Below, piece after piece: positions 1-64,000 of a stretch of DNA of 64,000 bases. Origin of the DNA: Asaia bogorensis. Its GTDB lineage: Bacteria > Pseudomonadota > Alphaproteobacteria > Reyranellales > Reyranellaceae. The notes beneath the pieces were generated by a model that saw only the letters and a program-made list of their open reading frames with translations, was not told the DNA's origin and did not search any database. Each line of letters opens with the position of its first letter. Position 1 is the stretch's first letter. The stretch lies in assembly GCA_945889625.1 (NCBI GenBank), contig CAMDCE010000006.1:60027-124026 (forward strand). The letters run 5' to 3'. The position numbers were made by a program, and so were the translations under genes.

Positions 1-909
1 CAGGCGTTTGCGGCCGTCGACGGCGAGCGGGTCGGTGAAGCCCAGCGCTTCGAAGAACTTCAGAAGTTGCGCGCGGGCGGCGGCCTCGTTCCAGTTGCGA
101 TCGGCCTTTATCATGGCGAGCAGCTCGTCGATCGCTTCCTGGCGTGCCCCTCCCGCCCAGTAGGCCAGCGCCAGATCGAGGCGGGTCTGGAAGTCCTTCG
201 GATTGGCGATGGCCTTGGCCTTGAGATCGTCGACAGGCCCCGCCGCCTTGGCTTGCTCGGCAAGATCGATCGCGGCTTGCGCGGTGATCACGTCGGCGTG
301 GGTCTTGTCCTTGGGCGGCACCTGGCCCAGCAGCTCCTTGGCCTGCTCCATGTCGCCGTTGTCGATCTGATAGCGCGCGAGGCCGGCCAGCGCCGTCACA
401 TTGGTCGGCTCGACGCCCAGGATCTCGCTGTAGATCTGCGCCGCCGTCGTGGTGTCGTTCTGCGCCATCGCTGCCTTGGCCTGCTCTAGCAGCTCGGCGA
501 GTTCATTGCCGGCACCGCCTGCCGCACCGCCGGCCGCCTGGACCAGCTTGTCGACGAAGGCCTGGACCTGGCTTTCGGGCACCGCACCCATGAAACCATC
601 GACCGGACGGCCGCCGAAAAAGGCATAAACCGCCGGGATCGACTGGATGCGCAGCTGTTGCGCCAGCATCTGGTTCTTGTCGATGTCGATCTTGACGAGC
701 TTCACCGCGCCCTTGGCGGCGCGCACGACCTTCTCGATGATCGGCTGCAGTGTCTTGCAGGGACCGCACCACGGCGCCCAGAAATCGACGATCACCGGCA
801 CCGTGCGCGAGGCTTCGAGCACATCCTTGGCGAACTTGTTCTGGTCGCTGTCCTTGACGAGATCGGCGGGGGCAGCCTGCGGTGCGGCGCCCTTCAGCAT
901 CGTTTCCAT
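1..909 (-). CDS. ybbN: Thioredoxin-fold/TPR co-chaperone, YbbN/CnoX-like (C-terminus runs off window)
   Basis: Minus-strand reading METMLKGAAPQAAPADLVKDSDQNKFAKDVLEASRTVPVIVDFWAPWCGPCKTLQPIIEKV; WCGPC motif followed by TPR-like helices. Open to window edge so absent from the ORF track. Confidence 0.85.
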   Translation of the reverse strand, partial: METMLKGAAPQAAPADLVKDSDQNKFAKDVLEASRTVPVIVDFWAPWCGPCKTLQPIIEKVVRAAKGAVKLVKIDIDKNQMLAQQLRIQSIPAVYAFFGGRPVDGFMGAVPESQVQAFVDKLVQAAGGAAGGAGNELAELLEQAKAAMAQNDTTTAAQIYSEILGVEPTNVTALAGLARYQIDNGDMEQAKELLGQVPPKDKTHADVITAQAAIDLAEQAKAAGPVDDLKAKAIANPKDFQTRLDLALAYWAGGARQEAIDELLAMIKADRNWNEAAARAQLLKFFEALGFTDPLAVDGRKRL

Positions 910-1018
910 GGGTCCTCGGGAGGGAGATTTCGGTTCGTCCGCAATGTGGCCCCCGCCCCCGCATGACGCAAGGGGGCGGGGGCTGCGCCGGCCTGGGGGG
1001 CCGGCGCGGGGGGACTAA

Positions 1019-2794
1019 TCAGCGGTCGTCGACCTTGGCGACGATGCGGTGAACCTGATCTGGCGTGAAAACCGGAACCGAGCAGGCGCCGTTGGCGCAG
1101 GCGAAGGCGGCGGCTTCGGGCATTTCCGGATAGTCGATGTCGGCCGCCGGCAGCGGCCCCTCACGGCGGTCGAACCACTCGATGCGCAGATACCGCGTCG
1201 GATAGGCGCGGGCAGCGGCATAGAGCGCCTGCGCCGCGGGATCGTCCTTGGCGCCGACGATCGTGACATGGGCGGGTTCGCGGCCAAGCTCACGGTCGGC
1301 GAGCAAGGCGCCTGGCACCACGAGATCGGCCTCGGCGAGCGCGATCAGATAGCGCATGCCGTGCTCGGCGGCGATGCGGAAGGCGGGTCGTGCGGTGCCG
1401 TGCGCCAGCAGATTGAACAGGCGCACGGCCGCCACGTTCTCGTCGAGCTGCTTCACCGGCTTGGCCAGCACGCCGCGCGCACCCGGATCGGGCTGGCGCA
1501 CCATATAGCCGCCGGCGGGATCGCGATGGTCGCGGGCGATGACCCCGGCCAGTTCGACGGCCACATCGAGATAGCGACGCTCGGCCGTGCTGCGATGGAG
1601 CGCGAGCGCTGCCTCGGCGACGCCGAGCGTGTCGCCGAGATGGGTGTCGTCGTCGGCTGCACGGGCGTGGCCGAAGCCGCCGTTCGGCGCGCGTCGGTTG
1701 GCGAGCGTCCAGTCGAAGGCACGGCGGGCGGCGTCGAGCAGATCGAGATCTGCCGTCACGTCATAGAGCGCAGCGAGGCTTGCGATCGCCCAGCCGTTCT
1801 CGCGGGCGTACGCGCTGCGGTCGATCGGCGGCTGTGCCCCGGCGCGACGGGCGGCATCGGTCTTGGCGTAGAAGACGTCGCCATGCTCGGCCGGGCCGGC
1901 ATCGGCATCCTGGCTGGTGTAGAAGGCGCCACTTGGTGCGCGCATGAAATCCATCAGCCAGCGGCTGACGTTACGCGCAGCGGCAAGGTCGGCGGGATCG
2001 CGGCCGATCTGGTAGGCCAGGACATAGGCGCGCAGGGCGTCGCGCTGGATGTTCAACAGCTTCTCGTAGTGCGGACCCGACCAGTCGAGCTTGTCGGAAT
2101 ACTGGAACATGCCGCCCCATACCGGATCGATCAGCCGCCGCGAGCCGGCCAGCGTCTTGGCCGAGATGTCGCGCCACACGCCGGGCTCGACGTTGCGTTG
2201 CAGCAAACGGCTACGTTCGAGTGCCCATTCGACGGTGTCGCCCTGGATGAAGCGGTGGGTGGTGCCGAAGCCGCCATGCTCCTTGTCGTAGCCTTGCAAC
2301 AGCAGTGCCTCGGTCCTGGCGCGACGCTCGGGAGAGAGCGCAACGGCAGTCAGATCGACCTCGGCGCCCATGCTGTAGGAGGGCAGAGCCGAGGGGTCTT
2401 CGATCACGGTGACCAGCAGCTTGGCGAACAGCTCGGGCGGGATGTAGCCGCGGCGCTTGAAGATCTCGTTGCCGTCCTTGTCGAGCATGATGGTGGCGGG
2501 CCAACCCCAGTTCTCGTAGCGGTAGGAGAGCGCCGGGTCGGCGTCCTGATCGACCCGCACTGGGATGAATTTCGCGAGGATCGACTTCTGGATGGCCGGG
2601 TCCTTGTAGGTCGTGCGCTCCATGACGTGGCACCAGTGGCACCACACCGCCGCCATATGCAGCAGGATGTACTTGTCCTCGCGGCCCGCACGGTCGAGCA
2701 GCGCGGGTTCCCACTTCTGCCAGGGCAGCGACGGCGCCTCGGCGTTTGCCGCGCCGGCAAACAGGATCAGGACAAGGGTGAGGAGGCGGCGCAT
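1019..2794 (-). CDS. Secreted DUF255 (YyaL/SPATA20-like) thioredoxin-domain protein
   Basis: N-terminal signal peptide (MRRLLTLVLILFAGAANA) then AAVWCHWCHVMERTTYKD motif and alpha-toroid-like C-terminal part. Confidence 0.8.
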   Translation of the reverse strand: MRRLLTLVLILFAGAANAEAPSLPWQKWEPALLDRAGREDKYILLHMAAVWCHWCHVMERTTYKDPAIQKSILAKFIPVRVDQDADPALSYRYENWGWPATIMLDKDGNEIFKRRGYIPPELFAKLLVTVIEDPSALPSYSMGAEVDLTAVALSPERRARTEALLLQGYDKEHGGFGTTHRFIQGDTVEWALERSRLLQRNVEPGVWRDISAKTLAGSRRLIDPVWGGMFQYSDKLDWSGPHYEKLLNIQRDALRAYVLAYQIGRDPADLAAARNVSRWLMDFMRAPSGAFYTSQDADAGPAEHGDVFYAKTDAARRAGAQPPIDRSAYARENGWAIASLAALYDVTADLDLLDAARRAFDWTLANRRAPNGGFGHARAADDDTHLGDTLGVAEAALALHRSTAERRYLDVAVELAGVIARDHRDPAGGYMVRQPDPGARGVLAKPVKQLDENVAAVRLFNLLAHGTARPAFRIAAEHGMRYLIALAEADLVVPGALLADRELGREPAHVTIVGAKDDPAAQALYAAARAYPTRYLRIEWFDRREGPLPAADIDYPEMPEAAAFACANGACSVPVFTPDQVHRIVAKVDDR

Positions 2795-2814
2795 GCCTCA
2801 TCTACGCAAGGCGC

Positions 2815-3147
2815 CTAACGGCGGATTTGGTACTTCATCAATTCGTTATCGAGCCGGCCGGCCAGGAACAGGCCGCACATGCGGTAGTCGCTGATCAACG
2901 ACCACAGCGGTGCCTCGAAGGTCGCAGGCCGGTTCTTTTCGATGAAGAAATGGCCGAACCAGGCCGGGCCGTAGCCCAGGAACGGCACGACCAGGAGCCA
3001 CCACCAGTCCTGGCTCGCCAGCGCCCAGACCAGCACGACAGCCGATCCTATGGTGCCGAAATAATGCACCGCCCGGGTCGAGGGCTTGGCGTGTTCGCCA
3101 AGATAGAACGGCCAGAAGTCGGCGTAGGTCTGGAAGCGCGCGGCCAT
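2815..3147 (-). CDS. Mpo1-like/DUF962 membrane protein
   Basis: 110 aa, FWPFYLGEHAKPSTRAVHYFGT and GYGPAWFGHFFIEKNRPATF motifs. Confidence 0.75.
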   Translation of the reverse strand: MAARFQTYADFWPFYLGEHAKPSTRAVHYFGTIGSAVVLVWALASQDWWWLLVVPFLGYGPAWFGHFFIEKNRPATFEAPLWSLISDYRMCGLFLAGRLDNELMKYQIRR

Positions 3148-3155
3148 TTCCTATT

Positions 3156-4364
3156 CTACCCCAAAGCGCCGGACTTTTTGAGGGCAGCGATGTCGGCCTC
3201 GCCGAGGCCAAGCTCGCGCAGGATCTCCTCGGAATGCTGGCCGATTGTCGCCGGTGGGCCCGATATGCGCGGCTTGGCGAAGCCCAGCCGGATGGGATTG
3301 TTGATCGTGCGCGGCACCTCGGGATTGGTCGTATCGGCGAAGATGCCGGCGTGCCTCGCCTGCTCGTCATCGACCACGTCGGCGGCGCGACCGACCACGC
3401 CGAAGGGAATGCCGGTCTTCGACAGGATGGCTTCCCACTCGGCGTAGGTCCGGGAGGCGAAGACCGGCATCAGCTCTTTCACCAGGTCGAGCGAACGCGC
3501 CTTGCGCTCCTCGCGATCGGTGAAGCGGGGATCGCTCGCGAGATTGGGCCGGCCGATAGCGGCACAGAGGGTCGGCCACAGCCGGTCGTCGCGCACGACC
3601 AGCAACTGCAGCCAGCGATCGTCCTGGGTGCGGTAGAGGTTGGTCAGCGCATTGCGCGGCTTGTCGGGTGGCTGGCGCGGCAGCAACTTGGCGCCGATCG
3701 CAGCGCCGGCCACCGTCGTGCCATTGGCCCAGGCGCCGTTGGCATAGAGCGACGTGCCGACCCAGCCGCCTTTGCCGGTCTGATCGCGCCGGCGCAGACC
3801 GAGCAGGATGGCGGCGACCAGGGTCATCGCCGTGGCGCGATCGCCCTGCGCCGGCAGCGACAGGCCGGGCGGGCCGCCTTCGTAGCGCGCAGCATCGAGA
3901 ATGCCGGAGCGGCCGAAATAGGCGGTGATGTCGAAACCCGGCCGGTCGCGGTCGGGGCCGGTCTCGCCGTAGCCGGTGAGCGAGCAATAGACGAGACGCG
4001 GATTGAGCGGCTCGACCTCTTCCCAGCCGAGCTTCAGCCGCTCGCGCGCCGGCGGCGGGAAGTTCACGATCATGACGTCGGCACGCCTGATCAGTTTCTC
4101 GAGGATCGGCCGGGCGCCGGCATTCTTGAGGTCGAGCGCCAGCGAGCGCTTGAGGCGGCCGTCGAGCTGCCAGGGGAAGTTCCGGTCGCTGCGCGGATAA
4201 TTGGCGCTCTTCCAGTTGTGGCGATGCGGATCGCCTTCGCCGGGCGGCTCGATCTTGATGACGTCGGCGCCGTAGTCAGCCAGCGCCACGGCCGCTGCAG
4301 GGGCTGCGATGAAGGAGCTGATGTCCAGTACCACCAGCCCGGCAAGCGGCAGCGGTTCGGTCAT
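3156..4364 (-). CDS. CaiB/BaiF family CoA-transferase (copy 1)
   Basis: PLAGLVVLDISSFIAAPAAAVALADYGADVIKIEPPGEGDPHR, SLTGYGETGPDRDRPGFD; family III CoA-transferase signatures. Confidence 0.9.
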   Translation of the reverse strand: MTEPLPLAGLVVLDISSFIAAPAAAVALADYGADVIKIEPPGEGDPHRHNWKSANYPRSDRNFPWQLDGRLKRSLALDLKNAGARPILEKLIRRADVMIVNFPPPARERLKLGWEEVEPLNPRLVYCSLTGYGETGPDRDRPGFDITAYFGRSGILDAARYEGGPPGLSLPAQGDRATAMTLVAAILLGLRRRDQTGKGGWVGTSLYANGAWANGTTVAGAAIGAKLLPRQPPDKPRNALTNLYRTQDDRWLQLLVVRDDRLWPTLCAAIGRPNLASDPRFTDREERKARSLDLVKELMPVFASRTYAEWEAILSKTGIPFGVVGRAADVVDDEQARHAGIFADTTNPEVPRTINNPIRLGFAKPRISGPPATIGQHSEEILRELGLGEADIAALKKSGALG

Positions 4365-5572
4365 CTCACGGCGCCGCTCGATTTCAGAGACGCCACTTCC
4401 TGGGCGCTGAGCCCGGCCTCGCGCAGGATCTCCTCGCTGTGTTCGCCGAGCGCCGGTGCCGGCTTGGCGATGCGCTGCTCGGCGAAACCGAGGCGGATGG
4501 GATTACTGAGCGTGCGCGGCATTTCGGGGATCGCCGTCTCGACGATGGCGCCGCAGGCAACGGCCTGATCGTCGTCCGGCACGTCCTGCGGCCGGCTGAT
4601 CACGCCGAAAGTCACTTCCTTCGCTGCGAGTGCCTGGCGCCAATGTTCATAGGGCTTCCTGGCGAAGGTCTCGCTGAGAATGGCGGCGAGCTCGGTGGAC
4701 CGGCTGCGGCGCTCGGGCTCGGTCGCAAAGCGCGGATCGTTGACCAGCGCGCCAAGGCCCATCGCCTCGCAGAGCGGCGCCCAGAGCTTGTCGGTGCGCA
4801 CGATGGTGAGCTGCAGCCAGCGGTCGTCGGCCGTGCGGTAGATGTTGCCCAGGGCCGATCGCGGCCGCTCGGGCGGCGGGCGGTGCTCGAGGAAGGCGCC
4901 GACCAGGGCGGCCTGGGCGATGACGCCGCACGACCACAGGCCGTTGCCGAGCAGCGAGGTACCGACCCACGATCCTTCGCCGGTCTTCATGCGATGGATC
5001 AGGGCCATCAGGACGGAGGAGACCAGCGCCATTGCCGTCGCGCGGTCGCCCTGTGCCGGGCCCGGCACGCCGGGCGGGCCGCCCTCGTAGCGCTGGGCCT
5101 CGAGCAAGCCCGAGCGCGCGAAGTAGGCCGTGGCGTCGAAGCCCGGCCGGTCGCGATCGGGGCCGCTCTCGCCGTAGCCGGTAAGCGAGGCATAGATCAT
5201 CTTCGGATTGACCCGCTTCACGTCGTCGTAGGCGAGCTTGAGCTTGTCGCGCACCGGCGGCGGGAAGTTGCAGATCAGGATGTCGGACCTTTCGATCAGC
5301 CGGTCGAGCGCGGCCCGGGCGTCGGCTTTCTTTAGATCGAGCACCAGCGAGCGCTTGTTGCGCGAATCCATCTGCCAGGGATAGTTGGTCTCGCTTTTCG
5401 GATAGTTCGATGAATCGTGCATGATCCTGCGGTTGGGATCGCCGTCCGGCCCTTCGATCTTGATCACGTCGGCGCCCCAGTCGCCCAGGACGACGGCCGC
5501 AGCCGGCGCTGCGATGAACGAACTGATATCCAGCACGCGCAGACCTGCCAGGGGCAGAGCGGACTCGGTCAT
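4361..5572 (-). CDS. CaiB/BaiF family CoA-transferase (copy 2)
   Basis: Paralog of the adjacent gene over the full length; 4-bp overlap. Confidence 0.9.
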   Translation of the reverse strand: MTESALPLAGLRVLDISSFIAAPAAAVVLGDWGADVIKIEGPDGDPNRRIMHDSSNYPKSETNYPWQMDSRNKRSLVLDLKKADARAALDRLIERSDILICNFPPPVRDKLKLAYDDVKRVNPKMIYASLTGYGESGPDRDRPGFDATAYFARSGLLEAQRYEGGPPGVPGPAQGDRATAMALVSSVLMALIHRMKTGEGSWVGTSLLGNGLWSCGVIAQAALVGAFLEHRPPPERPRSALGNIYRTADDRWLQLTIVRTDKLWAPLCEAMGLGALVNDPRFATEPERRSRSTELAAILSETFARKPYEHWRQALAAKEVTFGVISRPQDVPDDDQAVACGAIVETAIPEMPRTLSNPIRLGFAEQRIAKPAPALGEHSEEILREAGLSAQEVASLKSSGAVR

Positions 5573-5654
5573 TGTTGGCCCTCGAATACTCGTGGCCGAT
5601 TAAGGACGCGGGCCTCTGGCCTCCGTCAAGTCCGGCCGCTAGTGCGGCTTCCGG

Positions 5655-5685
5655 TCAAATGGAACCGCGGAGCGGTTCCATTTGA
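5655..5685. repeat. Perfect inverted repeat, 14-bp arms, 3-nt loop
   Basis: TCAAATGGAACCGC gga GCGGTTCCATTTGA. Confidence 0.9.
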
Positions 5686-5720
5686 CAGGAAACGCGTTGT
5701 ACGAAGCATTTCCTTCAATG

Positions 5721-5778
5721 GCATATTCCGCCCGGCTGATCGCGGCGCGTTTACGCGCCTCAGCCGGGCGGAATATGC
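5721..5778. repeat. Perfect inverted repeat, 19-bp arms, nested inner stem
   Basis: GCATATTCCGCCCGGCTGA ... TCAGCCGGGCGGAATATGC, loop contains GGCGCG-ttta-CGCGCC. Confidence 0.95.
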
Positions 5779-5813
5779 TCTAGCGTGTGTTCCGGCAGGC
5801 AGGGGGCGAGTCG

Positions 5814-7232
5814 ATGGCGGCGGGCAAGCGTAAACCCAATTTCCTGGTCGTCCTGATCGACGATCTCAGGTTCGACGAGCTCGGCATCTGCGGCCATCCC
5901 TACATGAAGACGCCGCACATCGACCGCGTCGGCCACGAGGGCGCGATGTTCACCTCGGCCTTCCATCCGACGCCGCTGTGCTCGCCCAACCGCGCCTCGA
6001 TCGTGACCGGCCAATATGCCAGCCGCCACGGCATCATCGACAATGTGGCGCGCGACGCGCACAGCCATCGCCTGCCCAACTATCACGTCATCCTGCAGCG
6101 CCTGGGCTACGAGACCGCCCATGTCGGCAAGTGGCACATGGGTAACTCGGGCGGACCGCGGCCGGGCTATGACCGGTGGGTGAGTTTCCCGGGCCACGGC
6201 TCGATTGTCGATCCGATCCTGAACATCGATGGCGATCAGCGGCAGTACAAAGGCTACATCACCGATCTTCTGAACGGGCACGCCGTCAATTTTCTGCGCA
6301 AGGATCGCGACAAGCCGTTCGCGCTCTTCTTCGCCCACAAGGCGGTGCATCCCGACGCCTACCAGGCAGCCGACGGCACGATCGATTTCACTGACGGCGG
6401 CTACCGGGCAGCGCCTCGTCACGCCGATCTCTACAAGGGCGAGCATTTCCCGCGCCGGCCCAATGCCCTGCCGCCGGCCGAGGTGGTGAAGGACAAGCCG
6501 GCCTGGAAGGAGGCCCATGAGCTGCGCGTCAACGAAGCCTCGCGCAAGCTGCTCGACGGCATCCTGGCCGGCACCGACGAGGAGATTAGGCTGCGTGCGG
6601 CCATGATGGCCTCGGTCGACGAGGGCATGGGCGAGGTCTTCCGGGTGCTGGAGGAGACCGGCCAGCTCGACGACACCTTCATCCTGTTCCTGGGCGACAA
6701 CGGCTATTTCTTCGGCGAGCACGGTCTGGGGCCGGAACGCCGCTTCGCCTACGAAGAGGGCATCAGATCGCCGTTCCTGGTGCGCTATCCTGCCTGGTTC
6801 AAGCCGGGAAGCCTCAACGACGATCTTGTGACCTCGCTCGACATCGCGCCCACTCTCGTTGATCTCGCCGGCGGCAAGGCCCAGGATCGCGAGACCATGC
6901 AGGGCCTGTCGCTCAGGCCCCTCTCTTCCAAATGGGCGGCCAAGGGTGCGCGACCCAAGGGCTGGCGGTCTTCGTTCATGTGCGAGTATTTCAGCGAGAA
7001 CGCCATGCCGTGGCTGATCGGCATGAGCTACAAGGCGATCCGCACGCGCCGCCACAAGTACATCCACTGGACGCAGAAATCGCTCGATGGCGTGGAGTGC
7101 GACGAACTCTATGACCTGAAGAACGATCCCTACGAAATGCATAATCTGATCAACAAGCGGGTTGAACGGGCGACGGTGGCGAGACTGCGCAGGCAGCTCG
7201 CCGCTTTGGTGGCCCAATCGGTCGGACTCTAG
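5814..7232 (+). CDS. Type I sulfatase family protein
   Basis: KPNFLVVLIDDLRFDELG, CSPNRASIVTGQYASRHG (C-x-P-x-R formylglycine site). ATG at 5814 preferred over GTG 5787. Confidence 0.88.
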   Translation: MAAGKRKPNFLVVLIDDLRFDELGICGHPYMKTPHIDRVGHEGAMFTSAFHPTPLCSPNRASIVTGQYASRHGIIDNVARDAHSHRLPNYHVILQRLGYETAHVGKWHMGNSGGPRPGYDRWVSFPGHGSIVDPILNIDGDQRQYKGYITDLLNGHAVNFLRKDRDKPFALFFAHKAVHPDAYQAADGTIDFTDGGYRAAPRHADLYKGEHFPRRPNALPPAEVVKDKPAWKEAHELRVNEASRKLLDGILAGTDEEIRLRAAMMASVDEGMGEVFRVLEETGQLDDTFILFLGDNGYFFGEHGLGPERRFAYEEGIRSPFLVRYPAWFKPGSLNDDLVTSLDIAPTLVDLAGGKAQDRETMQGLSLRPLSSKWAAKGARPKGWRSSFMCEYFSENAMPWLIGMSYKAIRTRRHKYIHWTQKSLDGVECDELYDLKNDPYEMHNLINKRVERATVARLRRQLAALVAQSVGL

Positions 7233-7243
7233 GGAGGCATGTC

Positions 7244-8215
7244 ATGAAGCTTTCGAGACGAGGTGTGCTGGCGGGCGCTTTGGCCGCGTCGGCAGGTACG
7301 GCAAAGGCCCAGGCCTGGCCCAGCCGCTCAATTCGCCTGATTTGCCCTTACGCGCCCGGCGCCACCGGCGACATCGGGGCCCGGCTGTACGGCGAGGAGC
7401 TCGGCAAGGCACTCGGCCAGACCGTGGTGGTCGACAACAAGACCGGCGCGGGTGGCACCGTTGCCATGGCCGAGATCGCGCGGTCGGTGCCGGACGGCTA
7501 TACGCTCAGCGTCATGGCGCAGGGTACGCTGGTCTACAACATGGGGCTCTACAAGACCCCGGGCTACGACCCGTTCAAGGACCTGGTCGTGCTGTCGATC
7601 AACTTCTCGGTGGCCAACGTGCTGGTCGTTCATCCGTCGAACCCGGCGAAGACCGTGGCGGATGTGGTCGCCCAGGCGAAGGCGAAGGGCGGCGAGTTCA
7701 CCTTTTCGTCGGGCGGCGTCGGCACCAGCCATCACATGTCGGGCGTGCTGCTCGAGATGCGCAGCGGCGCGAAGATGACTCACGTACCCTATCGCGCGAC
7801 GCCCGCCGCCATCCAGGCGGTCGTCAACGGCGAGGTGGCGATGGGCATGTTCAACATGCCGACCGTCGTCGGCCTGATCCGGGCGGGCAAGCTCAAGGCG
7901 CTCGCGGTGACCGGCGAGCGCCGGTCGGATCTGTTCCCCGAACTGCCGACCATGAAGGAGTCGGGCTTCAGCGATTTCGTGGTCGACACCTGGCTGGGCT
8001 TCTGCGCCCCGGCCGGCTTGCCCCAGCCGCTGGTCACGAGGCTCAATGCCGAGCTCAACCGCATCACCGAGCTGCCCGAGATGCGCAAGAAGTTCCTGGA
8101 GCAGGGCATGTCCGCTTGGCCGGCACGCACGCCCGAGCAGGCCTTGCAGTATGTGCGCGACGACTCGGCCTTCTGGCTGCCGATCATCAAGCAATCGGGC
8201 GCCACGGCAGGCTAA
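7244..8215 (+). CDS. Bug/TctC-family tripartite tricarboxylate transporter substrate-binding protein
   Basis: Signal peptide plus WPSRSIRLICPYAPGATGDIGARL and DTWLGFCAPAGLPQPLV motifs. Confidence 0.88.
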   Translation: MKLSRRGVLAGALAASAGTAKAQAWPSRSIRLICPYAPGATGDIGARLYGEELGKALGQTVVVDNKTGAGGTVAMAEIARSVPDGYTLSVMAQGTLVYNMGLYKTPGYDPFKDLVVLSINFSVANVLVVHPSNPAKTVADVVAQAKAKGGEFTFSSGGVGTSHHMSGVLLEMRSGAKMTHVPYRATPAAIQAVVNGEVAMGMFNMPTVVGLIRAGKLKALAVTGERRSDLFPELPTMKESGFSDFVVDTWLGFCAPAGLPQPLVTRLNAELNRITELPEMRKKFLEQGMSAWPARTPEQALQYVRDDSAFWLPIIKQSGATAG

Positions 8216-8312
8216 AGCGTGATGACTTTGGCATTTCGCGTCGGCCCAGCTCTCGCGGCAAAGCGGCGCCCGTGCTGGGCCGACGCGTGGGTCAACTGAA
8301 AGTCATCACGCT
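8216..8312 (-). repeat. Dispersed nested-palindrome element, copy A
   Basis: AGCGTGATGACTTT...AAAGTCATCACGCT outer arms and GCGTCGGCCCAGC...GCTGGGCCGACGC inner arms; inverse orientation relative to copies B and C. Confidence 0.9.
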
Positions 8313-8366
8313 CTAGACGGCGGCTTTCTTGCCAAAGGGTAGCGTTGCGCGTATTCCCCCGCCCCC

Positions 8367-9380
8367 ATGGGATACAGAGTCGCTGTCGTCGGCGCGACCG
8401 GCAATGTCGGTCGCGAAATGCTGCAGGTCTTGGCCGAGAGAAACTTCCCGGCCGATGATGTCGTTGCATTGGCTTCCGCCCGGTCGGTCGGCAAGCAGAC
8501 GTCGTTCGGTGAGAACACCGTTTTGAAAGTCCAGGACCTCGCCAAGTTCGACTTCAAGGGCATCGACATCGTGTTGAGCTCGCCGGGCGCCAAGGTGTCG
8601 GCCGAGCACAGTCCGCGTGCGGTCAAGGCCGGCGCCGTGGTGATCGACAACACCTCGTACTGGCGCATGGATCCCGACGTGCCGCTGGTCGTGCCCGAGG
8701 TCAACGCCAAGGCGATCGCCGGCTACAAGGGCCGCGGCATCATCGCCAATCCCAACTGCTCGACCATCCAGATGGTGGTGGCGTTGAAGCCGATCCACGA
8801 GGCCGCCGGCATCAAGCGCGTCGTGGTGTCGACCTATCAGTCGACCTCCGGCGCCGGCAAAGAGGGCATGGACGAGCTGTTGAACCAGACCAAGAGCTTC
8901 TTCGTGAACCAGACACTCGATCCCAAGAAGTTCACCAAGAACATCTCCTTCAACGTCATTCCCCACATCGACGTCTTCATGGATGACGGCTCGACCAAGG
9001 AAGAATGGAAGATGGTTGTCGAGACCAAGAAGATCCTCGATCCCAGAATCAAGGTGCATGCCACCTGCGTGCGCGTGCCGACCTTCATTGGCCATGCCGA
9101 GGCGATCAACCTCGAACTCGAACGGCCGCTCGACGAGCACGAGGCGCGCCGCGTGCTGGCGGCGGCTCCCGGCATCCTGGTGGTCGACCGGCGCGAGGCG
9201 GGCGGCTACGTGACGCCGCAGGAGGTCACCGGCCAGGACGCCGTGTTCGTGAGCCGTGTGCGCACCGACCCGACAGTCGAGAACGGTCTCGCGCTCTGGG
9301 TGGTGAGCGACAATCTGCGCAAAGGCGCGGCATTGAACGCCGTCCAAATCGCGGAAGAGCTGATCAAGGGCTACATCTAG
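8367..9380 (+). CDS. asd: Aspartate-semialdehyde dehydrogenase
   Basis: MGYRVAVVGATGNVGREMLQVL, NPNCSTIQMVVALKP active-site motif. Confidence 0.95.
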   Translation: MGYRVAVVGATGNVGREMLQVLAERNFPADDVVALASARSVGKQTSFGENTVLKVQDLAKFDFKGIDIVLSSPGAKVSAEHSPRAVKAGAVVIDNTSYWRMDPDVPLVVPEVNAKAIAGYKGRGIIANPNCSTIQMVVALKPIHEAAGIKRVVVSTYQSTSGAGKEGMDELLNQTKSFFVNQTLDPKKFTKNISFNVIPHIDVFMDDGSTKEEWKMVVETKKILDPRIKVHATCVRVPTFIGHAEAINLELERPLDEHEARRVLAAAPGILVVDRREAGGYVTPQEVTGQDAVFVSRVRTDPTVENGLALWVVSDNLRKGAALNAVQIAEELIKGYI

Positions 9381-9457
9381 TATCTCTATTCGGTTTAGCG
9401 CCGATAAGTATTTAATTACAGATGCTTAACGACAATATCTGATGTAATGTCAGAGAT

Positions 9458-10891
9458 GTGAACGACTCGCCGTCGATCCATCCCCTGAGGCCCGAGTCGC
9501 AGAGCGCGCCGACGCCGCTGTTTGCCAACGAGGCCGAGAGCTTCGTCCAGCAGCTGCGGCTGGCCGCTCAGGCCCATCGCGCGGGACGTTTCGACGAGGC
9601 GATACAATCTTATCTGCGTCTGCTGGCGGTGCGTCCCTACCACGCCGAACTGCACAATAATCTCGGCGTGGCGCTCCGCCTGGTCGGCAAGCTCGAAGCG
9701 TCCGTGGCGCATCACCGCCTGTCGCTAGCCTCCGATCCCGGCAATCCGGCGCTGCATTCCAATCTCGGCAATGCGCTGCGCGCCGCCAACCGGCTCGACG
9801 AGGCGGTGAAGCATCACTTCCAGTCGATCGCTCTCAATCGCGACTATGGCGAGGGCTTTTTCAATCTGGCGCTCTGCCTGCGCGATCTCGGCCGGCTCGA
9901 CGAAGCCGTCGGCTGCTTCGGCCGTGCGCTGGCGCTCAATCCCGACAACCGGCGGGCCCGCACCGAACTTGCGGTTGCGCTGCTGATGCGCGGCGAGCTC
10001 GAGCAGGGCTTCGCTGCCTACGAGGCGCGCAAGCGCTTGCCCGAGACGCCAACGCCGGAGTTCGCCCGGCCGGCCTGGGACGGAGGGCCAATCGGCGGCA
10101 TGCGTCTTCTGCTCTATCCCGAGCAGGGCTTGAGCGACGTGCTGCTGTTCTTGCGCTTCGCCCGTGAGCTGAAGCGCCGCGGTGCGGTGATTCTGGTACT
10201 CTGTCAGGCGCCGCTCAAGGATCTGCTCGCCACGGTCGACTACATTGACGGCGTCGTGGCCGAAGGCGAGAAGCTGCCGGAATTCGATCTGCATGCCTCG
10301 ATGGTGTCGTTGCCTCATCTGTGCCGCGCCGATTTCGCCGCCGCGTCCGCCGAGCCGCCTTATCTGACAGCGCCGGCCGACAGCAGCCGCATCAAGCTCG
10401 GCCGGTTGGAGAAGGCCAAACTGCGCATAGGCATCTACTGGGCCGCCATGCCGGGCCAGCCGCTGGACCGCCAGCGCTCGGCGCCCTTCGCGCATTTCCT
10501 GGCGCTGGCCGGCGATCCCGAGCTGCTGGTGTTCAGCCTGCAGGGTGGTGCGGGCCAGAGGGACATCCAACAGTTCGGGGCCGGCGGGCTGGTGCATGAT
10601 GTCGGCCGCGGCATCTTCGATTTTGCCGAAGCGGCGACTGCGCTGTCGCAGCTCGATCTGCTGATCTCGATCGACGCTCCGGTCGCCCATCTCGCCGCGG
10701 CCATGGGAATCAAAACCTGGGTCCTACTGCCGTCGACCGCCGATTGGCGCTGGCAGCTTGGTGGCACGCGGGCGCCCTGGTACCCGACGACGCGACTGTT
10801 TCGCCAGCAAAGGTCGGGCGATTGGGACGGCGTGTTCGCCGCCGTCCGCGATCAGCTCGACAAGCTCAAGGCCGGCTCCCTCATCGTCTGA
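9458..10891 (+). CDS. TPR-repeat protein with glycosyltransferase-9-like C-terminal domain
   Basis: GTG start; repeated TPR motifs (HNNLGVALRLVGKLEASVAHH, HSNLGNALRAANRLDEAVKHH) then a YPEQGLSDVLLFLRFA..ISIDAPVAHLAAAMG region. Confidence 0.75.
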   Translation: MNDSPSIHPLRPESQSAPTPLFANEAESFVQQLRLAAQAHRAGRFDEAIQSYLRLLAVRPYHAELHNNLGVALRLVGKLEASVAHHRLSLASDPGNPALHSNLGNALRAANRLDEAVKHHFQSIALNRDYGEGFFNLALCLRDLGRLDEAVGCFGRALALNPDNRRARTELAVALLMRGELEQGFAAYEARKRLPETPTPEFARPAWDGGPIGGMRLLLYPEQGLSDVLLFLRFARELKRRGAVILVLCQAPLKDLLATVDYIDGVVAEGEKLPEFDLHASMVSLPHLCRADFAAASAEPPYLTAPADSSRIKLGRLEKAKLRIGIYWAAMPGQPLDRQRSAPFAHFLALAGDPELLVFSLQGGAGQRDIQQFGAGGLVHDVGRGIFDFAEAATALSQLDLLISIDAPVAHLAAAMGIKTWVLLPSTADWRWQLGGTRAPWYPTTRLFRQQRSGDWDGVFAAVRDQLDKLKAGSLIV

Positions 10892-11483
10892 TCAAAAAGG
10901 CGCGCAGATCGTCGGCGGTGTCGATGTCGTCCAGCGTCTCGGCCAGACCGACCTGGACTGTCGCGGCGATGTTGCGCAGTGTGTCGGCAAGCGCATGGCG
11001 CGACGACCAACGCACGTCGGCAAACAGATCGGCCGGCAAGGGCCGCCGGCGTCGCGCACCGATCAGCCAGAAGCCGCCGTCGCTCGCCGGGCCAAACACC
11101 AGCTCGTTCTCGGCGAGCAGGCGAAAGGCCTGCGCGATGGACGAGGGCCGCATCGCCGGAATGTCACTGCCGACCAGCACGACCGGCCCCGGCGGTAGGA
11201 TCCGGAACGGCTTCAGCATGCGCCGCCCAAGGTCGCCCGGTCCTTGCGGCTGCACGCTGAGGCGTCGTCCGCGCGCGTGCCATGCCGGATGGCGCAGGGC
11301 CGTATCGGGCGTGACAAAAAGCCAGACGTACCAGCCGGCGCGGTTGGTCATGCGAGACAGCAGATCCGCGAGCATCGCGCGATAGAACCGAGCCGCCTCG
11401 AGCGTTCCGATATCGTGCGCCAGCCGCCGTTTTACCCGGCCGGGCTGCGGCGCGCGGGCAAGGATCACGAGGTGGCGAGTCAT
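10881..11483 (-). CDS. rSAM-associated transferase 1 (TIGR04282/DUF2064 type)
   Basis: LVILARAPQPGRVKRRLAHDIG, LVGSDIPAMRPSSIAQAF, FGPASDGGFWLIGARR. Confidence 0.8.
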   Translation of the reverse strand: MTRHLVILARAPQPGRVKRRLAHDIGTLEAARFYRAMLADLLSRMTNRAGWYVWLFVTPDTALRHPAWHARGRRLSVQPQGPGDLGRRMLKPFRILPPGPVVLVGSDIPAMRPSSIAQAFRLLAENELVFGPASDGGFWLIGARRRRPLPADLFADVRWSSRHALADTLRNIAATVQVGLAETLDDIDTADDLRAFLIRR

Positions 11484-12157
11484 CTATGGTAAAGACGGGC
11501 GATACGGTGCGGCGGCACGCCGGCGAAATAGAGCGCAAGGCAGGAAAGATTGCGTGTCGGCCGTGCGAGCCAGCCGTCGCGCTCGTATCGCGCCACCGAG
11601 GTGATGGCGCAGGCATCGAGGGGCACGAGATTGCGCCGGCCGACGCGCCGCACGAGATCGACATCTTCCATCAGCGGCAGCGACCCGAAGCCGCCGAGCA
11701 GTCGATAGAAGCGGCGCGCAATCAGCAGGCCTTGATCGCCATAGGGCAGGCCGAACGTGTTGCAGCGCCAGCGCGCCAGCCGCTCGATGCGCCGGGCACG
11801 AGTGTCGGAAGAGTCGAGGCGGAGGCGAAAATATCCGGCCTTCGTTGCGTTCAGGGGCTCGGAGGTGAAGCGGTCAAGGGCTTCGACCCAACCCTCGCCC
11901 GGTACAGTGTCGGCATGAAGGAAGAGAACCCACGGTGCGTTTCCAGCCTCGCTCCCGGCGGCAAGCTGGCCGCCGCGTCCAGGTGCCGTGACGAGGACGG
12001 TGGCGCCGTTCGCAGCGGCAATGGCAGCGGTGTCGTCTCGCGATCCGCCATCGCAGACGGTGATTGTCGCGGGATTGGCCTGCCGTACCACTGACAAAGT
12101 GCGGGAAAGCGTGGCGGCGGCGTCGAGCGTCGGGATCACGACGTCGAGCGCGGGCAT
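11480..12157 (-). CDS. rSAM-associated family-2 glycosyltransferase (TIGR04283 type)
   Basis: Internal start MPALDVVIPTLDAAATLSRTLS; ITVCDGGSRDDTAAIA; FLHADT; QGLLIARRFYRLLGGF. The 367-aa ORF is N-terminally over-extended. Confidence 0.82.
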   Translation of the reverse strand: MPALDVVIPTLDAAATLSRTLSVVRQANPATITVCDGGSRDDTAAIAAANGATVLVTAPGRGGQLAAGSEAGNAPWVLFLHADTVPGEGWVEALDRFTSEPLNATKAGYFRLRLDSSDTRARRIERLARWRCNTFGLPYGDQGLLIARRFYRLLGGFGSLPLMEDVDLVRRVGRRNLVPLDACAITSVARYERDGWLARPTRNLSCLALYFAGVPPHRIARLYHR

Positions 12158-13095
12158 CACTGACTGCAGGCGGCGCCGCCCAGGACGCAGAACTTGGCGC
12201 AATGCGGATGATTGAGCCGCACGGCGCCGCGCGCCTCGGCGAGGGTCTCGCCAAGCTCGAACTGCGAATCGTACGGCAGCAGTGTGCAGGCGACGACAGC
12301 CGGCCGCGCGGCGTCCTTGCGCTTGATCACCATGCGCGACGAAGCGCACATTACGCTGTCGGGAGATTTCTTCAGGATGCCCCAGCAGGAGACTGTGATT
12401 TCCGGCACATCGACCGTGGGGTCCATCTCCGGAAACAGCACCAGCTCCATCGGGCTTGTTGCGTCGACGAGGGCGCCGAGCTCGGCGAACAGCCGCGCGT
12501 AGCCCGCGCGCACCTCCCCCTCGGACTCGTCGGAGAACCGGCGGCCAGCGACATGGAGGCTGAAGCCGTTGGCGGCAAGCCACGCCACGCCATCCAGTGT
12601 CGGCTTCCAGCTTCGCGTGCCCCGTTCGGCTTCGTGCAACGCCTGTGCGTAATGGTCGATCGATACACGAATCGTAAGGTTGGCGCCGTGGCGCGCATAC
12701 AGGGCGAGCAATGCGGGCTTCATCTTGTGCATCGGTTTCATGGCGTTGGTGAGCACCATCGCCTTGAAGCCTCGCGACAAGACGTCCTCCAGCATCCGGG
12801 GCAGGTCGGGATTCATGAACGGCTCGCCGCCGGTGAAGCCGATCAGCATGGTGCCCAGCCCCTCGCGCTCGATTTCATCGAGATAGGCCGTCACCTCGGC
12901 CGCCGTCAGATAGGCCAGCCGATCGTTGAGCGGCGAGGATTCGATATAGCAGTTGCGGCACGTGAGATTGCAGAGCGTGCCGGTGTTGAACCACAGGGTC
13001 GCGAGCGATTTCAGCGCCACCTGCGCACGTCGTTCGCCCTTGGCGGTAACCAGCGCGTCCTTGAATTTCGCAGGATCGAGTTGGAGCGACGTCAT
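12157..13095 (-). CDS. Radical SAM protein with Cys-rich C-terminus
   Basis: CNLTCRNC (C-x3-C-x2-C), FTGGEPFMNPDLPRML; C-terminal HPHCAKFCVLGGAAC. Stop overlaps downstream ATG (TGATG). Confidence 0.85.
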   Translation of the reverse strand: MTSLQLDPAKFKDALVTAKGERRAQVALKSLATLWFNTGTLCNLTCRNCYIESSPLNDRLAYLTAAEVTAYLDEIEREGLGTMLIGFTGGEPFMNPDLPRMLEDVLSRGFKAMVLTNAMKPMHKMKPALLALYARHGANLTIRVSIDHYAQALHEAERGTRSWKPTLDGVAWLAANGFSLHVAGRRFSDESEGEVRAGYARLFAELGALVDATSPMELVLFPEMDPTVDVPEITVSCWGILKKSPDSVMCASSRMVIKRKDAARPAVVACTLLPYDSQFELGETLAEARGAVRLNHPHCAKFCVLGGAACSQ

Positions 13096-13174
13096 CGCGG
13101 CAGGTTAGCACAGCCGCGGCTCGACCGCGCCAGAGAGCTTCGATACGGTTCCTTCAAGGACAAGGGGAACCACG

Positions 13175-13765
13175 ATGCTCGACGGCCAATCGCTCGACAA
13201 GATCCTACGCAACGCGCGCACCCACAACGGCTTCCAGGACAGGCCGGTCACCGACGATCAACTTCGCGCGATCTACGAGATCATGAAATGGGGGCCGACC
13301 TCGGCCAATTCGCAGCCCGCCCGCATTGTTTTCATCCGCACCAAGGAGGGCAAGGACAAGCTTCGGCCTGCGCTGAGCGCCGGCAACACGGCCAAGACCA
13401 TGTCGGCACCGGTGACGGCGATAGTGGCCTACGACACGCGCTTCTACGAACATCTGCCCAGGACCTTTCCGCACGACCAGTCGGCGCAGAGCTGGTTCAG
13501 CGGGCAGGGCAAGGAGGAGGTCGCCTTCCTGACCGCCTTCCGCAATGGGACCTTGCAGGGCGCCTACCTGATTATCGCCGCACGTTCGTTGGGTCTCGAC
13601 GTCGGCGCCATGAGCGGCTTCACCAATGCCATCGTCGACCAGGCGTTCTTCCCGGACGGCCGCTTCAAGTCGAACTTCCTGTGCAACATCGGCTACGGCG
13701 ATCCGTCGAAACTGTTCAACCGCAGCCCGCGGCTGTCGTTCGAGGATGCCTGCACGCTCGCCTGA
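13175..13765 (+). CDS. rutE: Nitroreductase-family malonic semialdehyde reductase, RutE-like
   Basis: [57 protein letters not shown]. Confidence 0.75.
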
Positions 13766-13767
13766 GG

Positions 13768-14463
13768 CTATTGCCCGAGCAGCTGTCCGATCTCGCGCCA
13801 GGGCAGCGGCAGGAGCGACACCAGCGCCACCACTCCGAAGGCCAGGATGATGGCGCCGGCGGTACGGTTCAGCCACAGCAGACCGGTACCGGTGAAGCGC
13901 GCGCGGAGCGCCACCGCCGTCGAGCCGAGGATCGTCCACCACGCCAGCGCGCCGCAGAACACGCCCGCCACCAGAAGCGCGGCATCGGGCAGGCTGCTGC
14001 CGACGCCTGCGAGATTGCGGCCGGCGAAGGCGGCACCAAACGCCATCACCGTCAGCGGATTGAACACGGTGATGAAAAAACTCGAGCTGGTGTAGTGGAG
14101 ATGCGTCGCCACCCTGTGCTCACGGTCGTCGGCCACCGGGTCGCCGACGGTGCGCGGGCGATGGCGCATCGTCGTCCAGCCCATGATCACCAGCACGGTG
14201 CCGCCGATGCCGCGCAGCCAAGCCTCGTGCCGCTCCACGAACTGCTCGACGAAGGACAGGCCGAAGGCCGCCACGGCGCCGAACACCGCGTCGCCCAGCG
14301 CGGCGCCCACGCCCGTGAGATAGCCCGCCACGGCGCCGACCGTTATCGCGCGACGGATCAGGAGAGCGGCCGCCGGTCCGACCGGAACCGCGATCATGAA
14401 GCCGATGACCGCGCCCTCGATCGCCAGCGCTATCGGATTGAAGGCGAACCCGGGAACGGTCAT
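13768..14463 (-). CDS. LysE-family translocator
   Basis: GFMIAVPVGPAAALLIRRAITVGAVAGYLTGVGAALGDAVFG; start at MTVPGF. Confidence 0.85.
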   Translation of the reverse strand: MTVPGFAFNPIALAIEGAVIGFMIAVPVGPAAALLIRRAITVGAVAGYLTGVGAALGDAVFGAVAAFGLSFVEQFVERHEAWLRGIGGTVLVIMGWTTMRHRPRTVGDPVADDREHRVATHLHYTSSSFFITVFNPLTVMAFGAAFAGRNLAGVGSSLPDAALLVAGVFCGALAWWTILGSTAVALRARFTGTGLLWLNRTAGAIILAFGVVALVSLLPLPWREIGQLLGQ

Positions 14464-14470
14464 TGCCGCG

Positions 14471-15322
14471 CTAGAGCTTCTCGGCGATGAAGCGGCGCGG
14501 CGGCTCGACCAGCCGATCCTGCGCCGCCACCAGCTGCAGCTCGCGCTCGCCGAGCGCGCGGGTGGTTTCCAGCACGGCGTAGATCGAGGAGGCCGCCTTG
14601 CCGAGTGCGGCGGCGACGTCACCGCCCTCCAGCCAGTGCGCTGTGAACAGCGCCGCCACGGTGTCGCCCGTGCCGTTGGGCATGATCTTGAAGCCGATCA
14701 GCGGCGTCGTGATCCGCCACGCCGTCTCGCGGCTCACTGCCACCATCTCGATCTGGTCGTCGGGCGCATCGCCGCGGCGCAGGCTGGTGATCAGGACCAG
14801 CCGCGGTCCGTTCAGCAGGCAGCGCGCCGCCGCGAGTGCCTCGGCCATGGTCGTGATTTTGCGGTCGGTCAGGAGCTCCAGCTCGAAATGATTGGGGGTG
14901 ATCAGGTCGGCCGCCGGGATGGCGCGATCGCGGAAAAAGACGTCGATGCCCGGTTTGACGTAGAGGCCGGTATCGATGTCGCCCAGCACGGGATCGCAGC
15001 ACCACACGGCCTTGGGGTTGGCGGCCCGCACCTTCCGGGCGGTGTCGAGCACCACGTCGGCCAGGGCGGCGTCGCCGACATAGCCGGTCAGCAGGGCGTC
15101 GCAGCGCGCCAGCACGCCCAGCGCCTCGATGCCGTGAATGATATCGGCGACCTGATCGGCAGGTGCCGTGCGTCCACGCCAGGCGCCATATCCCGTGTGG
15201 TTGGAGAATTCCACCGTGTTCACCGCCCAGACCTCATGGCCCAATCGTTGCAGGGGAAAAGTTGCTGCCCGATTGCCGACGTAGCCGTAGGCGACATGGC
15301 TCTGAAGCGAAAGAAAGCGCAT
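14471..15322 (-). CDS. pdxY: Pyridoxal kinase
   Basis: MRFLSLQSHVAYGYVGNRAATFPLQRLGHEVWAVNTVEFSNHTGYG; PNGTGDTVAALF. Confidence 0.9.
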   Translation of the reverse strand: MRFLSLQSHVAYGYVGNRAATFPLQRLGHEVWAVNTVEFSNHTGYGAWRGRTAPADQVADIIHGIEALGVLARCDALLTGYVGDAALADVVLDTARKVRAANPKAVWCCDPVLGDIDTGLYVKPGIDVFFRDRAIPAADLITPNHFELELLTDRKITTMAEALAAARCLLNGPRLVLITSLRRGDAPDDQIEMVAVSRETAWRITTPLIGFKIMPNGTGDTVAALFTAHWLEGGDVAAALGKAASSIYAVLETTRALGERELQLVAAQDRLVEPPRRFIAEKL

Positions 15323-15389
15323 GGCCGAAGCCACCTTGCCACAAGGAAGCTCCTCATTATAGTCCGCCGCGTTTCTGGGGAGCCTTGAG

Positions 15390-16268
15390 ATGTCGAACAA
15401 AGTCCGTCCGCGACGTAGCGTGCTCTATATGCCGGGCGCAAATACGCGCGCCCTGGACAAGGCGCGGACCCTGCCGGCCGATGCCCTGATCTTCGACCTC
15501 GAGGATGCCGTCGCCCCCGACGCCAAGCAGGCGGCGCGTGACAACGTCGTGGCGGCGGCCAGGAGCAAGGGCTACGGCAAGCGCGAGATCGCCATCCGCT
15601 GCAACGGGCTTGGCACCCCATGGGGCAAAACGGATGTGGCGGCCATCGCCACCTCCGGTGCCGACGCCATCCTGGTGCCCAAGGTCGAAAGCGCGGCTGA
15701 CGTCGCCAGCATCGTGGCGCTGCTCGCTGCCGCGGGCGCGCCTCAGTCGATGGCGGTGTGGGCGATGATGGAGACGCCCAAGGGCATCCTGCGCGCCGAG
15801 GAGATCGCCGGCGCTCATCCTCGCCTGCAGCTCTTCGTCATGGGCACCAACGACCTGGTGAAGGACATGCGTGCGCGTCACACTCCGATGCGCCTGCCGA
15901 TGGTCACCGCGCTCGGCCTCGGCATGCTGGCCGCCCGCGCCCACGGCCTCACTATCCTCGACGGCGTCTATAACGACATCCAGGATCTCGCGGGCTTCAA
16001 GGCGATCTGCCAGCAGGGGCTGGAGATGGGCTTCGACGGCAAGACGCTGATCCATCCCAGCCAGGTCGAACCGTGCAACGAGGTCTTCGCGCCGTCGACG
16101 GCCGAGCTCGAGTTGGCCGGCAAGATCGTCGTCGCTTTCAAGACCGCGCAGGCCGAAGGCAAGGGCGTGGTCACGGTCGATGGCCGCATGATCGAGAACC
16201 TGCATGTCGAACAGGCCGAACGCGCGCTGGCGCTCGCTGCCGCGATCAGGGAGCTTCAAGCTGCATGA
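15390..16268 (+). CDS. HpcH/HpaI/CitE-family lyase (L-malyl-CoA/beta-methylmalyl-CoA lyase-like)
   Basis: RSVLYMPGANTRALDKARTLPADALIFDLEDAVAPDAK; GFDGKTLIHPSQVEPCNEVF. Confidence 0.85.
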   Translation: MSNKVRPRRSVLYMPGANTRALDKARTLPADALIFDLEDAVAPDAKQAARDNVVAAARSKGYGKREIAIRCNGLGTPWGKTDVAAIATSGADAILVPKVESAADVASIVALLAAAGAPQSMAVWAMMETPKGILRAEEIAGAHPRLQLFVMGTNDLVKDMRARHTPMRLPMVTALGLGMLAARAHGLTILDGVYNDIQDLAGFKAICQQGLEMGFDGKTLIHPSQVEPCNEVFAPSTAELELAGKIVVAFKTAQAEGKGVVTVDGRMIENLHVEQAERALALAAAIRELQAA

Positions 16269-17317
16269 CCAAGACCAGTGCCGGCAACTTTTTCGAGGAT
16301 TTTCGCGTCGGCGAGGAAATCCAGCACGCCACGCCGCGCACGCTCACGGAGGCCGACGCGGCCTTGAACATCGCGCTCTACGGTTCGCGCTTTGCCATCA
16401 ACTCCTCCGATGCTTTCGCCCGCCGCCTCGGCCTGCCTCGCGCGCCGCTCGACGATCTGCTGGTTTTCCATGTGGTGATCGGCAAAACCGTGCCCGACAT
16501 CTCGATGAACGCAGTGGCCAATCTTGGCTACGCCGGGTTCCGCTGGGGCGTGCCGGTCTATCCCGGCGACACGCTGTCGGCGCGCTCGGCCGTTCTGGGC
16601 TTGCGCGAAAATTCCAATCGCGCGAGCGGCGTCGTCTGGGTGCGCTCGACGGGCACCAATCAGCGTGGCGAGATGGTGCTCGACTATGTGCGCTGGGTGA
16701 TGGTGCACAAACGCGATCCGGGCGCCGACGTCGCAGCCGCGGTCGTGCCCAAGACCGCACCATTGGTAGCGCCGGCCAACCTCATCGTGCCGGCAGGACT
16801 CTCGCTGAAAGGCTACGACGACGTCGCGGCGGGCTCGCCGTATCGCTGGGAGGACTACGCGGCGGGCGAGCGCATCGACCATGTGAGCGGCATCACGCTG
16901 GAAGACTCCGACCACATGTTCTCGACGCGGCTCTACCAGAATACTGCGCGCGTGCATTTCGACGCCTTTGCCGGCAAGGGCACGCGCTTTGGCCGACGGC
17001 TGGCCTATGGCGGTCACGTGATCTCGCTCGCCCGCGCGCTGTCGTTCAACGGGCTGGCCAACGGCTTTAGGATGGCGGCGATCAATGCCGGCAGCCACGT
17101 CGCGCCGACCTTCGGTGGCGACACGATCTATGCCTGGTCGGAGGTGCTGGAAGCAGCGCCGCTGCCCGGCCGAGCCGACTTGGGCGCGCTCCGGGTGCGC
17201 ACCATTGCCGCCAAGGATTGCCCGTGCGGCACGTGGCCGGGCAAGGGCCCTGACGGCAAGTATCATCCCGCCGTCGTGCTCGACCTCGATTATTGGCTCC
17301 TGATGCCGCGCCGCTGA
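16265..17317 (+). CDS. MaoC-fold dehydratase, mesaconyl-CoA hydratase-like
   Basis: GNFFEDFRVGEEIQHATPRTLTEADAALNIALYGSR; double hot-dog pattern; ATGA overlap with upstream lyase. Confidence 0.82.
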   Translation: MTKTSAGNFFEDFRVGEEIQHATPRTLTEADAALNIALYGSRFAINSSDAFARRLGLPRAPLDDLLVFHVVIGKTVPDISMNAVANLGYAGFRWGVPVYPGDTLSARSAVLGLRENSNRASGVVWVRSTGTNQRGEMVLDYVRWVMVHKRDPGADVAAAVVPKTAPLVAPANLIVPAGLSLKGYDDVAAGSPYRWEDYAAGERIDHVSGITLEDSDHMFSTRLYQNTARVHFDAFAGKGTRFGRRLAYGGHVISLARALSFNGLANGFRMAAINAGSHVAPTFGGDTIYAWSEVLEAAPLPGRADLGALRVRTIAAKDCPCGTWPGKGPDGKYHPAVVLDLDYWLLMPRR

Positions 17318-17370
17318 GCGAATTTCGCTGACAAATCCGGGGCTTATCGCGCGTGCACCGTCGACATTCG

Positions 17371-17398
17371 TTGACTTGGGGGCCCCGCGCGCTAAAAA
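17371..17398 (+). promoter_or_regulatory. Candidate sigma70-like promoter for sdhCDAB
   Basis: TTGACT (17371-17376), 16-nt spacer, TAAAAA (17393-17398). Confidence 0.35.
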
Positions 17399-17434
17399 AG
17401 TCCGGCCGCTAGAGGCTTTCGAGGTTTTCACGCG

Positions 17435-17833
17435 ATGAGCGTCGCCCCCCGGCCGGTTGCCCGGCCGCTTTCTCCCCATCTGCAGGTCTATCGACCGCAG
17501 CTCACCTCAGTGCTCTCCATCCTGCATCGGGCGACCGGCATCGCGCTGTCGGTGGGCGCGATCTATCTCGCGACCTGGGTGATCTACGCCGCGGCCAGTC
17601 CCCGCGCTTACGCGGTGTTCCAAAGCTTCAACACCTCGATCGCCGGCCGCATCGTGCTCGGCGGATGGCTGTTCTGCGCCTTCTATCACCTGGCCAACGG
17701 CATCCGGCATCTCTTCTGGGACGCCGGCTACGGCTTCGAGCTGAAGGACGCCTATCGCAGCGGCTGGATCGTGGTCGCCGTTTCGCTGATCGCCACGGCG
17801 GTGTCGTGGATCGTCGGCCTGCGGCTAGCCTAG
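17435..17833 (+). CDS. sdhC: Succinate dehydrogenase cytochrome b556 subunit
   Basis: [30 protein letters not shown]; operon context. Confidence 0.93.
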
Positions 17834-17844
17834 GGGAGGCGACG

Positions 17845-18231
17845 ATGAACGGCGATCTCAGAACCCCTCTCGCCCGCGCCCGCGGCCTCGGCTCCGCCAG
17901 GACCGGCGTCGCCCACTGGTGGGCGCAGCGCCTGACGGCGATCGCGCTCATTCCCCTCGTGGTGTGGTTCGCCATCTCTCTGGTGATGCTGAGCGGCGCC
18001 GACTACGCCATGGTGCGCGCCTGGATCGGCTCGCCGCGGGTCATGGTGCTGCTGATCCTGACCATCGGCATCGGCCTGCACCACGGCCAGCTCGGCCTGC
18101 AGGTCGTGATCGAGGACTACGTTCATGGCGACGGCTGGAAGCTGGCGCTGATCGTGATCGTGAAGTTCATCGCAGCGGCCTTTGGCCTCGCCGCCATCCT
18201 GGCCATCCTGCGTATCGGTTTGGGAGCCTGA
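17845..18231 (+). CDS. sdhD: Succinate dehydrogenase membrane anchor subunit
   Basis: [37 protein letters not shown]. Confidence 0.93.
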
Positions 18232-18233
18232 CC

Positions 18234-20075
<1,842 letters not shown>

Positions 20076-20090
20076 GTTCGAGAGGAAGCG

Positions 20091-20870
20091 ATGGCTGAGT
20101 TTGCACTGCCCGCCAATTCCAAGATCGGCGTCGGCGAGACCTACAAGGCGGCGGCGGGGACCAAGAACATCAAGACGTTCAAGGTCTATCGCTGGACGCC
20201 CGACGACGGCAAGAAGCCCAGCGTCGACACCTACGAAGTCGACATGGACAGCTGCGGCCCGATGGTTCTCGACGCTTTGATCAAGATCAAGAACGAGATC
20301 GACAGCTCGCTCACCTTCCGCCGCTCCTGCCGCGAGGGCGTGTGCGGTTCCTGCGCCATGAACATCGACGGCACCAATACGCTGGCCTGCACCAAGTTCA
20401 TCGACGACGTACGGGGCGACATCAAGATCTACCCGCTGCCGCATATGCCGGTGGTCAAGGACCTGGTGCCCGACCTCAATGTGCCCTACGCCCAGCTCGC
20501 CTCGATCGAGCCGTGGATGAAGTCGACCAGCCAGCCGCCGACGCGCGAGCGCCTGCAGTCGCCCGAGGAGCGTGCCAAGCTTGACGGGCTGTGGGAGTGC
20601 ATCCTGTGCTTCTGCTGCACGACCTCGTGCCCCTCCTACTGGTGGAGCGGCGAGCGCTATCTCGGCCCTGCCGTGCTGCTGCAGGCCTATCGCTGGATCG
20701 CCGACAGCCGCGACGATGCCGTCGGCGAGCGGCTCGACGGGTTGGAAGACCCGTTCCGGCTCTACCGCTGCCACACCATCATGAACTGCACCAAGACCTG
20801 CCCGAAGAGCTTGAACCCGGCCAAGGCGATCGCCGAGATCAAGAAAATGCTGGTCGAGCGCACCATCTAG
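20091..20870 (+). CDS. sdhB: Succinate dehydrogenase iron-sulfur subunit
   Basis: [57 protein letters not shown]. Confidence 0.97.
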
Positions 20871-20916
20871 GCTCCCGACCATCTCCATCGTCCCGCCTTG
20901 TCGGGACGCTTCTGAT

Positions 20917-20938
20917 CCCGATGGCATCGGGCTTATTT
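20917..20938 (+). terminator. Candidate intrinsic terminator of sdh operon
   Basis: CCCGAT-ggc-ATCGGG followed by CTTATTT; a second hairpin GTCCCG-ccttgt-CGGGAC lies just upstream. Confidence 0.55.
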
Positions 20939-21002
20939 GCGATTCGTCCCGAATCCTGCCACCCCCTCGCGCAACAATATGAACTCAAGATTCACCCTTG
21001 AC

Positions 21003-21052
21003 TCGGTCGGTCGACCGAATTACTAGCGTCGAAATCGGTCGGTCGACCGAAT
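21003..21052. promoter_or_regulatory. Two identical 18-bp palindrome-containing operators (candidate TetR sites)
   Basis: TCGGTCGGTCGACCGAAT at 21003-21020 and 21035-21052, 32-bp period. Confidence 0.75.
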
Positions 21053-21068
21053 ATGCAAGGAGGCATCC

Positions 21069-21848
21069 ATGGGTGGTATCGCTTCGCTCCTGTACGGCGT
21101 GGTCGTCTATCTGCTGTTTTTCGGCACTTTTCTCTACGCCGTCGCCTTCGTCGGCAATCTGCCGGTGCCCAAGGCGATCGACAGCGGCCCGGAGGGCGCG
21201 CTGGTCCCGGCGCTGATCATTGACACGCTGCTGCTCGGCCTCTTCGCCATCCAGCACAGCGTCATGGCCCGGCCGGCCTTCAAGCGCTGGTGGACGCGCT
21301 TCGTGCCGCATTCGGTCGAGCGTGCGACCTTCGTGCTGTTGGCGAGCCTCTCGCTCGCCCTGCTGTTCTGGCAGTGGCGGCCAATCCTGGCGCCGGTGTG
21401 GTCGGTGACGAGTTCCGCCGGCATCCTGGTGGCCCAGACCGTGTTCTGGCTGGGCTGGGGCCTGGTGCTGCTCGGCACCTTCCTGATCAACCACTTCGAG
21501 CTGTTCGGCCTGCGCCAGGTTTGGGCCCGGATGCGCGGCCGCACGCTGCCGGAGCCGGAGTTCCGCACGCCCTTCCTCTACAAACGCGTGCGCCATCCGA
21601 TCTATCTCGGCTTCGTGCTCGCCTTCTGGGCAACGCCGACCATGACGGCAGGCCACCTGCTGTTCGCGGTGGCGACCAGCGGCTATATCCTGATCGGCAT
21701 CTGGTTCGAGGAGCGCGACCTGATTGCCCTGTTCGGCGACAAGTACCGCCGCTATTGCGAGCAGGTCCCGATGCTGTTCCCGCTGCCCGGCCGCAAGGTC
21801 GATACGCCTCCTGCGGAACCCCGGCGCCCGCGCCAGCCCGCGGAATAG
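21069..21848 (+). CDS. mddA: MddA-like (methanethiol S-methyltransferase/isoprenylcysteine methyltransferase family) membrane protein
   Basis: LYGVVVYLLFFGTFLYAVAFVGNLPVPKAIDSGP, GLFAIQHSVMARPAFKRWWTRFVP, KRVRHPIYLGFVLAFW. Confidence 0.7.
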   Translation: MGGIASLLYGVVVYLLFFGTFLYAVAFVGNLPVPKAIDSGPEGALVPALIIDTLLLGLFAIQHSVMARPAFKRWWTRFVPHSVERATFVLLASLSLALLFWQWRPILAPVWSVTSSAGILVAQTVFWLGWGLVLLGTFLINHFELFGLRQVWARMRGRTLPEPEFRTPFLYKRVRHPIYLGFVLAFWATPTMTAGHLLFAVATSGYILIGIWFEERDLIALFGDKYRRYCEQVPMLFPLPGRKVDTPPAEPRRPRQPAE

Positions 21849-21879
21849 GCGTCGCATGTCGAGGGGGTGGAGAATCTGA

Positions 21880-22494
21880 ATGGCGCGTGCAGTGGCAAAA
21901 AAAGTGGAGACCAGCACCATGCTGCTGGAGGCGGCCAAGAAGGCGCTGCGCCAGAGCGGCTATGCGGGCCTCTCGACCCGCGACGTTGCCGCCGCGGCGG
22001 GCGTGCCGCTGAGCCAGATCCACTACCACTTCGGCTCCAAGCAGGGGCTGGTGCTGGCGCTGTTCGACTACCTGAACGCTCAGCTCCTCGACCGGCAGAA
22101 CGCCCTGTTCGGCGACACCAGCCTCAAGCTCTCCGAGCAATGGGACCGGGCCTGCGACTATCTCGATGAGGATATCGAGTCGAGCTACGTGCGCACGCTG
22201 CAGGAGCTGATCGCCGCAAGCTGGCACGATCCCGCCGTCGCCAAGGTCGTGCGCGCCGGCATGATGGGTTGGTCCGACCTCCTCACCGGCCTGGCGCGAC
22301 GGGCCGAGCGCGAGCTGGGCGGCCTCGGGCCGTTCTCGGCCGAGGAGGTCGCCGTCCTGATCGCCAATGCCTTCATGGGTGCCGAGAGCCTCTACCTGCT
22401 CGGCATCGAGAAAAAGGGTCCGCCGGTGCGCAAGGCCTTGCGGCGCGTCGGCGACCTCATTCGCCTGGCTGAAAAGAATTCTTCGAAGGGGTGA
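21880..22494 (+). CDS. TetR/AcrR-family regulator
   Basis: STRDVAAAAGVPLSQIHYHFGSKQGLVLALF HTH. Confidence 0.88.
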   Translation: MARAVAKKVETSTMLLEAAKKALRQSGYAGLSTRDVAAAAGVPLSQIHYHFGSKQGLVLALFDYLNAQLLDRQNALFGDTSLKLSEQWDRACDYLDEDIESSYVRTLQELIAASWHDPAVAKVVRAGMMGWSDLLTGLARRAERELGGLGPFSAEEVAVLIANAFMGAESLYLLGIEKKGPPVRKALRRVGDLIRLAEKNSSKG

Positions 22495-22497
22495 GCC

Positions 22498-24603
22498 ATG
22501 CGGGCAAAGCTGCCGGACAGGGAAGGCGTGGTCGAACGCGACGGCGTCAGGATCCACTACGAGGTCTACGGCAAGGGGCCGCAAACCATGCTCTTCGTGC
22601 CGCCCTGGAGCATCGTCCATTCGCGCGTCTACAAGGCGCAGCTGCCTTACTTCAGCGAGCGTTTCCGCGTCATTGCCTATGACGGCCGCGGCAACGGCAA
22701 GTCGGACCGGCCCGACGCCGTCGAGGCCTATTCGCTCGACCACTATGTCGCCGACGCGCTCGCCGTGATGGACGCGACCAGTGCCGGCGAGTCCATCCTG
22801 GTCGGCCTGTCCTACGGCGGCATGATTGCCTGCGTGCTGGCGGCATACCATCCCGAGCGGGTGAAGGCCGTGGTGCTGGCCGGCACGGCGGCGGTCATCG
22901 GCCCCACCTTCCCGCGCATGTCGCCCCGCCACTTCCTTGCCCAGCAGGAGCAGTTCGAGGGCTGGAACAAGTACAATCGAGAGTACTGGCTGAAGGACTA
23001 TCCCGACTTCGCCCAGCACTTCGTGCGCAACATCTTCAGCGAGCCGCACTCGACCCGGCAGATCGAGGACGGCATCGCCTGGGCGGCCGAGACCGACGGT
23101 CCGGTGATGGTCAAGACGGTGGAGGCGCGGTCGATCATGCCGTCGGTCGACGTCACCGAGGCGATGTACCGCAAGATCCGCTGCCCGATGCTGGCGATCC
23201 ATGGCGACGACGACCAGATCCAGCCCTATGAGCGCGGCAAGCTGGTAGCCGAACTGTCGAGCGCCGAGCTCGTCACCATCTCGGGCGGCGGCCACAATCC
23301 GCTCGGCCGCTACCCCGCCAAGTGCAACGACCTGATCAACGACTTCCTCGACCGCCGGCTCGGCATCCCCGCGCCCCGGCGCCGGGCGACGGGCGGCGCG
23401 AAGACGAAGAAGGCGCTTTATCTTTCCTCGCCCATCGGCCTCGGCCACGGCCGGCGCGACATTGCCGTGGCGCGCGAGCTGCGCAAGCTGCATCCCGATC
23501 TGCAGGTCGACTGGCTGTCGCAGGATCCCGTGACGAGGCTCCTCGAGGCGAGCGGCGAACGCGTCCATCCGCTCAGCGCGCGCCTGGCCAGCGAATCGCG
23601 GCACATCGAGCTGGAATCGGGCGAGCACGACCTGCACGCCTTCCAGGCGATCCGGCGCATGGACGAGGTGCTGATCGCCAACTTCATGATCTTCCAGGAC
23701 GCCGTCGACCAGGGCGGCTACGACCTGGTGATTGCCGACGAAGCCTGGGATGTCGACCATTACTGGCACGAGCATCCCGAACTCAAGAAGTCCAGGCTCG
23801 CCTGGTTCACCGACTTCGTCGGCTTCGTGCCGATGCCGTCGGGAGGTGCTGGGGAGGAGTTCCTCACGACCGATTACAACGCCGAGATGATCGGCCACAT
23901 CGAGGATCACCCCGGAGTGCGCGATCGCGCCATCTTCGTCGGCGGGCCCGCCGACATCGTGCCGCGATCGTTCGGCAAGGACCTGCCGGCAATGGCCGAC
24001 TGGATCCCCCGGCATTTCGACTTCTCCGGCTACATCATGGGCGAGCATCCCGACACCTGGGGCAGCCGCGCCGAGCTCCGCCACAGGCTTGGCTACCGTT
24101 CCGAAGAACGCGTCTGTATCGTCACCGTAGGCGGATCGGGCGTCGGCGTGCCGTTGATCCGCCGCATCCTGCAGAGCTATCCGATCGTCCGGCGCAGGCT
24201 GCCGGAGCTGCGCATGGTCGTGGTGGCGGGTCCGCGCATCGATCCCCTCTCGCTCGTCGTGCCGCCCGGCGTCGAGGTTCGCGCCTTCGTCCCCGATCTC
24301 GACCGCCATCTCGCGGCCTGCGATCTGGCGCTGGTGCAAGGCGGTCTCACGACCTGCATGGAGCTGACGGCGGCGGGAACGCCATTCCTCTACTTCCCGC
24401 TCAAGAACCATTTCGAGCAGAACTTCCATGTCGCCCACCGGCTCGACCGCTATGGCGCCGGCAAACGCATGGAGTTCGCGACCTCGACGCCCGACGTCAT
24501 TGCCGAGGCGATGGTGGCGGCGCTGCGGGCACCAATGAAATTCAAGCCGGTCGAAGCCGATGGTGCCGCGCGGGCGGCACGCATGCTCGCCGACCTCCTC
24601 TGA
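22498..24603 (+). CDS. Fusion: N-terminal alpha/beta-hydrolase + C-terminal GT-B (MurG/UGT-like) glycosyltransferase
   Basis: GLSYGGMIACVLA nucleophile elbow, GDDDQIQPYERG, GGGHNPLG; then LYLSSPIGLGHGRRDIAVARELRKLHP and VQGGLTTCMELTAAGTPFLYFPLKNHFEQNFHVAHRL. Confidence 0.85.
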   Translation: MRAKLPDREGVVERDGVRIHYEVYGKGPQTMLFVPPWSIVHSRVYKAQLPYFSERFRVIAYDGRGNGKSDRPDAVEAYSLDHYVADALAVMDATSAGESILVGLSYGGMIACVLAAYHPERVKAVVLAGTAAVIGPTFPRMSPRHFLAQQEQFEGWNKYNREYWLKDYPDFAQHFVRNIFSEPHSTRQIEDGIAWAAETDGPVMVKTVEARSIMPSVDVTEAMYRKIRCPMLAIHGDDDQIQPYERGKLVAELSSAELVTISGGGHNPLGRYPAKCNDLINDFLDRRLGIPAPRRRATGGAKTKKALYLSSPIGLGHGRRDIAVARELRKLHPDLQVDWLSQDPVTRLLEASGERVHPLSARLASESRHIELESGEHDLHAFQAIRRMDEVLIANFMIFQDAVDQGGYDLVIADEAWDVDHYWHEHPELKKSRLAWFTDFVGFVPMPSGGAGEEFLTTDYNAEMIGHIEDHPGVRDRAIFVGGPADIVPRSFGKDLPAMADWIPRHFDFSGYIMGEHPDTWGSRAELRHRLGYRSEERVCIVTVGGSGVGVPLIRRILQSYPIVRRRLPELRMVVVAGPRIDPLSLVVPPGVEVRAFVPDLDRHLAACDLALVQGGLTTCMELTAAGTPFLYFPLKNHFEQNFHVAHRLDRYGAGKRMEFATSTPDVIAEAMVAALRAPMKFKPVEADGAARAARMLADLL

Positions 24604-24613
24604 GGAGCGGACG

Positions 24614-24709
24614 ATGATCGATGAAGCGCGCGGCCGCATCGATTACCAGGAATGCGGCAGCGCTCCGACCGTCGTGCTGGTACCCGTCCGGCGCATGAAC
24701 AGGCGGTGA
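24614..24709 (+). pseudogene. Truncated N-terminal remnant resembling an alpha/beta-hydrolase
   Basis: MIDEARGRIDYQECGSAPTVVLVPVRRMNRR* : typical hydrolase opening, stops after 31 codons. Confidence 0.5.
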
Positions 24710-24805
24710 TGGATCGGCGCAGCTTTTGCGATGCTGAGCCCAAAGACAGAACAGGCGGTCGCATGCTTCTCAAAACTTTCCCTGGCGGGGGAGAGGAATG
24801 GAAAA

Positions 24806-26410
24806 CTAGTTTGCTCTCTCGAATCGCATCTGTTTGATGCGCCCGGTCGAGACGACCAGGGCCGTGACCTTGCCGGCGCGGTCGCGCGCGAGACGGGCGA
24901 GCTGGGTGACGGCCATCAGGCTGCCCGGCGTTTCGATCTCGACCGTGTTGGCATCGATGCCGCGCACCGGCCAGGGGGCACCGCCGCCGATCAGCGGACC
25001 GCTCACCGCCGCGGTATAATCCGCGCCGCCGCGCCTGATATGCCAGGTCGCGCCGCTGTCGGCCGAGAGGTAGGTGCCGGCAAGTGCGGCAGGCACCGCC
25101 TTTCGTTTGCCGAGCTTCCTAAAGGCGAGAACGCGGCCGGCGCCGAGATCGACCCTGAGCGTTCCTGGCCGGCCGGACTTCAGGGCGAATTCGAACGAGC
25201 CGCGTTCGGCGCCGAACCAGCCGCCGTCGCGGCGGCCGAGCGCGAATGGCAGGCCGTTCTGTGTCACCACGGGCTCGCCGCGACGCCACGCCAGGTCGAA
25301 CAGCGACGGTTCCTCTGAATTGAACCAGGTGCCGGCGATCGGCTCGATCTCGGCTTCAGTGATCGCCGGCAGCGCGGGCTTGAGTTTCCTGTTTCCGTCG
25401 AGCGCCTGCGCTGCGATGGCATGCGCCAGCCGCCACGGATCGATGCTGCCGAGATTGGCGATCGCCACGACGGTAAGATCGACAGCAGGCACACGCAGGA
25501 ACTCGGTGCGGAAACCCGGCCACAATCCGCCATGGCCTACCGTCGCAAGGCCGCGCAGCTCGCCGACGCCGACACCGCGGCGGTAGCCGTTGGCATGTCC
25601 CCCAGTCAGCGGCGCCACGGCCGCGAGCTGTGACGGCAGGGTCTTGCCGAGCGTCGGGTTGTCGAAATGCCTGCTCCAGATCAGCAGATCCTCGACCGAG
25701 GAGGTAAGGCCGCCTTCGCCACCCTGCGGATAGGCATGCGCTGCGCGTCGGAAGCCCTGCTTGTCGTCGCCGAGATAGCCCGTCGCCAGGTTGGGGATCA
25801 CGGTGTCGATCTCGGACGCCAGCATGGTGTGGTTCATGCCAAGCGGCATGAAGATGCGCTCAGCCAAGACATCGCCCAGTTTCTGTTTGGCGAGCTTCTC
25901 GATGATCCGCCCGAGCAGCAGGAAGTTGCTGTTGCTGTAGAGGAAGCGGCTACCCGGCGCAAAATTGAGATGGCGGTTGCGCACGCAGGCGGCAAACAGA
26001 TCGGCCGGCCGGGCCGGCTTGTCGAGCCCATGGCCGCCCATACGCAGCAGTTCGAGGAAATCGGGCAGACCGCTCGAATTGCGCATCATCTGGTCGATGG
26101 TGACCGGCAGCGGTGCCAGCTCCGGCAGGTATTTGTGCGGCGGGTCGGAGAGCTTGAGCTTGCCCTCGGCCGCCAGCATCAGTGCCGCCGTGACGGTGAA
26201 CTGCTTGCTGACCGAGGCGATGCGAAAGCGCGTCGTGGGGCCGATCGGCACGCCCAATTCGATGCTGGCGAGGCCGTAGCCCTTGCAGATTTCGACCGTG
26301 CCGCCTTGCATGACGGCAACGACGGCGCCGGGCGAGCCGGGTTTAGTGTAGCGGGCGAACAGCGCGTCGACGCGTCGTTCAAGAACAATGGATCCGATCG
26401 ATTTCGACAT
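24806..26410 (-). CDS. Serine hydrolase, beta-lactamase class C/D-aminopeptidase-like
   Basis: RIASVSKQFTVTAALML (S-x-x-K), YSNSNFLLLGRIIEKL, two C-terminal beta-barrel-like regions. Confidence 0.85.
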   Translation of the reverse strand: MSKSIGSIVLERRVDALFARYTKPGSPGAVVAVMQGGTVEICKGYGLASIELGVPIGPTTRFRIASVSKQFTVTAALMLAAEGKLKLSDPPHKYLPELAPLPVTIDQMMRNSSGLPDFLELLRMGGHGLDKPARPADLFAACVRNRHLNFAPGSRFLYSNSNFLLLGRIIEKLAKQKLGDVLAERIFMPLGMNHTMLASEIDTVIPNLATGYLGDDKQGFRRAAHAYPQGGEGGLTSSVEDLLIWSRHFDNPTLGKTLPSQLAAVAPLTGGHANGYRRGVGVGELRGLATVGHGGLWPGFRTEFLRVPAVDLTVVAIANLGSIDPWRLAHAIAAQALDGNRKLKPALPAITEAEIEPIAGTWFNSEEPSLFDLAWRRGEPVVTQNGLPFALGRRDGGWFGAERGSFEFALKSGRPGTLRVDLGAGRVLAFRKLGKRKAVPAALAGTYLSADSGATWHIRRGGADYTAAVSGPLIGGGAPWPVRGIDANTVEIETPGSLMAVTQLARLARDRAGKVTALVVSTGRIKQMRFERAN

Positions 26411-26488
26411 GAAACGCAGTCAACCCAAGCGGCTCGCCCTTGTAAAGCCGAGGCGCTACCTTGAAGCGAACAGGGGAGGAATGCGCGG

Positions 26489-27298
26489 ATGGACCGTCAG
26501 TTCGTGAAAGTCGAGAAGGGCCTCGGGCCGCAGGGGCGTATCGCCGTCGTACGCTTCGACCGCGGCGACAACATCAATGCACTCAGCCAGCAGGCGATGC
26601 GCGAGCTGCGCGACGTGCCGGGCGATTTCGAGGACGATCTCGAAACGTCGGTCGTGGTCCTGACTGGCTCGGCCAAGGCCTTCTCCGCCGGTTTTGATCT
26701 GAAGGACCCGGAAGGCCTTCGGCGTGACGCACTATCGGTTGGTGAGCGTCTGCACCGGGCGCGGCTCGGGCCGAAGTTGTGCAAGGCCTGGCAAGGGATG
26801 GACCAGGTCACGATCGCGGCGATCGAAGGCCACTGCATCGGCGGCGGCGCGGCGCTGGTCGTGGCGCTCGATTTCCGCACGTGCGGGAAGAGCGCGCATT
26901 TTCGCATTCCCGAGATCGAGCTCGGCATGAACATGAGCTGGGGTTCGATCCCTCGCCTGCTGGCGCTGATCGGCCCGGCGCGCACCAAACAGGCGGTGAT
27001 CCTCGCGTCCAATCGCATCGGCGCGGCCGAGGCGCTCGAGTGGGGCCTGGTCGAGAAGGTTGTCGAGGACGGCCAGGCGCTCGCCGCGTCGATGGAGTTC
27101 GCCGAGCGCATTGCCCGCCAGCCGCCGATTCCGGTGCGTATGACCAAGAGTTCGGTCAACCGTCTGGCGCACGCACTTGACGATCTTGCCGCCCACATGG
27201 ACGCCGATCAGAACGTGCTGACCGGCCTCACCGAAGACTACAAGGAAGGAACGTCGGCCTTCCGCGAGAAGCGCAAGCCGGTGTTCAGGGGCCGCTAG
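26489..27298 (+). CDS. Enoyl-CoA hydratase/isomerase family protein
   Basis: AFSAGFDLKD, AAIEGHCIGGGAALVVALDFRTC, IPEIELGMNMSWGSIPRL. Confidence 0.9.
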   Translation: MDRQFVKVEKGLGPQGRIAVVRFDRGDNINALSQQAMRELRDVPGDFEDDLETSVVVLTGSAKAFSAGFDLKDPEGLRRDALSVGERLHRARLGPKLCKAWQGMDQVTIAAIEGHCIGGGAALVVALDFRTCGKSAHFRIPEIELGMNMSWGSIPRLLALIGPARTKQAVILASNRIGAAEALEWGLVEKVVEDGQALAASMEFAERIARQPPIPVRMTKSSVNRLAHALDDLAAHMDADQNVLTGLTEDYKEGTSAFREKRKPVFRGR

Positions 27299-27310
27299 AA
27301 GAGGGAGTCG

Positions 27311-27502
27311 CTAGAACTTGCGGCCCGGCAACTGGTCGATGATCGCCTGACGCTCGGGGTCGTCGAGCATCGCCCAGCGGCCGATCTCTGAGATCGTGCG
27401 CTTGCAGCCGAGGCAAAGGCCGCTGCCTTTGGAATCGATCGTGCAGATGCCGATACAAGGCGACATCACGCGCCGCAGCGGCTGCAATGGCTGCTCCGCC
27501 AT
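27311..27502 (-). CDS. DUF1289 protein
   Basis: MSPCIGICTIDSKGSGLCLGCKRTISEIGRW cysteine signature; start MAEQPLQ at 27502. Confidence 0.85.
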   Translation of the reverse strand: MAEQPLQPLRRVMSPCIGICTIDSKGSGLCLGCKRTISEIGRWAMLDDPERQAIIDQLPGRKF

Positions 27503-27509
27503 CGGAAGA

Positions 27510-28136
27510 TCAGGGCTTCTTGCTGAGAAGCGCGAGCTGGCTCTGCAGCTCGTCGAGCTTGCGCTTGAGATCGTCGATCGACGTGTCGTTGGCCGGCGCC
27601 ACGTTGGGTGAAGTCTCGGATTTGACTGGCTCGCGTCCATTGGCTTGCCCGGGTTGGCCGGTGCCGAATGGATTGAACAGGCGCATGGCGTTCTCGAACA
27701 TCGCCATGTTCTGCTTGCCCATCGTCTCGAACTGCTGGAACGGGTTGAAGCCGAAGGCGTTCTGCAGGTAGCTGCGCATCTGCTCCTGGTTGCGCGCGAA
27801 CGTGGACATCGACATTTCGAGATACTGCGGCACCACGCCCTGCAGGCTGTCGCCGTAGAAGGAGATGAGCTGGCGCAGGAAGGGGATCGGCAGCAACGTC
27901 TGGCCGCCCTTGCTCTCTTCCTCGAAGATGATCTGAGTCAAAACCGAGCGGGTGATCTCCTCGCCGGTCTTGGCGTCGTAGACGACGAAATCGGTCTTGT
28001 TCTTCACCATCTGCGATAGGTGGTCGAGCGTCACGTAAGCCGAGGTTGCGGTGTTGTAGAGCCGCCGGTTTGCGTACTTCTTGATGACGACCGGCGCGGG
28101 CTTTGGGCTGCTGTCGGGGACTGCCTGATCGGCCAT
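27510..28136 (-). CDS. phaR: Polyhydroxyalkanoate synthesis repressor PhaR
   Basis: KKYANRRLYNTATSAYVTLDHLSQMVK, LLPIPFLRQLISFYGDSLQGVVPQYLEMSM. Confidence 0.93.
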   Translation of the reverse strand: MADQAVPDSSPKPAPVVIKKYANRRLYNTATSAYVTLDHLSQMVKNKTDFVVYDAKTGEEITRSVLTQIIFEEESKGGQTLLPIPFLRQLISFYGDSLQGVVPQYLEMSMSTFARNQEQMRSYLQNAFGFNPFQQFETMGKQNMAMFENAMRLFNPFGTGQPGQANGREPVKSETSPNVAPANDTSIDDLKRKLDELQSQLALLSKKP

Positions 28137-28168
28137 TACGCGTATGCTCCTCTAGCTCCCGGGCCGCA

Positions 28169-28184
28169 GTAAACGCGCGTTTAC
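28169..28184. promoter_or_regulatory. 16-bp perfect palindrome in phaR / PHA-gene divergent intergenic region
   Basis: GTAAACGCGCGTTTAC. Confidence 0.5.
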
Positions 28185-28281
28185 TTAGGGTTCGTCACCT
28201 TAGCGCCGATGCCGCAGTGCGACAAGGCGGGGTTTGCGCCTGCGAAAGCAAGTCAGCGCAGCGATGGGCTATAGTACGCCG

Positions 28282-28611
28282 ATGGCCTCCGAGAACGACG
28301 AGCCCACTGCCGATTTCGACCGTCTGGCCCGACGCTATCTCGACCTGTGGCAAAGCCAGCTCTCAGGCCTTGCCGCCGATCAGTCGCTGACCGAACAGAT
28401 CGCCCGCCTTTTCGCTGCCGCGAACGCCCAAGTTGCGTCTGCGATACAAGCTGCCCAAGGTACCTCGCATGCCGCCGCAACCACGACTGGGACCCCGTCC
28501 GCTGCCGCTTCATCTGGCAACGGCTCTGATGACGTGGGCGAGCTCCGAAAGCGCGTGGCAACTCTCGAGGCGCGGATCGCCGAACTCGAAGCAAAGCTCG
28601 GACGTTCCTGA
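28282..28611 (+). CDS. Small PHA-associated protein with C-terminal coiled coil (PhaE/PhaM-like, tentative)
   Basis: FDRLARRYLDLWQSQLSGLAADQSLTEQIARLFAA ... LRKRVATLEARIAELEAKLG; located between phaR and a PhaC-like gene. Confidence 0.5.
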   Translation: MASENDEPTADFDRLARRYLDLWQSQLSGLAADQSLTEQIARLFAAANAQVASAIQAAQGTSHAAATTTGTPSAAASSGNGSDDVGELRKRVATLEARIAELEAKLGRS

Positions 28612-29716
28612 ATCGCTGAACGCGCTGTTGGCGGAGATTGCCGCGCTCGATGCCAAGGGCGGCGGCGGGTTCGAGGCGGCGCTTCACCGCGAGATCGGAC
28701 GGCGCATGCATCGCCTGGCCGATGGTGTGCTCGCCTACCGTCAATCGCCGGTCCATCGCACGCTGGAAAATCCTCCGGCCGTGTGGAGTGAGGGCAACAC
28801 GCGCCTGCTCGACTACGGCGTCACCCATCGCGCTGCGCGTGGCCGCAGAGCCCGTGCCGTTCTGGTCGTGCCGTCGCTGATCAATCGTTGGGAAGTGCTC
28901 GACCTCACGGCCGAGAAGAGCCTGCTCCGCGCCATGGCAGCGGCTGGGCTGCGGCCCTACCTGGTCGATTGGGGCACGCCCGCTGCCGACGAGCGGCGCT
29001 TCGACACCACGGCCTATGTGGCGCGCCTCGAGCGCGCGCTGGGCTTCATCGCCAAGCGGGCACGAAGGGCGCCGGCGGTGCTGGGCTACTGCATGGGCGG
29101 CACGCTTGTCGTGGCGCTGGCGGCGCACCAGCCGCGCAAGGTCGCGGGGCTGGCGCTTCTCGCCGCGCCGTGGGATTTCCACGCCGACCGCACCGGCCAC
29201 GCCTTTCTGCTGACCGCCGGTCCCTTGCTCGCCCAACTGGCCGACAGAGCGGGCGAGCTGCCGGTCGACATCCTGCAGACGCTGTTCTGGTCGCTCGATC
29301 CCTGGCTCGCCGTCAGGAAATTCGGCCGCTTCCTCGGCATGGATCAGCAGGGCGATTCGGCGCGCGACTTCGTGCTGCTCGAGGACTGGCTGAACGACGG
29401 CGCGCCGCTGGCCGGACCGGTGGCGCGCGAATGCCTGGTCGGCTGGTATGGCGACAACCTGCCGGGCAGTGGCAAATGGGTGGTCGGCGGCAAACGCATC
29501 GTGCCGGCCAAGATCAGAAAGCCGTCGCTGGTGATGATCCCGTCGGGCGATCGCATCGTGCCGCCGCTCTCGGCTGCCGCCCTCGTCGATCCCAAGCGCG
29601 GCCTCAAAAATGTGACGCGGCTCGACCTGCCGCTAGGTCACATCGGCATGGTGGTGAGCGCGCGCGCGCGCGAGCTCTGCTGGACGCCGTTGATCGATTG
29701 GCTGAAGGCCTTGTGA
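28529..29716 (+). CDS. PhaC-like polyhydroxyalkanoate synthase / alpha-beta hydrolase
   Basis: LGYCMGGTLVVALA (G-x-C-x-G), IPSGDRIVPPLSA (Asp), LPLGHIGMVVSA (His). Start uncertain (ATG 28529 overlaps upstream ORF; TTG 28628 possible). Confidence 0.7.
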   Translation: MTWASSESAWQLSRRGSPNSKQSSDVPESLNALLAEIAALDAKGGGGFEAALHREIGRRMHRLADGVLAYRQSPVHRTLENPPAVWSEGNTRLLDYGVTHRAARGRRARAVLVVPSLINRWEVLDLTAEKSLLRAMAAAGLRPYLVDWGTPAADERRFDTTAYVARLERALGFIAKRARRAPAVLGYCMGGTLVVALAAHQPRKVAGLALLAAPWDFHADRTGHAFLLTAGPLLAQLADRAGELPVDILQTLFWSLDPWLAVRKFGRFLGMDQQGDSARDFVLLEDWLNDGAPLAGPVARECLVGWYGDNLPGSGKWVVGGKRIVPAKIRKPSLVMIPSGDRIVPPLSAAALVDPKRGLKNVTRLDLPLGHIGMVVSARARELCWTPLIDWLKAL

Positions 29717-30537
29717 TGGCGGACGAGCGTCGCTCCTTCGATTGGCGCCTGATCGCCGCGTGGATGGCGTTCATGGCGGTGTCGATCGTCGCCCACACCT
29801 ACGTCGACCTGACCGACAAGGCCCACATCGGGGTCGGGCTGGGTCACGTGGCGGCGATCGAGATCCTGAGCCACGTCACGGTCGCGGCCCTTCTGCCGGC
29901 GATGTACTGGCTGCATCGCCGCTGGCCGCTGTCGGGCGGGCTGACCAGCGTGATGGTTCACGCGCTGGCCATCGTACCCTTCAGCCTTGCCCATACGCTC
30001 GGCATGGGAGCACTGCGGATCGTGTGGTTCGTCGGCATCCTGGGCGAGACCTACAAATTCCCCCTCACGGTCGAGCGCCTGGGCTACGAGTTCTCCAAGG
30101 ATGTCGTCGCCTACGTCCTGCTGAGTGCCGGCATCCTGGCCTTGAATCAGGTGCTGCATCGGAACCGGCCATCGCCGGCGCCGGCCTCCGGCAGCGATCG
30201 GCCCGAGCGCTTTGCCGTGCGCCGCCGCGGCGGCAACGAGGTCATGGTCGAGGTGGCCGACATCGACTGGATCGAGGCGTCGGGCAACTACGCCATCCTC
30301 CATGTCGGCGGCGAGACCTTCGAGATCCGCTCCTCCCTCACCCGGCTCGAGGGCGAACTCGATTCCAGGCGTTTCGTGCGGGTGCACAAGTCCCACGTCG
30401 TGAACATCTCCTGCGTCACGGAAGTGACACCCTGGGTCAGCGGCGATTGGCGCATTCGCCTGCAGGATGGCGCTGAAGTGAATCTCAGTCGCCGCTACCG
30501 CCAGCGCTTCGAGGCGCTGGCCCCAGTCAGGAGCTGA
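29716..30537 (+). CDS. Membrane-anchored LytTR-family DNA-binding regulator
   Basis: Multiple TM segments then NEVMVEVADIDWIEASGNYAILHVGGETFEIRSSLTRLEGELDSRRFVRVHKSHVVNI; ATGA overlap with PhaC-like gene. Confidence 0.88.
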   Translation: MADERRSFDWRLIAAWMAFMAVSIVAHTYVDLTDKAHIGVGLGHVAAIEILSHVTVAALLPAMYWLHRRWPLSGGLTSVMVHALAIVPFSLAHTLGMGALRIVWFVGILGETYKFPLTVERLGYEFSKDVVAYVLLSAGILALNQVLHRNRPSPAPASGSDRPERFAVRRRGGNEVMVEVADIDWIEASGNYAILHVGGETFEIRSSLTRLEGELDSRRFVRVHKSHVVNISCVTEVTPWVSGDWRIRLQDGAEVNLSRRYRQRFEALAPVRS

Positions 30538-30551
30538 ATATCAGGAGCTGA

Positions 30552-30602
30552 CCGGTCGTCCCGCAGCGCTCGCCGGTCGTCCCACGAGGCTTGCCGGTCG
30601 TC
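30552..30602 (+). promoter_or_regulatory. Three 9-bp direct repeats CCGGTCGTC at 21-bp period (candidate LytTR sites)
   Basis: 30552-30560, 30573-30581, 30594-30602, identical cores. Confidence 0.7.
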
Positions 30603-30674
30603 ACAAATCCACGTCAGATCAAGGCATTGGCGAGTAGAAGACGGGGCATCGTCGAACTGTCCTGGAGGGATGCC

Positions 30675-32465
30675 GTGCAAAGACGCCATCTGTTGAGACT
30701 CACTGGAGGCCTGCCGCTGATGTCGGCGGCCTACGCCCAGACCGCGACTCCGGTCTTCCGCCGCGTGCGACCGGGCGACGCCGGCTGGCCCTCGGCCGCG
30801 CAATGGCAGGAACTGAACGGCCAGGTGGGTGGCCGACTGATCAAGGTGGCCACGCCGCTGCACGCCTGCACCGCCGCGCCCGGCGGCGCCGACTGCGCCG
30901 CCGTCTTCAAGGGCCTGAAGAACCCCTATTACATCCGCGATCATGTGGCGCTGACCCAAACTAGCGGCTGGGCCGATGCCTGGTCGTCGGCGCCCAGCGT
31001 CTGGGCAGTCGCGCCCACGGGTGCTGCCGACGTCGCCGCCGCGGTCAATTTCGCCCGCCAGCACAAGCTGCGGCTGGTCGTGAAAGGCGGCGGCCACAGC
31101 TACCAGGGCACGTCGAACGCGCCCGACTCGCTGCTCGTCTGGACACGGGCGATGGACACCATCGAACTGCACGATGCCTTCGTCGGCGTGGCCTGCACGA
31201 CCCCGCCGCAACCGGCGGTGTCGATTGGCGCCGGCGCCATCTGGCGCGACGCCTACGGTAGGGTCACCAAGGCCGGCCGCTACGTGCAGGGCGGCGGTTG
31301 TCTGACGGTCGGCGTCGCGGGTCTCATCCAGAGCGGCGGCTTCGGCAGCTTCTCCAAGCGCTTCGGTCTCGCCGCCGCGGGCCTGATCGAAGCCGAGGTC
31401 GTGACCGCCGACGGCAAGATCCTGATCGCCAATGCCTGCAGCAACCCCGACCTGTTCTGGGGCATCAAGGGTGGCGGCGGCAGCAGCCTCGGTGTCGTGA
31501 CGCGGGTCACCTTGCGTACGCACGAACTGCCGGAAGTGGTGGGCGGGGCCTTCGTGGTCGTACGGGCAACGTCCGACGCGGCGTTCCGGCGGCTGATCGA
31601 GCGCTTCGTCGCCTTCTATCGCGACAGCCTGTTCAATCCGACTTGGGGCGAGCAGGTGAAGTTCCATCCCGACAACACGCTCGAAATCTCGATGGTGTTC
31701 CAGGGCCTGAAGCAGGGCGCGGCAGGCGCGGTCTGGAAGCCGTTCCTCGATTGGGTGGCGACCGCGCCCGCCGACTTCGCCAACATCATTCCGCCGACCA
31801 TCGTCGACGTGCCGGCCCGCTTCTTCTGGGACGCCGAATTCATGAGGAAGAATGCGCCCGACACGGTCCTGGCGGACGACCGGCCCAACGCGCCGGTCGA
31901 GAACATCTTTTGGAAAGGCAATCTCAACGAAACAGGCTGGCTGCTGCATGCCTACGAGTCGACTTGGATGCCGGCATCGTTGCTGGCGCCCGAGCAGCAG
32001 GGCCGGCTGGCCGATGCGCTGTTCGCCAGTTCGCGCCACTGGACGCAGTCGCTGCACTTCAACAAGGGCCTGGCCGGCGCACCGGCGGAAGAGATCGCTG
32101 CCGCCCGCGACACCGCGACCAATCCGGCGGCGACGGAAGCTTTCGCACTCGCCATCACCGCTGCTTCGAGCCCGCCGGCCTTTCCCGGCATCGCCGGCCA
32201 CGAACCCGACCTCGTGAAGGCGCGCGCCAACGCCCGGAAGGTGCGCGCCGCGATGGCCGAGCTGCGCAGGCTTGTGCCCGAGCCCGGCGCCTACGTCTCG
32301 GAATCGAACTACTTCGAGGAAAACTGGCAGCGCGCCTTCTGGGGCGCCAACTATGCGCGTCTGCGCAAGGTGAAGGCCAAGTACGACCCGGATGGATTGT
32401 TCTTCGTCCATCACGGCGTCGGCAGCGAGGACTGGAGTCCCGACGGCTTCAGCCGGGGCGCCTAA
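30675..32465 (+). CDS. Berberine-bridge-enzyme-like FAD-binding oxidoreductase
   Basis: VVKGGGHSYQGTSNAPDSLLVWTRAM, GGGCLTVGVAGLIQSGGFGSFSKRFG, C-terminal FEENWQRAFWGANYARLRKVKAKYDPDGLF; GTG start after GGAGGGA. Confidence 0.85.
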   Translation: MQRRHLLRLTGGLPLMSAAYAQTATPVFRRVRPGDAGWPSAAQWQELNGQVGGRLIKVATPLHACTAAPGGADCAAVFKGLKNPYYIRDHVALTQTSGWADAWSSAPSVWAVAPTGAADVAAAVNFARQHKLRLVVKGGGHSYQGTSNAPDSLLVWTRAMDTIELHDAFVGVACTTPPQPAVSIGAGAIWRDAYGRVTKAGRYVQGGGCLTVGVAGLIQSGGFGSFSKRFGLAAAGLIEAEVVTADGKILIANACSNPDLFWGIKGGGGSSLGVVTRVTLRTHELPEVVGGAFVVVRATSDAAFRRLIERFVAFYRDSLFNPTWGEQVKFHPDNTLEISMVFQGLKQGAAGAVWKPFLDWVATAPADFANIIPPTIVDVPARFFWDAEFMRKNAPDTVLADDRPNAPVENIFWKGNLNETGWLLHAYESTWMPASLLAPEQQGRLADALFASSRHWTQSLHFNKGLAGAPAEEIAAARDTATNPAATEAFALAITAASSPPAFPGIAGHEPDLVKARANARKVRAAMAELRRLVPEPGAYVSESNYFEENWQRAFWGANYARLRKVKAKYDPDGLFFVHHGVGSEDWSPDGFSRGA

Positions 32466-32563
32466 AGCGCGATGATATTCATTCGAATCGCGCCGTCGGC
32501 CCGGCTCGTGCAGCACTTCGCTGCGGGAGCCGGGTCGACGGCTGAAGCAAAAGTCATCGCGCT
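32466..32563 (+). repeat. Dispersed nested-palindrome element, copy B
   Basis: AGCGCGATGATATT...AAAGTCATCGCGCT with inner GCCGTCGGCCCGGCTC/GAGCCGGGTCGACGGC. Confidence 0.9.
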
Positions 32564-33078
32564 GTAGAAGCCGGCTTGAAGGCGGCGTAGAGCAGGAGCG
32601 GTCGGCCATCCTCGCGTGCGAGATCCCTCTGGCGCACCATGCCGACCTTCTCCAGCGAGCGCCGGCCGGGAATGTTTTCCGGCCGGGTGATCGCCACCAC
32701 GCGATCGAGACCCACGATGTCGAAGGCGAAGGCGATACAAGCGCGGGCGAGTTCCGGCCCGTAGCCCTTGCCTTGCGCGTCGGGCGTGAAGGCCGCGCGC
32801 AAAGCCACGCCCTGGTCGCCTTCATGGACGCGCAAGCCGCCCAGCCCAACGAGCGCGCCGCCCAGGCGCTCCGTGATCGTCCACGACCCGAAGCCCAACG
32901 CCGGCCATTCGGCCTCGTAGTCGGCCACCATCACGTCGCTTTGGCTGCGCGTCAGAACGCCGTGCTTGAGCAGATTCATCACCCGCGCATCGGCATGCAG
33001 AACGGCCAGACGATCGGCGTCCGCCCAGGTGATGGGCGAGAGGCGCAACCGGTCGGTAATGAGCGTATGACGGTCCAA
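32554..33078 (-). CDS. GNAT-family acetyltransferase (RimJ/RimL type)
   Basis: [57 protein letters not shown]. Confidence 0.85.
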
Positions 33079-33087
33079 GCGGGGTCC

Positions 33088-33119
33088 TTGCCGGGTCTGG
33101 CAGCAGGCCTATATAAAAT
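33088..33119 (+). promoter_or_regulatory. Candidate sigma70-like promoter of phaA
   Basis: TTGCCG - 18 nt - TATAAA (33112-33117). Confidence 0.45.
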
Positions 33120-33153
33120 GTCGGGTAGGGGCGACTCGCCAAGGAGACATATC

Positions 33154-34335
<1,182 letters not shown>

Positions 34336-34390
34336 TAAAGCCAGCGTCCAATACCGTTCCGCTGACGGATAGAGCGGACGCCGCCTGCTT

Positions 34391-34418
34391 CCTAGGTTGC
34401 CTCAATTGGCAACCCAGG
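34391..34418 (+). promoter_or_regulatory. Hairpin overlapping the Shine-Dalgarno of the MFS gene
   Basis: CCTaGGTTGCC-tcaatt-GGCAACCcAGG, SD AGGAGG at 34416-34421. Confidence 0.5.
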
Positions 34419-34426
34419 AGGCCCTC

Positions 34427-35662
34427 ATGGCTCGATCCACAGACGATGACCTGCTGCCGCCGACGTTCAATCGGCTGGCCTGGTCCAACCTTGCGGCGCA
34501 GTCGGCCGAACAGGTGGCGCTTGCCGCCGCGCCGATCGTCGCCGTGCTGCTGCTCGGCGCCGGCGAAGGGCAGACGGGTCTCCTGCAGACGGCGCTGACC
34601 TTGCCGTTCGTGCTGTTCGCCATACCGGCCGGACTGCTGGCCGACCGAATCTCGCGGCGCTGGCTGATGGCCTGTTCCGAAGCCGTGCGCGCGGCTGCCC
34701 TGTTCGCCATTCTTGCCTTGATCTGGTTCGGCCTGCTTACAATGCCGATCCTCGCACTTCTGGGTTTTGTCGCCGTTTGCGGCACGGTCGCCTATAGCGT
34801 GGCGGCACCGTCGCTGGTGCCTTCGCTGGTGCCGTCGCAATCGCTGCCTGCCGCCAATGCGCGGATCGAGCTGGCGCGCACCGTGGCCTTCGCTAGCGGC
34901 CCGGCCGTGGGCGGCATCCTGGTCGGCTGGATGGGCGCGGCGCCTGCCTTCGGCTTCGCCGCCGCGCTCTCGGTCATCGCGGTTGTCCTGCTTTCGGGCA
35001 TCTACGAACCGGTGCGCGCCGTCGTGCCGCGCCGCAAGCCGATGCAGGAGATCAGGGAGGGAGCGGAGTTCGTCCTGCGCCATCCGTTGTTGCGACCGGT
35101 GTTCGTCACCCAGTTCATCTTCAACACGGCATCCTTCCTCATCCTCGCCGTCTTCGTGCCCTATGCCGTTCGTCACCTCGGCCTCTCGGCGACGGGCGTC
35201 GGCACGACCTTGGCGATGTACGGTGTCGGCATGGTGGTGGGCGCGCTGCTGGCGACGCGCGTCATGCGCTGGCTGGCCTTTGGCAGCGTGATCGTCCTGG
35301 GACCGATCACGGGCTTCGCTGCCGCAGGCATCATGGCGCTCACGACCGTCTTCCCGACTCCGCTGCTGGCGGGCTTGAGCTTCTTCCTGCTGGGCGCCGG
35401 TCCGATCATCTGGGTGATCAGCACCACGACGCTCCGCCAATCGGTGACGCCGCCGCGCCTGCTCGGCCGAGTCTCGGCGATCAACATCATGGCCTACGGC
35501 GCGCGCCCGCTCGGCGCCGGCCTGGGTGCGCTGGTCGGCGGGAACTTCGGTGCGGAGACCTGCCTCTACCTGGCCGTTGCGGGATTTGGCGCGCAGGCAC
35601 TGGTCATCCTGATGTCACGGGCGGTGAGCCTGGTACGGCAGCCCGAAATGGTCTGCGACTGA
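34427..35662 (+). CDS. MFS transporter (EntS/TMEM-like efflux)
   Basis: 12-TM pattern, FVLFAIPAGLLADRISRRWLM, ANARIELARTVAFASGPAVGGILVGW. Confidence 0.88.
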   Translation: MARSTDDDLLPPTFNRLAWSNLAAQSAEQVALAAAPIVAVLLLGAGEGQTGLLQTALTLPFVLFAIPAGLLADRISRRWLMACSEAVRAAALFAILALIWFGLLTMPILALLGFVAVCGTVAYSVAAPSLVPSLVPSQSLPAANARIELARTVAFASGPAVGGILVGWMGAAPAFGFAAALSVIAVVLLSGIYEPVRAVVPRRKPMQEIREGAEFVLRHPLLRPVFVTQFIFNTASFLILAVFVPYAVRHLGLSATGVGTTLAMYGVGMVVGALLATRVMRWLAFGSVIVLGPITGFAAAGIMALTTVFPTPLLAGLSFFLLGAGPIIWVISTTTLRQSVTPPRLLGRVSAINIMAYGARPLGAGLGALVGGNFGAETCLYLAVAGFGAQALVILMSRAVSLVRQPEMVCD

Positions 35663-35720
35663 AGTCGCAACTCCCGGCGGAAACCGGCTAGAGTAGTCGG
35701 GCATTGCAAGGGAGGAAAAA

Positions 35721-36446
35721 ATGGCTGGACGGGTTGCACTCGTGACGGGCGGAACGCGCGGCATCGGGGCGGCGATTTCGCGGATGCTGAAGCTGCGTGG
35801 CTATGAGGTCGCGGCCAACTATGCCGGCAACGACGTAGCGGCCTCGGCCTTCAAGGCGGAGACCGGCATTGCCGTCTACAAGTTCGACGTCAGCGACTTC
35901 GAAGCCGTGAAGGTCGCCGTGGCGCAGATCGAGAAGGATCTCGGCCCGGTCGAGATCGTCGTCAACAATGCCGGCATCACCCGCGATTCGACCATGCGCC
36001 GGCTCGACCGCACGATGTGGGACGCCGTCATCGACACCAATCTCGGCTCCTGCTTCAACGTCAGCAAAGCGGTGTGGGACGGCATGAATACCCGCGGCTT
36101 CGGCCGCATCGTCAACATCGGCTCGATCAATGGCCAGGGTGGCCAGTATGGCCAGGTGAACTATGCCGCCGCCAAGTCGGGCATCCACGGCTTCACCAAG
36201 GCACTGGCCCAGGAAGGCGCATCCAAGAACATCACCGTGAATGCCATCGCGCCCGGCTACACCGACACCGACATGGTCTCGGCGGTGCCGGCCAACGTGC
36301 TGGAGAAGATTGTCGCCAAAATCCCGGTCGGCCGGTTGGGCAAGGCCGACGAGATTGCGCGCGGTGTGCTGTTCCTGATCGCCGACGATGCCGGCTTCAT
36401 CACCGGCTCGACCCTGTCGATCAACGGCGGCCAGCACATGTATTAG
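35721..36446 (+). CDS. phaB: Acetoacetyl-CoA reductase
   Basis: RVALVTGGTRGIGAAISRML, NNAGITRDSTMRRLDRTMWDAVIDTNLGSCFNV, YAAAKSGIHGFTKALAQEGA. Confidence 0.93.
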   Translation: MAGRVALVTGGTRGIGAAISRMLKLRGYEVAANYAGNDVAASAFKAETGIAVYKFDVSDFEAVKVAVAQIEKDLGPVEIVVNNAGITRDSTMRRLDRTMWDAVIDTNLGSCFNVSKAVWDGMNTRGFGRIVNIGSINGQGGQYGQVNYAAAKSGIHGFTKALAQEGASKNITVNAIAPGYTDTDMVSAVPANVLEKIVAKIPVGRLGKADEIARGVLFLIADDAGFITGSTLSINGGQHMY

Positions 36447-36467
36447 GCGCGAGCAGCGGATATGATG

Positions 36468-36495
36468 GGGCCGGCAACTGCCGGCCCTTTTCATT
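36468..36495 (+). terminator. Rho-independent terminator after phaB
   Basis: GGGCCGGC-aact-GCCGGCCC followed by TTTTCATTT. Confidence 0.85.
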
Positions 36496-36507
36496 TGGGA
36501 GCGTTCC

Positions 36508-36906
36508 ATGCCCAGGCTGACCGAATACAAAGACATGAACCCGCGCGCCAAGGCCGTCGTCGAGCCCATCGCCAAGGCCCGCAACATCGATCCCGCCGAT
36601 ATCAACAATGTCTGGAAGGCAATGGCGCGCCATCCCGCCGTGATGGAACGCTTCGCCGCGGAGATGAAGGCGGCTTTTGCGCCCGGCAAACTCGATCCGC
36701 TCACCAAGGAATTGGTTTATCTCGCGGTCAGCATCGCCAATCAGTGCGACTATTGCATCGCCTCGCACGGCACCATGGCGCGCAGCAAGGGCATGACCGA
36801 GGAAATGCACGAGGAATTCATGGCGGTCGTCCTGGCGGCGCAGAAGGGCAACAAGATCGCCATGGCCTATCGCGTTCCCGTCGACGCCGCTTTCGAGGAG
36901 AAATGA
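36508..36906 (+). CDS. Carboxymuconolactone decarboxylase/AhpD-like protein
   Basis: LTKELVYLAVSIANQCDYCIASHGTMARSKGM. Confidence 0.88.
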   Translation: MPRLTEYKDMNPRAKAVVEPIAKARNIDPADINNVWKAMARHPAVMERFAAEMKAAFAPGKLDPLTKELVYLAVSIANQCDYCIASHGTMARSKGMTEEMHEEFMAVVLAAQKGNKIAMAYRVPVDAAFEEK

Positions 36907-37712
36907 TCGTGCCGAGCGTCAAACCCGCGACGTGGGATGCCAATCTCTACCTGAAATTTGCCGACCATCGTGTGCGGCCAGCGCTCGATCTCATGGGCCG
37001 GCTCGATCCCGCCAACGGCACTCGCCCCGGCCATGCGATCTACGATCTTGGCTGCGGCGCCGGAAACATCACGCGCATCCTTGCGGAGCGCTTCACGGAA
37101 CCGCCGATCATCGGCATCGATTCGTCCGACGAGATGCTGGCCAAAGCACGCACCCAGACGAGCGATGCACGCGTAGCCTTCGCCAAGGGTGATCTTGACA
37201 ACTTCAAGCCCGGCTTGCCGCCGTCCATTCTCTACAGCAACGCGGCCTATCACTGGCTCGAAGGCCATATCGATATGTTTCCCGGCCTGCTGAAACTCCT
37301 GCCATCGGGCGGCCAGCTTGCGATCCAGATGCCGCGCAACCACGAAGCGCCCTCGCACGCCCTGATGGCCAAGGCCGTCGAAGCCGGTCCGTGGAAGTCC
37401 AAGCTCGGGCAGGTCCGCGGCATTCGGCCGGTTTTCGAGCCGGCGCGCTACTACGATGTCCTGAAGCCGCTCTGCTCGGACCTCGAAGTCTGGGAATCGA
37501 TCTACCAGCAGCCGCTCACCGGCAAGGATCCGGTGGCGCAGTACACCGCCGGCTCGGGGCTCAGGCCCTACATGCAGGTGCTCGACGAGGCGGAGGGCAA
37601 GGCCTTCTACGAGACCTACGCCCGGATGCTGGCCGAGGCCTATCCTACGCGCGCCGACGGCATCACCTTGTTCCCGTTTCGCCGCCTGTTCATCGTGGCA
37701 CGCCGCGCATGA
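36903..37712 (+). CDS. tam: Trans-aconitate 2-methyltransferase-like SAM methyltransferase
   Basis: TWDANLYLKFADHRVRPALDLMGRL, IYDLGCGAGNITRILAERF; ATGA overlap with previous gene. Confidence 0.82.
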   Translation: MIVPSVKPATWDANLYLKFADHRVRPALDLMGRLDPANGTRPGHAIYDLGCGAGNITRILAERFTEPPIIGIDSSDEMLAKARTQTSDARVAFAKGDLDNFKPGLPPSILYSNAAYHWLEGHIDMFPGLLKLLPSGGQLAIQMPRNHEAPSHALMAKAVEAGPWKSKLGQVRGIRPVFEPARYYDVLKPLCSDLEVWESIYQQPLTGKDPVAQYTAGSGLRPYMQVLDEAEGKAFYETYARMLAEAYPTRADGITLFPFRRLFIVARRA

Positions 37713-39370
37713 TCGCTCGCCGCCTGCTGCTGGGGGCCGTCGCCCTTGTCGTCGGCTGGGACTGGCACTCCGCTCTGGCTCAGCAGACCGCGCCCAAATC
37801 CATGGTGGCGGCGGCCCATCCGCTGGCCGTCGATGCCGGCCTCGACGCCTTGCGCAACGGCGGCTCCGCGGTCGATGCCGCGGTTGCCGTGCAGATGGTA
37901 CTGGGCGTGGTCGAGCCGCAATCCTCCGGCCTCGGCGGCGGCGGCTTCCTGCTCTATTACGACGCCGCCTCGCGGGCGATCACCGTCTATGACGGCCGCG
38001 AAACCGCGCCGGCCGGCGCCACGCCCACCATGTTCCTCGCCGGCGACGGCAAGCCGCTCGGCTTTCGCGAGGCCGTCGTGTCGGGCATTTCCGTCGGCGT
38101 GCCAGGCGTATTGGCCCTGCTGGAGCTTGCGCACAAGGAGCACGGCAAGCGGCCATGGGCCGAGCTCTTCCAGCCGGCAATCAACGTCGCGGGCGACGGC
38201 TTTGCCGTGGCGCCGCGGCTGGCCGCCTGGCTCGCCATCCTCAGGTCGTTGCGCGACGAACCTGGCGCACGCGCGGTCTACTTCAACAATGACGGCTCGC
38301 CCAGGAAGCTGGGCGAGCGCATCACCAATCCAGCGCTCGCCGACACGATGCGGCTGATCGCCGAGCACGGCCCCAAGGCCTTCTACGAGGGCGATATCGC
38401 GCAGGAAATGGTGAAGCGGGTCCGCGAGCATGTCCGTCCCGGCACCTTGTCCTTGGCCGATCTTGCCGGTTACCGCGCGATCAAGCGCGAGGCGGTCTGC
38501 GGACCCTATCGGATCTGGGCGATTTGCGGCATGCCGCCGCCGTCATCGGGCGGCGTCGCGATCCTCCAGGAACTGGCTCTTCTGGAGCCGTTCCATCTCG
38601 CGCAGGACACGCCCAACGATCTGCGCTCGCTGCATCTCATCGCCGAGGCGACCCGGCTCGCTCTTGCCGACCGTGCGCGCTACCTCGCCGATCCCGCCTA
38701 TGTCACCGTGCCCGTGGCGGTGCTGCTGTCGGCCGGCTACATCGCCGAGCGCCGCAAGCTCATGTCACCCGACAAGAGCATGGGCAAGGTCGGTCCCGGC
38801 GATGCCGGCTATATCGAGCGCGGCACCAGCCACATGACCATCGTCGATCGCTGGGGCAATTCGGTCGCCTTCACCACCACCATCGAGGGGCCGTTCGGCG
38901 CAGGCATCATGGTGCGAGGCCTTATCCTCAACAACGAGCTCACCGACTTCTCGGCGCTACCGGAGATCGATGGCCGGCTGGTCGCCAACCGGGTCGCGCC
39001 GGGCAAGCGGCCACGGTCCTCGATGTCGCCGACTTTCGTTTTGGACAAGGACCGCCGCCTGGTCGCGGCGGTCGGCTCGGCGGGCGGGCAGCGGATCATC
39101 GGTGACACTCTGCAGGCGCTGATCGGCATGCTCGACTGGGACCTTTCCGCACAGGCCGCGCTCGATCTTCCGCGGGTGAGCCATATGGACGGCATCACCG
39201 AACTGGAGGATCGCCCGCCCCTGGCTGCCCAGGCAGACCGCTTGCGCGCGCTCGGCCATGAAGTACAAGTCCGCCGGCATGAGGGCGGCCTGACCGCCAT
39301 CCGTCGCCTGGGCGATGGATGGGAAGGTGGCGCCGATCCGCGGCGCGATGGCGTCGCCAAAGGAGAATAG
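37709..39370 (+). CDS. ggt: Gamma-glutamyltransferase
   Basis: DALRNGGSAVDAAVAVQMVLGVVEPQSSGLGGGGFLL; GTSHMTIVDRWGNSVAFTTTIE catalytic Thr region. Confidence 0.93.
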   Translation: MIARRLLLGAVALVVGWDWHSALAQQTAPKSMVAAAHPLAVDAGLDALRNGGSAVDAAVAVQMVLGVVEPQSSGLGGGGFLLYYDAASRAITVYDGRETAPAGATPTMFLAGDGKPLGFREAVVSGISVGVPGVLALLELAHKEHGKRPWAELFQPAINVAGDGFAVAPRLAAWLAILRSLRDEPGARAVYFNNDGSPRKLGERITNPALADTMRLIAEHGPKAFYEGDIAQEMVKRVREHVRPGTLSLADLAGYRAIKREAVCGPYRIWAICGMPPPSSGGVAILQELALLEPFHLAQDTPNDLRSLHLIAEATRLALADRARYLADPAYVTVPVAVLLSAGYIAERRKLMSPDKSMGKVGPGDAGYIERGTSHMTIVDRWGNSVAFTTTIEGPFGAGIMVRGLILNNELTDFSALPEIDGRLVANRVAPGKRPRSSMSPTFVLDKDRRLVAAVGSAGGQRIIGDTLQALIGMLDWDLSAQAALDLPRVSHMDGITELEDRPPLAAQADRLRALGHEVQVRRHEGGLTAIRRLGDGWEGGADPRRDGVAKGE

Positions 39371-39371
39371 G

Positions 39372-40565
39372 TTGGCCGACAAGAAGCTGCCCACCGTGCT
39401 GCTGCGTGCCGGCGAGGATCGCCGCGTCCGCTCCGGCCATCCCTGGGCGTTCTCCAACGAGATCCTGATGGACGCCGAGACCAAGGCTCTGCCGCCGGGC
39501 TCGCTGGCGACCCTGCGTGCGCCGGGCGGCGAGGCGCTGGGGCTCGTCACCTTCAACCCGCACTCGTTGATCGCCACCCGGCTGCTGTCGTCTAATCCGG
39601 AGGCGGTGGTCGATGCGCTGTTCTTCGGGCGGCGGCTGGCGCAGGCGATGGCCTTGCGCGACCGGCTGGTCGGCGTTCCGTTCTATCGCCTGATCCATGC
39701 CGAGGCCGATGGATTGCCCGGCGTGATCGTCGATCGCTTTGGCGACGCCCTTGCGGTGCAGGTCAACAGCCTCGGCATGGACCGGCTCACGCCGGTGCTG
39801 CTCGAAGCGCTGGAGGCTGAACTCTCGCCCAGGACGATCGTTCTCAAGAACGATTCGCCGGTGCGCGAACTCGAGGGTCTCAGGCGCGAGGTCGTGGTGG
39901 CCAAGGGTGAACTCTCCGGTCCCATCGAGCTCCTCGAGAATGGTGCGAAGTTCACGGCCGACCTGTCGGACGGCCAGAAGACCGGCTGGTTCTACGACCA
40001 GCGCGACAACCGTCGTTTCATGGCGGGTTTGGCGAAGGGCGCCGATGTGCTCGATGTCTTCAGCTACAGCGGCGGCTTTGGCGTGCTGGCGGCCAAGCAA
40101 GGTGCGAAATCAGTGATCTGCATCGACCGCTCGCAGCCGGCGCTCGAGGCCGCCAAGCGGGCTGCTGAATTGAACGGCGTCGAGAAGATCGTCTCTTTCG
40201 AGAAGAGCGAGGCGTTCGACGCGCTGGAGAAGCTCGGCTCGGCGGGCAAGAAGTTCGATGTCGTGATCTGCGATCCGCCGGCCTTCGTGAAAAGCCGCAA
40301 GGACCTCAAGATTGGAGCACAAGGCTATCGCAAGCTGGTGCGGCTGGCCGCGCCCCTGGTGGCGCGCGGCGGTTTCTTCTTCGTGGCTTCGTGCTCGCAT
40401 CTCGTCGATCCGCCGTTGTTTGCCGAGCAGGTGCGCCGCGGCTTGCGCGACGCCTCGCGCAATGGCCGGATACTGCTGAGCTCGGGTGCAGCGCTGGATC
40501 ATCCCGTGCATCCGGCTTTGCCCGAGACGGCCTATCTCAAGGCCCTCACCCTGCAGCTCGACTAA
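39372..40565 (+). CDS. rlmI: Class I SAM-dependent rRNA methyltransferase, RlmI-like (PUA domain)
   Basis: TTG start preceded by AAAGGAGAA; HPWAFSNEI, DVLDVFSYSGGFGVLAAKQGA, DVVICDPPAFVKSRKD. Confidence 0.85.
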   Translation: MADKKLPTVLLRAGEDRRVRSGHPWAFSNEILMDAETKALPPGSLATLRAPGGEALGLVTFNPHSLIATRLLSSNPEAVVDALFFGRRLAQAMALRDRLVGVPFYRLIHAEADGLPGVIVDRFGDALAVQVNSLGMDRLTPVLLEALEAELSPRTIVLKNDSPVRELEGLRREVVVAKGELSGPIELLENGAKFTADLSDGQKTGWFYDQRDNRRFMAGLAKGADVLDVFSYSGGFGVLAAKQGAKSVICIDRSQPALEAAKRAAELNGVEKIVSFEKSEAFDALEKLGSAGKKFDVVICDPPAFVKSRKDLKIGAQGYRKLVRLAAPLVARGGFFFVASCSHLVDPPLFAEQVRRGLRDASRNGRILLSSGAALDHPVHPALPETAYLKALTLQLD

Positions 40566-40663
40566 AGCGCGATGACTTTCCCTCGAATCGCGCCGTCGGC
40601 CCGGCTCGTGCACCGCTTCGCTGCGGGAGCCGGGCCGACGGCTGAAGCAAAAGTCATCGCGCT
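40566..40663 (+). repeat. Dispersed nested-palindrome element, copy C
   Basis: AGCGCGATGACTTT...AAAGTCATCGCGCT; perfect inner arms GCCGTCGGCCCGGCTC/GAGCCGGGCCGACGGC. Confidence 0.95.
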
Positions 40664-40670
40664 GTAGTTC

Positions 40671-41693
40671 ATGCTCAGGCCCGGCCCCCGCAACCTGATC
40701 ACCGACGTCGACGGCATCCTGGTCGGCAATGCCGAGGACACGCGCGTGCGCTCCGGCGTCAGCGTGGTGCTGTGCGAGGGTCCATCGGTCGCCTCGGTCG
40801 ACGTGCGCGGCGGCGGCCCCGGCACGCGCGAAACCGACCTTCTCGATCCTTCCTGCCGGGTCGATCGCGTCGATGCGATCTGCCTGTCCGGTGGTTCGGC
40901 TTTCGGCCTCTCGGCGGCCGATGGCGTCATGCGCTGGCTCAAGGATCGTGGTCGCGGCTTTGCCGTCGCCGATGTCGTGGTGCCGATCGTGCCGGCGGCC
41001 ATCCTGTTCGACCTCCTGAACGGTGGCGACAAGAACTGGCAGTGGCCGCCCTACCGCGAACTCGCCTACCAGGCGACCGGTAATGCGGCGCGCGATTTCA
41101 CCCTGGGCAATGCCGGTGCGGGCCTTGGCGCCAAGGCAGGAAATCTCAAGGGTGGGCTGGGCAGTGCCTCGGCGGTCGATACCGCGACCGGTCTGCAGAT
41201 GGGCGCGCTGGTGGCGGTCAATGCCCGCGGCTACACCACCATGGGAGATATGCCGCAATTCTGGGCCTGGGCATTGGAGCAGAACGGCGAGTTTGGCGGT
41301 CTGCCGCCGCCGGCACATGGCCTCGCGCTGCCGGTGTCGTACGTACGCGCCATGGACGATCCGGCGGACCTTGCGCGCGCCAATCCGCGCGCCAATACCA
41401 CGATCGCCGTTGTCGCGACCAATGCCCGGCTCGACAAGGCATCCGCCCAGCGCCTGGCGGTAATGGCGCAGGACGGGCTGGCCCGTTCGATCCGCCCGGT
41501 GCATACGCCGCATGACGGCGATGCCGTGTTCGCCATCGCAACCGGCCGGCACGATCTCGGCGACGATCCGTTGGCCTTGGGCGAACTCGGCACCTTGGCT
41601 GCGGATTGTCTCGCCCGGGCCGTGGCGCGGGGCGTCTATAACGCCGCGACACTGGGCGCCGCGCGCGGCTGGCGGGACGTGTTCGGCCGCTGA
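40671..41693 (+). CDS. P1-family (DmpA-like) peptidase
   Basis: NLITDVDGILVGNAED, CLSGGSAFGLSAADGVMRWL, NAGAGLGAKAGNLKGGLGSAS. Confidence 0.88.
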   Translation: MLRPGPRNLITDVDGILVGNAEDTRVRSGVSVVLCEGPSVASVDVRGGGPGTRETDLLDPSCRVDRVDAICLSGGSAFGLSAADGVMRWLKDRGRGFAVADVVVPIVPAAILFDLLNGGDKNWQWPPYRELAYQATGNAARDFTLGNAGAGLGAKAGNLKGGLGSASAVDTATGLQMGALVAVNARGYTTMGDMPQFWAWALEQNGEFGGLPPPAHGLALPVSYVRAMDDPADLARANPRANTTIAVVATNARLDKASAQRLAVMAQDGLARSIRPVHTPHDGDAVFAIATGRHDLGDDPLALGELGTLAADCLARAVARGVYNAATLGAARGWRDVFGR

Positions 41694-41726
41694 TAGACTG
41701 CTGTCGACCAGACGGAGGATTTCTCA

Positions 41727-43226
41727 GTGAACGCACTCTCTCGCCGCCGACTTCTCGGTGTCGCAAGTACTGCCGTGACAGTGATGACTTTCGGGCCGGA
41801 GGCCTGGGCGCAAGCCAAGGACCGGCTAGTGATCGGCATGTCGCTCGAGCCGCCCGTGCTCGATCCGACCAAGAACGCCGCCGCGGCGATCCGTGAAGTC
41901 ACCTGTCCCAGCATCTACGAGAGTCTCGGCCGCATCGACCGTACCGGAGCCATCGGCCCTGGCCTCGCCGAGAGCTGGAGCATCTCCGAGGACGGCAAGG
42001 AGTATGTCTTCAAGCTGCGCCGGGGCGTGAAGTACCACGACGGCGAGCCATTCGACGCCTCGGTGGTGAAGTTCTCGATCGACCGGTTGTTTGCCGCTGA
42101 TTCGACCGTGCCTGCCAAGACGCTCTACACCGATATCGACAAGGTCGAGGTGGTCGATCCCGCGACGGTGCGCATCACGCTGAAGTCGCCCAATTCATTT
42201 CTGCTCTACAGCCTGTCGCTGGGCGATGCCGGGATCATGCATCCCAAGTCGGCGCCGACCAACGACAAGAACCCGATCGGCACCGGGCCCTTCGTGTTCA
42301 AGGAGCGGAAGGAAGGCGATTCGATCACGCTTGTGAAGTCGCCGACTTATCGCGATCCCGGTTCGATCAAGCTCAACACCGTGATTTTCAAGATCGTGAA
42401 AGACCCTTCGGCTCAGGTGAGTGCCCTGCTGGCTGGCGATGTCGATGCCTTTGCGGCTTTCCAGGCGCCCGAGCTGGTCGACCGCCTGCGCAAGGATCCG
42501 CGCTTCGTCGTCGTGGTCGGCACGACCGAAGGCGAGGTCCTCCTGGCGACCAACAACGGCAAGAAGCCGTTCGACAATCCCAAGGTGCGCCAGGCGATCG
42601 CCCACGCCATCAACCGCGACGAGCTGATCTCGGCCGAATCGGGCTTCGGCGTGCCGATCGGCAGCCACTTCGCGCCGCACAACAAGGCCCACCTCGACCT
42701 CACCAAGACCTATCCGCTCGACATAGCGAAGGCCAAGGCGCTGCTCGCCGAGGCAGGCTATCCCAACGGCCTCGAGGCGAGCCTCAAGCTGCCGCCGGTT
42801 GGCTACGCCCAGCGCGCCGGCGAGGTTCTCGCAAGCCAGCTCGGCAAGATCGGCATCAAGGTCGCGATTAGCCAGCTGCAGTGGCCGCAATGGCTCAGTG
42901 AGGTGTTCAAGGAGCGCAACTACGATCTCACCATCGTGGCCCACACCGAGGCCAACGACCTGGATCGCTATGCGCGCGACGGCTACTACTGGGCCTACAA
43001 CTCGCCGGAGTTCAAGGCCAAGTGGCGCGAGGTCGTGGCGGCGACCGACTTCGCCAAGCGTGACGAGCTTCTCAAGCAGGCGCAGCGCATCATCGCCCGC
43101 GATGCCGTCAACGGCTTCCTCTTCCAGCTCGCCAAGATCGGCGTATGGAAGAAGGACCTGGTCGGCATGTGGGAGAACTCGCCGACGCCGCAAGTCGATC
43201 TCACCGGCGTGCACTGGAAGGCGTGA
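41727..43226 (+). CDS. Peptide/nickel-type ABC transporter substrate-binding protein (SBP family 5)
   Basis: Signal peptide, YVFKLRRGVKYHDGEPFDASVVKFSIDRL, NPIGTGPFVFKE. Confidence 0.92.
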   Translation: MNALSRRRLLGVASTAVTVMTFGPEAWAQAKDRLVIGMSLEPPVLDPTKNAAAAIREVTCPSIYESLGRIDRTGAIGPGLAESWSISEDGKEYVFKLRRGVKYHDGEPFDASVVKFSIDRLFAADSTVPAKTLYTDIDKVEVVDPATVRITLKSPNSFLLYSLSLGDAGIMHPKSAPTNDKNPIGTGPFVFKERKEGDSITLVKSPTYRDPGSIKLNTVIFKIVKDPSAQVSALLAGDVDAFAAFQAPELVDRLRKDPRFVVVVGTTEGEVLLATNNGKKPFDNPKVRQAIAHAINRDELISAESGFGVPIGSHFAPHNKAHLDLTKTYPLDIAKAKALLAEAGYPNGLEASLKLPPVGYAQRAGEVLASQLGKIGIKVAISQLQWPQWLSEVFKERNYDLTIVAHTEANDLDRYARDGYYWAYNSPEFKAKWREVVAATDFAKRDELLKQAQRIIARDAVNGFLFQLAKIGVWKKDLVGMWENSPTPQVDLTGVHWKA

Positions 43227-44170
43227 TCGAATTCCTTTCCCGACGGCTGGCCGCCGCGCTGGTGACTCTTGTGCTGGCGACGGTGGTGGTGTTCGCCGTG
43301 GTCGAGGTGCTGCCGGGCGATCCAGCCTTGGTCATGCTCGGCACCGACGCACGCCCCGATACGCTGGCGGCGTTGCGTGCCAAATACGGCTTCGACCAGC
43401 CCCTGCCCACACGCTACCTGCAGTGGATCGGTGGCCTGCTGACTTTCGATCTTGGCGCGAGCCACGCCTACGGCACGTCGGTCGGCAAGCTGATCGGCGA
43501 TCGGCTGCAGGTGACCCTGCCGCTGGGCGCGCTGGCGCTCAGCTGGGCCTTGCTGGTCGCCATTCCGCTCGGCGTGTTCGCCGCCTGGAAGCATGGCGGA
43601 CCGGGCGACTGGGGTGTCATCGGCTTCACCCAGATCGGCATCTCGATCCCCAATTTCTGGTTCGGTATCGTGCTGGTGCTGCTGTTCGCCGTGACCTGGC
43701 AGCTCTTTCCCGCCGGCGGGTTTCCCGGCTGGCGCCAGGACACGCTGGGCTCGGTGCATGCCCTGATATTGCCCGCGCTGTCGTTGTCGCTGGGTGAGAT
43801 CGCGATCCTCGCGCGAGTGACGCGCTCGGCGATGCTCGACACCTTGCGTGAGGACTATATCCGCACCGCCCGCGCCAAGGGCGCACCCGAGCGCACTGTC
43901 CTGTTCGGCCATGCCCTGCGCAATGCGCTGATCCCGGTGACGACGGTGGCCGGCTTGATCGCGGGTTTCCTGATCGCCGGCGCCGTCATCATCGAAAGCG
44001 TGTTCCGTCTGCCCGGTGTCGGCCAGCTGGTCTACGATTCGATCAACAACCGCGACCTGATCGTGATCAAGAACGTGGTGATCCTGTTCACGATCCTGGT
44101 GCTCGCCGTCAATCTGCTGGTCGATCTCGCCTACGCACTGCTCGATCCCAGGCCACGGATCTCCGCTTGA
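43223..44170 (+). CDS. ABC transporter permease, DppB-like
   Basis: GTG start; FLSRRLAAALVTLVLATVVVFAVVEVLPGDPA; EYIRTARAKGAPERTVLFGHALRNALIPV EAA loop. Confidence 0.92.
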   Translation: MIEFLSRRLAAALVTLVLATVVVFAVVEVLPGDPALVMLGTDARPDTLAALRAKYGFDQPLPTRYLQWIGGLLTFDLGASHAYGTSVGKLIGDRLQVTLPLGALALSWALLVAIPLGVFAAWKHGGPGDWGVIGFTQIGISIPNFWFGIVLVLLFAVTWQLFPAGGFPGWRQDTLGSVHALILPALSLSLGEIAILARVTRSAMLDTLREDYIRTARAKGAPERTVLFGHALRNALIPVTTVAGLIAGFLIAGAVIIESVFRLPGVGQLVYDSINNRDLIVIKNVVILFTILVLAVNLLVDLAYALLDPRPRISA

Positions 44171-45009
44171 TCGCGTTTGCTGCCCGCGCACGCCACCACA
44201 TCGGCTTCCAGATCGGCGCCATCCTGCTTGCGCTGTTCGTCGGCACGGCTCTGGTGTCGCTCGTCTGGACGCCGCATGCGGTCGACGACCTGCAGATGCG
44301 CGCCAAGCTGCTGCCGTCCTCGGCCAAGTACCTTTTGGGCACCGATCATCTCGGTCGCGACGTGCTTTCGCGCATCATGGTGGGGGCGCAGACGTCGATC
44401 GCGGTCGGACTGATTGCCGTGGCGCTCGGCATGTCGGCCGGCGTGATGCTGGGCGCTTGGGCCGCGGCGCGGGGCGGCTGGGTCGACGAGGCGTTGTCGC
44501 GAACCTCCGATCTGATCTTTGCCTTTCCCGCCGTTCTGATCGCTATCCTGATCACCTCGGTACTGGGCGCCAGCGCCCAGAACGCGATCCTGGCCATCGC
44601 CATCTTCAACGTGCCGGTGTTCGCGCGGGTGACCCGCGGGGCGGCGCTCAGCATGTGGGGCCGCGATTTCGTGCGGGCCGCGACCGCCATGGGGCAGGGC
44701 CCGCTCGGCATCACGCTGCGTCATGTTCTCCCCAATATCGCCAGCGTGCTGATCGTTCAGGCGACCATCCAGTTCGCCGTGGCGATCCTGGCCGAAGCTG
44801 GCCTTTCCTACCTCGGGCTGGGTGCGCAGCCTCCCGTCCCTTCATGGGGCCGCATGCTGCGCGACGCCCAGACCTATGTCTTCCAGGCGCCGGAACTTGC
44901 CGTATGGCCAGGCCTTGCCATCGCTACGGCCGTGCTCGGCCTCAACATGCTGGGCGATGGGCTGCGTGATCTGCTCGATCCACGTCTGCGGCTGATGCGG
45001 CTGGGATAG
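44167..45009 (+). CDS. ABC transporter permease, DppC-like
   Basis: LLGTDHLGRDVLSRIMVGAQTSIAVG; FVRAATAMGQGPLGITLRHVLPN. Confidence 0.92.
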   Translation: MIAFAARARHHIGFQIGAILLALFVGTALVSLVWTPHAVDDLQMRAKLLPSSAKYLLGTDHLGRDVLSRIMVGAQTSIAVGLIAVALGMSAGVMLGAWAAARGGWVDEALSRTSDLIFAFPAVLIAILITSVLGASAQNAILAIAIFNVPVFARVTRGAALSMWGRDFVRAATAMGQGPLGITLRHVLPNIASVLIVQATIQFAVAILAEAGLSYLGLGAQPPVPSWGRMLRDAQTYVFQAPELAVWPGLAIATAVLGLNMLGDGLRDLLDPRLRLMRLG

Positions 45010-45071
45010 CGCATCGCGCTCGCCCCTCCGGTATTTGTCGGGCAGAATGTCATGATCGTGAGGTTCGATTC

Positions 45072-45227
45072 ATGATAGCCGCAATCTTCCTCGTAGCCGG
45101 TATCGCCATGATGACCGCCGTCGCCGGGCGGCGCGATATCGCGGTCGGCCTGTTCGCCATCAGTTTTATCGCTGCGGCCGTGTGGCTCAACCACCACATG
45201 ACCAGTTCACTTGCCGTGTCGCTCTAG
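45072..45227 (+). CDS. Small DUF5993-like membrane protein
   Basis: 51 aa: MIAAIFLVAGIAMMTAVAGRRDIAVGLFAISFIAAAVWLNHHMTSSLAVSL; immediately upstream of dsbB. Not in ORF track (short). Confidence 0.65.
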   Translation: MIAAIFLVAGIAMMTAVAGRRDIAVGLFAISFIAAAVWLNHHMTSSLAVSL

Positions 45228-45236
45228 GGGCGGGGC

Positions 45237-45800
45237 ATGACCGGACTTGTCCGCTTCGGAAATGCACTCGGAGCACTTGGCCTCGCGTTGGTCCTGCTGG
45301 CCGCCTTCGGCTTCCAGTTTGGCCGCAACGAGCTGCCGTGCCCGCTATGCAACCTGCAGCGCGCGGCCTTCGTGCTCTGCGGCTTCGGCTTCGTGCTCAA
45401 TCTGCGGTTCGGGTCCCAGCCGGCCCACTATGGTCTCACCTTGCTCGGCGCGCTGTTCGGCATCGCAGCATCCGGTCGTCAGGTTCTGCTGCACATCGTG
45501 CCCGGCACCGGCACCTACGGTTCGCCGTTCTTCGGTTTGCATTTCTATAGCTGGGCGCTGCTGCTCTTCCTCGCCGTAATCCTGGGCACCGCATTTCTCT
45601 TGATCCTGTCCGGCAGTGGCCGGCTCGAACACGATCGTTTCAACTCGCGGGCAGCCGACCGGTTCGCAGGTTTTTCGAGGTTCGCCGCCTACATGCTGAT
45701 CTTCGCGACGCTCGCCAATGCCGTGAGCAGCTTCGTGCAGTGCGGGCCTGTCGAATGTCCCGACAATCCGACTGGCTACTGGCTGCTGCAGAAACTGTAG
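45237..45800 (+). CDS. dsbB: Disulfide bond formation protein DsbB-like
   Basis: NELPCPLCNLQRAAFVLCGFGFV; four TM segments. Confidence 0.85.
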   Translation: MTGLVRFGNALGALGLALVLLAAFGFQFGRNELPCPLCNLQRAAFVLCGFGFVLNLRFGSQPAHYGLTLLGALFGIAASGRQVLLHIVPGTGTYGSPFFGLHFYSWALLLFLAVILGTAFLLILSGSGRLEHDRFNSRAADRFAGFSRFAAYMLIFATLANAVSSFVQCGPVECPDNPTGYWLLQKL

Positions 45801-45802
45801 GA

Positions 45803-46441
45803 TCAGCCGCCGAGTTCGGCGTCCTTCTTGGGAATCAGATCGTAGGGCAGGGCAAAGCCCGGCATTGCCATCAACCGGTCGCGCCAGGCGCGAGCGTGTG
45901 GACGCGCATCGAGCGACAGGCCGCCTTCGGCCATGAACACCATGCGGCCCCAGCAGCCGATGTCGGCGATGGTGCAGCTCTCGCCCACCAGCCAGCTGCG
46001 GCCTTCCAGCGACTTGTCGATGAAATCGAGTGCCGCTTCCGCACCCGGCCGGAAGTAGTCCACGATCAGGGGATCGACGTCGGGACGAAAGCGGGCGAAA
46101 TGGCGGACCCGCGCCACGTTGGAGATGGCGTCGTTCTCCCACGACAGCCACTCGCGGGCATGGATCCTGTCCTGCTCCGTCGTGCCTTCGAATTTGCCCG
46201 TCGTTTTCGCGAGGTAGTCGAGGATCACGTTCGACATGACCAGCACGAGTCCGCGATGGCGCAGCACGGGCACCTGGCCGTAACGGTTGAGGGCCAGATG
46301 CGCCGGCTGCTTCTGCACCCCGATCTTGAGATTGACCGTGCGGAACGAGAAGGGCAGCCCGGCCAGCGCCAGGAACAGCATCGGCTTATAGGTCGAGCTG
46401 GAGGTAAAGCTGCCGTGCAGGACAAGGCGGTCGTCGGTCAT
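45803..46441 (-). CDS. Glutathione S-transferase family protein
   Basis: MTDDRLVLHGSFTSSSTYKPMLFLALAGLPFSFRTVN; GQVPVLRHRG; SWLVGESCTIADIGCWGRM. Confidence 0.88.
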   Translation of the reverse strand: MTDDRLVLHGSFTSSSTYKPMLFLALAGLPFSFRTVNLKIGVQKQPAHLALNRYGQVPVLRHRGLVLVMSNVILDYLAKTTGKFEGTTEQDRIHAREWLSWENDAISNVARVRHFARFRPDVDPLIVDYFRPGAEAALDFIDKSLEGRSWLVGESCTIADIGCWGRMVFMAEGGLSLDARPHARAWRDRLMAMPGFALPYDLIPKKDAELGG

Positions 46442-46516
46442 GTCGGATCTCCCGTTTCCATCTTGCCTGTCGCCGTCTGTCCTGCCTATCTGGTGGCGAC
46501 TTCGCCTGGAGGAACC

Positions 46517-46990
46517 ATGATCTCTACACTTGCCCGTCGTGCCCTGCTCGCCGCCGGCATGGCTGGACTGGCCGCGACAGCCGCCGCGCAACCGGCCGAC
46601 GAGCCGGTCAAGATCATGGAGAGGTACGCTTCGGCGCTCGCGGCGAACGACATCGAGGGGCTGGTCTCGCTCTACACCCTCAACGGCGTGTTCATCCGTG
46701 ACGAAATGGATCCTGTCGTCGGGCGCGAGGCTCTTCGTGCGGCCTACCGGCAGGTCTTTGCCACGCTCAAGGTCAACCTCAGCTTCACGATCCACGAGGT
46801 CGAGGTAGTAGGCGACATCGCCTGGTTGCGCGGGACCTCGGCCGGCAAGGTCAAGGTGCTGGCCACCGGCAAAGAATTCAGCGACGCGTACAACGAGGTC
46901 ATCGTCTTTCGACGCGAGGCCGGCGCCTGGAAGATCAGAACCTACATCTACGCCTCGAGCAAACCCGATTCGGCTCAGCTGCCGCGGTAG
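46517..46990 (+). CDS. Secreted SnoaL/DUF4440-like (NTF2 fold) protein
   Basis: Signal peptide; MERYASALAANDIEGLVSLYTLNGVFI. Confidence 0.75.
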   Translation: MISTLARRALLAAGMAGLAATAAAQPADEPVKIMERYASALAANDIEGLVSLYTLNGVFIRDEMDPVVGREALRAAYRQVFATLKVNLSFTIHEVEVVGDIAWLRGTSAGKVKVLATGKEFSDAYNEVIVFRREAGAWKIRTYIYASSKPDSAQLPR

Positions 46991-46996
46991 GAAGCC

Positions 46997-47842
46997 ATGT
47001 CCGACGAGAACTACACCGTCATCCTGGGTGACCGCCGCTACGCCATCCACCGCAAGTGGGCGAAGCTGCCGGCAAGCGAGAGCTTCGGCTTCCTGTCTGA
47101 CCTGATGGTCGACCGCGACGGCCGCGTGCACGTGGCGCAACGCGGCACCGACCGGCCGGTGCTGGTGTTCGGTCGCGACGGCGGGCTTCTGGGCAGCTGG
47201 GGCGAGGGCGAGCTTGCCGAGCCGCATTACATCACCGCGACGCCCGACGGTTCGATCCTGGTGGCCGACCGCGACGCCCATCAGGTGCTGCGCTTCGACG
47301 CCAACGGCAAGAAGCTGCAGGCGCTGGGCAAGCGGCACTGGCCGTCGCTCGACGCGCCGTTCAATCATCCGACCGCGGCGGCCCAGGCGCCCGACGGCGA
47401 GATCTTTGTCGCCGACGGCTACGGCAACTCGAGCGTCCATCGCTTTGCCGCCGACGGCACCCTGATCCGCACCTGGGGCGGTCCGGGCAGCGGACCCGGC
47501 ACCTTCACCACGCCGCATGCCATCGCCGTCGATCGCAAGGGCCGCGTGCTGGTGGGTGACCGCGAGAATAACCGCGTGCAGGTATTCGACCGCGCCGGCG
47601 GCTTTCTGGCCGAGTGGGGCGATTTCTATCACCCGATGCAGATCTGGATCGACGACCGCGACCTGGTGTTCGTCACCGATCAGATCCCGCGCATCAGTCT
47701 GCTCACGGCCGACGGCAGGCTAGTCGGCCGCTGCCGCGGCGCCATCAACGGCGCCCATGGCCTGTCAGGCGATGCCGAGGGCAACCTCTATCTGTCCGAA
47801 CTGCCGCCGCAGGAGATCACCAAGCTCGAGCGGCTGAACTAG
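46997..47842 (+). CDS. NHL-repeat six-bladed beta-propeller protein
   Basis: Repeated blades (DGRVHVAQRGTDRPVLVFGRDG; HAIAVDRKGRVLVGDRENNRVQVFDRAGGFLAEWG). Confidence 0.82.
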   Translation: MSDENYTVILGDRRYAIHRKWAKLPASESFGFLSDLMVDRDGRVHVAQRGTDRPVLVFGRDGGLLGSWGEGELAEPHYITATPDGSILVADRDAHQVLRFDANGKKLQALGKRHWPSLDAPFNHPTAAAQAPDGEIFVADGYGNSSVHRFAADGTLIRTWGGPGSGPGTFTTPHAIAVDRKGRVLVGDRENNRVQVFDRAGGFLAEWGDFYHPMQIWIDDRDLVFVTDQIPRISLLTADGRLVGRCRGAINGAHGLSGDAEGNLYLSELPPQEITKLERLN

Positions 47843-48684
47843 AGCGGCTTGGGACCGCAGATCTGGATACGACGCATCAGGCGACGGAACGGGCCGGTGT
47901 CGCCCAGCGCGATGTGCTTGCTGCTGCGATTGTCCCAGAAGGCGATCGAGCCCTTCTGCCAGCGGAAGCGGAAGGTGAATTCCGGCCGATTGCCGTGCTC
48001 CATCAGGAAATCGAGCAGCGGCTTGCTCTCGGCCTCGGTCATGCCCTCGAAGCCCACCGTGTAGGACTTGTTGACGAACAGCATCTTGCGGCCGGTCTCG
48101 GGATTGGTGCGCACCACGGGATGCGTGTTGCGCGTCTCGCGCCAGTCGGGGCCGTCGCGATGCTTGGTCGAGCGGCCCTTGTTCTTCCCGGCTTGCGGCC
48201 CTGCCACCATGATGTCGCTGTGCACGGCGCGCAGGCCGGCCAGCATCTTCTTCATGCCGTCCGACAGGGCCTCGTAGGCGAGATACTGGTTGGTGAACAT
48301 GGTGTCGCCGCCGTAGGGCGGCACGTCGATGCCGTAGAGGATGGCGCCCATCGGCGGCTCGGCGACCATGGTCGTGTCGGCGTGCCAGTCCTCGCCGACA
48401 TAGCCCGTGTCGCCCGGCTCGCGCCTCACCATGACGATCTCGGGATCGTCGCCGATGCCCTTGTAGTTGGGGTGGATGAAGATCTCGCCGAACTTGCGCG
48501 CGAAGGCCTTGTGCCGCGCCACGTCGAGTTCCTGGTCGCGGAAGAAGACGACGCAATGCTCGTTCAGCGCGTCGCGGATCTCTCCGACCGTACCGTCGTC
48601 GAGATCCTGCGCCACGTCGACGCCGAAAATCTCCGCGCCGCCGGCGCCGGAGAGGGGACGGACTTCGAGGTGAGTGTTCCGCAT
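47839..48684 (-). CDS. TauD/TfdA-family Fe(II)/2OG dioxygenase
   Basis: HCVVFFRDQELDVARHKAFARKFGE; EDWHADTTMVAEPPMGAIL; WDNRSSKHIALGD. Confidence 0.92.
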   Translation of the reverse strand: MRNTHLEVRPLSGAGGAEIFGVDVAQDLDDGTVGEIRDALNEHCVVFFRDQELDVARHKAFARKFGEIFIHPNYKGIGDDPEIVMVRREPGDTGYVGEDWHADTTMVAEPPMGAILYGIDVPPYGGDTMFTNQYLAYEALSDGMKKMLAGLRAVHSDIMVAGPQAGKNKGRSTKHRDGPDWRETRNTHPVVRTNPETGRKMLFVNKSYTVGFEGMTEAESKPLLDFLMEHGNRPEFTFRFRWQKGSIAFWDNRSSKHIALGDTGPFRRLMRRIQICGPKPL

Positions 48685-48737
48685 GACTTCCTTCTCTCTT
48701 GGAGGAAAGGCTACACCTTGCCGAGGTTGCTCTCCAG

Positions 48738-50894
48738 TCATCGTGCGATCAATAGCACGGGCGTGCGGATGGCGCGCAGCAGGGCGGTGGTGCGCGGACC
48801 GAGGAACTTGGTCTCGCCCTGGCGCAGCGACACACCCAGGACGACCAGGTCGAAACGGCCGCCGCGCAGCGTGCGCCGGATCTCGGCCTCGCGCTTGGCA
48901 TTGGTCGCGGTGAGGCCCTTTACCGCCACGCCGCTGCGTTTGCCCAGCCGATGGACGTCGACCAGCACCGACATGCCGAACCGCCGGCCGCGGCCGCGCA
49001 ACAGGGCGGTGTCCTCCGCCGGATCGAACACATGCAGCGCCGTCAATGTTCCCTGGCTTGCCTTGGCAAGCGTGAGCGCGATCTCGGTGGCCAGCCGCGC
49101 ATCCGGCCCGCCGCCGGTCGGCACCAGGATGTCGAGCGGCACGTCCGCCGGCCCCGCCGCCCCCGCGCCGTTGAGGGCGATCGCCACCGGTCCGTCGAAG
49201 CCGGCGACAAGGCGCTGCAGCGTTTCCTCGAAGCGGTGCGCCGTATCGGAGATCGGACGGTCGACACCGACGAAGATGACGTTGTAGCCCTTGGCGACTT
49301 CCTTCTCGAGGGTGTCGTCGGCGACACCCGACCTGCTCGACACGAGCTGCTTCACGGCCATGAGCGGCGCCGGCGGCGGCGTGCCCTCCACGGCTGCGTT
49401 GTCGAGCGTTGCCTGTGCCGCCTCGGTGAGATGGGCGTGGCTGCCCGCCTCCTCGGGCCGGGGTTCGTCGGCCGCCCTGCGCTCCAGGACCGTAGTCAGG
49501 ACTTGCTGATCGGCGGCAAACAGGCCGGCCAGCCGCGCGCACAGCCGGCCGTTCGGGCTGTCGTCGACATAGACCAGCGCTCGTTCCATCTTGGGCACGC
49601 TTGCGAGCTCGTCGGCCTCTTCCTTCTCCAGCCGCCTGGCCTCCTCGTCGCCCAGCGGCACGCGCGCCATCACCCAGCGCAGGGTGGGCGGCATCACCAT
49701 GGTGGTGACGACGGCCATGGCCACGATCATCGTGTAGAGCTGGCTGCTCAGCGCGCCCATGGCGAGCCCGATGCTGGCGATGATGACCTCGGTCGAACCG
49801 CGTGCATTGAGGCCGGTCGCCAGGGCCAGCGACTCGAAGGTGGTGAGGCCGCCCAACCGGCCGCCGATCAAAGCGCCGCCGAACTTGCCGACGCTCGCCA
49901 CCGCGATAACGGCCAGCGTGAACAATGCCAGGGTGGGATCGAACAGAGTCCTGAGATCCATGCCGAGACCGGCGACGGCGAAGAACACCGGGCTGAAGAA
50001 GGCGATGATGAAGCCGCGAAGCTCGCCCTCGATGTGCTCCGTGAGCAAAGGCGATTGCCCCACCAGGATGCCGGCGACGAAGGCGCCCAAGGCGGTATGC
50101 ACGCCGATCAGCTCGGTGGTGAGCGCCATGCTGAGCATGACAATCAGGATAGCGGTGATGACTGGCACCTCGATGGTCATGTGATCGTTGACCCACATGA
50201 TGAGATGCGCGACCAGCCGCCGGCCGACGGTCAGGCTGAAGGCCAGGAAGATCGCCGTGCCGGCCAGGCTGGTGCCGACGCTGGCGAGGTTGACCTCGCC
50301 ATGGGCTGCGATACCTGCGATCACGGCAATGATGATCCAGGCCACGGTGTCGTCGAGGATGGCGGTGGCGAGGATCAGTTGGCCGAGATCGCGCCGGATG
50401 ACGCCGATTTCCATCAGCGTCATGGCGACGATCTTCACCGACGAGATCGACAGCGCCGTGCCGAGGAACAGGGCCGTGACCAGCCGCGCCTCGCCGGAGG
50501 GGACCACCGACGCTGGCAGGGCATAGGCCAGCAGCACGCCGCAGATGAACGGCACGGCGATGCCGGAGAGCGACGTCGAGATCACCGCCCGTCGTCGTCG
50601 GTTCACCAGGGCGAGATTGGTCTCCATGCCGGTGAGCAGCAGCAACAGCAGAATGCCGATCTGCGACACGCCATCGAGCATGCTCTTGAGGGTCGGTGTG
50701 TTGGGGAAGACGACGTTTCGGAGCTCGGGCAGGAGGGCGCCGAACACCGAGGGGCCGAGCAGCACGCCGGCCAGGAGCTGGCCGAACAGCGCCGGCTGGC
50801 CGATCCGGTTCATGCCTTCGCCCAGCACCCGGCCGACCAGCAGCAGCAGGATCAACTCGGCCGCGAAGATCGCAATCGTATGGTCGGCTGCCAC
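48738..50894 (-). CDS. CPA2-family cation/proton antiporter with C-terminal USP-like domain
   Basis: Na/H exchanger TM region (ATAILDDTVAWIIIAVIAG; GLNARGSTEVIIASIGLAMG), C-terminal FDLVVLGVSLRQGETKFLGPRTTALLRAIRTPVLLI. Confidence 0.88.
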   Translation of the reverse strand: MAADHTIAIFAAELILLLLVGRVLGEGMNRIGQPALFGQLLAGVLLGPSVFGALLPELRNVVFPNTPTLKSMLDGVSQIGILLLLLLTGMETNLALVNRRRRAVISTSLSGIAVPFICGVLLAYALPASVVPSGEARLVTALFLGTALSISSVKIVAMTLMEIGVIRRDLGQLILATAILDDTVAWIIIAVIAGIAAHGEVNLASVGTSLAGTAIFLAFSLTVGRRLVAHLIMWVNDHMTIEVPVITAILIVMLSMALTTELIGVHTALGAFVAGILVGQSPLLTEHIEGELRGFIIAFFSPVFFAVAGLGMDLRTLFDPTLALFTLAVIAVASVGKFGGALIGGRLGGLTTFESLALATGLNARGSTEVIIASIGLAMGALSSQLYTMIVAMAVVTTMVMPPTLRWVMARVPLGDEEARRLEKEEADELASVPKMERALVYVDDSPNGRLCARLAGLFAADQQVLTTVLERRAADEPRPEEAGSHAHLTEAAQATLDNAAVEGTPPPAPLMAVKQLVSSRSGVADDTLEKEVAKGYNVIFVGVDRPISDTAHRFEETLQRLVAGFDGPVAIALNGAGAAGPADVPLDILVPTGGGPDARLATEIALTLAKASQGTLTALHVFDPAEDTALLRGRGRRFGMSVLVDVHRLGKRSGVAVKGLTATNAKREAEIRRTLRGGRFDLVVLGVSLRQGETKFLGPRTTALLRAIRTPVLLIAR

Positions 50895-51001
50895 CCTTGC
50901 CCTCGCCTTTACGCGTCGATCTCATATGGAGGCGGTTGGCGCGCGCACCAAACCCTATTAAGCACGGTCGCACGTTTGACCACTCATTATCGAGACTGAA
51001 A

Positions 51002-52534
51002 ATGCCGCCGCGTCAGGCCGTTCTGGGCATGGAAAATGCCAGCTTTTTTTATGGCGCAGGCCGCGTCTTCGAGGGCGTCTCATTCCTGCTCGACGGCGCG
51101 CGCACTGCCCTGGTCGGCGAGAACGGCGCAGGCAAATCGACCCTGCTGAAATGCCTGACCGGCGAGCTCGAGCTGAATGGTGGCCAGGTGATCCGCTCGC
51201 GCGGCCTCAGGCTCGGCAGCGTGCCACAGGACATTCCCGAGGGCCTGGCGGGGAAGTCGCTGCGCCTCGTCCTGGCCAGGTCGCTGGAGCGTGCCGGCCT
51301 GGCCGGCGAGGACTGGCGCATCGACGTGCTGCTCGACGAGGTCGGCTTGGCGCCGGAGGCGGCCGAGCAGCCTTTCGGCAGCCTGTCGGGCGGATGGCAG
51401 CGGCTGATGCTGATCGCGGCTGCGGCCCGCCTCGAAGAGCCCGACCTCCTGGTTCTCGACGAGCCGACCAACCATCTCGATCTCGCCAACATCAACACCC
51501 TGGAACGCTGGCTCACGGTCGACTTCAAGGTACCGATGTTGATCGTCAGTCACGACCGCGAGTGCCTCGACCGCGTGACTGAGCGCACCTTGTTCCTGCG
51601 GCGCGACGGCGTCCACGCCTTCAATACGTGCTTTTCGATCGCGCGCGAGGAGTTGCTGCGGCGCGATGCGACGGCGGCGGCCAGGAACCGGCTGGAGGAG
51701 AAGGAGATCAAGAGGCTGGAGCAGGCCGCGGCGCGCTACAAGGTGTGGGCAGTCAAGAATCCCGACCTCAACAAGCGCAAGAACGCGGTCGAGACCCGCA
51801 TCGCCCGTATCGAGGCCGAGCGCACGCCGACCTATGCCACGCGCGAGCGCCGGCTGGAAGTCAGCGACGGCGACATCGACGCTCGGGTAGCACTCAGGCT
51901 CGAGAAGCTCGATGTCGCGGTACCGGGTGGCGGGCGCAAGCTGCTGGCGGTCGACCGCTTGGTCATCGCCGCCGGCGATCGTGTGGCTGTGCTCGGCGCG
52001 AACGGCGCCGGCAAGTCGACCCTGCTGTCGACCCTGGCGGCAGCCTTCGATCCGGAGCGCGAGTACTACGACGGGCAGTCGGCGATCCGCTTCAATCCCT
52101 CCTGCCGCGTGGTCTATTTCGACCAGACCATGCGCGACCTGCCGGTGCGGATGACGATCCTCGACTACATCCTCTCGGCCGAGACGGCGCAGGAAAAGGA
52201 GGCGGTGCGGCAGCTCGCCCAGGCGGGCTTCGTTTTCACCAGAATCGGCCAGCCGATCGGCCTGCTGAGCCATGGCGAACGCGCGCGCCTGGTGTTTCTC
52301 CGCATGAAACTCCTGCGGCCCAACTTCTATCTGCTCGACGAGCCGACCAACCATCTCGACATCGAGGGGCAGGAGGCCCTGGAAGCCCAGTTGGAAGAAA
52401 CCCAGATTTCCTGCATCTTTGTCTCGCACGATCGGTACTTCACCCGGACGGCGGCGAGGCGCTTTCTCGAGATCCGGCGCGGCCGGCTGGTCGAGGTCGA
52501 CGATGCCGACGCCTTCTTCGAGGCGCAGACCTGA
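51002..52534 (+). CDS. ABC-F family ATPase
   Basis: Two Walker A (GENGAGKST, GANGAGKST), LSGGWQRLML and LSHGERARLV signatures, two DEPTNHLD. Confidence 0.93.
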   Translation: MPPRQAVLGMENASFFYGAGRVFEGVSFLLDGARTALVGENGAGKSTLLKCLTGELELNGGQVIRSRGLRLGSVPQDIPEGLAGKSLRLVLARSLERAGLAGEDWRIDVLLDEVGLAPEAAEQPFGSLSGGWQRLMLIAAAARLEEPDLLVLDEPTNHLDLANINTLERWLTVDFKVPMLIVSHDRECLDRVTERTLFLRRDGVHAFNTCFSIAREELLRRDATAAARNRLEEKEIKRLEQAAARYKVWAVKNPDLNKRKNAVETRIARIEAERTPTYATRERRLEVSDGDIDARVALRLEKLDVAVPGGGRKLLAVDRLVIAAGDRVAVLGANGAGKSTLLSTLAAAFDPEREYYDGQSAIRFNPSCRVVYFDQTMRDLPVRMTILDYILSAETAQEKEAVRQLAQAGFVFTRIGQPIGLLSHGERARLVFLRMKLLRPNFYLLDEPTNHLDIEGQEALEAQLEETQISCIFVSHDRYFTRTAARRFLEIRRGRLVEVDDADAFFEAQT

Positions 52535-52547
52535 GAGGATCGCACAG

Positions 52548-52745
52548 ATGGACAAAGCGACCATGGACAAGGCGATGGTGGAAATGCTGGCGCGCCGCGC
52601 CGGCCTCGACAAGGCGCTGGCGGAGTTCCCCGACGATGTCGCCGCCGCCGCCAAGCAAGCCGCCGACGTGGCGGGCAAGATGAAGGCGCCGACCGATCCT
52701 GCTGCCGAACCCTGGCCGCCGATGCGCGCGGGAGACGACCTGTGA
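52548..52745 (+). CDS. Small AtzG/GatC-like amidase partner (tentative)
   Basis: 65 aa, MDKAMVEMLARRAGLDKALAEFPDDVAAAAKQAADVAGKMKAPTDPAAEPWPPMR; 4-bp overlap with amidase gene. Confidence 0.5.
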   Translation: MDKATMDKAMVEMLARRAGLDKALAEFPDDVAAAAKQAADVAGKMKAPTDPAAEPWPPMRAGDDL

Positions 52746-54160
52746 ACGCCGGTCTCAGCGCCGCCAAGGGCGAGCTGCACTGGCTCACCGTCACCGACGC
52801 GGCCGCGGCGATCGCGGCAAAGGAACTCTCGCCAGTCGATCTGATGAAAGCGCTGCTGGCGCGCATCGAGCTGCTCGAGCCCCGGCTCAATGCCTTCATC
52901 CGCCTCGATGCCGAGGCAGCCCTGGCGGCGGCCCGCCTGGCCGAAGCGGAGGCAGCCATTGGGCGACTGCGCGGGCCGCTGCATGGCGTGCCGGTTGGCA
53001 TCAAGGACATCATCGATGTCGCGGGTCTGCCGAGCACCTGCCACTCCAAGATCCTCGAGGGTAACATGGCGACCGCCGACGCGGTCTGCGTCGCCAGGCT
53101 CCGCCAGGCCGGCGCCATCGTGGTGGGCAAGCTCTCGACCCACGAATTCGCCATTGGCGGTCCGAGCTTCGACCTGCCCTGGCCGCCCGCGCGCAATCCG
53201 TGGAACACCGATCACCATCCCGGCGGCTCGTCTTCGGGCTCGGGCTCCGGCGTCGCGGCCGGCCTGTTCCCGATGGCGCTCGGCACCGACACCGGCGGCA
53301 GCGTGCGCAATCCCGCGAGCTGCTGCGGCATCGTCGGGCTGAAACCGAGCTATGGCCTGGTGTCCCGCCGCGGCGTCTTTCCGCTGGCTTTCACGCTCGA
53401 CCACGTCGGGCCGATGACGCGCACCGTCGCCGACAACGCCCTGATGCTTTCCTGCATCGCCGGCCACGATCCGCTCGATTCCGGCAGCGCCGCCGCACCG
53501 GCGGGACACTACGCGACCGCGCTGGAGCGAGACATGCGCGGCCTGCGCGTCGGCTTCGTACGGCATTTCCATGAGACCGACGTTCCGGCCGATCCCGAAG
53601 TGACGGCAGGGCTCGAGCGCGTCGCGCGCAGTTTGCAGGTGGCAGGCGCGGAAGTGAAAGACATCCGCTTGCCGACGCTCGGCGAGTTCGGCGCCGTCAA
53701 CCGCGTCATCCTGCAAAGCGAGGCCTGGTCGATCCACGGCCCCTGGCTGCGGTCGCGACCCGGCGACTACGGCCAGCTCGCGCGCCGCCGCCTGATGGCC
53801 GGCGCCTTCATGAGCTCGGGTGACTATCTGCAGGCAAGCCGCCGGCGCAAGGAGATGATCGCACTGGTCGAAGAAGCGCTCCGCCAGGTCGACGTGCTGC
53901 TGTGCGCCAGTTCGATGGACCCGGCCTGCCGCATCGACATCCCCGCCGATGTCGAGCGCACCTACCCGCGCCAGGCGCGCACGCCGTTCAATGTCACCGG
54001 CCACCCCGCGCTCGCCATGATGGCCGGCCTTTCCTCGACCGGCTTGCCCTTGTCGGTGCAGTTCGTCGGCCGCTATTTCGACGAAGCCACGGTCTTTCAG
54101 GTGGCGCGGGCCTGGGAGAAGGCGTCAGGGACTGACAAGAAGCACCCGGCGATCGTGTGA
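52742..54160 (+). CDS. Amidase-signature family amidase
   Basis: GVPVGIKDIIDVAG (Lys), GGSSSGSGSGVAAGLFPMALGTDTGGSVRNPASCCGIVGLKPSYG. Confidence 0.93.
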   Translation: MNAGLSAAKGELHWLTVTDAAAAIAAKELSPVDLMKALLARIELLEPRLNAFIRLDAEAALAAARLAEAEAAIGRLRGPLHGVPVGIKDIIDVAGLPSTCHSKILEGNMATADAVCVARLRQAGAIVVGKLSTHEFAIGGPSFDLPWPPARNPWNTDHHPGGSSSGSGSGVAAGLFPMALGTDTGGSVRNPASCCGIVGLKPSYGLVSRRGVFPLAFTLDHVGPMTRTVADNALMLSCIAGHDPLDSGSAAAPAGHYATALERDMRGLRVGFVRHFHETDVPADPEVTAGLERVARSLQVAGAEVKDIRLPTLGEFGAVNRVILQSEAWSIHGPWLRSRPGDYGQLARRRLMAGAFMSSGDYLQASRRRKEMIALVEEALRQVDVLLCASSMDPACRIDIPADVERTYPRQARTPFNVTGHPALAMMAGLSSTGLPLSVQFVGRYFDEATVFQVARAWEKASGTDKKHPAIV

Positions 54161-55224
54161 CAGGCAGGCTCCCTGGCGCCCTCGCCATGGTCGTCACTGC
54201 CTGTGTGGCGGCCGCGGCGGCGCGTGCCCAGACGCCAGTCATCGTCGACACGCATGTCCATGTCGATGGCCGACTCGAGCGCCGGGATGTCAATTGGGCC
54301 GGTGCCGCGCGCATTGCCATCGATCGCATGAACGAAGCGGGCGTGCGGCTCAGCCTCGTGCTGCCGCCGCCCCAGCCGGTGAACTTTCCCGCGCCTTGGG
54401 AATGCGACGCCTATGCTGGCGCGCTTCAGGCCTTTCCCGGCCGGTTCGCCCCGATCTGCGGCGGCGGCACGATCAATCCGCTGATCTATGAAAGCGCCGG
54501 TCGTCCGACCCTCGATGCCGCCACCATGCAGCGGCTCGAGGCACTTGTCGCGGGCTTCGCTTCGCGAGGCGCGGTGGCGATCGGCGAGCTGACGGCCCAG
54601 CATTTCTCGTTCAATGCGCGCCATCCCTATTTGGCCGTGACGCCCGACCATCCGGCATTCCTGAAGCTCGCCGACCTGGCCGCGCGCCATCACCTGCCGC
54701 TGGTCATGCACATGGAAGCCGTGCGCGGCAGCTTCGACGTGCCGGAAGGCCTGCGCCGCATTTCGGGCCAGAATCCCGCGCGCCTCGACGACAATCTCGC
54801 GGCCTTCGAGCGCTTGCTTGCCCACAATCGTGGAGCGACGATCGTGTGGGCGCATTTCGGCTGGGACAATACCGGCCAGCGCAACGGCCGCCTTATGAAG
54901 GAACTGTTCGACCGCCATGCCAATCTCTATGCCGACATCAAGCTGCAGCCGGGCAGCCCGTCGGCGCGCTTCATCGCCGACCAGAACGGCGTGCTGCGGC
55001 CTGAATTCATCGCCTCGATCGAGGCCGGCGCCAGCCGCTACATGATCGGTTCCGATGCGTTCTACGCCGTGCGGCCGGTTGCCGCCGAGCGTGAGATCGA
55101 CCGGTTGGCAGCGGTCAGCAAGGCGTTGCTGGACCGCCTGAGTCCCGACACGCGGCGGCAGGTCGGGTCGGAGAACGCGGCCAGGGTCTATCGGCTGCGC
55201 GAACGCGGTCTGCTGCAGCCGTAG
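54157..55224 (+). CDS. Secreted amidohydrolase-family protein
   Basis: Signal peptide; VIVDTHVHVDGRL metal-binding motif; MIGSDAFYAV. Confidence 0.8.
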   Translation: MTGRLPGALAMVVTACVAAAAARAQTPVIVDTHVHVDGRLERRDVNWAGAARIAIDRMNEAGVRLSLVLPPPQPVNFPAPWECDAYAGALQAFPGRFAPICGGGTINPLIYESAGRPTLDAATMQRLEALVAGFASRGAVAIGELTAQHFSFNARHPYLAVTPDHPAFLKLADLAARHHLPLVMHMEAVRGSFDVPEGLRRISGQNPARLDDNLAAFERLLAHNRGATIVWAHFGWDNTGQRNGRLMKELFDRHANLYADIKLQPGSPSARFIADQNGVLRPEFIASIEAGASRYMIGSDAFYAVRPVAAEREIDRLAAVSKALLDRLSPDTRRQVGSENAARVYRLRERGLLQP

Positions 55225-55339
55225 AGATCGCGACCAGGGCTTTTCCCAGAACGGCCAATGTCGGGAATCTTTTCGTCCAATTAGTTCTTATCGTCCGACC
55301 CGCCTTGCCCGGCGCGCCGACACGGGCAAGATACGGACC

Positions 55340-56683
55340 ATGAGCAGGAAACAACTCCGCCTCGGCGCCTTCATGCGCCCGGTCAGCATCCACACGGCGG
55401 CCTGGCGCTATCCCGGCGGCACGCCGGATGCCAACTTCAACTTGAAGGCACTGATCCAGTACGCCCAGACCCTGGAGCGCGGGAAGTTCGACGCCTTCTT
55501 CATGGCCGATCATCTGGCGGTGCTGAACATGCCGATGGAGGCTCTGAAGCGGAGCGCCACGGTGACCTCGTTCGATCCGCTGACGCTGTTGCCCGCCCTT
55601 GCCCAGCACACCGAGCATCTCGGCCTGATCGCCACGGCTTCGACCACCTTCGAGCCCGCCTACACCATCGCCCGCCGTTTTGCCTCGCTCGACCACATTT
55701 CGGGCGGCCGCGCCGGCTGGAACCTGGTGACGACCTCCAATCCCGACGCTGCGCTCAACTTCGGCATGGACGAGCAGATGGAGCATGGTGAGCGTTATGC
55801 CCGCGCCCGCGAGTTCTTCGATGTCGTTACCGGCCTGTGGGATTCGTGGGCCGACGACGCCTTCATCCGCGACGTCGACAAAGGCCTCTATTTCGATCCC
55901 GACAAGCTCCATGTGCTGGATCACAAGGGCAAGTATCTGAAGGTGCGCGGACCCCTCAACATCGCTCGCCCGATCCAGGGCTGGCCGGTGATGGTCCAGG
56001 CCGGCGCCTCGGATGCCGGCCGCCAGCTCGCCGCCGAGACCGCCGAGGTCGTGTTCGCTGCCGGCGGTCCGATCGAAGCGGGCAGGGCGTTCTATGCCGA
56101 CGTGAAGGGACGGGCGGCCAAGGCCGGCCGCGACCCCGATCACATCAAGATCCTGCCCGGCGCCTTCACCATCATCGGCGAGTCCCTCGACGAGGCGAAG
56201 GACAAGCGCGCGAAGCTCGACAGCCTGGTGAGCTATGACAGCGGCATCGCCGCCCTGTCGATCGCCGTCGGCCAGGACGCGCGCAAGTTCGATCCCGACG
56301 GGCCACTGCCCGAGATCCCCGAGACCAACCAGAGCAAGAGCGGCCGCGAACGGGTGATCGCGCTGTCCAGGCGCGAGAATCTCAGCGTACGTCAGATCGC
56401 CGGCCGTCTCGGCGGCTATGGCGGGCTTGCCATGATGGGCACGCCCATGATGATCGCTGACCAGATGGAGGAGTGGTTGGTGACCAATGCCAGCGACGGC
56501 TTCAACGTCATGTTCCCCTACCTGCCGGGCGGGCTCGACGATTTCGTCGACAAGGTCGTGCCCGAGCTGCAGCGCCGCGGCATCTTCCGCCGCGAGTACG
56601 AGGGCGGCACCTTGCGCGAGAATCTCGGCCTGCCGCGCCCGGAGAATCGGTTCTTCACCGGCACGGCAAAGGCGGCGGAGTAG
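55340..56683 (+). CDS. LLM-class FMN-dependent monooxygenase (NtaA/SnaA/DszA-like)
   Basis: AWRYPGGTPDANFNLKALIQYAQTLERGKFDAFFMADHLA; GRAGWNLVTTSNPDAALNFG. Confidence 0.9.
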   Translation: MSRKQLRLGAFMRPVSIHTAAWRYPGGTPDANFNLKALIQYAQTLERGKFDAFFMADHLAVLNMPMEALKRSATVTSFDPLTLLPALAQHTEHLGLIATASTTFEPAYTIARRFASLDHISGGRAGWNLVTTSNPDAALNFGMDEQMEHGERYARAREFFDVVTGLWDSWADDAFIRDVDKGLYFDPDKLHVLDHKGKYLKVRGPLNIARPIQGWPVMVQAGASDAGRQLAAETAEVVFAAGGPIEAGRAFYADVKGRAAKAGRDPDHIKILPGAFTIIGESLDEAKDKRAKLDSLVSYDSGIAALSIAVGQDARKFDPDGPLPEIPETNQSKSGRERVIALSRRENLSVRQIAGRLGGYGGLAMMGTPMMIADQMEEWLVTNASDGFNVMFPYLPGGLDDFVDKVVPELQRRGIFRREYEGGTLRENLGLPRPENRFFTGTAKAAE

Positions 56684-56687
56684 GCTC

Positions 56688-57533
56688 ATGTCCTTCGACG
56701 TTGCGGTCGGCAGCGCAACCGACGTCATGCGCATGGCCGATTGGGCGGCCGACGAGGGCTGGAACCCGGGCAACACCGATGTGCTGGCCTTCCTCGCCGC
56801 CGATCCCGGCGCTTTCCTGATCGGCCGTGTCGATGGCGAACCGCAGCTCTGCATCTCGGTGGTGCGTTATGGCGCGGGCTTCGGCTTCCTAGGTTTCTAC
56901 ATCGCCCGGTCTCCCGTGCGCGGCAAAGGTTACGGCATCCAGGTTTGGCGCGCCGGCATGGCGCGTCTGGCGGGCCGCAACATCGGGCTCGATGGCGTGG
57001 TGGCCCAGCAGGGCAACTACCGAAAGTCGGGCTTTCGGCTGGCCTGGAACAACGTCCGCCACGAAGGCGTGCCGCCGGCGAGTGCAAAGCCGCCGGCCGG
57101 AGTCACCCTGATCGACGCCCGCAGCGTGCCGTTCGACCGGTTGGCAGCCTACGACCGGCGCTTCTTTCCCGAAGCCCGCGATCATTTCCTGGCGCCGTGG
57201 ATCGCCTTGCCCGAACGTCGCGCGCTGGTGGCGTTGCGCGGCGGCGAACTCGTCGGGTTCGCCGTGATGCGGGCTTGCCGCGCGGCCTCGCGCATCGGCC
57301 CGCTCTATGCCGCCTCGCCGGACATAGCCGCGTCTCTTGTGGCCGACCTCGCGGCCGCGACGCCGGGCAAGCCGGTGGCGGTCGACGTGCCCGACATCAA
57401 CAAGGCCGCGGTGAAGCTCGCCGAGCAGCTCGGCCTCGAGCCCTCGTTCGAAACGGCGCGGATGTATACCGGCCCCGACCCGAAGGTCGATCTCGGCGGG
57501 CTGTTCGGCGTCACCAGTCTCGAATTGGGATGA
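56688..57533 (+). CDS. GNAT-family N-acetyltransferase (two-domain)
   Basis: FGFLGFYIARSPVRGKGYGIQVWRAGMARL acetyl-CoA site. Confidence 0.82.
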   Translation: MSFDVAVGSATDVMRMADWAADEGWNPGNTDVLAFLAADPGAFLIGRVDGEPQLCISVVRYGAGFGFLGFYIARSPVRGKGYGIQVWRAGMARLAGRNIGLDGVVAQQGNYRKSGFRLAWNNVRHEGVPPASAKPPAGVTLIDARSVPFDRLAAYDRRFFPEARDHFLAPWIALPERRALVALRGGELVGFAVMRACRAASRIGPLYAASPDIAASLVADLAAATPGKPVAVDVPDINKAAVKLAEQLGLEPSFETARMYTGPDPKVDLGGLFGVTSLELG

Positions 57534-57631
57534 TCCGCGGCGACCTCGTTAAGGGCGCAATATTGTTGCGCCGGGGGTGGTGCCGGATTTCGGACAAATT
57601 GGTTAAAACCCTTATGCCATCGGTATACAAG

Positions 57632-57653
57632 GTGTCCGAGGCAAGTCGGACAC
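57632..57653. repeat. 8-bp inverted repeat between convergent genes
   Basis: GTGTCCGA-ggcaag-TCGGACAC. Confidence 0.6.
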
Positions 57654-57704
57654 TTTCGGACGGTTGGCCCCTGACAGGTCGCGGTCAGGGTCGTCCTTCC
57701 AGTC

Positions 57705-58589
57705 CTACCGGCCGCTGGCGCGCGGCACCAGCGCCAGCCAGAGCGAGATCACCGTCGAGGCGATGGCCACTACCTGCAGCGCCGACACGGGCTCGTGCAG
57801 GATGATCACGCCGCTCACCACGGCGACGATGGGAATGGCGATCGACGACAGGGCGGCGACTTGTGCCGGCAGGAGCTTGACCAGCGCGAACCAGGTCACG
57901 GTGCCCAGCGCCATGGGAACGGCGCCGGTATAGAGCGTGGCGGCCAGGGCTGCTGTCGAGGGCCAATGCGTCGGCATGCCGTCGATCACGATGGCGCCGA
58001 GGGTGATCGGCAGCCACGAGGCCACAACCTGCCAGAAGGTGAGCGACAGGCCCATGCCCGGCCAGCTCGTGCGCTTGACGATGAAAGTGCCGATGGCCCA
58101 GCAGAAGCCCGCGAACAGGCCCCAGAAAAGGCCCCACGGCGCGTTGGCGTAGCTCGCGAAGTTGGGCGCCATCAGCGCCACGACCGCCGCGGCGCCGATC
58201 AGGATGGCGGCCAGCAGCCGGCCGGTCAGCGGCTGGCGGTAGACGACGAAGCCCAGCACCGCCACCCACAGCGGCATGGTGTAAGACAGCACCGAGGCAT
58301 GTCCCGACGGGATGTAGAGCACGGCGAATGAGGTGGCGATGTTCCACACGGTGATGTTCATCATCGAGGCGGCGATCAGCGGCAGCCACTTTCCCCTGGG
58401 CACCATGAGAGATTCGCCGCGCAGCCGGACGGTGGCGTAGAGCACCAGCACCGCCGTCGAGAGCACGATCGTGCGGAAGGTAAGGACCGGCATCTCCGCA
58501 AGCGCGATGCTGAACAGCGGCCAGTTGGTGCCCCACACGAGCGTGAGGGCCGCCAGCAGCGCCAGCACCTTGGGAGACGCGCGGTCCAC
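57705..58589 (-). CDS. EamA/DMT-superfamily transporter
   Basis: 10-TM pattern, LTLVWGTNWPLFSIALAEMPVLTFRTIVL. Confidence 0.88.
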   Translation of the reverse strand: MDRASPKVLALLAALTLVWGTNWPLFSIALAEMPVLTFRTIVLSTAVLVLYATVRLRGESLMVPRGKWLPLIAASMMNITVWNIATSFAVLYIPSGHASVLSYTMPLWVAVLGFVVYRQPLTGRLLAAILIGAAAVVALMAPNFASYANAPWGLFWGLFAGFCWAIGTFIVKRTSWPGMGLSLTFWQVVASWLPITLGAIVIDGMPTHWPSTAALAATLYTGAVPMALGTVTWFALVKLLPAQVAALSSIAIPIVAVVSGVIILHEPVSALQVVAIASTVISLWLALVPRASGR

Positions 58590-58598
58590 GATGAAGAA

Positions 58599-59030
58599 TT
58601 AGGCCTGGTGTTCTTCGGGCGCCTGCAGATAGCAGCCGTCGATGCGCCAGCTTCCGTCGGGCAGCTGCGTCATCGGGTAAATGGCGGTGACCGGCCGGCC
58701 GTCGGGGCCGACGACGTGGACCTTCTGCGCCGGCTGGCCGTGCATGTCGACGATTTCGCGAAAATCGAAGACCCGCGGCCGATAGACGGGTTGGTAGCCT
58801 TGGCGCACCATGTCCATGAAAACGTCGGGCTGGCCGAACATGCCCTGGATCGTTGGCGAGGCGTAGCCGAACGCCGCGTCGCCGTCGTCGCGACGGAAGG
58901 CATCGACCTGGCCCTGGATGATTTGGCGGATCGCCGCACGGTCGGCGGCCGACACGGCCGGCTCCTGCGCCACCGCGGTCGTCGCGAGGCCGAGCAGCAA
59001 GCCGAACAGGGCAAAGAGACGAAAGGCCAT
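58599..59030 (-). CDS. DUF4864-like secreted protein
   Basis: Signal peptide; IRQIIQGQVDAFRRDDGDAAFGYASPTIQGMFG. Confidence 0.78.
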   Translation of the reverse strand: MAFRLFALFGLLLGLATTAVAQEPAVSAADRAAIRQIIQGQVDAFRRDDGDAAFGYASPTIQGMFGQPDVFMDMVRQGYQPVYRPRVFDFREIVDMHGQPAQKVHVVGPDGRPVTAIYPMTQLPDGSWRIDGCYLQAPEEHQA

Positions 59031-59082
59031 GGCTGTTACCTTAAGCCCATGACTCTCCATACGCGACTGCAGGAACGGCAGA

Positions 59083-59853
59083 TCAGCGTGGCGTGTAAGG
59101 CAGGGCGCCCAGCTGAATGGGGTTGCCGCGGGCCGGCGGCGCCTCGACGACCCGCCGCGGCGACGGCGGTGCGCCGCGTTGCATGCCGCCGGGGTTGCCG
59201 AGCCGACCCACATTGATGCCGTAGGAAAGTGCCGCCAGATTGGACCGTTCGCGGGCAAGGAAGCCGTTCTGGCGCGAGATCTCGGCGTTGAGATCGCCGA
59301 TCAGGCGGTCGACATTCTGGATCGAGCGGCTGGTGTCGCCCTCGATGCCGCGCAGCTGCTGGTGATCTGCCTCGACGGCGCCGCCGACGGCATAGGTGGC
59401 GCGCACGTTGTCGATCAGATAGCCCGCCACCGAGGCCTGGGTCGTCACCTGGCTCGCCAGAGAATTGAGCTGGCCGACGCCGAGCGTTATGGCGTCGAGC
59501 TTGGCCTGCGCCTCGTTCCACTGGGTGACCAGTTCGGGATTGCCGGGAGTCGTGCCGGCCTGCAGGCGAGAGGAAATGGCGCTGACCAGGCTGCCATAGG
59601 CCGAGGCATCGGTGCTGACCTGGCTGCGCGTCGAGCTGAGCAGATTCTGCTGCGTGGAGATGCCGGCAGCCAACGCCGTCTGATCGGCGCGGAGTTGTTG
59701 CACGCGCTGACGAACGGTCTGGGTCCCGGTCTGGCTGACTGCCGGATTCGCGGCGGGGCCGCCGCCAGCAGGTCCGAATCCCCCCCCGGGTTCACATCCG
59801 CTCAGAACGACCGCCACCAAGAGGACAGCGGATCGTTTGACTCTTAGCGCCAT
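59083..59853 (-). CDS. Putative coiled-coil lipoprotein
   Basis: MALRVKRSAVLLVAVVLSGC lipobox; long helical region; the 289-aa ORF start is upstream-extended. Confidence 0.65.
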   Translation of the reverse strand: MALRVKRSAVLLVAVVLSGCEPGGGFGPAGGGPAANPAVSQTGTQTVRQRVQQLRADQTALAAGISTQQNLLSSTRSQVSTDASAYGSLVSAISSRLQAGTTPGNPELVTQWNEAQAKLDAITLGVGQLNSLASQVTTQASVAGYLIDNVRATYAVGGAVEADHQQLRGIEGDTSRSIQNVDRLIGDLNAEISRQNGFLARERSNLAALSYGINVGRLGNPGGMQRGAPPSPRRVVEAPPARGNPIQLGALPYTPR

Positions 59854-60162
59854 CGTTGGCCTCGAAACTGCGCTGGCAACATCTATTGGGCGCCGCCGAT
59901 CCAGCCAGCCGGAAGATGTCCGGACAGCCTTGTTCGGGACACCAATCCCCAAATCCAGTGGGGGTCATGCTACTTGAAAGCCGGCGAAACCGAAAGCGTC
60001 GATTTCCAAGGAAACAGAGCCACTTGGCACCCTTTGTACGCGCTTCTTGAGGGAGCATTACACGGGCCGTCCGCGCCTTCTCGTTGGCTTGCAACGCCGA
60101 AGCAGTTTCATTAGGGTGCGCGCCTCTTCGCCGGACCCTTGCCAGGCAAGGCGCCCGGTCGT

Positions 60163-60239
60163 GCGCCCGTAGCTCAACTGGATAGAGCATCTGACTACGG
60201 ATCAGAAGGTTAGGAGTTCGAATCTCTTCGGGCGCGCCA
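60163..60239 (+). tRNA. tRNA-Arg (anticodon ACG), CCA encoded
   Basis: GCGCCCG acceptor pairing CGGGCGC, anticodon arm TCTGA-CTACGGA-TCAGA, GGTTCGAATC-type T-arm region (GTTCGAATC), terminal GCCA. Confidence 0.95.
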
Positions 60240-60358
60240 TTCTTTCTCTCAAGCAATCAAAGACTTAGAGGCAACCGCCTAATCGCCGAAGGAGGGGTGG
60301 ATTTTCTTGCCTTGATGGCAGCCCCCCCGGGTGCATGGTCATCGTCTAGCTCTTCAAT

Positions 60359-60595
60359 TCATGAACCCGTGGACACCAAGCACAGCGGCGGCAGCTGTCG
60401 CCAAGCCAGCCGCGAACAATCCAAAACTTGCGTCGAGAAGCAACCCTCGATGTTCTCCAACAATGCGAGGCGGCGTGCCGGTTCAGTCATCACGCTGATG
60501 ACAGGCAAAACAACCGGCGTCACGAAGGCAACCCCGCCGATCCAGTGGATTACCGCTACGATGTGCACCGCGCGGGCCAAGGTGATGTCGTCCAT
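60359..60595 (-). pseudogene. Truncated membrane-protein gene
   Basis: MDDITLARAVHIVAVIHWIGGVAFVTPVVLPVISVMTEPARRLALLENIEGCFS then loses membrane-protein character; another frame contains FGLFAAGLATAAAAVLGVHGFMN. Confidence 0.5.
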
Positions 60596-60732
60596 GTCCG
60601 TCTGCTTGCGATCCGTAGCACCCGCGGTCGCGAGGCGGTGCGAGAATGGCCGATCGAAGTGCCGCCACGTCGCAACTCGTGACGATTCGGACTCCGATGG
60701 GTGGCCGATGATCGCGACTAAGATGAGGCGCG

Positions 60733-61116
60733 CTATCCGGACGGATGAATACTTTGCGCGTGAACGTCGACTACCTTGAATGGCCGTTCGACGCCGTCGT
60801 GCTCGGTCACCGTTACATATTCGCCGATAACGAACCTGTGCCTGTCGAAACGGAAGATCGGCTCGTCATCATCATCCCCGGGTCTGTAGGAAAAAGCCCA
60901 CTGCCCGTGGGGGTGGTGGATTAGCGTGCCGGCCTCGTCGTCGGTTTTGTCCCAGAACCGCCGGACGGTGCAGGCGGCTTTGTTCTTCGACCAGCCCTTG
61001 GGATCGAGATGACCCTTGGCGTCGAGGGGCGCGGTGAACTCGTAGCCGTGGTGAGAGCTGCCGTTCGGAAACTCCGGCGTTCGGGCCAGTTCCAGGCGAA
61101 TCCTCTTGAGGCTCAT
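60733..61116 (-). CDS. Conserved-looking hypothetical protein
   Basis: MSLKRIRLELARTPEFPNGSSHHGYEFTAPLDAKGHLDPKGWSKNKAACTVRRFW..., SD GGAG upstream of ATG at 61116. Confidence 0.75.
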   Translation of the reverse strand: MSLKRIRLELARTPEFPNGSSHHGYEFTAPLDAKGHLDPKGWSKNKAACTVRRFWDKTDDEAGTLIHHPHGQWAFSYRPGDDDDEPIFRFDRHRFVIGEYVTVTEHDGVERPFKVVDVHAQSIHPSG

Positions 61117-61171
61117 GTTTTGCTCCACGCTTGCGATGGCGGCTTTATCCCATCGCGCCAGCCTGCCAGCC

Positions 61172-61185
61172 ATGATCCAGATCAA
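61172..61185 (-). promoter_or_regulatory. FNR/FixK-like box upstream of the 60733..61116 gene
   Basis: Minus strand TTGAT-CTGG-ATCAT; -10-like GATAAA at 61149-61144. Confidence 0.6.
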
Positions 61186-61195
61186 ACGCCGTCAC

Positions 61196-61293
61196 AGCGC
61201 GATGACTTTTGCTTCAGCCGTTGGCCCGGCTCCAGCAGCAAAGCGGTGCACGAGCCGGGCCGACGGCGCGTTTCGAGGGAAAGGCATCGCGCT
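61196..61293 (-). repeat. Dispersed nested-palindrome element, copy D
   Basis: Reverse complement closely matches copy C; inner arms GCCGTTGGCCCGGCTC/GAGCCGGGCCGACGGC. Confidence 0.92.
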
Positions 61294-61482
61294 TTAGTCC
61301 GCAGACCGTTCCTGCTCCGCCTCATCGAAGGCGGTCTTGATCATCCACCAGCAGAACAGCACCCCGAACAGCGCCAGTGCCAAGCCAAAGGCCAGGATGC
61401 CGACGTCGTGGGCAGCCGAGGCCAGGAACAAGCCGACCAGGCCGAACAGGACTGACAGAATTCCCATGATCCAGTGAGACAT
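61294..61482 (-). CDS. 62-aa small membrane protein downstream of ccoS
   Basis: MSHWIMGILSVLFGLVGLFLASAAHDVGILAFGLALALFGVLFCWWMIKTAFDEAEQERSAD. Confidence 0.65.
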   Translation of the reverse strand: MSHWIMGILSVLFGLVGLFLASAAHDVGILAFGLALALFGVLFCWWMIKTAFDEAEQERSAD

Positions 61483-61493
61483 CGTCTTTCTCC

Positions 61494-61640
61494 TCAATTG
61501 TCGTCGTCGTCGAACAGAATGCGGCCCGCCGCCCCGTCGGGGTCGTCGTACTGGCCGTTGCGCAGCGCCCACAGGAACGCTGCCAGAGCGAGCAGGCCCA
61601 GCACCAGCGCGGTCGGTACAAGAATTAGCAAGCTGTCCAT
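61494..61640 (-). CDS. ccoS: cbb3-type cytochrome oxidase assembly protein CcoS
   Basis: MDSLLILVPTALVLGLLALAAFLWALRNGQYDDPDGAAGRILFDDDDN; adjoins ccoI. Not in ORF track (short). Confidence 0.88.
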   Translation of the reverse strand: MDSLLILVPTALVLGLLALAAFLWALRNGQYDDPDGAAGRILFDDDDN

Positions 61641-63985
61641 CACCGCATCTCCTGCCAGGCAGTCTGCGCGTTGAGGCGCAGGGCGTTGCCGATGACCAGC
61701 AGCGAGGACGAAGACATCGCGATGGCGGCGACTAAAGGGGTTACCTCACCCAGGATGGCGAGGGGCACGGCACTCAGATTGTAGAGCAGCGCAAGAGCGA
61801 GGTTCTGCCGCACAAGGCGTTGAGCGCGTCGTGCCGTGCGCAGCACCCCGACAACGGGCAGCAACGCATCGCCTTGGAACACCGCATCGGCAGCATTCTG
61901 GGTGGCTTCCGCCGCGGTCGAGGGCGAGATCGAGGCATATGCCGACGCAAGCGCCGGCGCATCGTTCAATCCATCGCCGAGCATCAGCACGCGCTTACCC
62001 TCTCGGGTCAACCCGGCCAGCCGTTCTGCCTTGGCCGCGGGAATCACTTCAGCGCGCCATGGCAGCCCACCGACTTCGGTCGCAGCCCGAGCCACGGCGG
62101 CAGGCCGATCGCCCGACAGCAACTCGAGAGCGAAGCCGTCGCGGCGCAAGATAGCGATGGCGGTAACGGCATCGGGACGAAGCCGATCGGCAAAGGCGAA
62201 GCGTTGCGACGTTTGTCCGGGCCGTGCGAGCCAAAGCTCGGAATGGCCGTCGTCGATCGCTTCGGCAATGCCGCAGAAGCGGGCGGAGCCAAGTCGGACC
62301 TCGCCCTGTTGCAGGCCAAGACCGGCGTGCTCGACGATGTCGTCGGCCGGCGCCGCGTCGGGAGCGGCGCGGCGCAGCGCTTGGGCGAGTGGGTGGCGCG
62401 AATTGGCGGCGATGCCGGACGCGAGTTGCAGCGCCTCGACGTCATCGCCGCCTTCGACAAGTTCCGGCCGGCCAAGCGTCAGGGTGCCGGTCTTGTCGAG
62501 AACGATGTGGTTGACCTGGGCCAGGCGTTCGAGGGCGGTGGGGGAAAGCAGCAGCACGCCGGCCCGCAGCAGCCGGGTGCTGGCGACGACCTGGACGACC
62601 GGCACCGCCAGCGCCAGGGCGCATGGGCAGGTGATGATCAGGACAGCAGTGGCAATCACCAGGGCGCGATCCCAAGGCAGGCCGCCCAGCAGCGTCCAGC
62701 CCAGGAAGGTGAGCAGTGCTGTCAGATGCACGACCGGCGCGTAGGCGCGCGCGACGCGTTCGGCCAGCGCCACGAAACGCGAGCGCCCGCGCTCGGCCGC
62801 CTCGACCAGCCGCACGATTTCCGACAGCAGCGTGTGCTCGCCGGCGGCGGTCACGCAGACACGGATCGGTGCGCCGAGATTGACCATGCCGGCGAATACT
62901 CTCGTGCCGGGCTTGGCGGTGATCGGCACGCTCTCGCCGCTAACCAGAGCCGCGTCGAGCGACGACATGCCGTTGCTCACCACACCATCGGCGGCGAGCC
63001 GCTCGCCTGCCGCCGCCAGCAGCGTGTCGCCCACCACGAGTCGGTCGACCCGTCGCGTGGCTGTCGTGCCGTCCTGGTCGAGGACGGTAGCGCTGCGACT
63101 GGACAGCGCCAGAAGGGCCCGCACCGCCTCCCGTGCGCGTCCGCGGGCCCGGCGGTCGAGGTAGCGGCCGATCAGCAGGAAGAAGAGGAGCGTGATCGCT
63201 GAGTCGAAGAAGGCATGCTGCTCGCCGGCCCAAGTTTCGTGCAGGCTGATGACGCAGGCGAGCAGGACACCGATTGAAACAGGCACGTCCATGTTGGTCC
63301 GACCGCCCTTGAGGGCGGCAAGAGCCGAACGAAAGAACGGCTGCCCTGCATAAGCCACAGCGGGCAGTGCGATGACTGCCGACAGCCAGTGGAAGAGCGT
63401 GCGAGTGGCGTCGCCCATCGAGCCGCCATGCCCCGACCAGATCGCCACCGAAAGCAGCATGACATTGGCCGCCGCGAACCCCGCGACCGCTAGGCTGCGC
63501 AGCAGGATGCGCTCCTGGTGATCGTCGTCCGCCGCAGAGGCAAGCCTCTCGTAGGGTACAGGACGAAAGCCGAGGGCTGCCACCAATCCGGCATGGCTGT
63601 TGGCGTCGGCCGTCGTTCCCCGCCAACGCAACGAAAGGCGGCGGGTCGACAGGCTGACGCGGGCGCGGACCATGACCGGGTTGCGGGCCAGCAGGCTCTC
63701 GAGGAGCCAGACGCAGGCTGCACAGTCGAGGCCGTCGACCAGCAGGTCGAGCTCGGCCTCGTCTGTCCCCGCAGTGCGAGCGAAGGGTGCGAAATCCAGG
63801 TCCAGCGGTACCGGCCTATGGGCCCGACTGTCGTCGAGACGGCGATAGAAGGAATCCAGACCGGCAGCGCCGATGATGGCGTGAGCGCTGGCGCAACCGG
63901 CACAGCAGAAGGTCCCATTGTCGCGGCCGCGGAGTGTATCGCCGCAATGCGCACACGTCCGCGTCCCCAGGACGGTGGCGGGCAC
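61640..63985 (-). CDS. ccoI: Heavy-metal (copper) P-type ATPase, CcoI/FixI-like
   Basis: CAHCGDTLRGRDNGTFCCAGC N-terminus, GLDCAACVWLLE, CPCALALAVP, DKTGTLTLGRPE, MLGDGLNDAPAL. Confidence 0.93.
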   Translation of the reverse strand: MPATVLGTRTCAHCGDTLRGRDNGTFCCAGCASAHAIIGAAGLDSFYRRLDDSRAHRPVPLDLDFAPFARTAGTDEAELDLLVDGLDCAACVWLLESLLARNPVMVRARVSLSTRRLSLRWRGTTADANSHAGLVAALGFRPVPYERLASAADDDHQERILLRSLAVAGFAAANVMLLSVAIWSGHGGSMGDATRTLFHWLSAVIALPAVAYAGQPFFRSALAALKGGRTNMDVPVSIGVLLACVISLHETWAGEQHAFFDSAITLLFFLLIGRYLDRRARGRAREAVRALLALSSRSATVLDQDGTTATRRVDRLVVGDTLLAAAGERLAADGVVSNGMSSLDAALVSGESVPITAKPGTRVFAGMVNLGAPIRVCVTAAGEHTLLSEIVRLVEAAERGRSRFVALAERVARAYAPVVHLTALLTFLGWTLLGGLPWDRALVIATAVLIITCPCALALAVPVVQVVASTRLLRAGVLLLSPTALERLAQVNHIVLDKTGTLTLGRPELVEGGDDVEALQLASGIAANSRHPLAQALRRAAPDAAPADDIVEHAGLGLQQGEVRLGSARFCGIAEAIDDGHSELWLARPGQTSQRFAFADRLRPDAVTAIAILRRDGFALELLSGDRPAAVARAATEVGGLPWRAEVIPAAKAERLAGLTREGKRVLMLGDGLNDAPALASAYASISPSTAAEATQNAADAVFQGDALLPVVGVLRTARRAQRLVRQNLALALLYNLSAVPLAILGEVTPLVAAIAMSSSSLLVIGNALRLNAQTAWQEMR

Positions 63986-64000
63986 GGCAATGAAGGCGGC

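What the first reader, a model, noticed from the sequence alone, without database searches (positions are those of the whole stretch)
8216..61293. Four-copy dispersed nested-palindrome element with compensatory base changes, each copy abutting a TAA stop codon
Copies at 8216-8312, 32466-32563, 40566-40663 and 61196-61293. Outer arms AGCGCGATGACTTT/AAAGTCATCGCGCT and inner arms GCCGTCGGCCCGGCTC/GAGCCGGGCCGACGGC can form a two-level hairpin. Copy A is AGCGTGATGACTTT/AAAGTCATCACGCT and CCCAGC/GCTGGG: both arms changed together, so pairing is kept. Copies A and D are inverted relative to B and C. In all four the element starts directly after a TAA stop codon (Bug protein, BBE oxidase, rlmI-like gene, and the 62-aa gene on the minus strand). 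This fits a mobilised or structurally selected 3'-end element, possibly an RNA end-stabiliser/terminator or a REP/MITE-like family. Palindromic repeats are known in alphaproteobacteria; whether this family is described cannot be judged here.
Basis: partly seen in the sequence, partly recalled or inferred. Interest (0 to 1): 0.72.

Follow-up and report, generated by a model that had tools for sequence, protein, structure and literature searches.

The report
IS630-type MITE inserted at stop codons
The four repeats are copies of a small non-autonomous jumping element (about 90 copies in this alphaproteobacterial genome) that appears to land in the sequence CTAG, often a gene's stop codon here, so that an insertion puts a hairpin after the gene without changing its protein.

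Summary
The element is best explained as an IS630/Tc1-type MITE, not a selected RNA 3'-end structure. The draft genome (5.2 Mb, 132 contigs) holds roughly 90 copies of 46-157 bp, in at least two subfamilies. Their ends read C-TA-N-[AGCGCGATGACTTT...AAAGTCATCGCGCT]-N-TA-G. The TA fits the duplicated target dinucleotide of IS630 transposition, and CTAG its preferred site. Four congeneric genomes carry full-length IS630 elements (1.03-1.06 kb, DDE_3 transposase) with related ends; the best matches the MITE at 11/12 and 10/12 terminal bases. Relatives lacking the repeat show empty sites at window copies B and C, with the gene's stop codon at the same point. The stop-codon link follows from the target: inserting into C|TA|G turns TAG into TAA. 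The stop falls exactly on the boundary in 40 of 62 copies; 51 of 136 ordinary CTAG sites are stop codons too. The residual excess fits loss of harmful insertions. Arm covariation exceeds shuffles but partly marks subfamilies. Some copies contain further palindromes. No matching transposase was found in this genome's assembly; transposition and RNA effects are untested. Known kind (compare pneumococcal RUP); this lineage seems undescribed.

The parts
8215..8313 (-). Copy A: MITE of subfamily 2 (ends AGCGTGATGACTTT), between the flanking TA dinucleotides at 8213-8214 and 8314-8315
   Evidence: subfamily
8213..8215 (+). TAA stop of the upstream Bug-type gene, made of the flanking TA plus the first base of copy A
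   Evidence: sequence; gene frame ends at offset 0 (L082)
32465..32564 (+). Copy B: MITE of subfamily 1; flanking TA at 32463-32464 and 32565-32566
   Evidence: empty sites in relatives
32463..32465 (+). TAA stop of the BBE-type oxidase gene; relatives have TAG or TGA at this codon and no repeat
40565..40664 (+). Copy C: MITE of subfamily 1; flanking TA at 40563-40564 and 40665-40666
   Evidence: empty sites
40563..40565 (+). TAA stop of the rlmI-like gene; the next gene starts at ATG 40672 just past the element
61195..61294 (-). Copy D: MITE of subfamily 1, inverted relative to B and C; flanking TA at 61295-61296, decayed to CA at 61193-61194
61294..61296 (-). TAA stop of the small minus-strand gene, made of the flanking TA plus the element's first base
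   Evidence: sequence; gene frame ends at offset 0 (L085)

Best explanation
The element is a family of non-autonomous IS630/Tc1-type MITEs. Its outer arms are the terminal inverted repeats of an IS630-family insertion sequence whose transposase acts in trans. The transposase cuts the element out and pastes it into the TA of a CTAG, duplicating the TA (C-TA-element-TA-G). CTAG often contains a stop codon here (C + TAG). An insertion there turns TAG into TAA when the 'TAA' end of subfamily 1 faces the gene (subfamily 2 has stop-making ends on both sides), so the protein is unchanged and the insertion survives. Inner palindromes vary by species and subfamily, and some copies hold further short palindromes. 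Shown by sequence: copy number, ends, TA/CTAG context, full-length IS630 elements with related ends in four congeners, empty sites at two window copies, stop-codon arithmetic. Inferred: transposition in trans, the TA duplication itself, and survival by selection.
For: End motif 88 + 91 times in the genome against 2 + 5 in the control. Of 124 ends, C outside at 105 and TA at 107; 32 of 62 copies are CTA...TAG on both sides. Full-length IS630 elements with CTAG flanks and ends matching the MITE at 11/12 and 10/12 (G003), 9 and 10 (G021), 10 and 10 (G008), 9 and 9 (G020) bases; DDE_3 domain in each. Empty sites: copy C and copy B. Same ends with different interiors in Enhydrobacter aerosaccus, Bradyrhizobium and others. 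Stop exactly on the boundary on 44 of 83 gene-3'-facing sides, no other offset more than 3 times; ordinary CTAG sites are stops in 51 of 136 cases. No in-frame read-through from any of the 39 'TAC' ends. IS630-family insertion into TA with duplication, and IS630 preference for CTAG, are established (PMC2170065 and its reference list).
Against: No IS630 element with matching ends was found in the window's own draft genome. The partner elements' ends resemble but do not equal the MITE's. The congeners used for empty sites are diverged (about 71-84% identity), so the TA duplication is not seen base for base. The gene frames come from a simple model (82% frame accuracy on training pieces). An end-to-end palindromic interior is more structure than transposition needs.
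Confidence: 0.9

Rival explanations
1. The hairpins are kept as RNA 3'-end elements (terminators or RNase-blocking stabilisers) of the upstream genes. Mobility is how they spread, but selection for a 3'-end role is why they sit at stop codons.
For: Very stable fold; pairing covaries beyond shuffles, 9 pairs and 14 cells against 2.2 and 2.4; exact abutment to stops; unrelated palindromes fill the copy C junction in other congeners.
Against: No terminator-like U-tract at copies B or C. Copy C lies between genes that are 0-5 nt apart in many relatives, where a terminator would be costly. Interiors are not conserved between species while the ends are. Part of the covariation is the split between subfamilies, and the shuffle control ignores relatedness. 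CTAG targeting already predicts stop-codon positions.
Confidence: 0.12
2. The insertion machinery itself prefers TAG stop codons (for example through an extended target motif or transcription-coupled DNA state), beyond the CTAG preference.
For: Excess of stop-codon sites over ordinary CTAG sites: 40/62 against 51/136, p = 0.0007; 40/58 against 51/111, p = 0.006, after dropping sites whose frame runs through.
Against: The excess is about 1.5-1.7 fold and is expected if insertions inside genes are lost; fixed insertions cannot separate preference from survival.
Confidence: 0.1
3. A REP/BIME family moved by a RAYT (Y1 tyrosine transposase).
For: Palindromes near genes; one end of subfamily 1 reads GTAG; one Y1_Tnp gene exists in the genome. 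GTAG REPs are reported to supply TAG stops to flanking ORFs (PMC3733652).
Against: Elements are 46-157 bp with long inverted ends bounded by TA on both sides, not 20-40 bp units tagged at one end by GTAG; subfamily 2 ends in CTAG/TTAG-type flanks; no end motif near the Y1_Tnp gene.
Confidence: 0.03

Closest known systems
RUP of Streptococcus pneumoniae (MITE proposed to be moved by IS630-Spn1; PMC2229807, PMC3049150)
   Same: About 100 bp, about 100 copies, inverted ends similar to those of an IS630 element, insertion at TA.
   Different: RUP is AT-rich with stops in all six frames; here the elements are 66% G+C, subfamily 1 is open from its TAC end, CTAG and stop codons are prominent, and the partner IS is seen only in congeners.
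IS630 family / Tc1-mariner elements (ISY100, IS630)
   Same: TA target with duplication; IS630 preference for CTAG (PMC2170065 and its reference list); end sequences related to congeneric IS630 elements.
   Different: The repeat carries no transposase.
GTAG/CGTC-tagged REPs (PMC3733652)
   Same: Abundant palindromes close to genes; GTAG REP termini are reported to provide TAG stops to flanking ORFs.
   Different: Length, TA-bounded inverted ends on both sides, IS630 rather than RAYT association.
Rickettsia palindromic elements (PMC2229807)
   Same: 105-146 bp palindromes with an open frame.
   Different: RPEs occur in frame inside protein genes; no clear case of that was found here.

Membership tests
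IS630/Tc1-type MITE | Terminal inverted repeats matching an IS630-family element | tested here: met
   Ends match IS630 elements of G003, G008, G021, G020 at 9-11 of the first 12 bases; transposase domain DDE_3. Not found in the own draft genome.
IS630/Tc1-type MITE | TA flanking both ends, target duplicated | tested here: met
   TA at 107 of 124 ends, CTA...TAG on both sides in 32 of 62 copies; duplication itself inferred, with empty sites in diverged relatives.
IS630/Tc1-type MITE | Short, no coding capacity for a transposase, many dispersed copies | tested here: met
   46-157 bp, about 90 copies.
IS630/Tc1-type MITE | Mobilised in trans by the transposase | not testable with these tools
   Needs a transposition assay.
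GTAG REP | 20-40 bp unit with GTAG at one end, RAYT-associated | tested here: not met
   Lengths and TA-bounded ends; no end motif at the genome's only Y1_Tnp gene found.
Intrinsic terminator | Hairpin followed by a T-run | tested here: not met
   No call at copies B or C; copies A and D not scanned.
Known RNA family (Rfam 15) | Match at gathering score | tested here: not met
   Only one tRNA in the window.

The most novel reading that the evidence does not exclude
A mobile palindrome family whose ends restore a stop codon on insertion (one end in subfamily 1, both in subfamily 2), making stop codons safe harbours; the copy C junction, filled by unrelated palindrome families in different congeners, would then mark gene ends as favoured sites where such hairpins gain a 3'-end role.
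Probability: 0.13. Interest if true: 0.55.

Novelty: new member of a known kind. Interest (0 to 1): 0.33.

Why it matters
It gives a simple, quantitative reason why some dispersed palindromes sit exactly on stop codons: the transposition target contains the stop. That is a caution for reading stop-adjacent hairpins as terminators or mRNA stabilisers. It also supplies an alphaproteobacterial MITE family with identifiable IS630 relatives, usable to test MITE mobilisation and how palindromes come to lie inside palindromes.

Tried and rejected
Partner IS in the own genome: the DDE_3 search gave five matches, none with matching ends. TIR pairs about 1.1 kb apart in L262 (Acetobacteraceae MAG) and L290 (ZJ1.bin73): no transposase recognised among their open frames by eye. 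Plasmid and phage collections: no match. Equal 1180-bp spacing between two pairs of copies (contigs C1 and C46): unrelated genes of the same length. Empty-site search at the L077 copy: its two flanking genes match different contigs in relatives, so no junction was read. Protein extension through the TAC end: not seen. First codon-usage and Markov gene models were too weak and were replaced. Literature: of the papers holding the end sequence, none is on repeats or mobile elements by title; none links my genus guess Reyranella with MITEs. Tenzen and Ohtsubo 1991 is not held and is cited only through PMC2170065.

Full report
Observation. All four repeats are present as described. They belong to a family of roughly 90 copies in the window's own genome (5.2 Mb, 132 contigs, about 94% complete): a 16-base end motif occurs 88 + 91 times with up to 2 mismatches against 2 + 5 for its reversed control, and BLAST with copy C finds some 40 places, one elsewhere identical over 104 nt. 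I took flanking DNA for most of the listed places and kept 62 clean copies of 46-157 bp.

Anatomy. What all copies share is the two ends: TA-N-AGCGCGATGACTTT and its inverse (subfamily 1), or TA-N-AGCGTGATGACTTT (subfamily 2, which includes copy A; at least 16 of the 62). The shortest copies (46-64 bp) consist of little more than the two ends. Longer copies hold an inner palindrome, and some hold further palindromes: a 27-bp hairpin around GGCGCGATGG..CCATCGCGCC in the central loop, a 30-bp TACAGCGCGATGACCATAGTCATCGCGCTG in one arm (a TIR-only version of the same kind of end), and GGATGGGC..GCCCATCC and CCAATGGCTC..GAGCCATTGG hairpins. Reading these as nested insertions is my inference from their TA-like borders, one of which is usually decayed.

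Boundary. Over 124 ends, the base outside is C at 105 and the dinucleotide is TA at 107; 32 of 62 copies are CTA...TAG on both sides. IS630-family transposition inserts into TA and duplicates it, and IS630 prefers TA in CTAG (PMC2170065 and its reference list).

Partner elements. A search for the ends in congeners found a 1026-bp element in G003 with ends AGCGGGATGACTTT and AGCGAGATGACG, flanked by CTA and TAG, carrying IS630-type transposase segments. A protein search gave three more with recognisable ends: G021 (1055 bp), G008 (1056), G020 (1050). Their first 12 bases match the MITE at 11 and 10 (G003), 9 and 10 (G021), 10 and 10 (G008), 9 and 9 (G020); the DDE_3 domain is clear in all four. 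Frames are split, as is common in IS630; the G003 copy also looks shifted near its end. A GAATCG motif lies at about the same distance from one end in these elements and in the MITE (read by eye). The own genome's IS630 elements have different ends.

Empty sites. At copy C many relatives with both genes have the rlmI-like gene's stop followed within 0-5 nt by the next gene, for example CTCGAC-TAA-CA-ATG; a few have other insertions there. At copy B, most relatives' BBE-type genes end in TAG or TGA at the very codon where the window has TAA plus the element. So these insertions did not change the proteins. The relatives are diverged (about 71-84% identity), so the TA duplication is inferred rather than seen base for base.

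Why stop codons. CTAG holds a stop. With a 3-periodic Markov gene model (82% frame accuracy on 120-bp pieces, measured on training frames), a gene's 3' end faces the element on 83 sides; on 44 of them the stop starts exactly at the flanking T, and no other offset occurs more than 3 times. 40 of 62 copies have such a side; 4 have both. Ordinary CTAG sites in the same DNA are stops in 51 of 136 cases (p = 0.0007; 40/58 against 51/111, p = 0.006, after dropping sites whose frame runs through). Most of the association is therefore target sequence; the rest fits loss of insertions in genes, though a modest preference or benefit is not excluded. In subfamily 1 one end makes TAA and the other TAC; of 39 TAC ends none shows an in-frame read-through. 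Five boundary stops have become TGA, still a stop, while several other ends have decayed to non-stops.

RNA role. The fold is strong and pairing co-varies beyond shuffles (9 pairs and 14 cells against 2.2 and 2.4), but that control ignores relatedness and some of the signal is the subfamily split. Interiors differ between G000, Enhydrobacter aerosaccus (G011, matched to its named record at five loci), G028 and other taxa while the ends are kept. No terminator was called at copies B and C, and Rfam has no match. A role at mRNA 3' ends is not needed to explain the data; it has not been tested.

Distribution. Exact end motifs occur in Enhydrobacter, Bradyrhizobium (35-bp TIR-only forms), Telmatospirillum, several Rhodospirillales MAGs and others. 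Among 61 genomes searched (own and relatives), 7 had a match, dominated by G000 and G011.

Verdict. An IS630/Tc1-type MITE family of a kind already known: RUP is the closest described case (PMC2229807, PMC3049150), and supply of stop codons by palindromic repeats is on record for GTAG REPs (PMC3733652). This lineage appears undescribed in the papers I could search.

Noticed in passing
window 40563-40670 and orthologous junctions in L216-L218, L227, L228: The junction that holds copy C carries unrelated palindromes in congeners: TGTCATCCCGAGCG..CGCTCGGGATGACA in G020, G014 and G012, and a CCTCACCCTGAGGAGC/CTTCGAGACG type in G033 and G028. It may be a hot spot for palindromic repeats directly behind a stop codon.
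   Followed up: partly
L070, L080, L094, L112, L119 and other loci with 124-157 bp copies: Short palindromes of several sequences lie inside MITE copies, including a 30-bp TIR-only version of the same ends.
   Followed up: partly
L081 2587-2683: A long open frame runs 132 nt past the left boundary through the element, so this copy may lie inside the 3' end of a gene.
   Followed up: no
L070 and L118: Two unrelated genes of about 391 codons are each flanked by two MITE copies exactly 1180 bp apart; probably coincidence.
   Followed up: partly
window 3735-5557: Two pairs of direct repeats (300 and 115 nt, 76-77% identity) with the same spacing of 1205: probably a tandem gene duplication.
   Followed up: no
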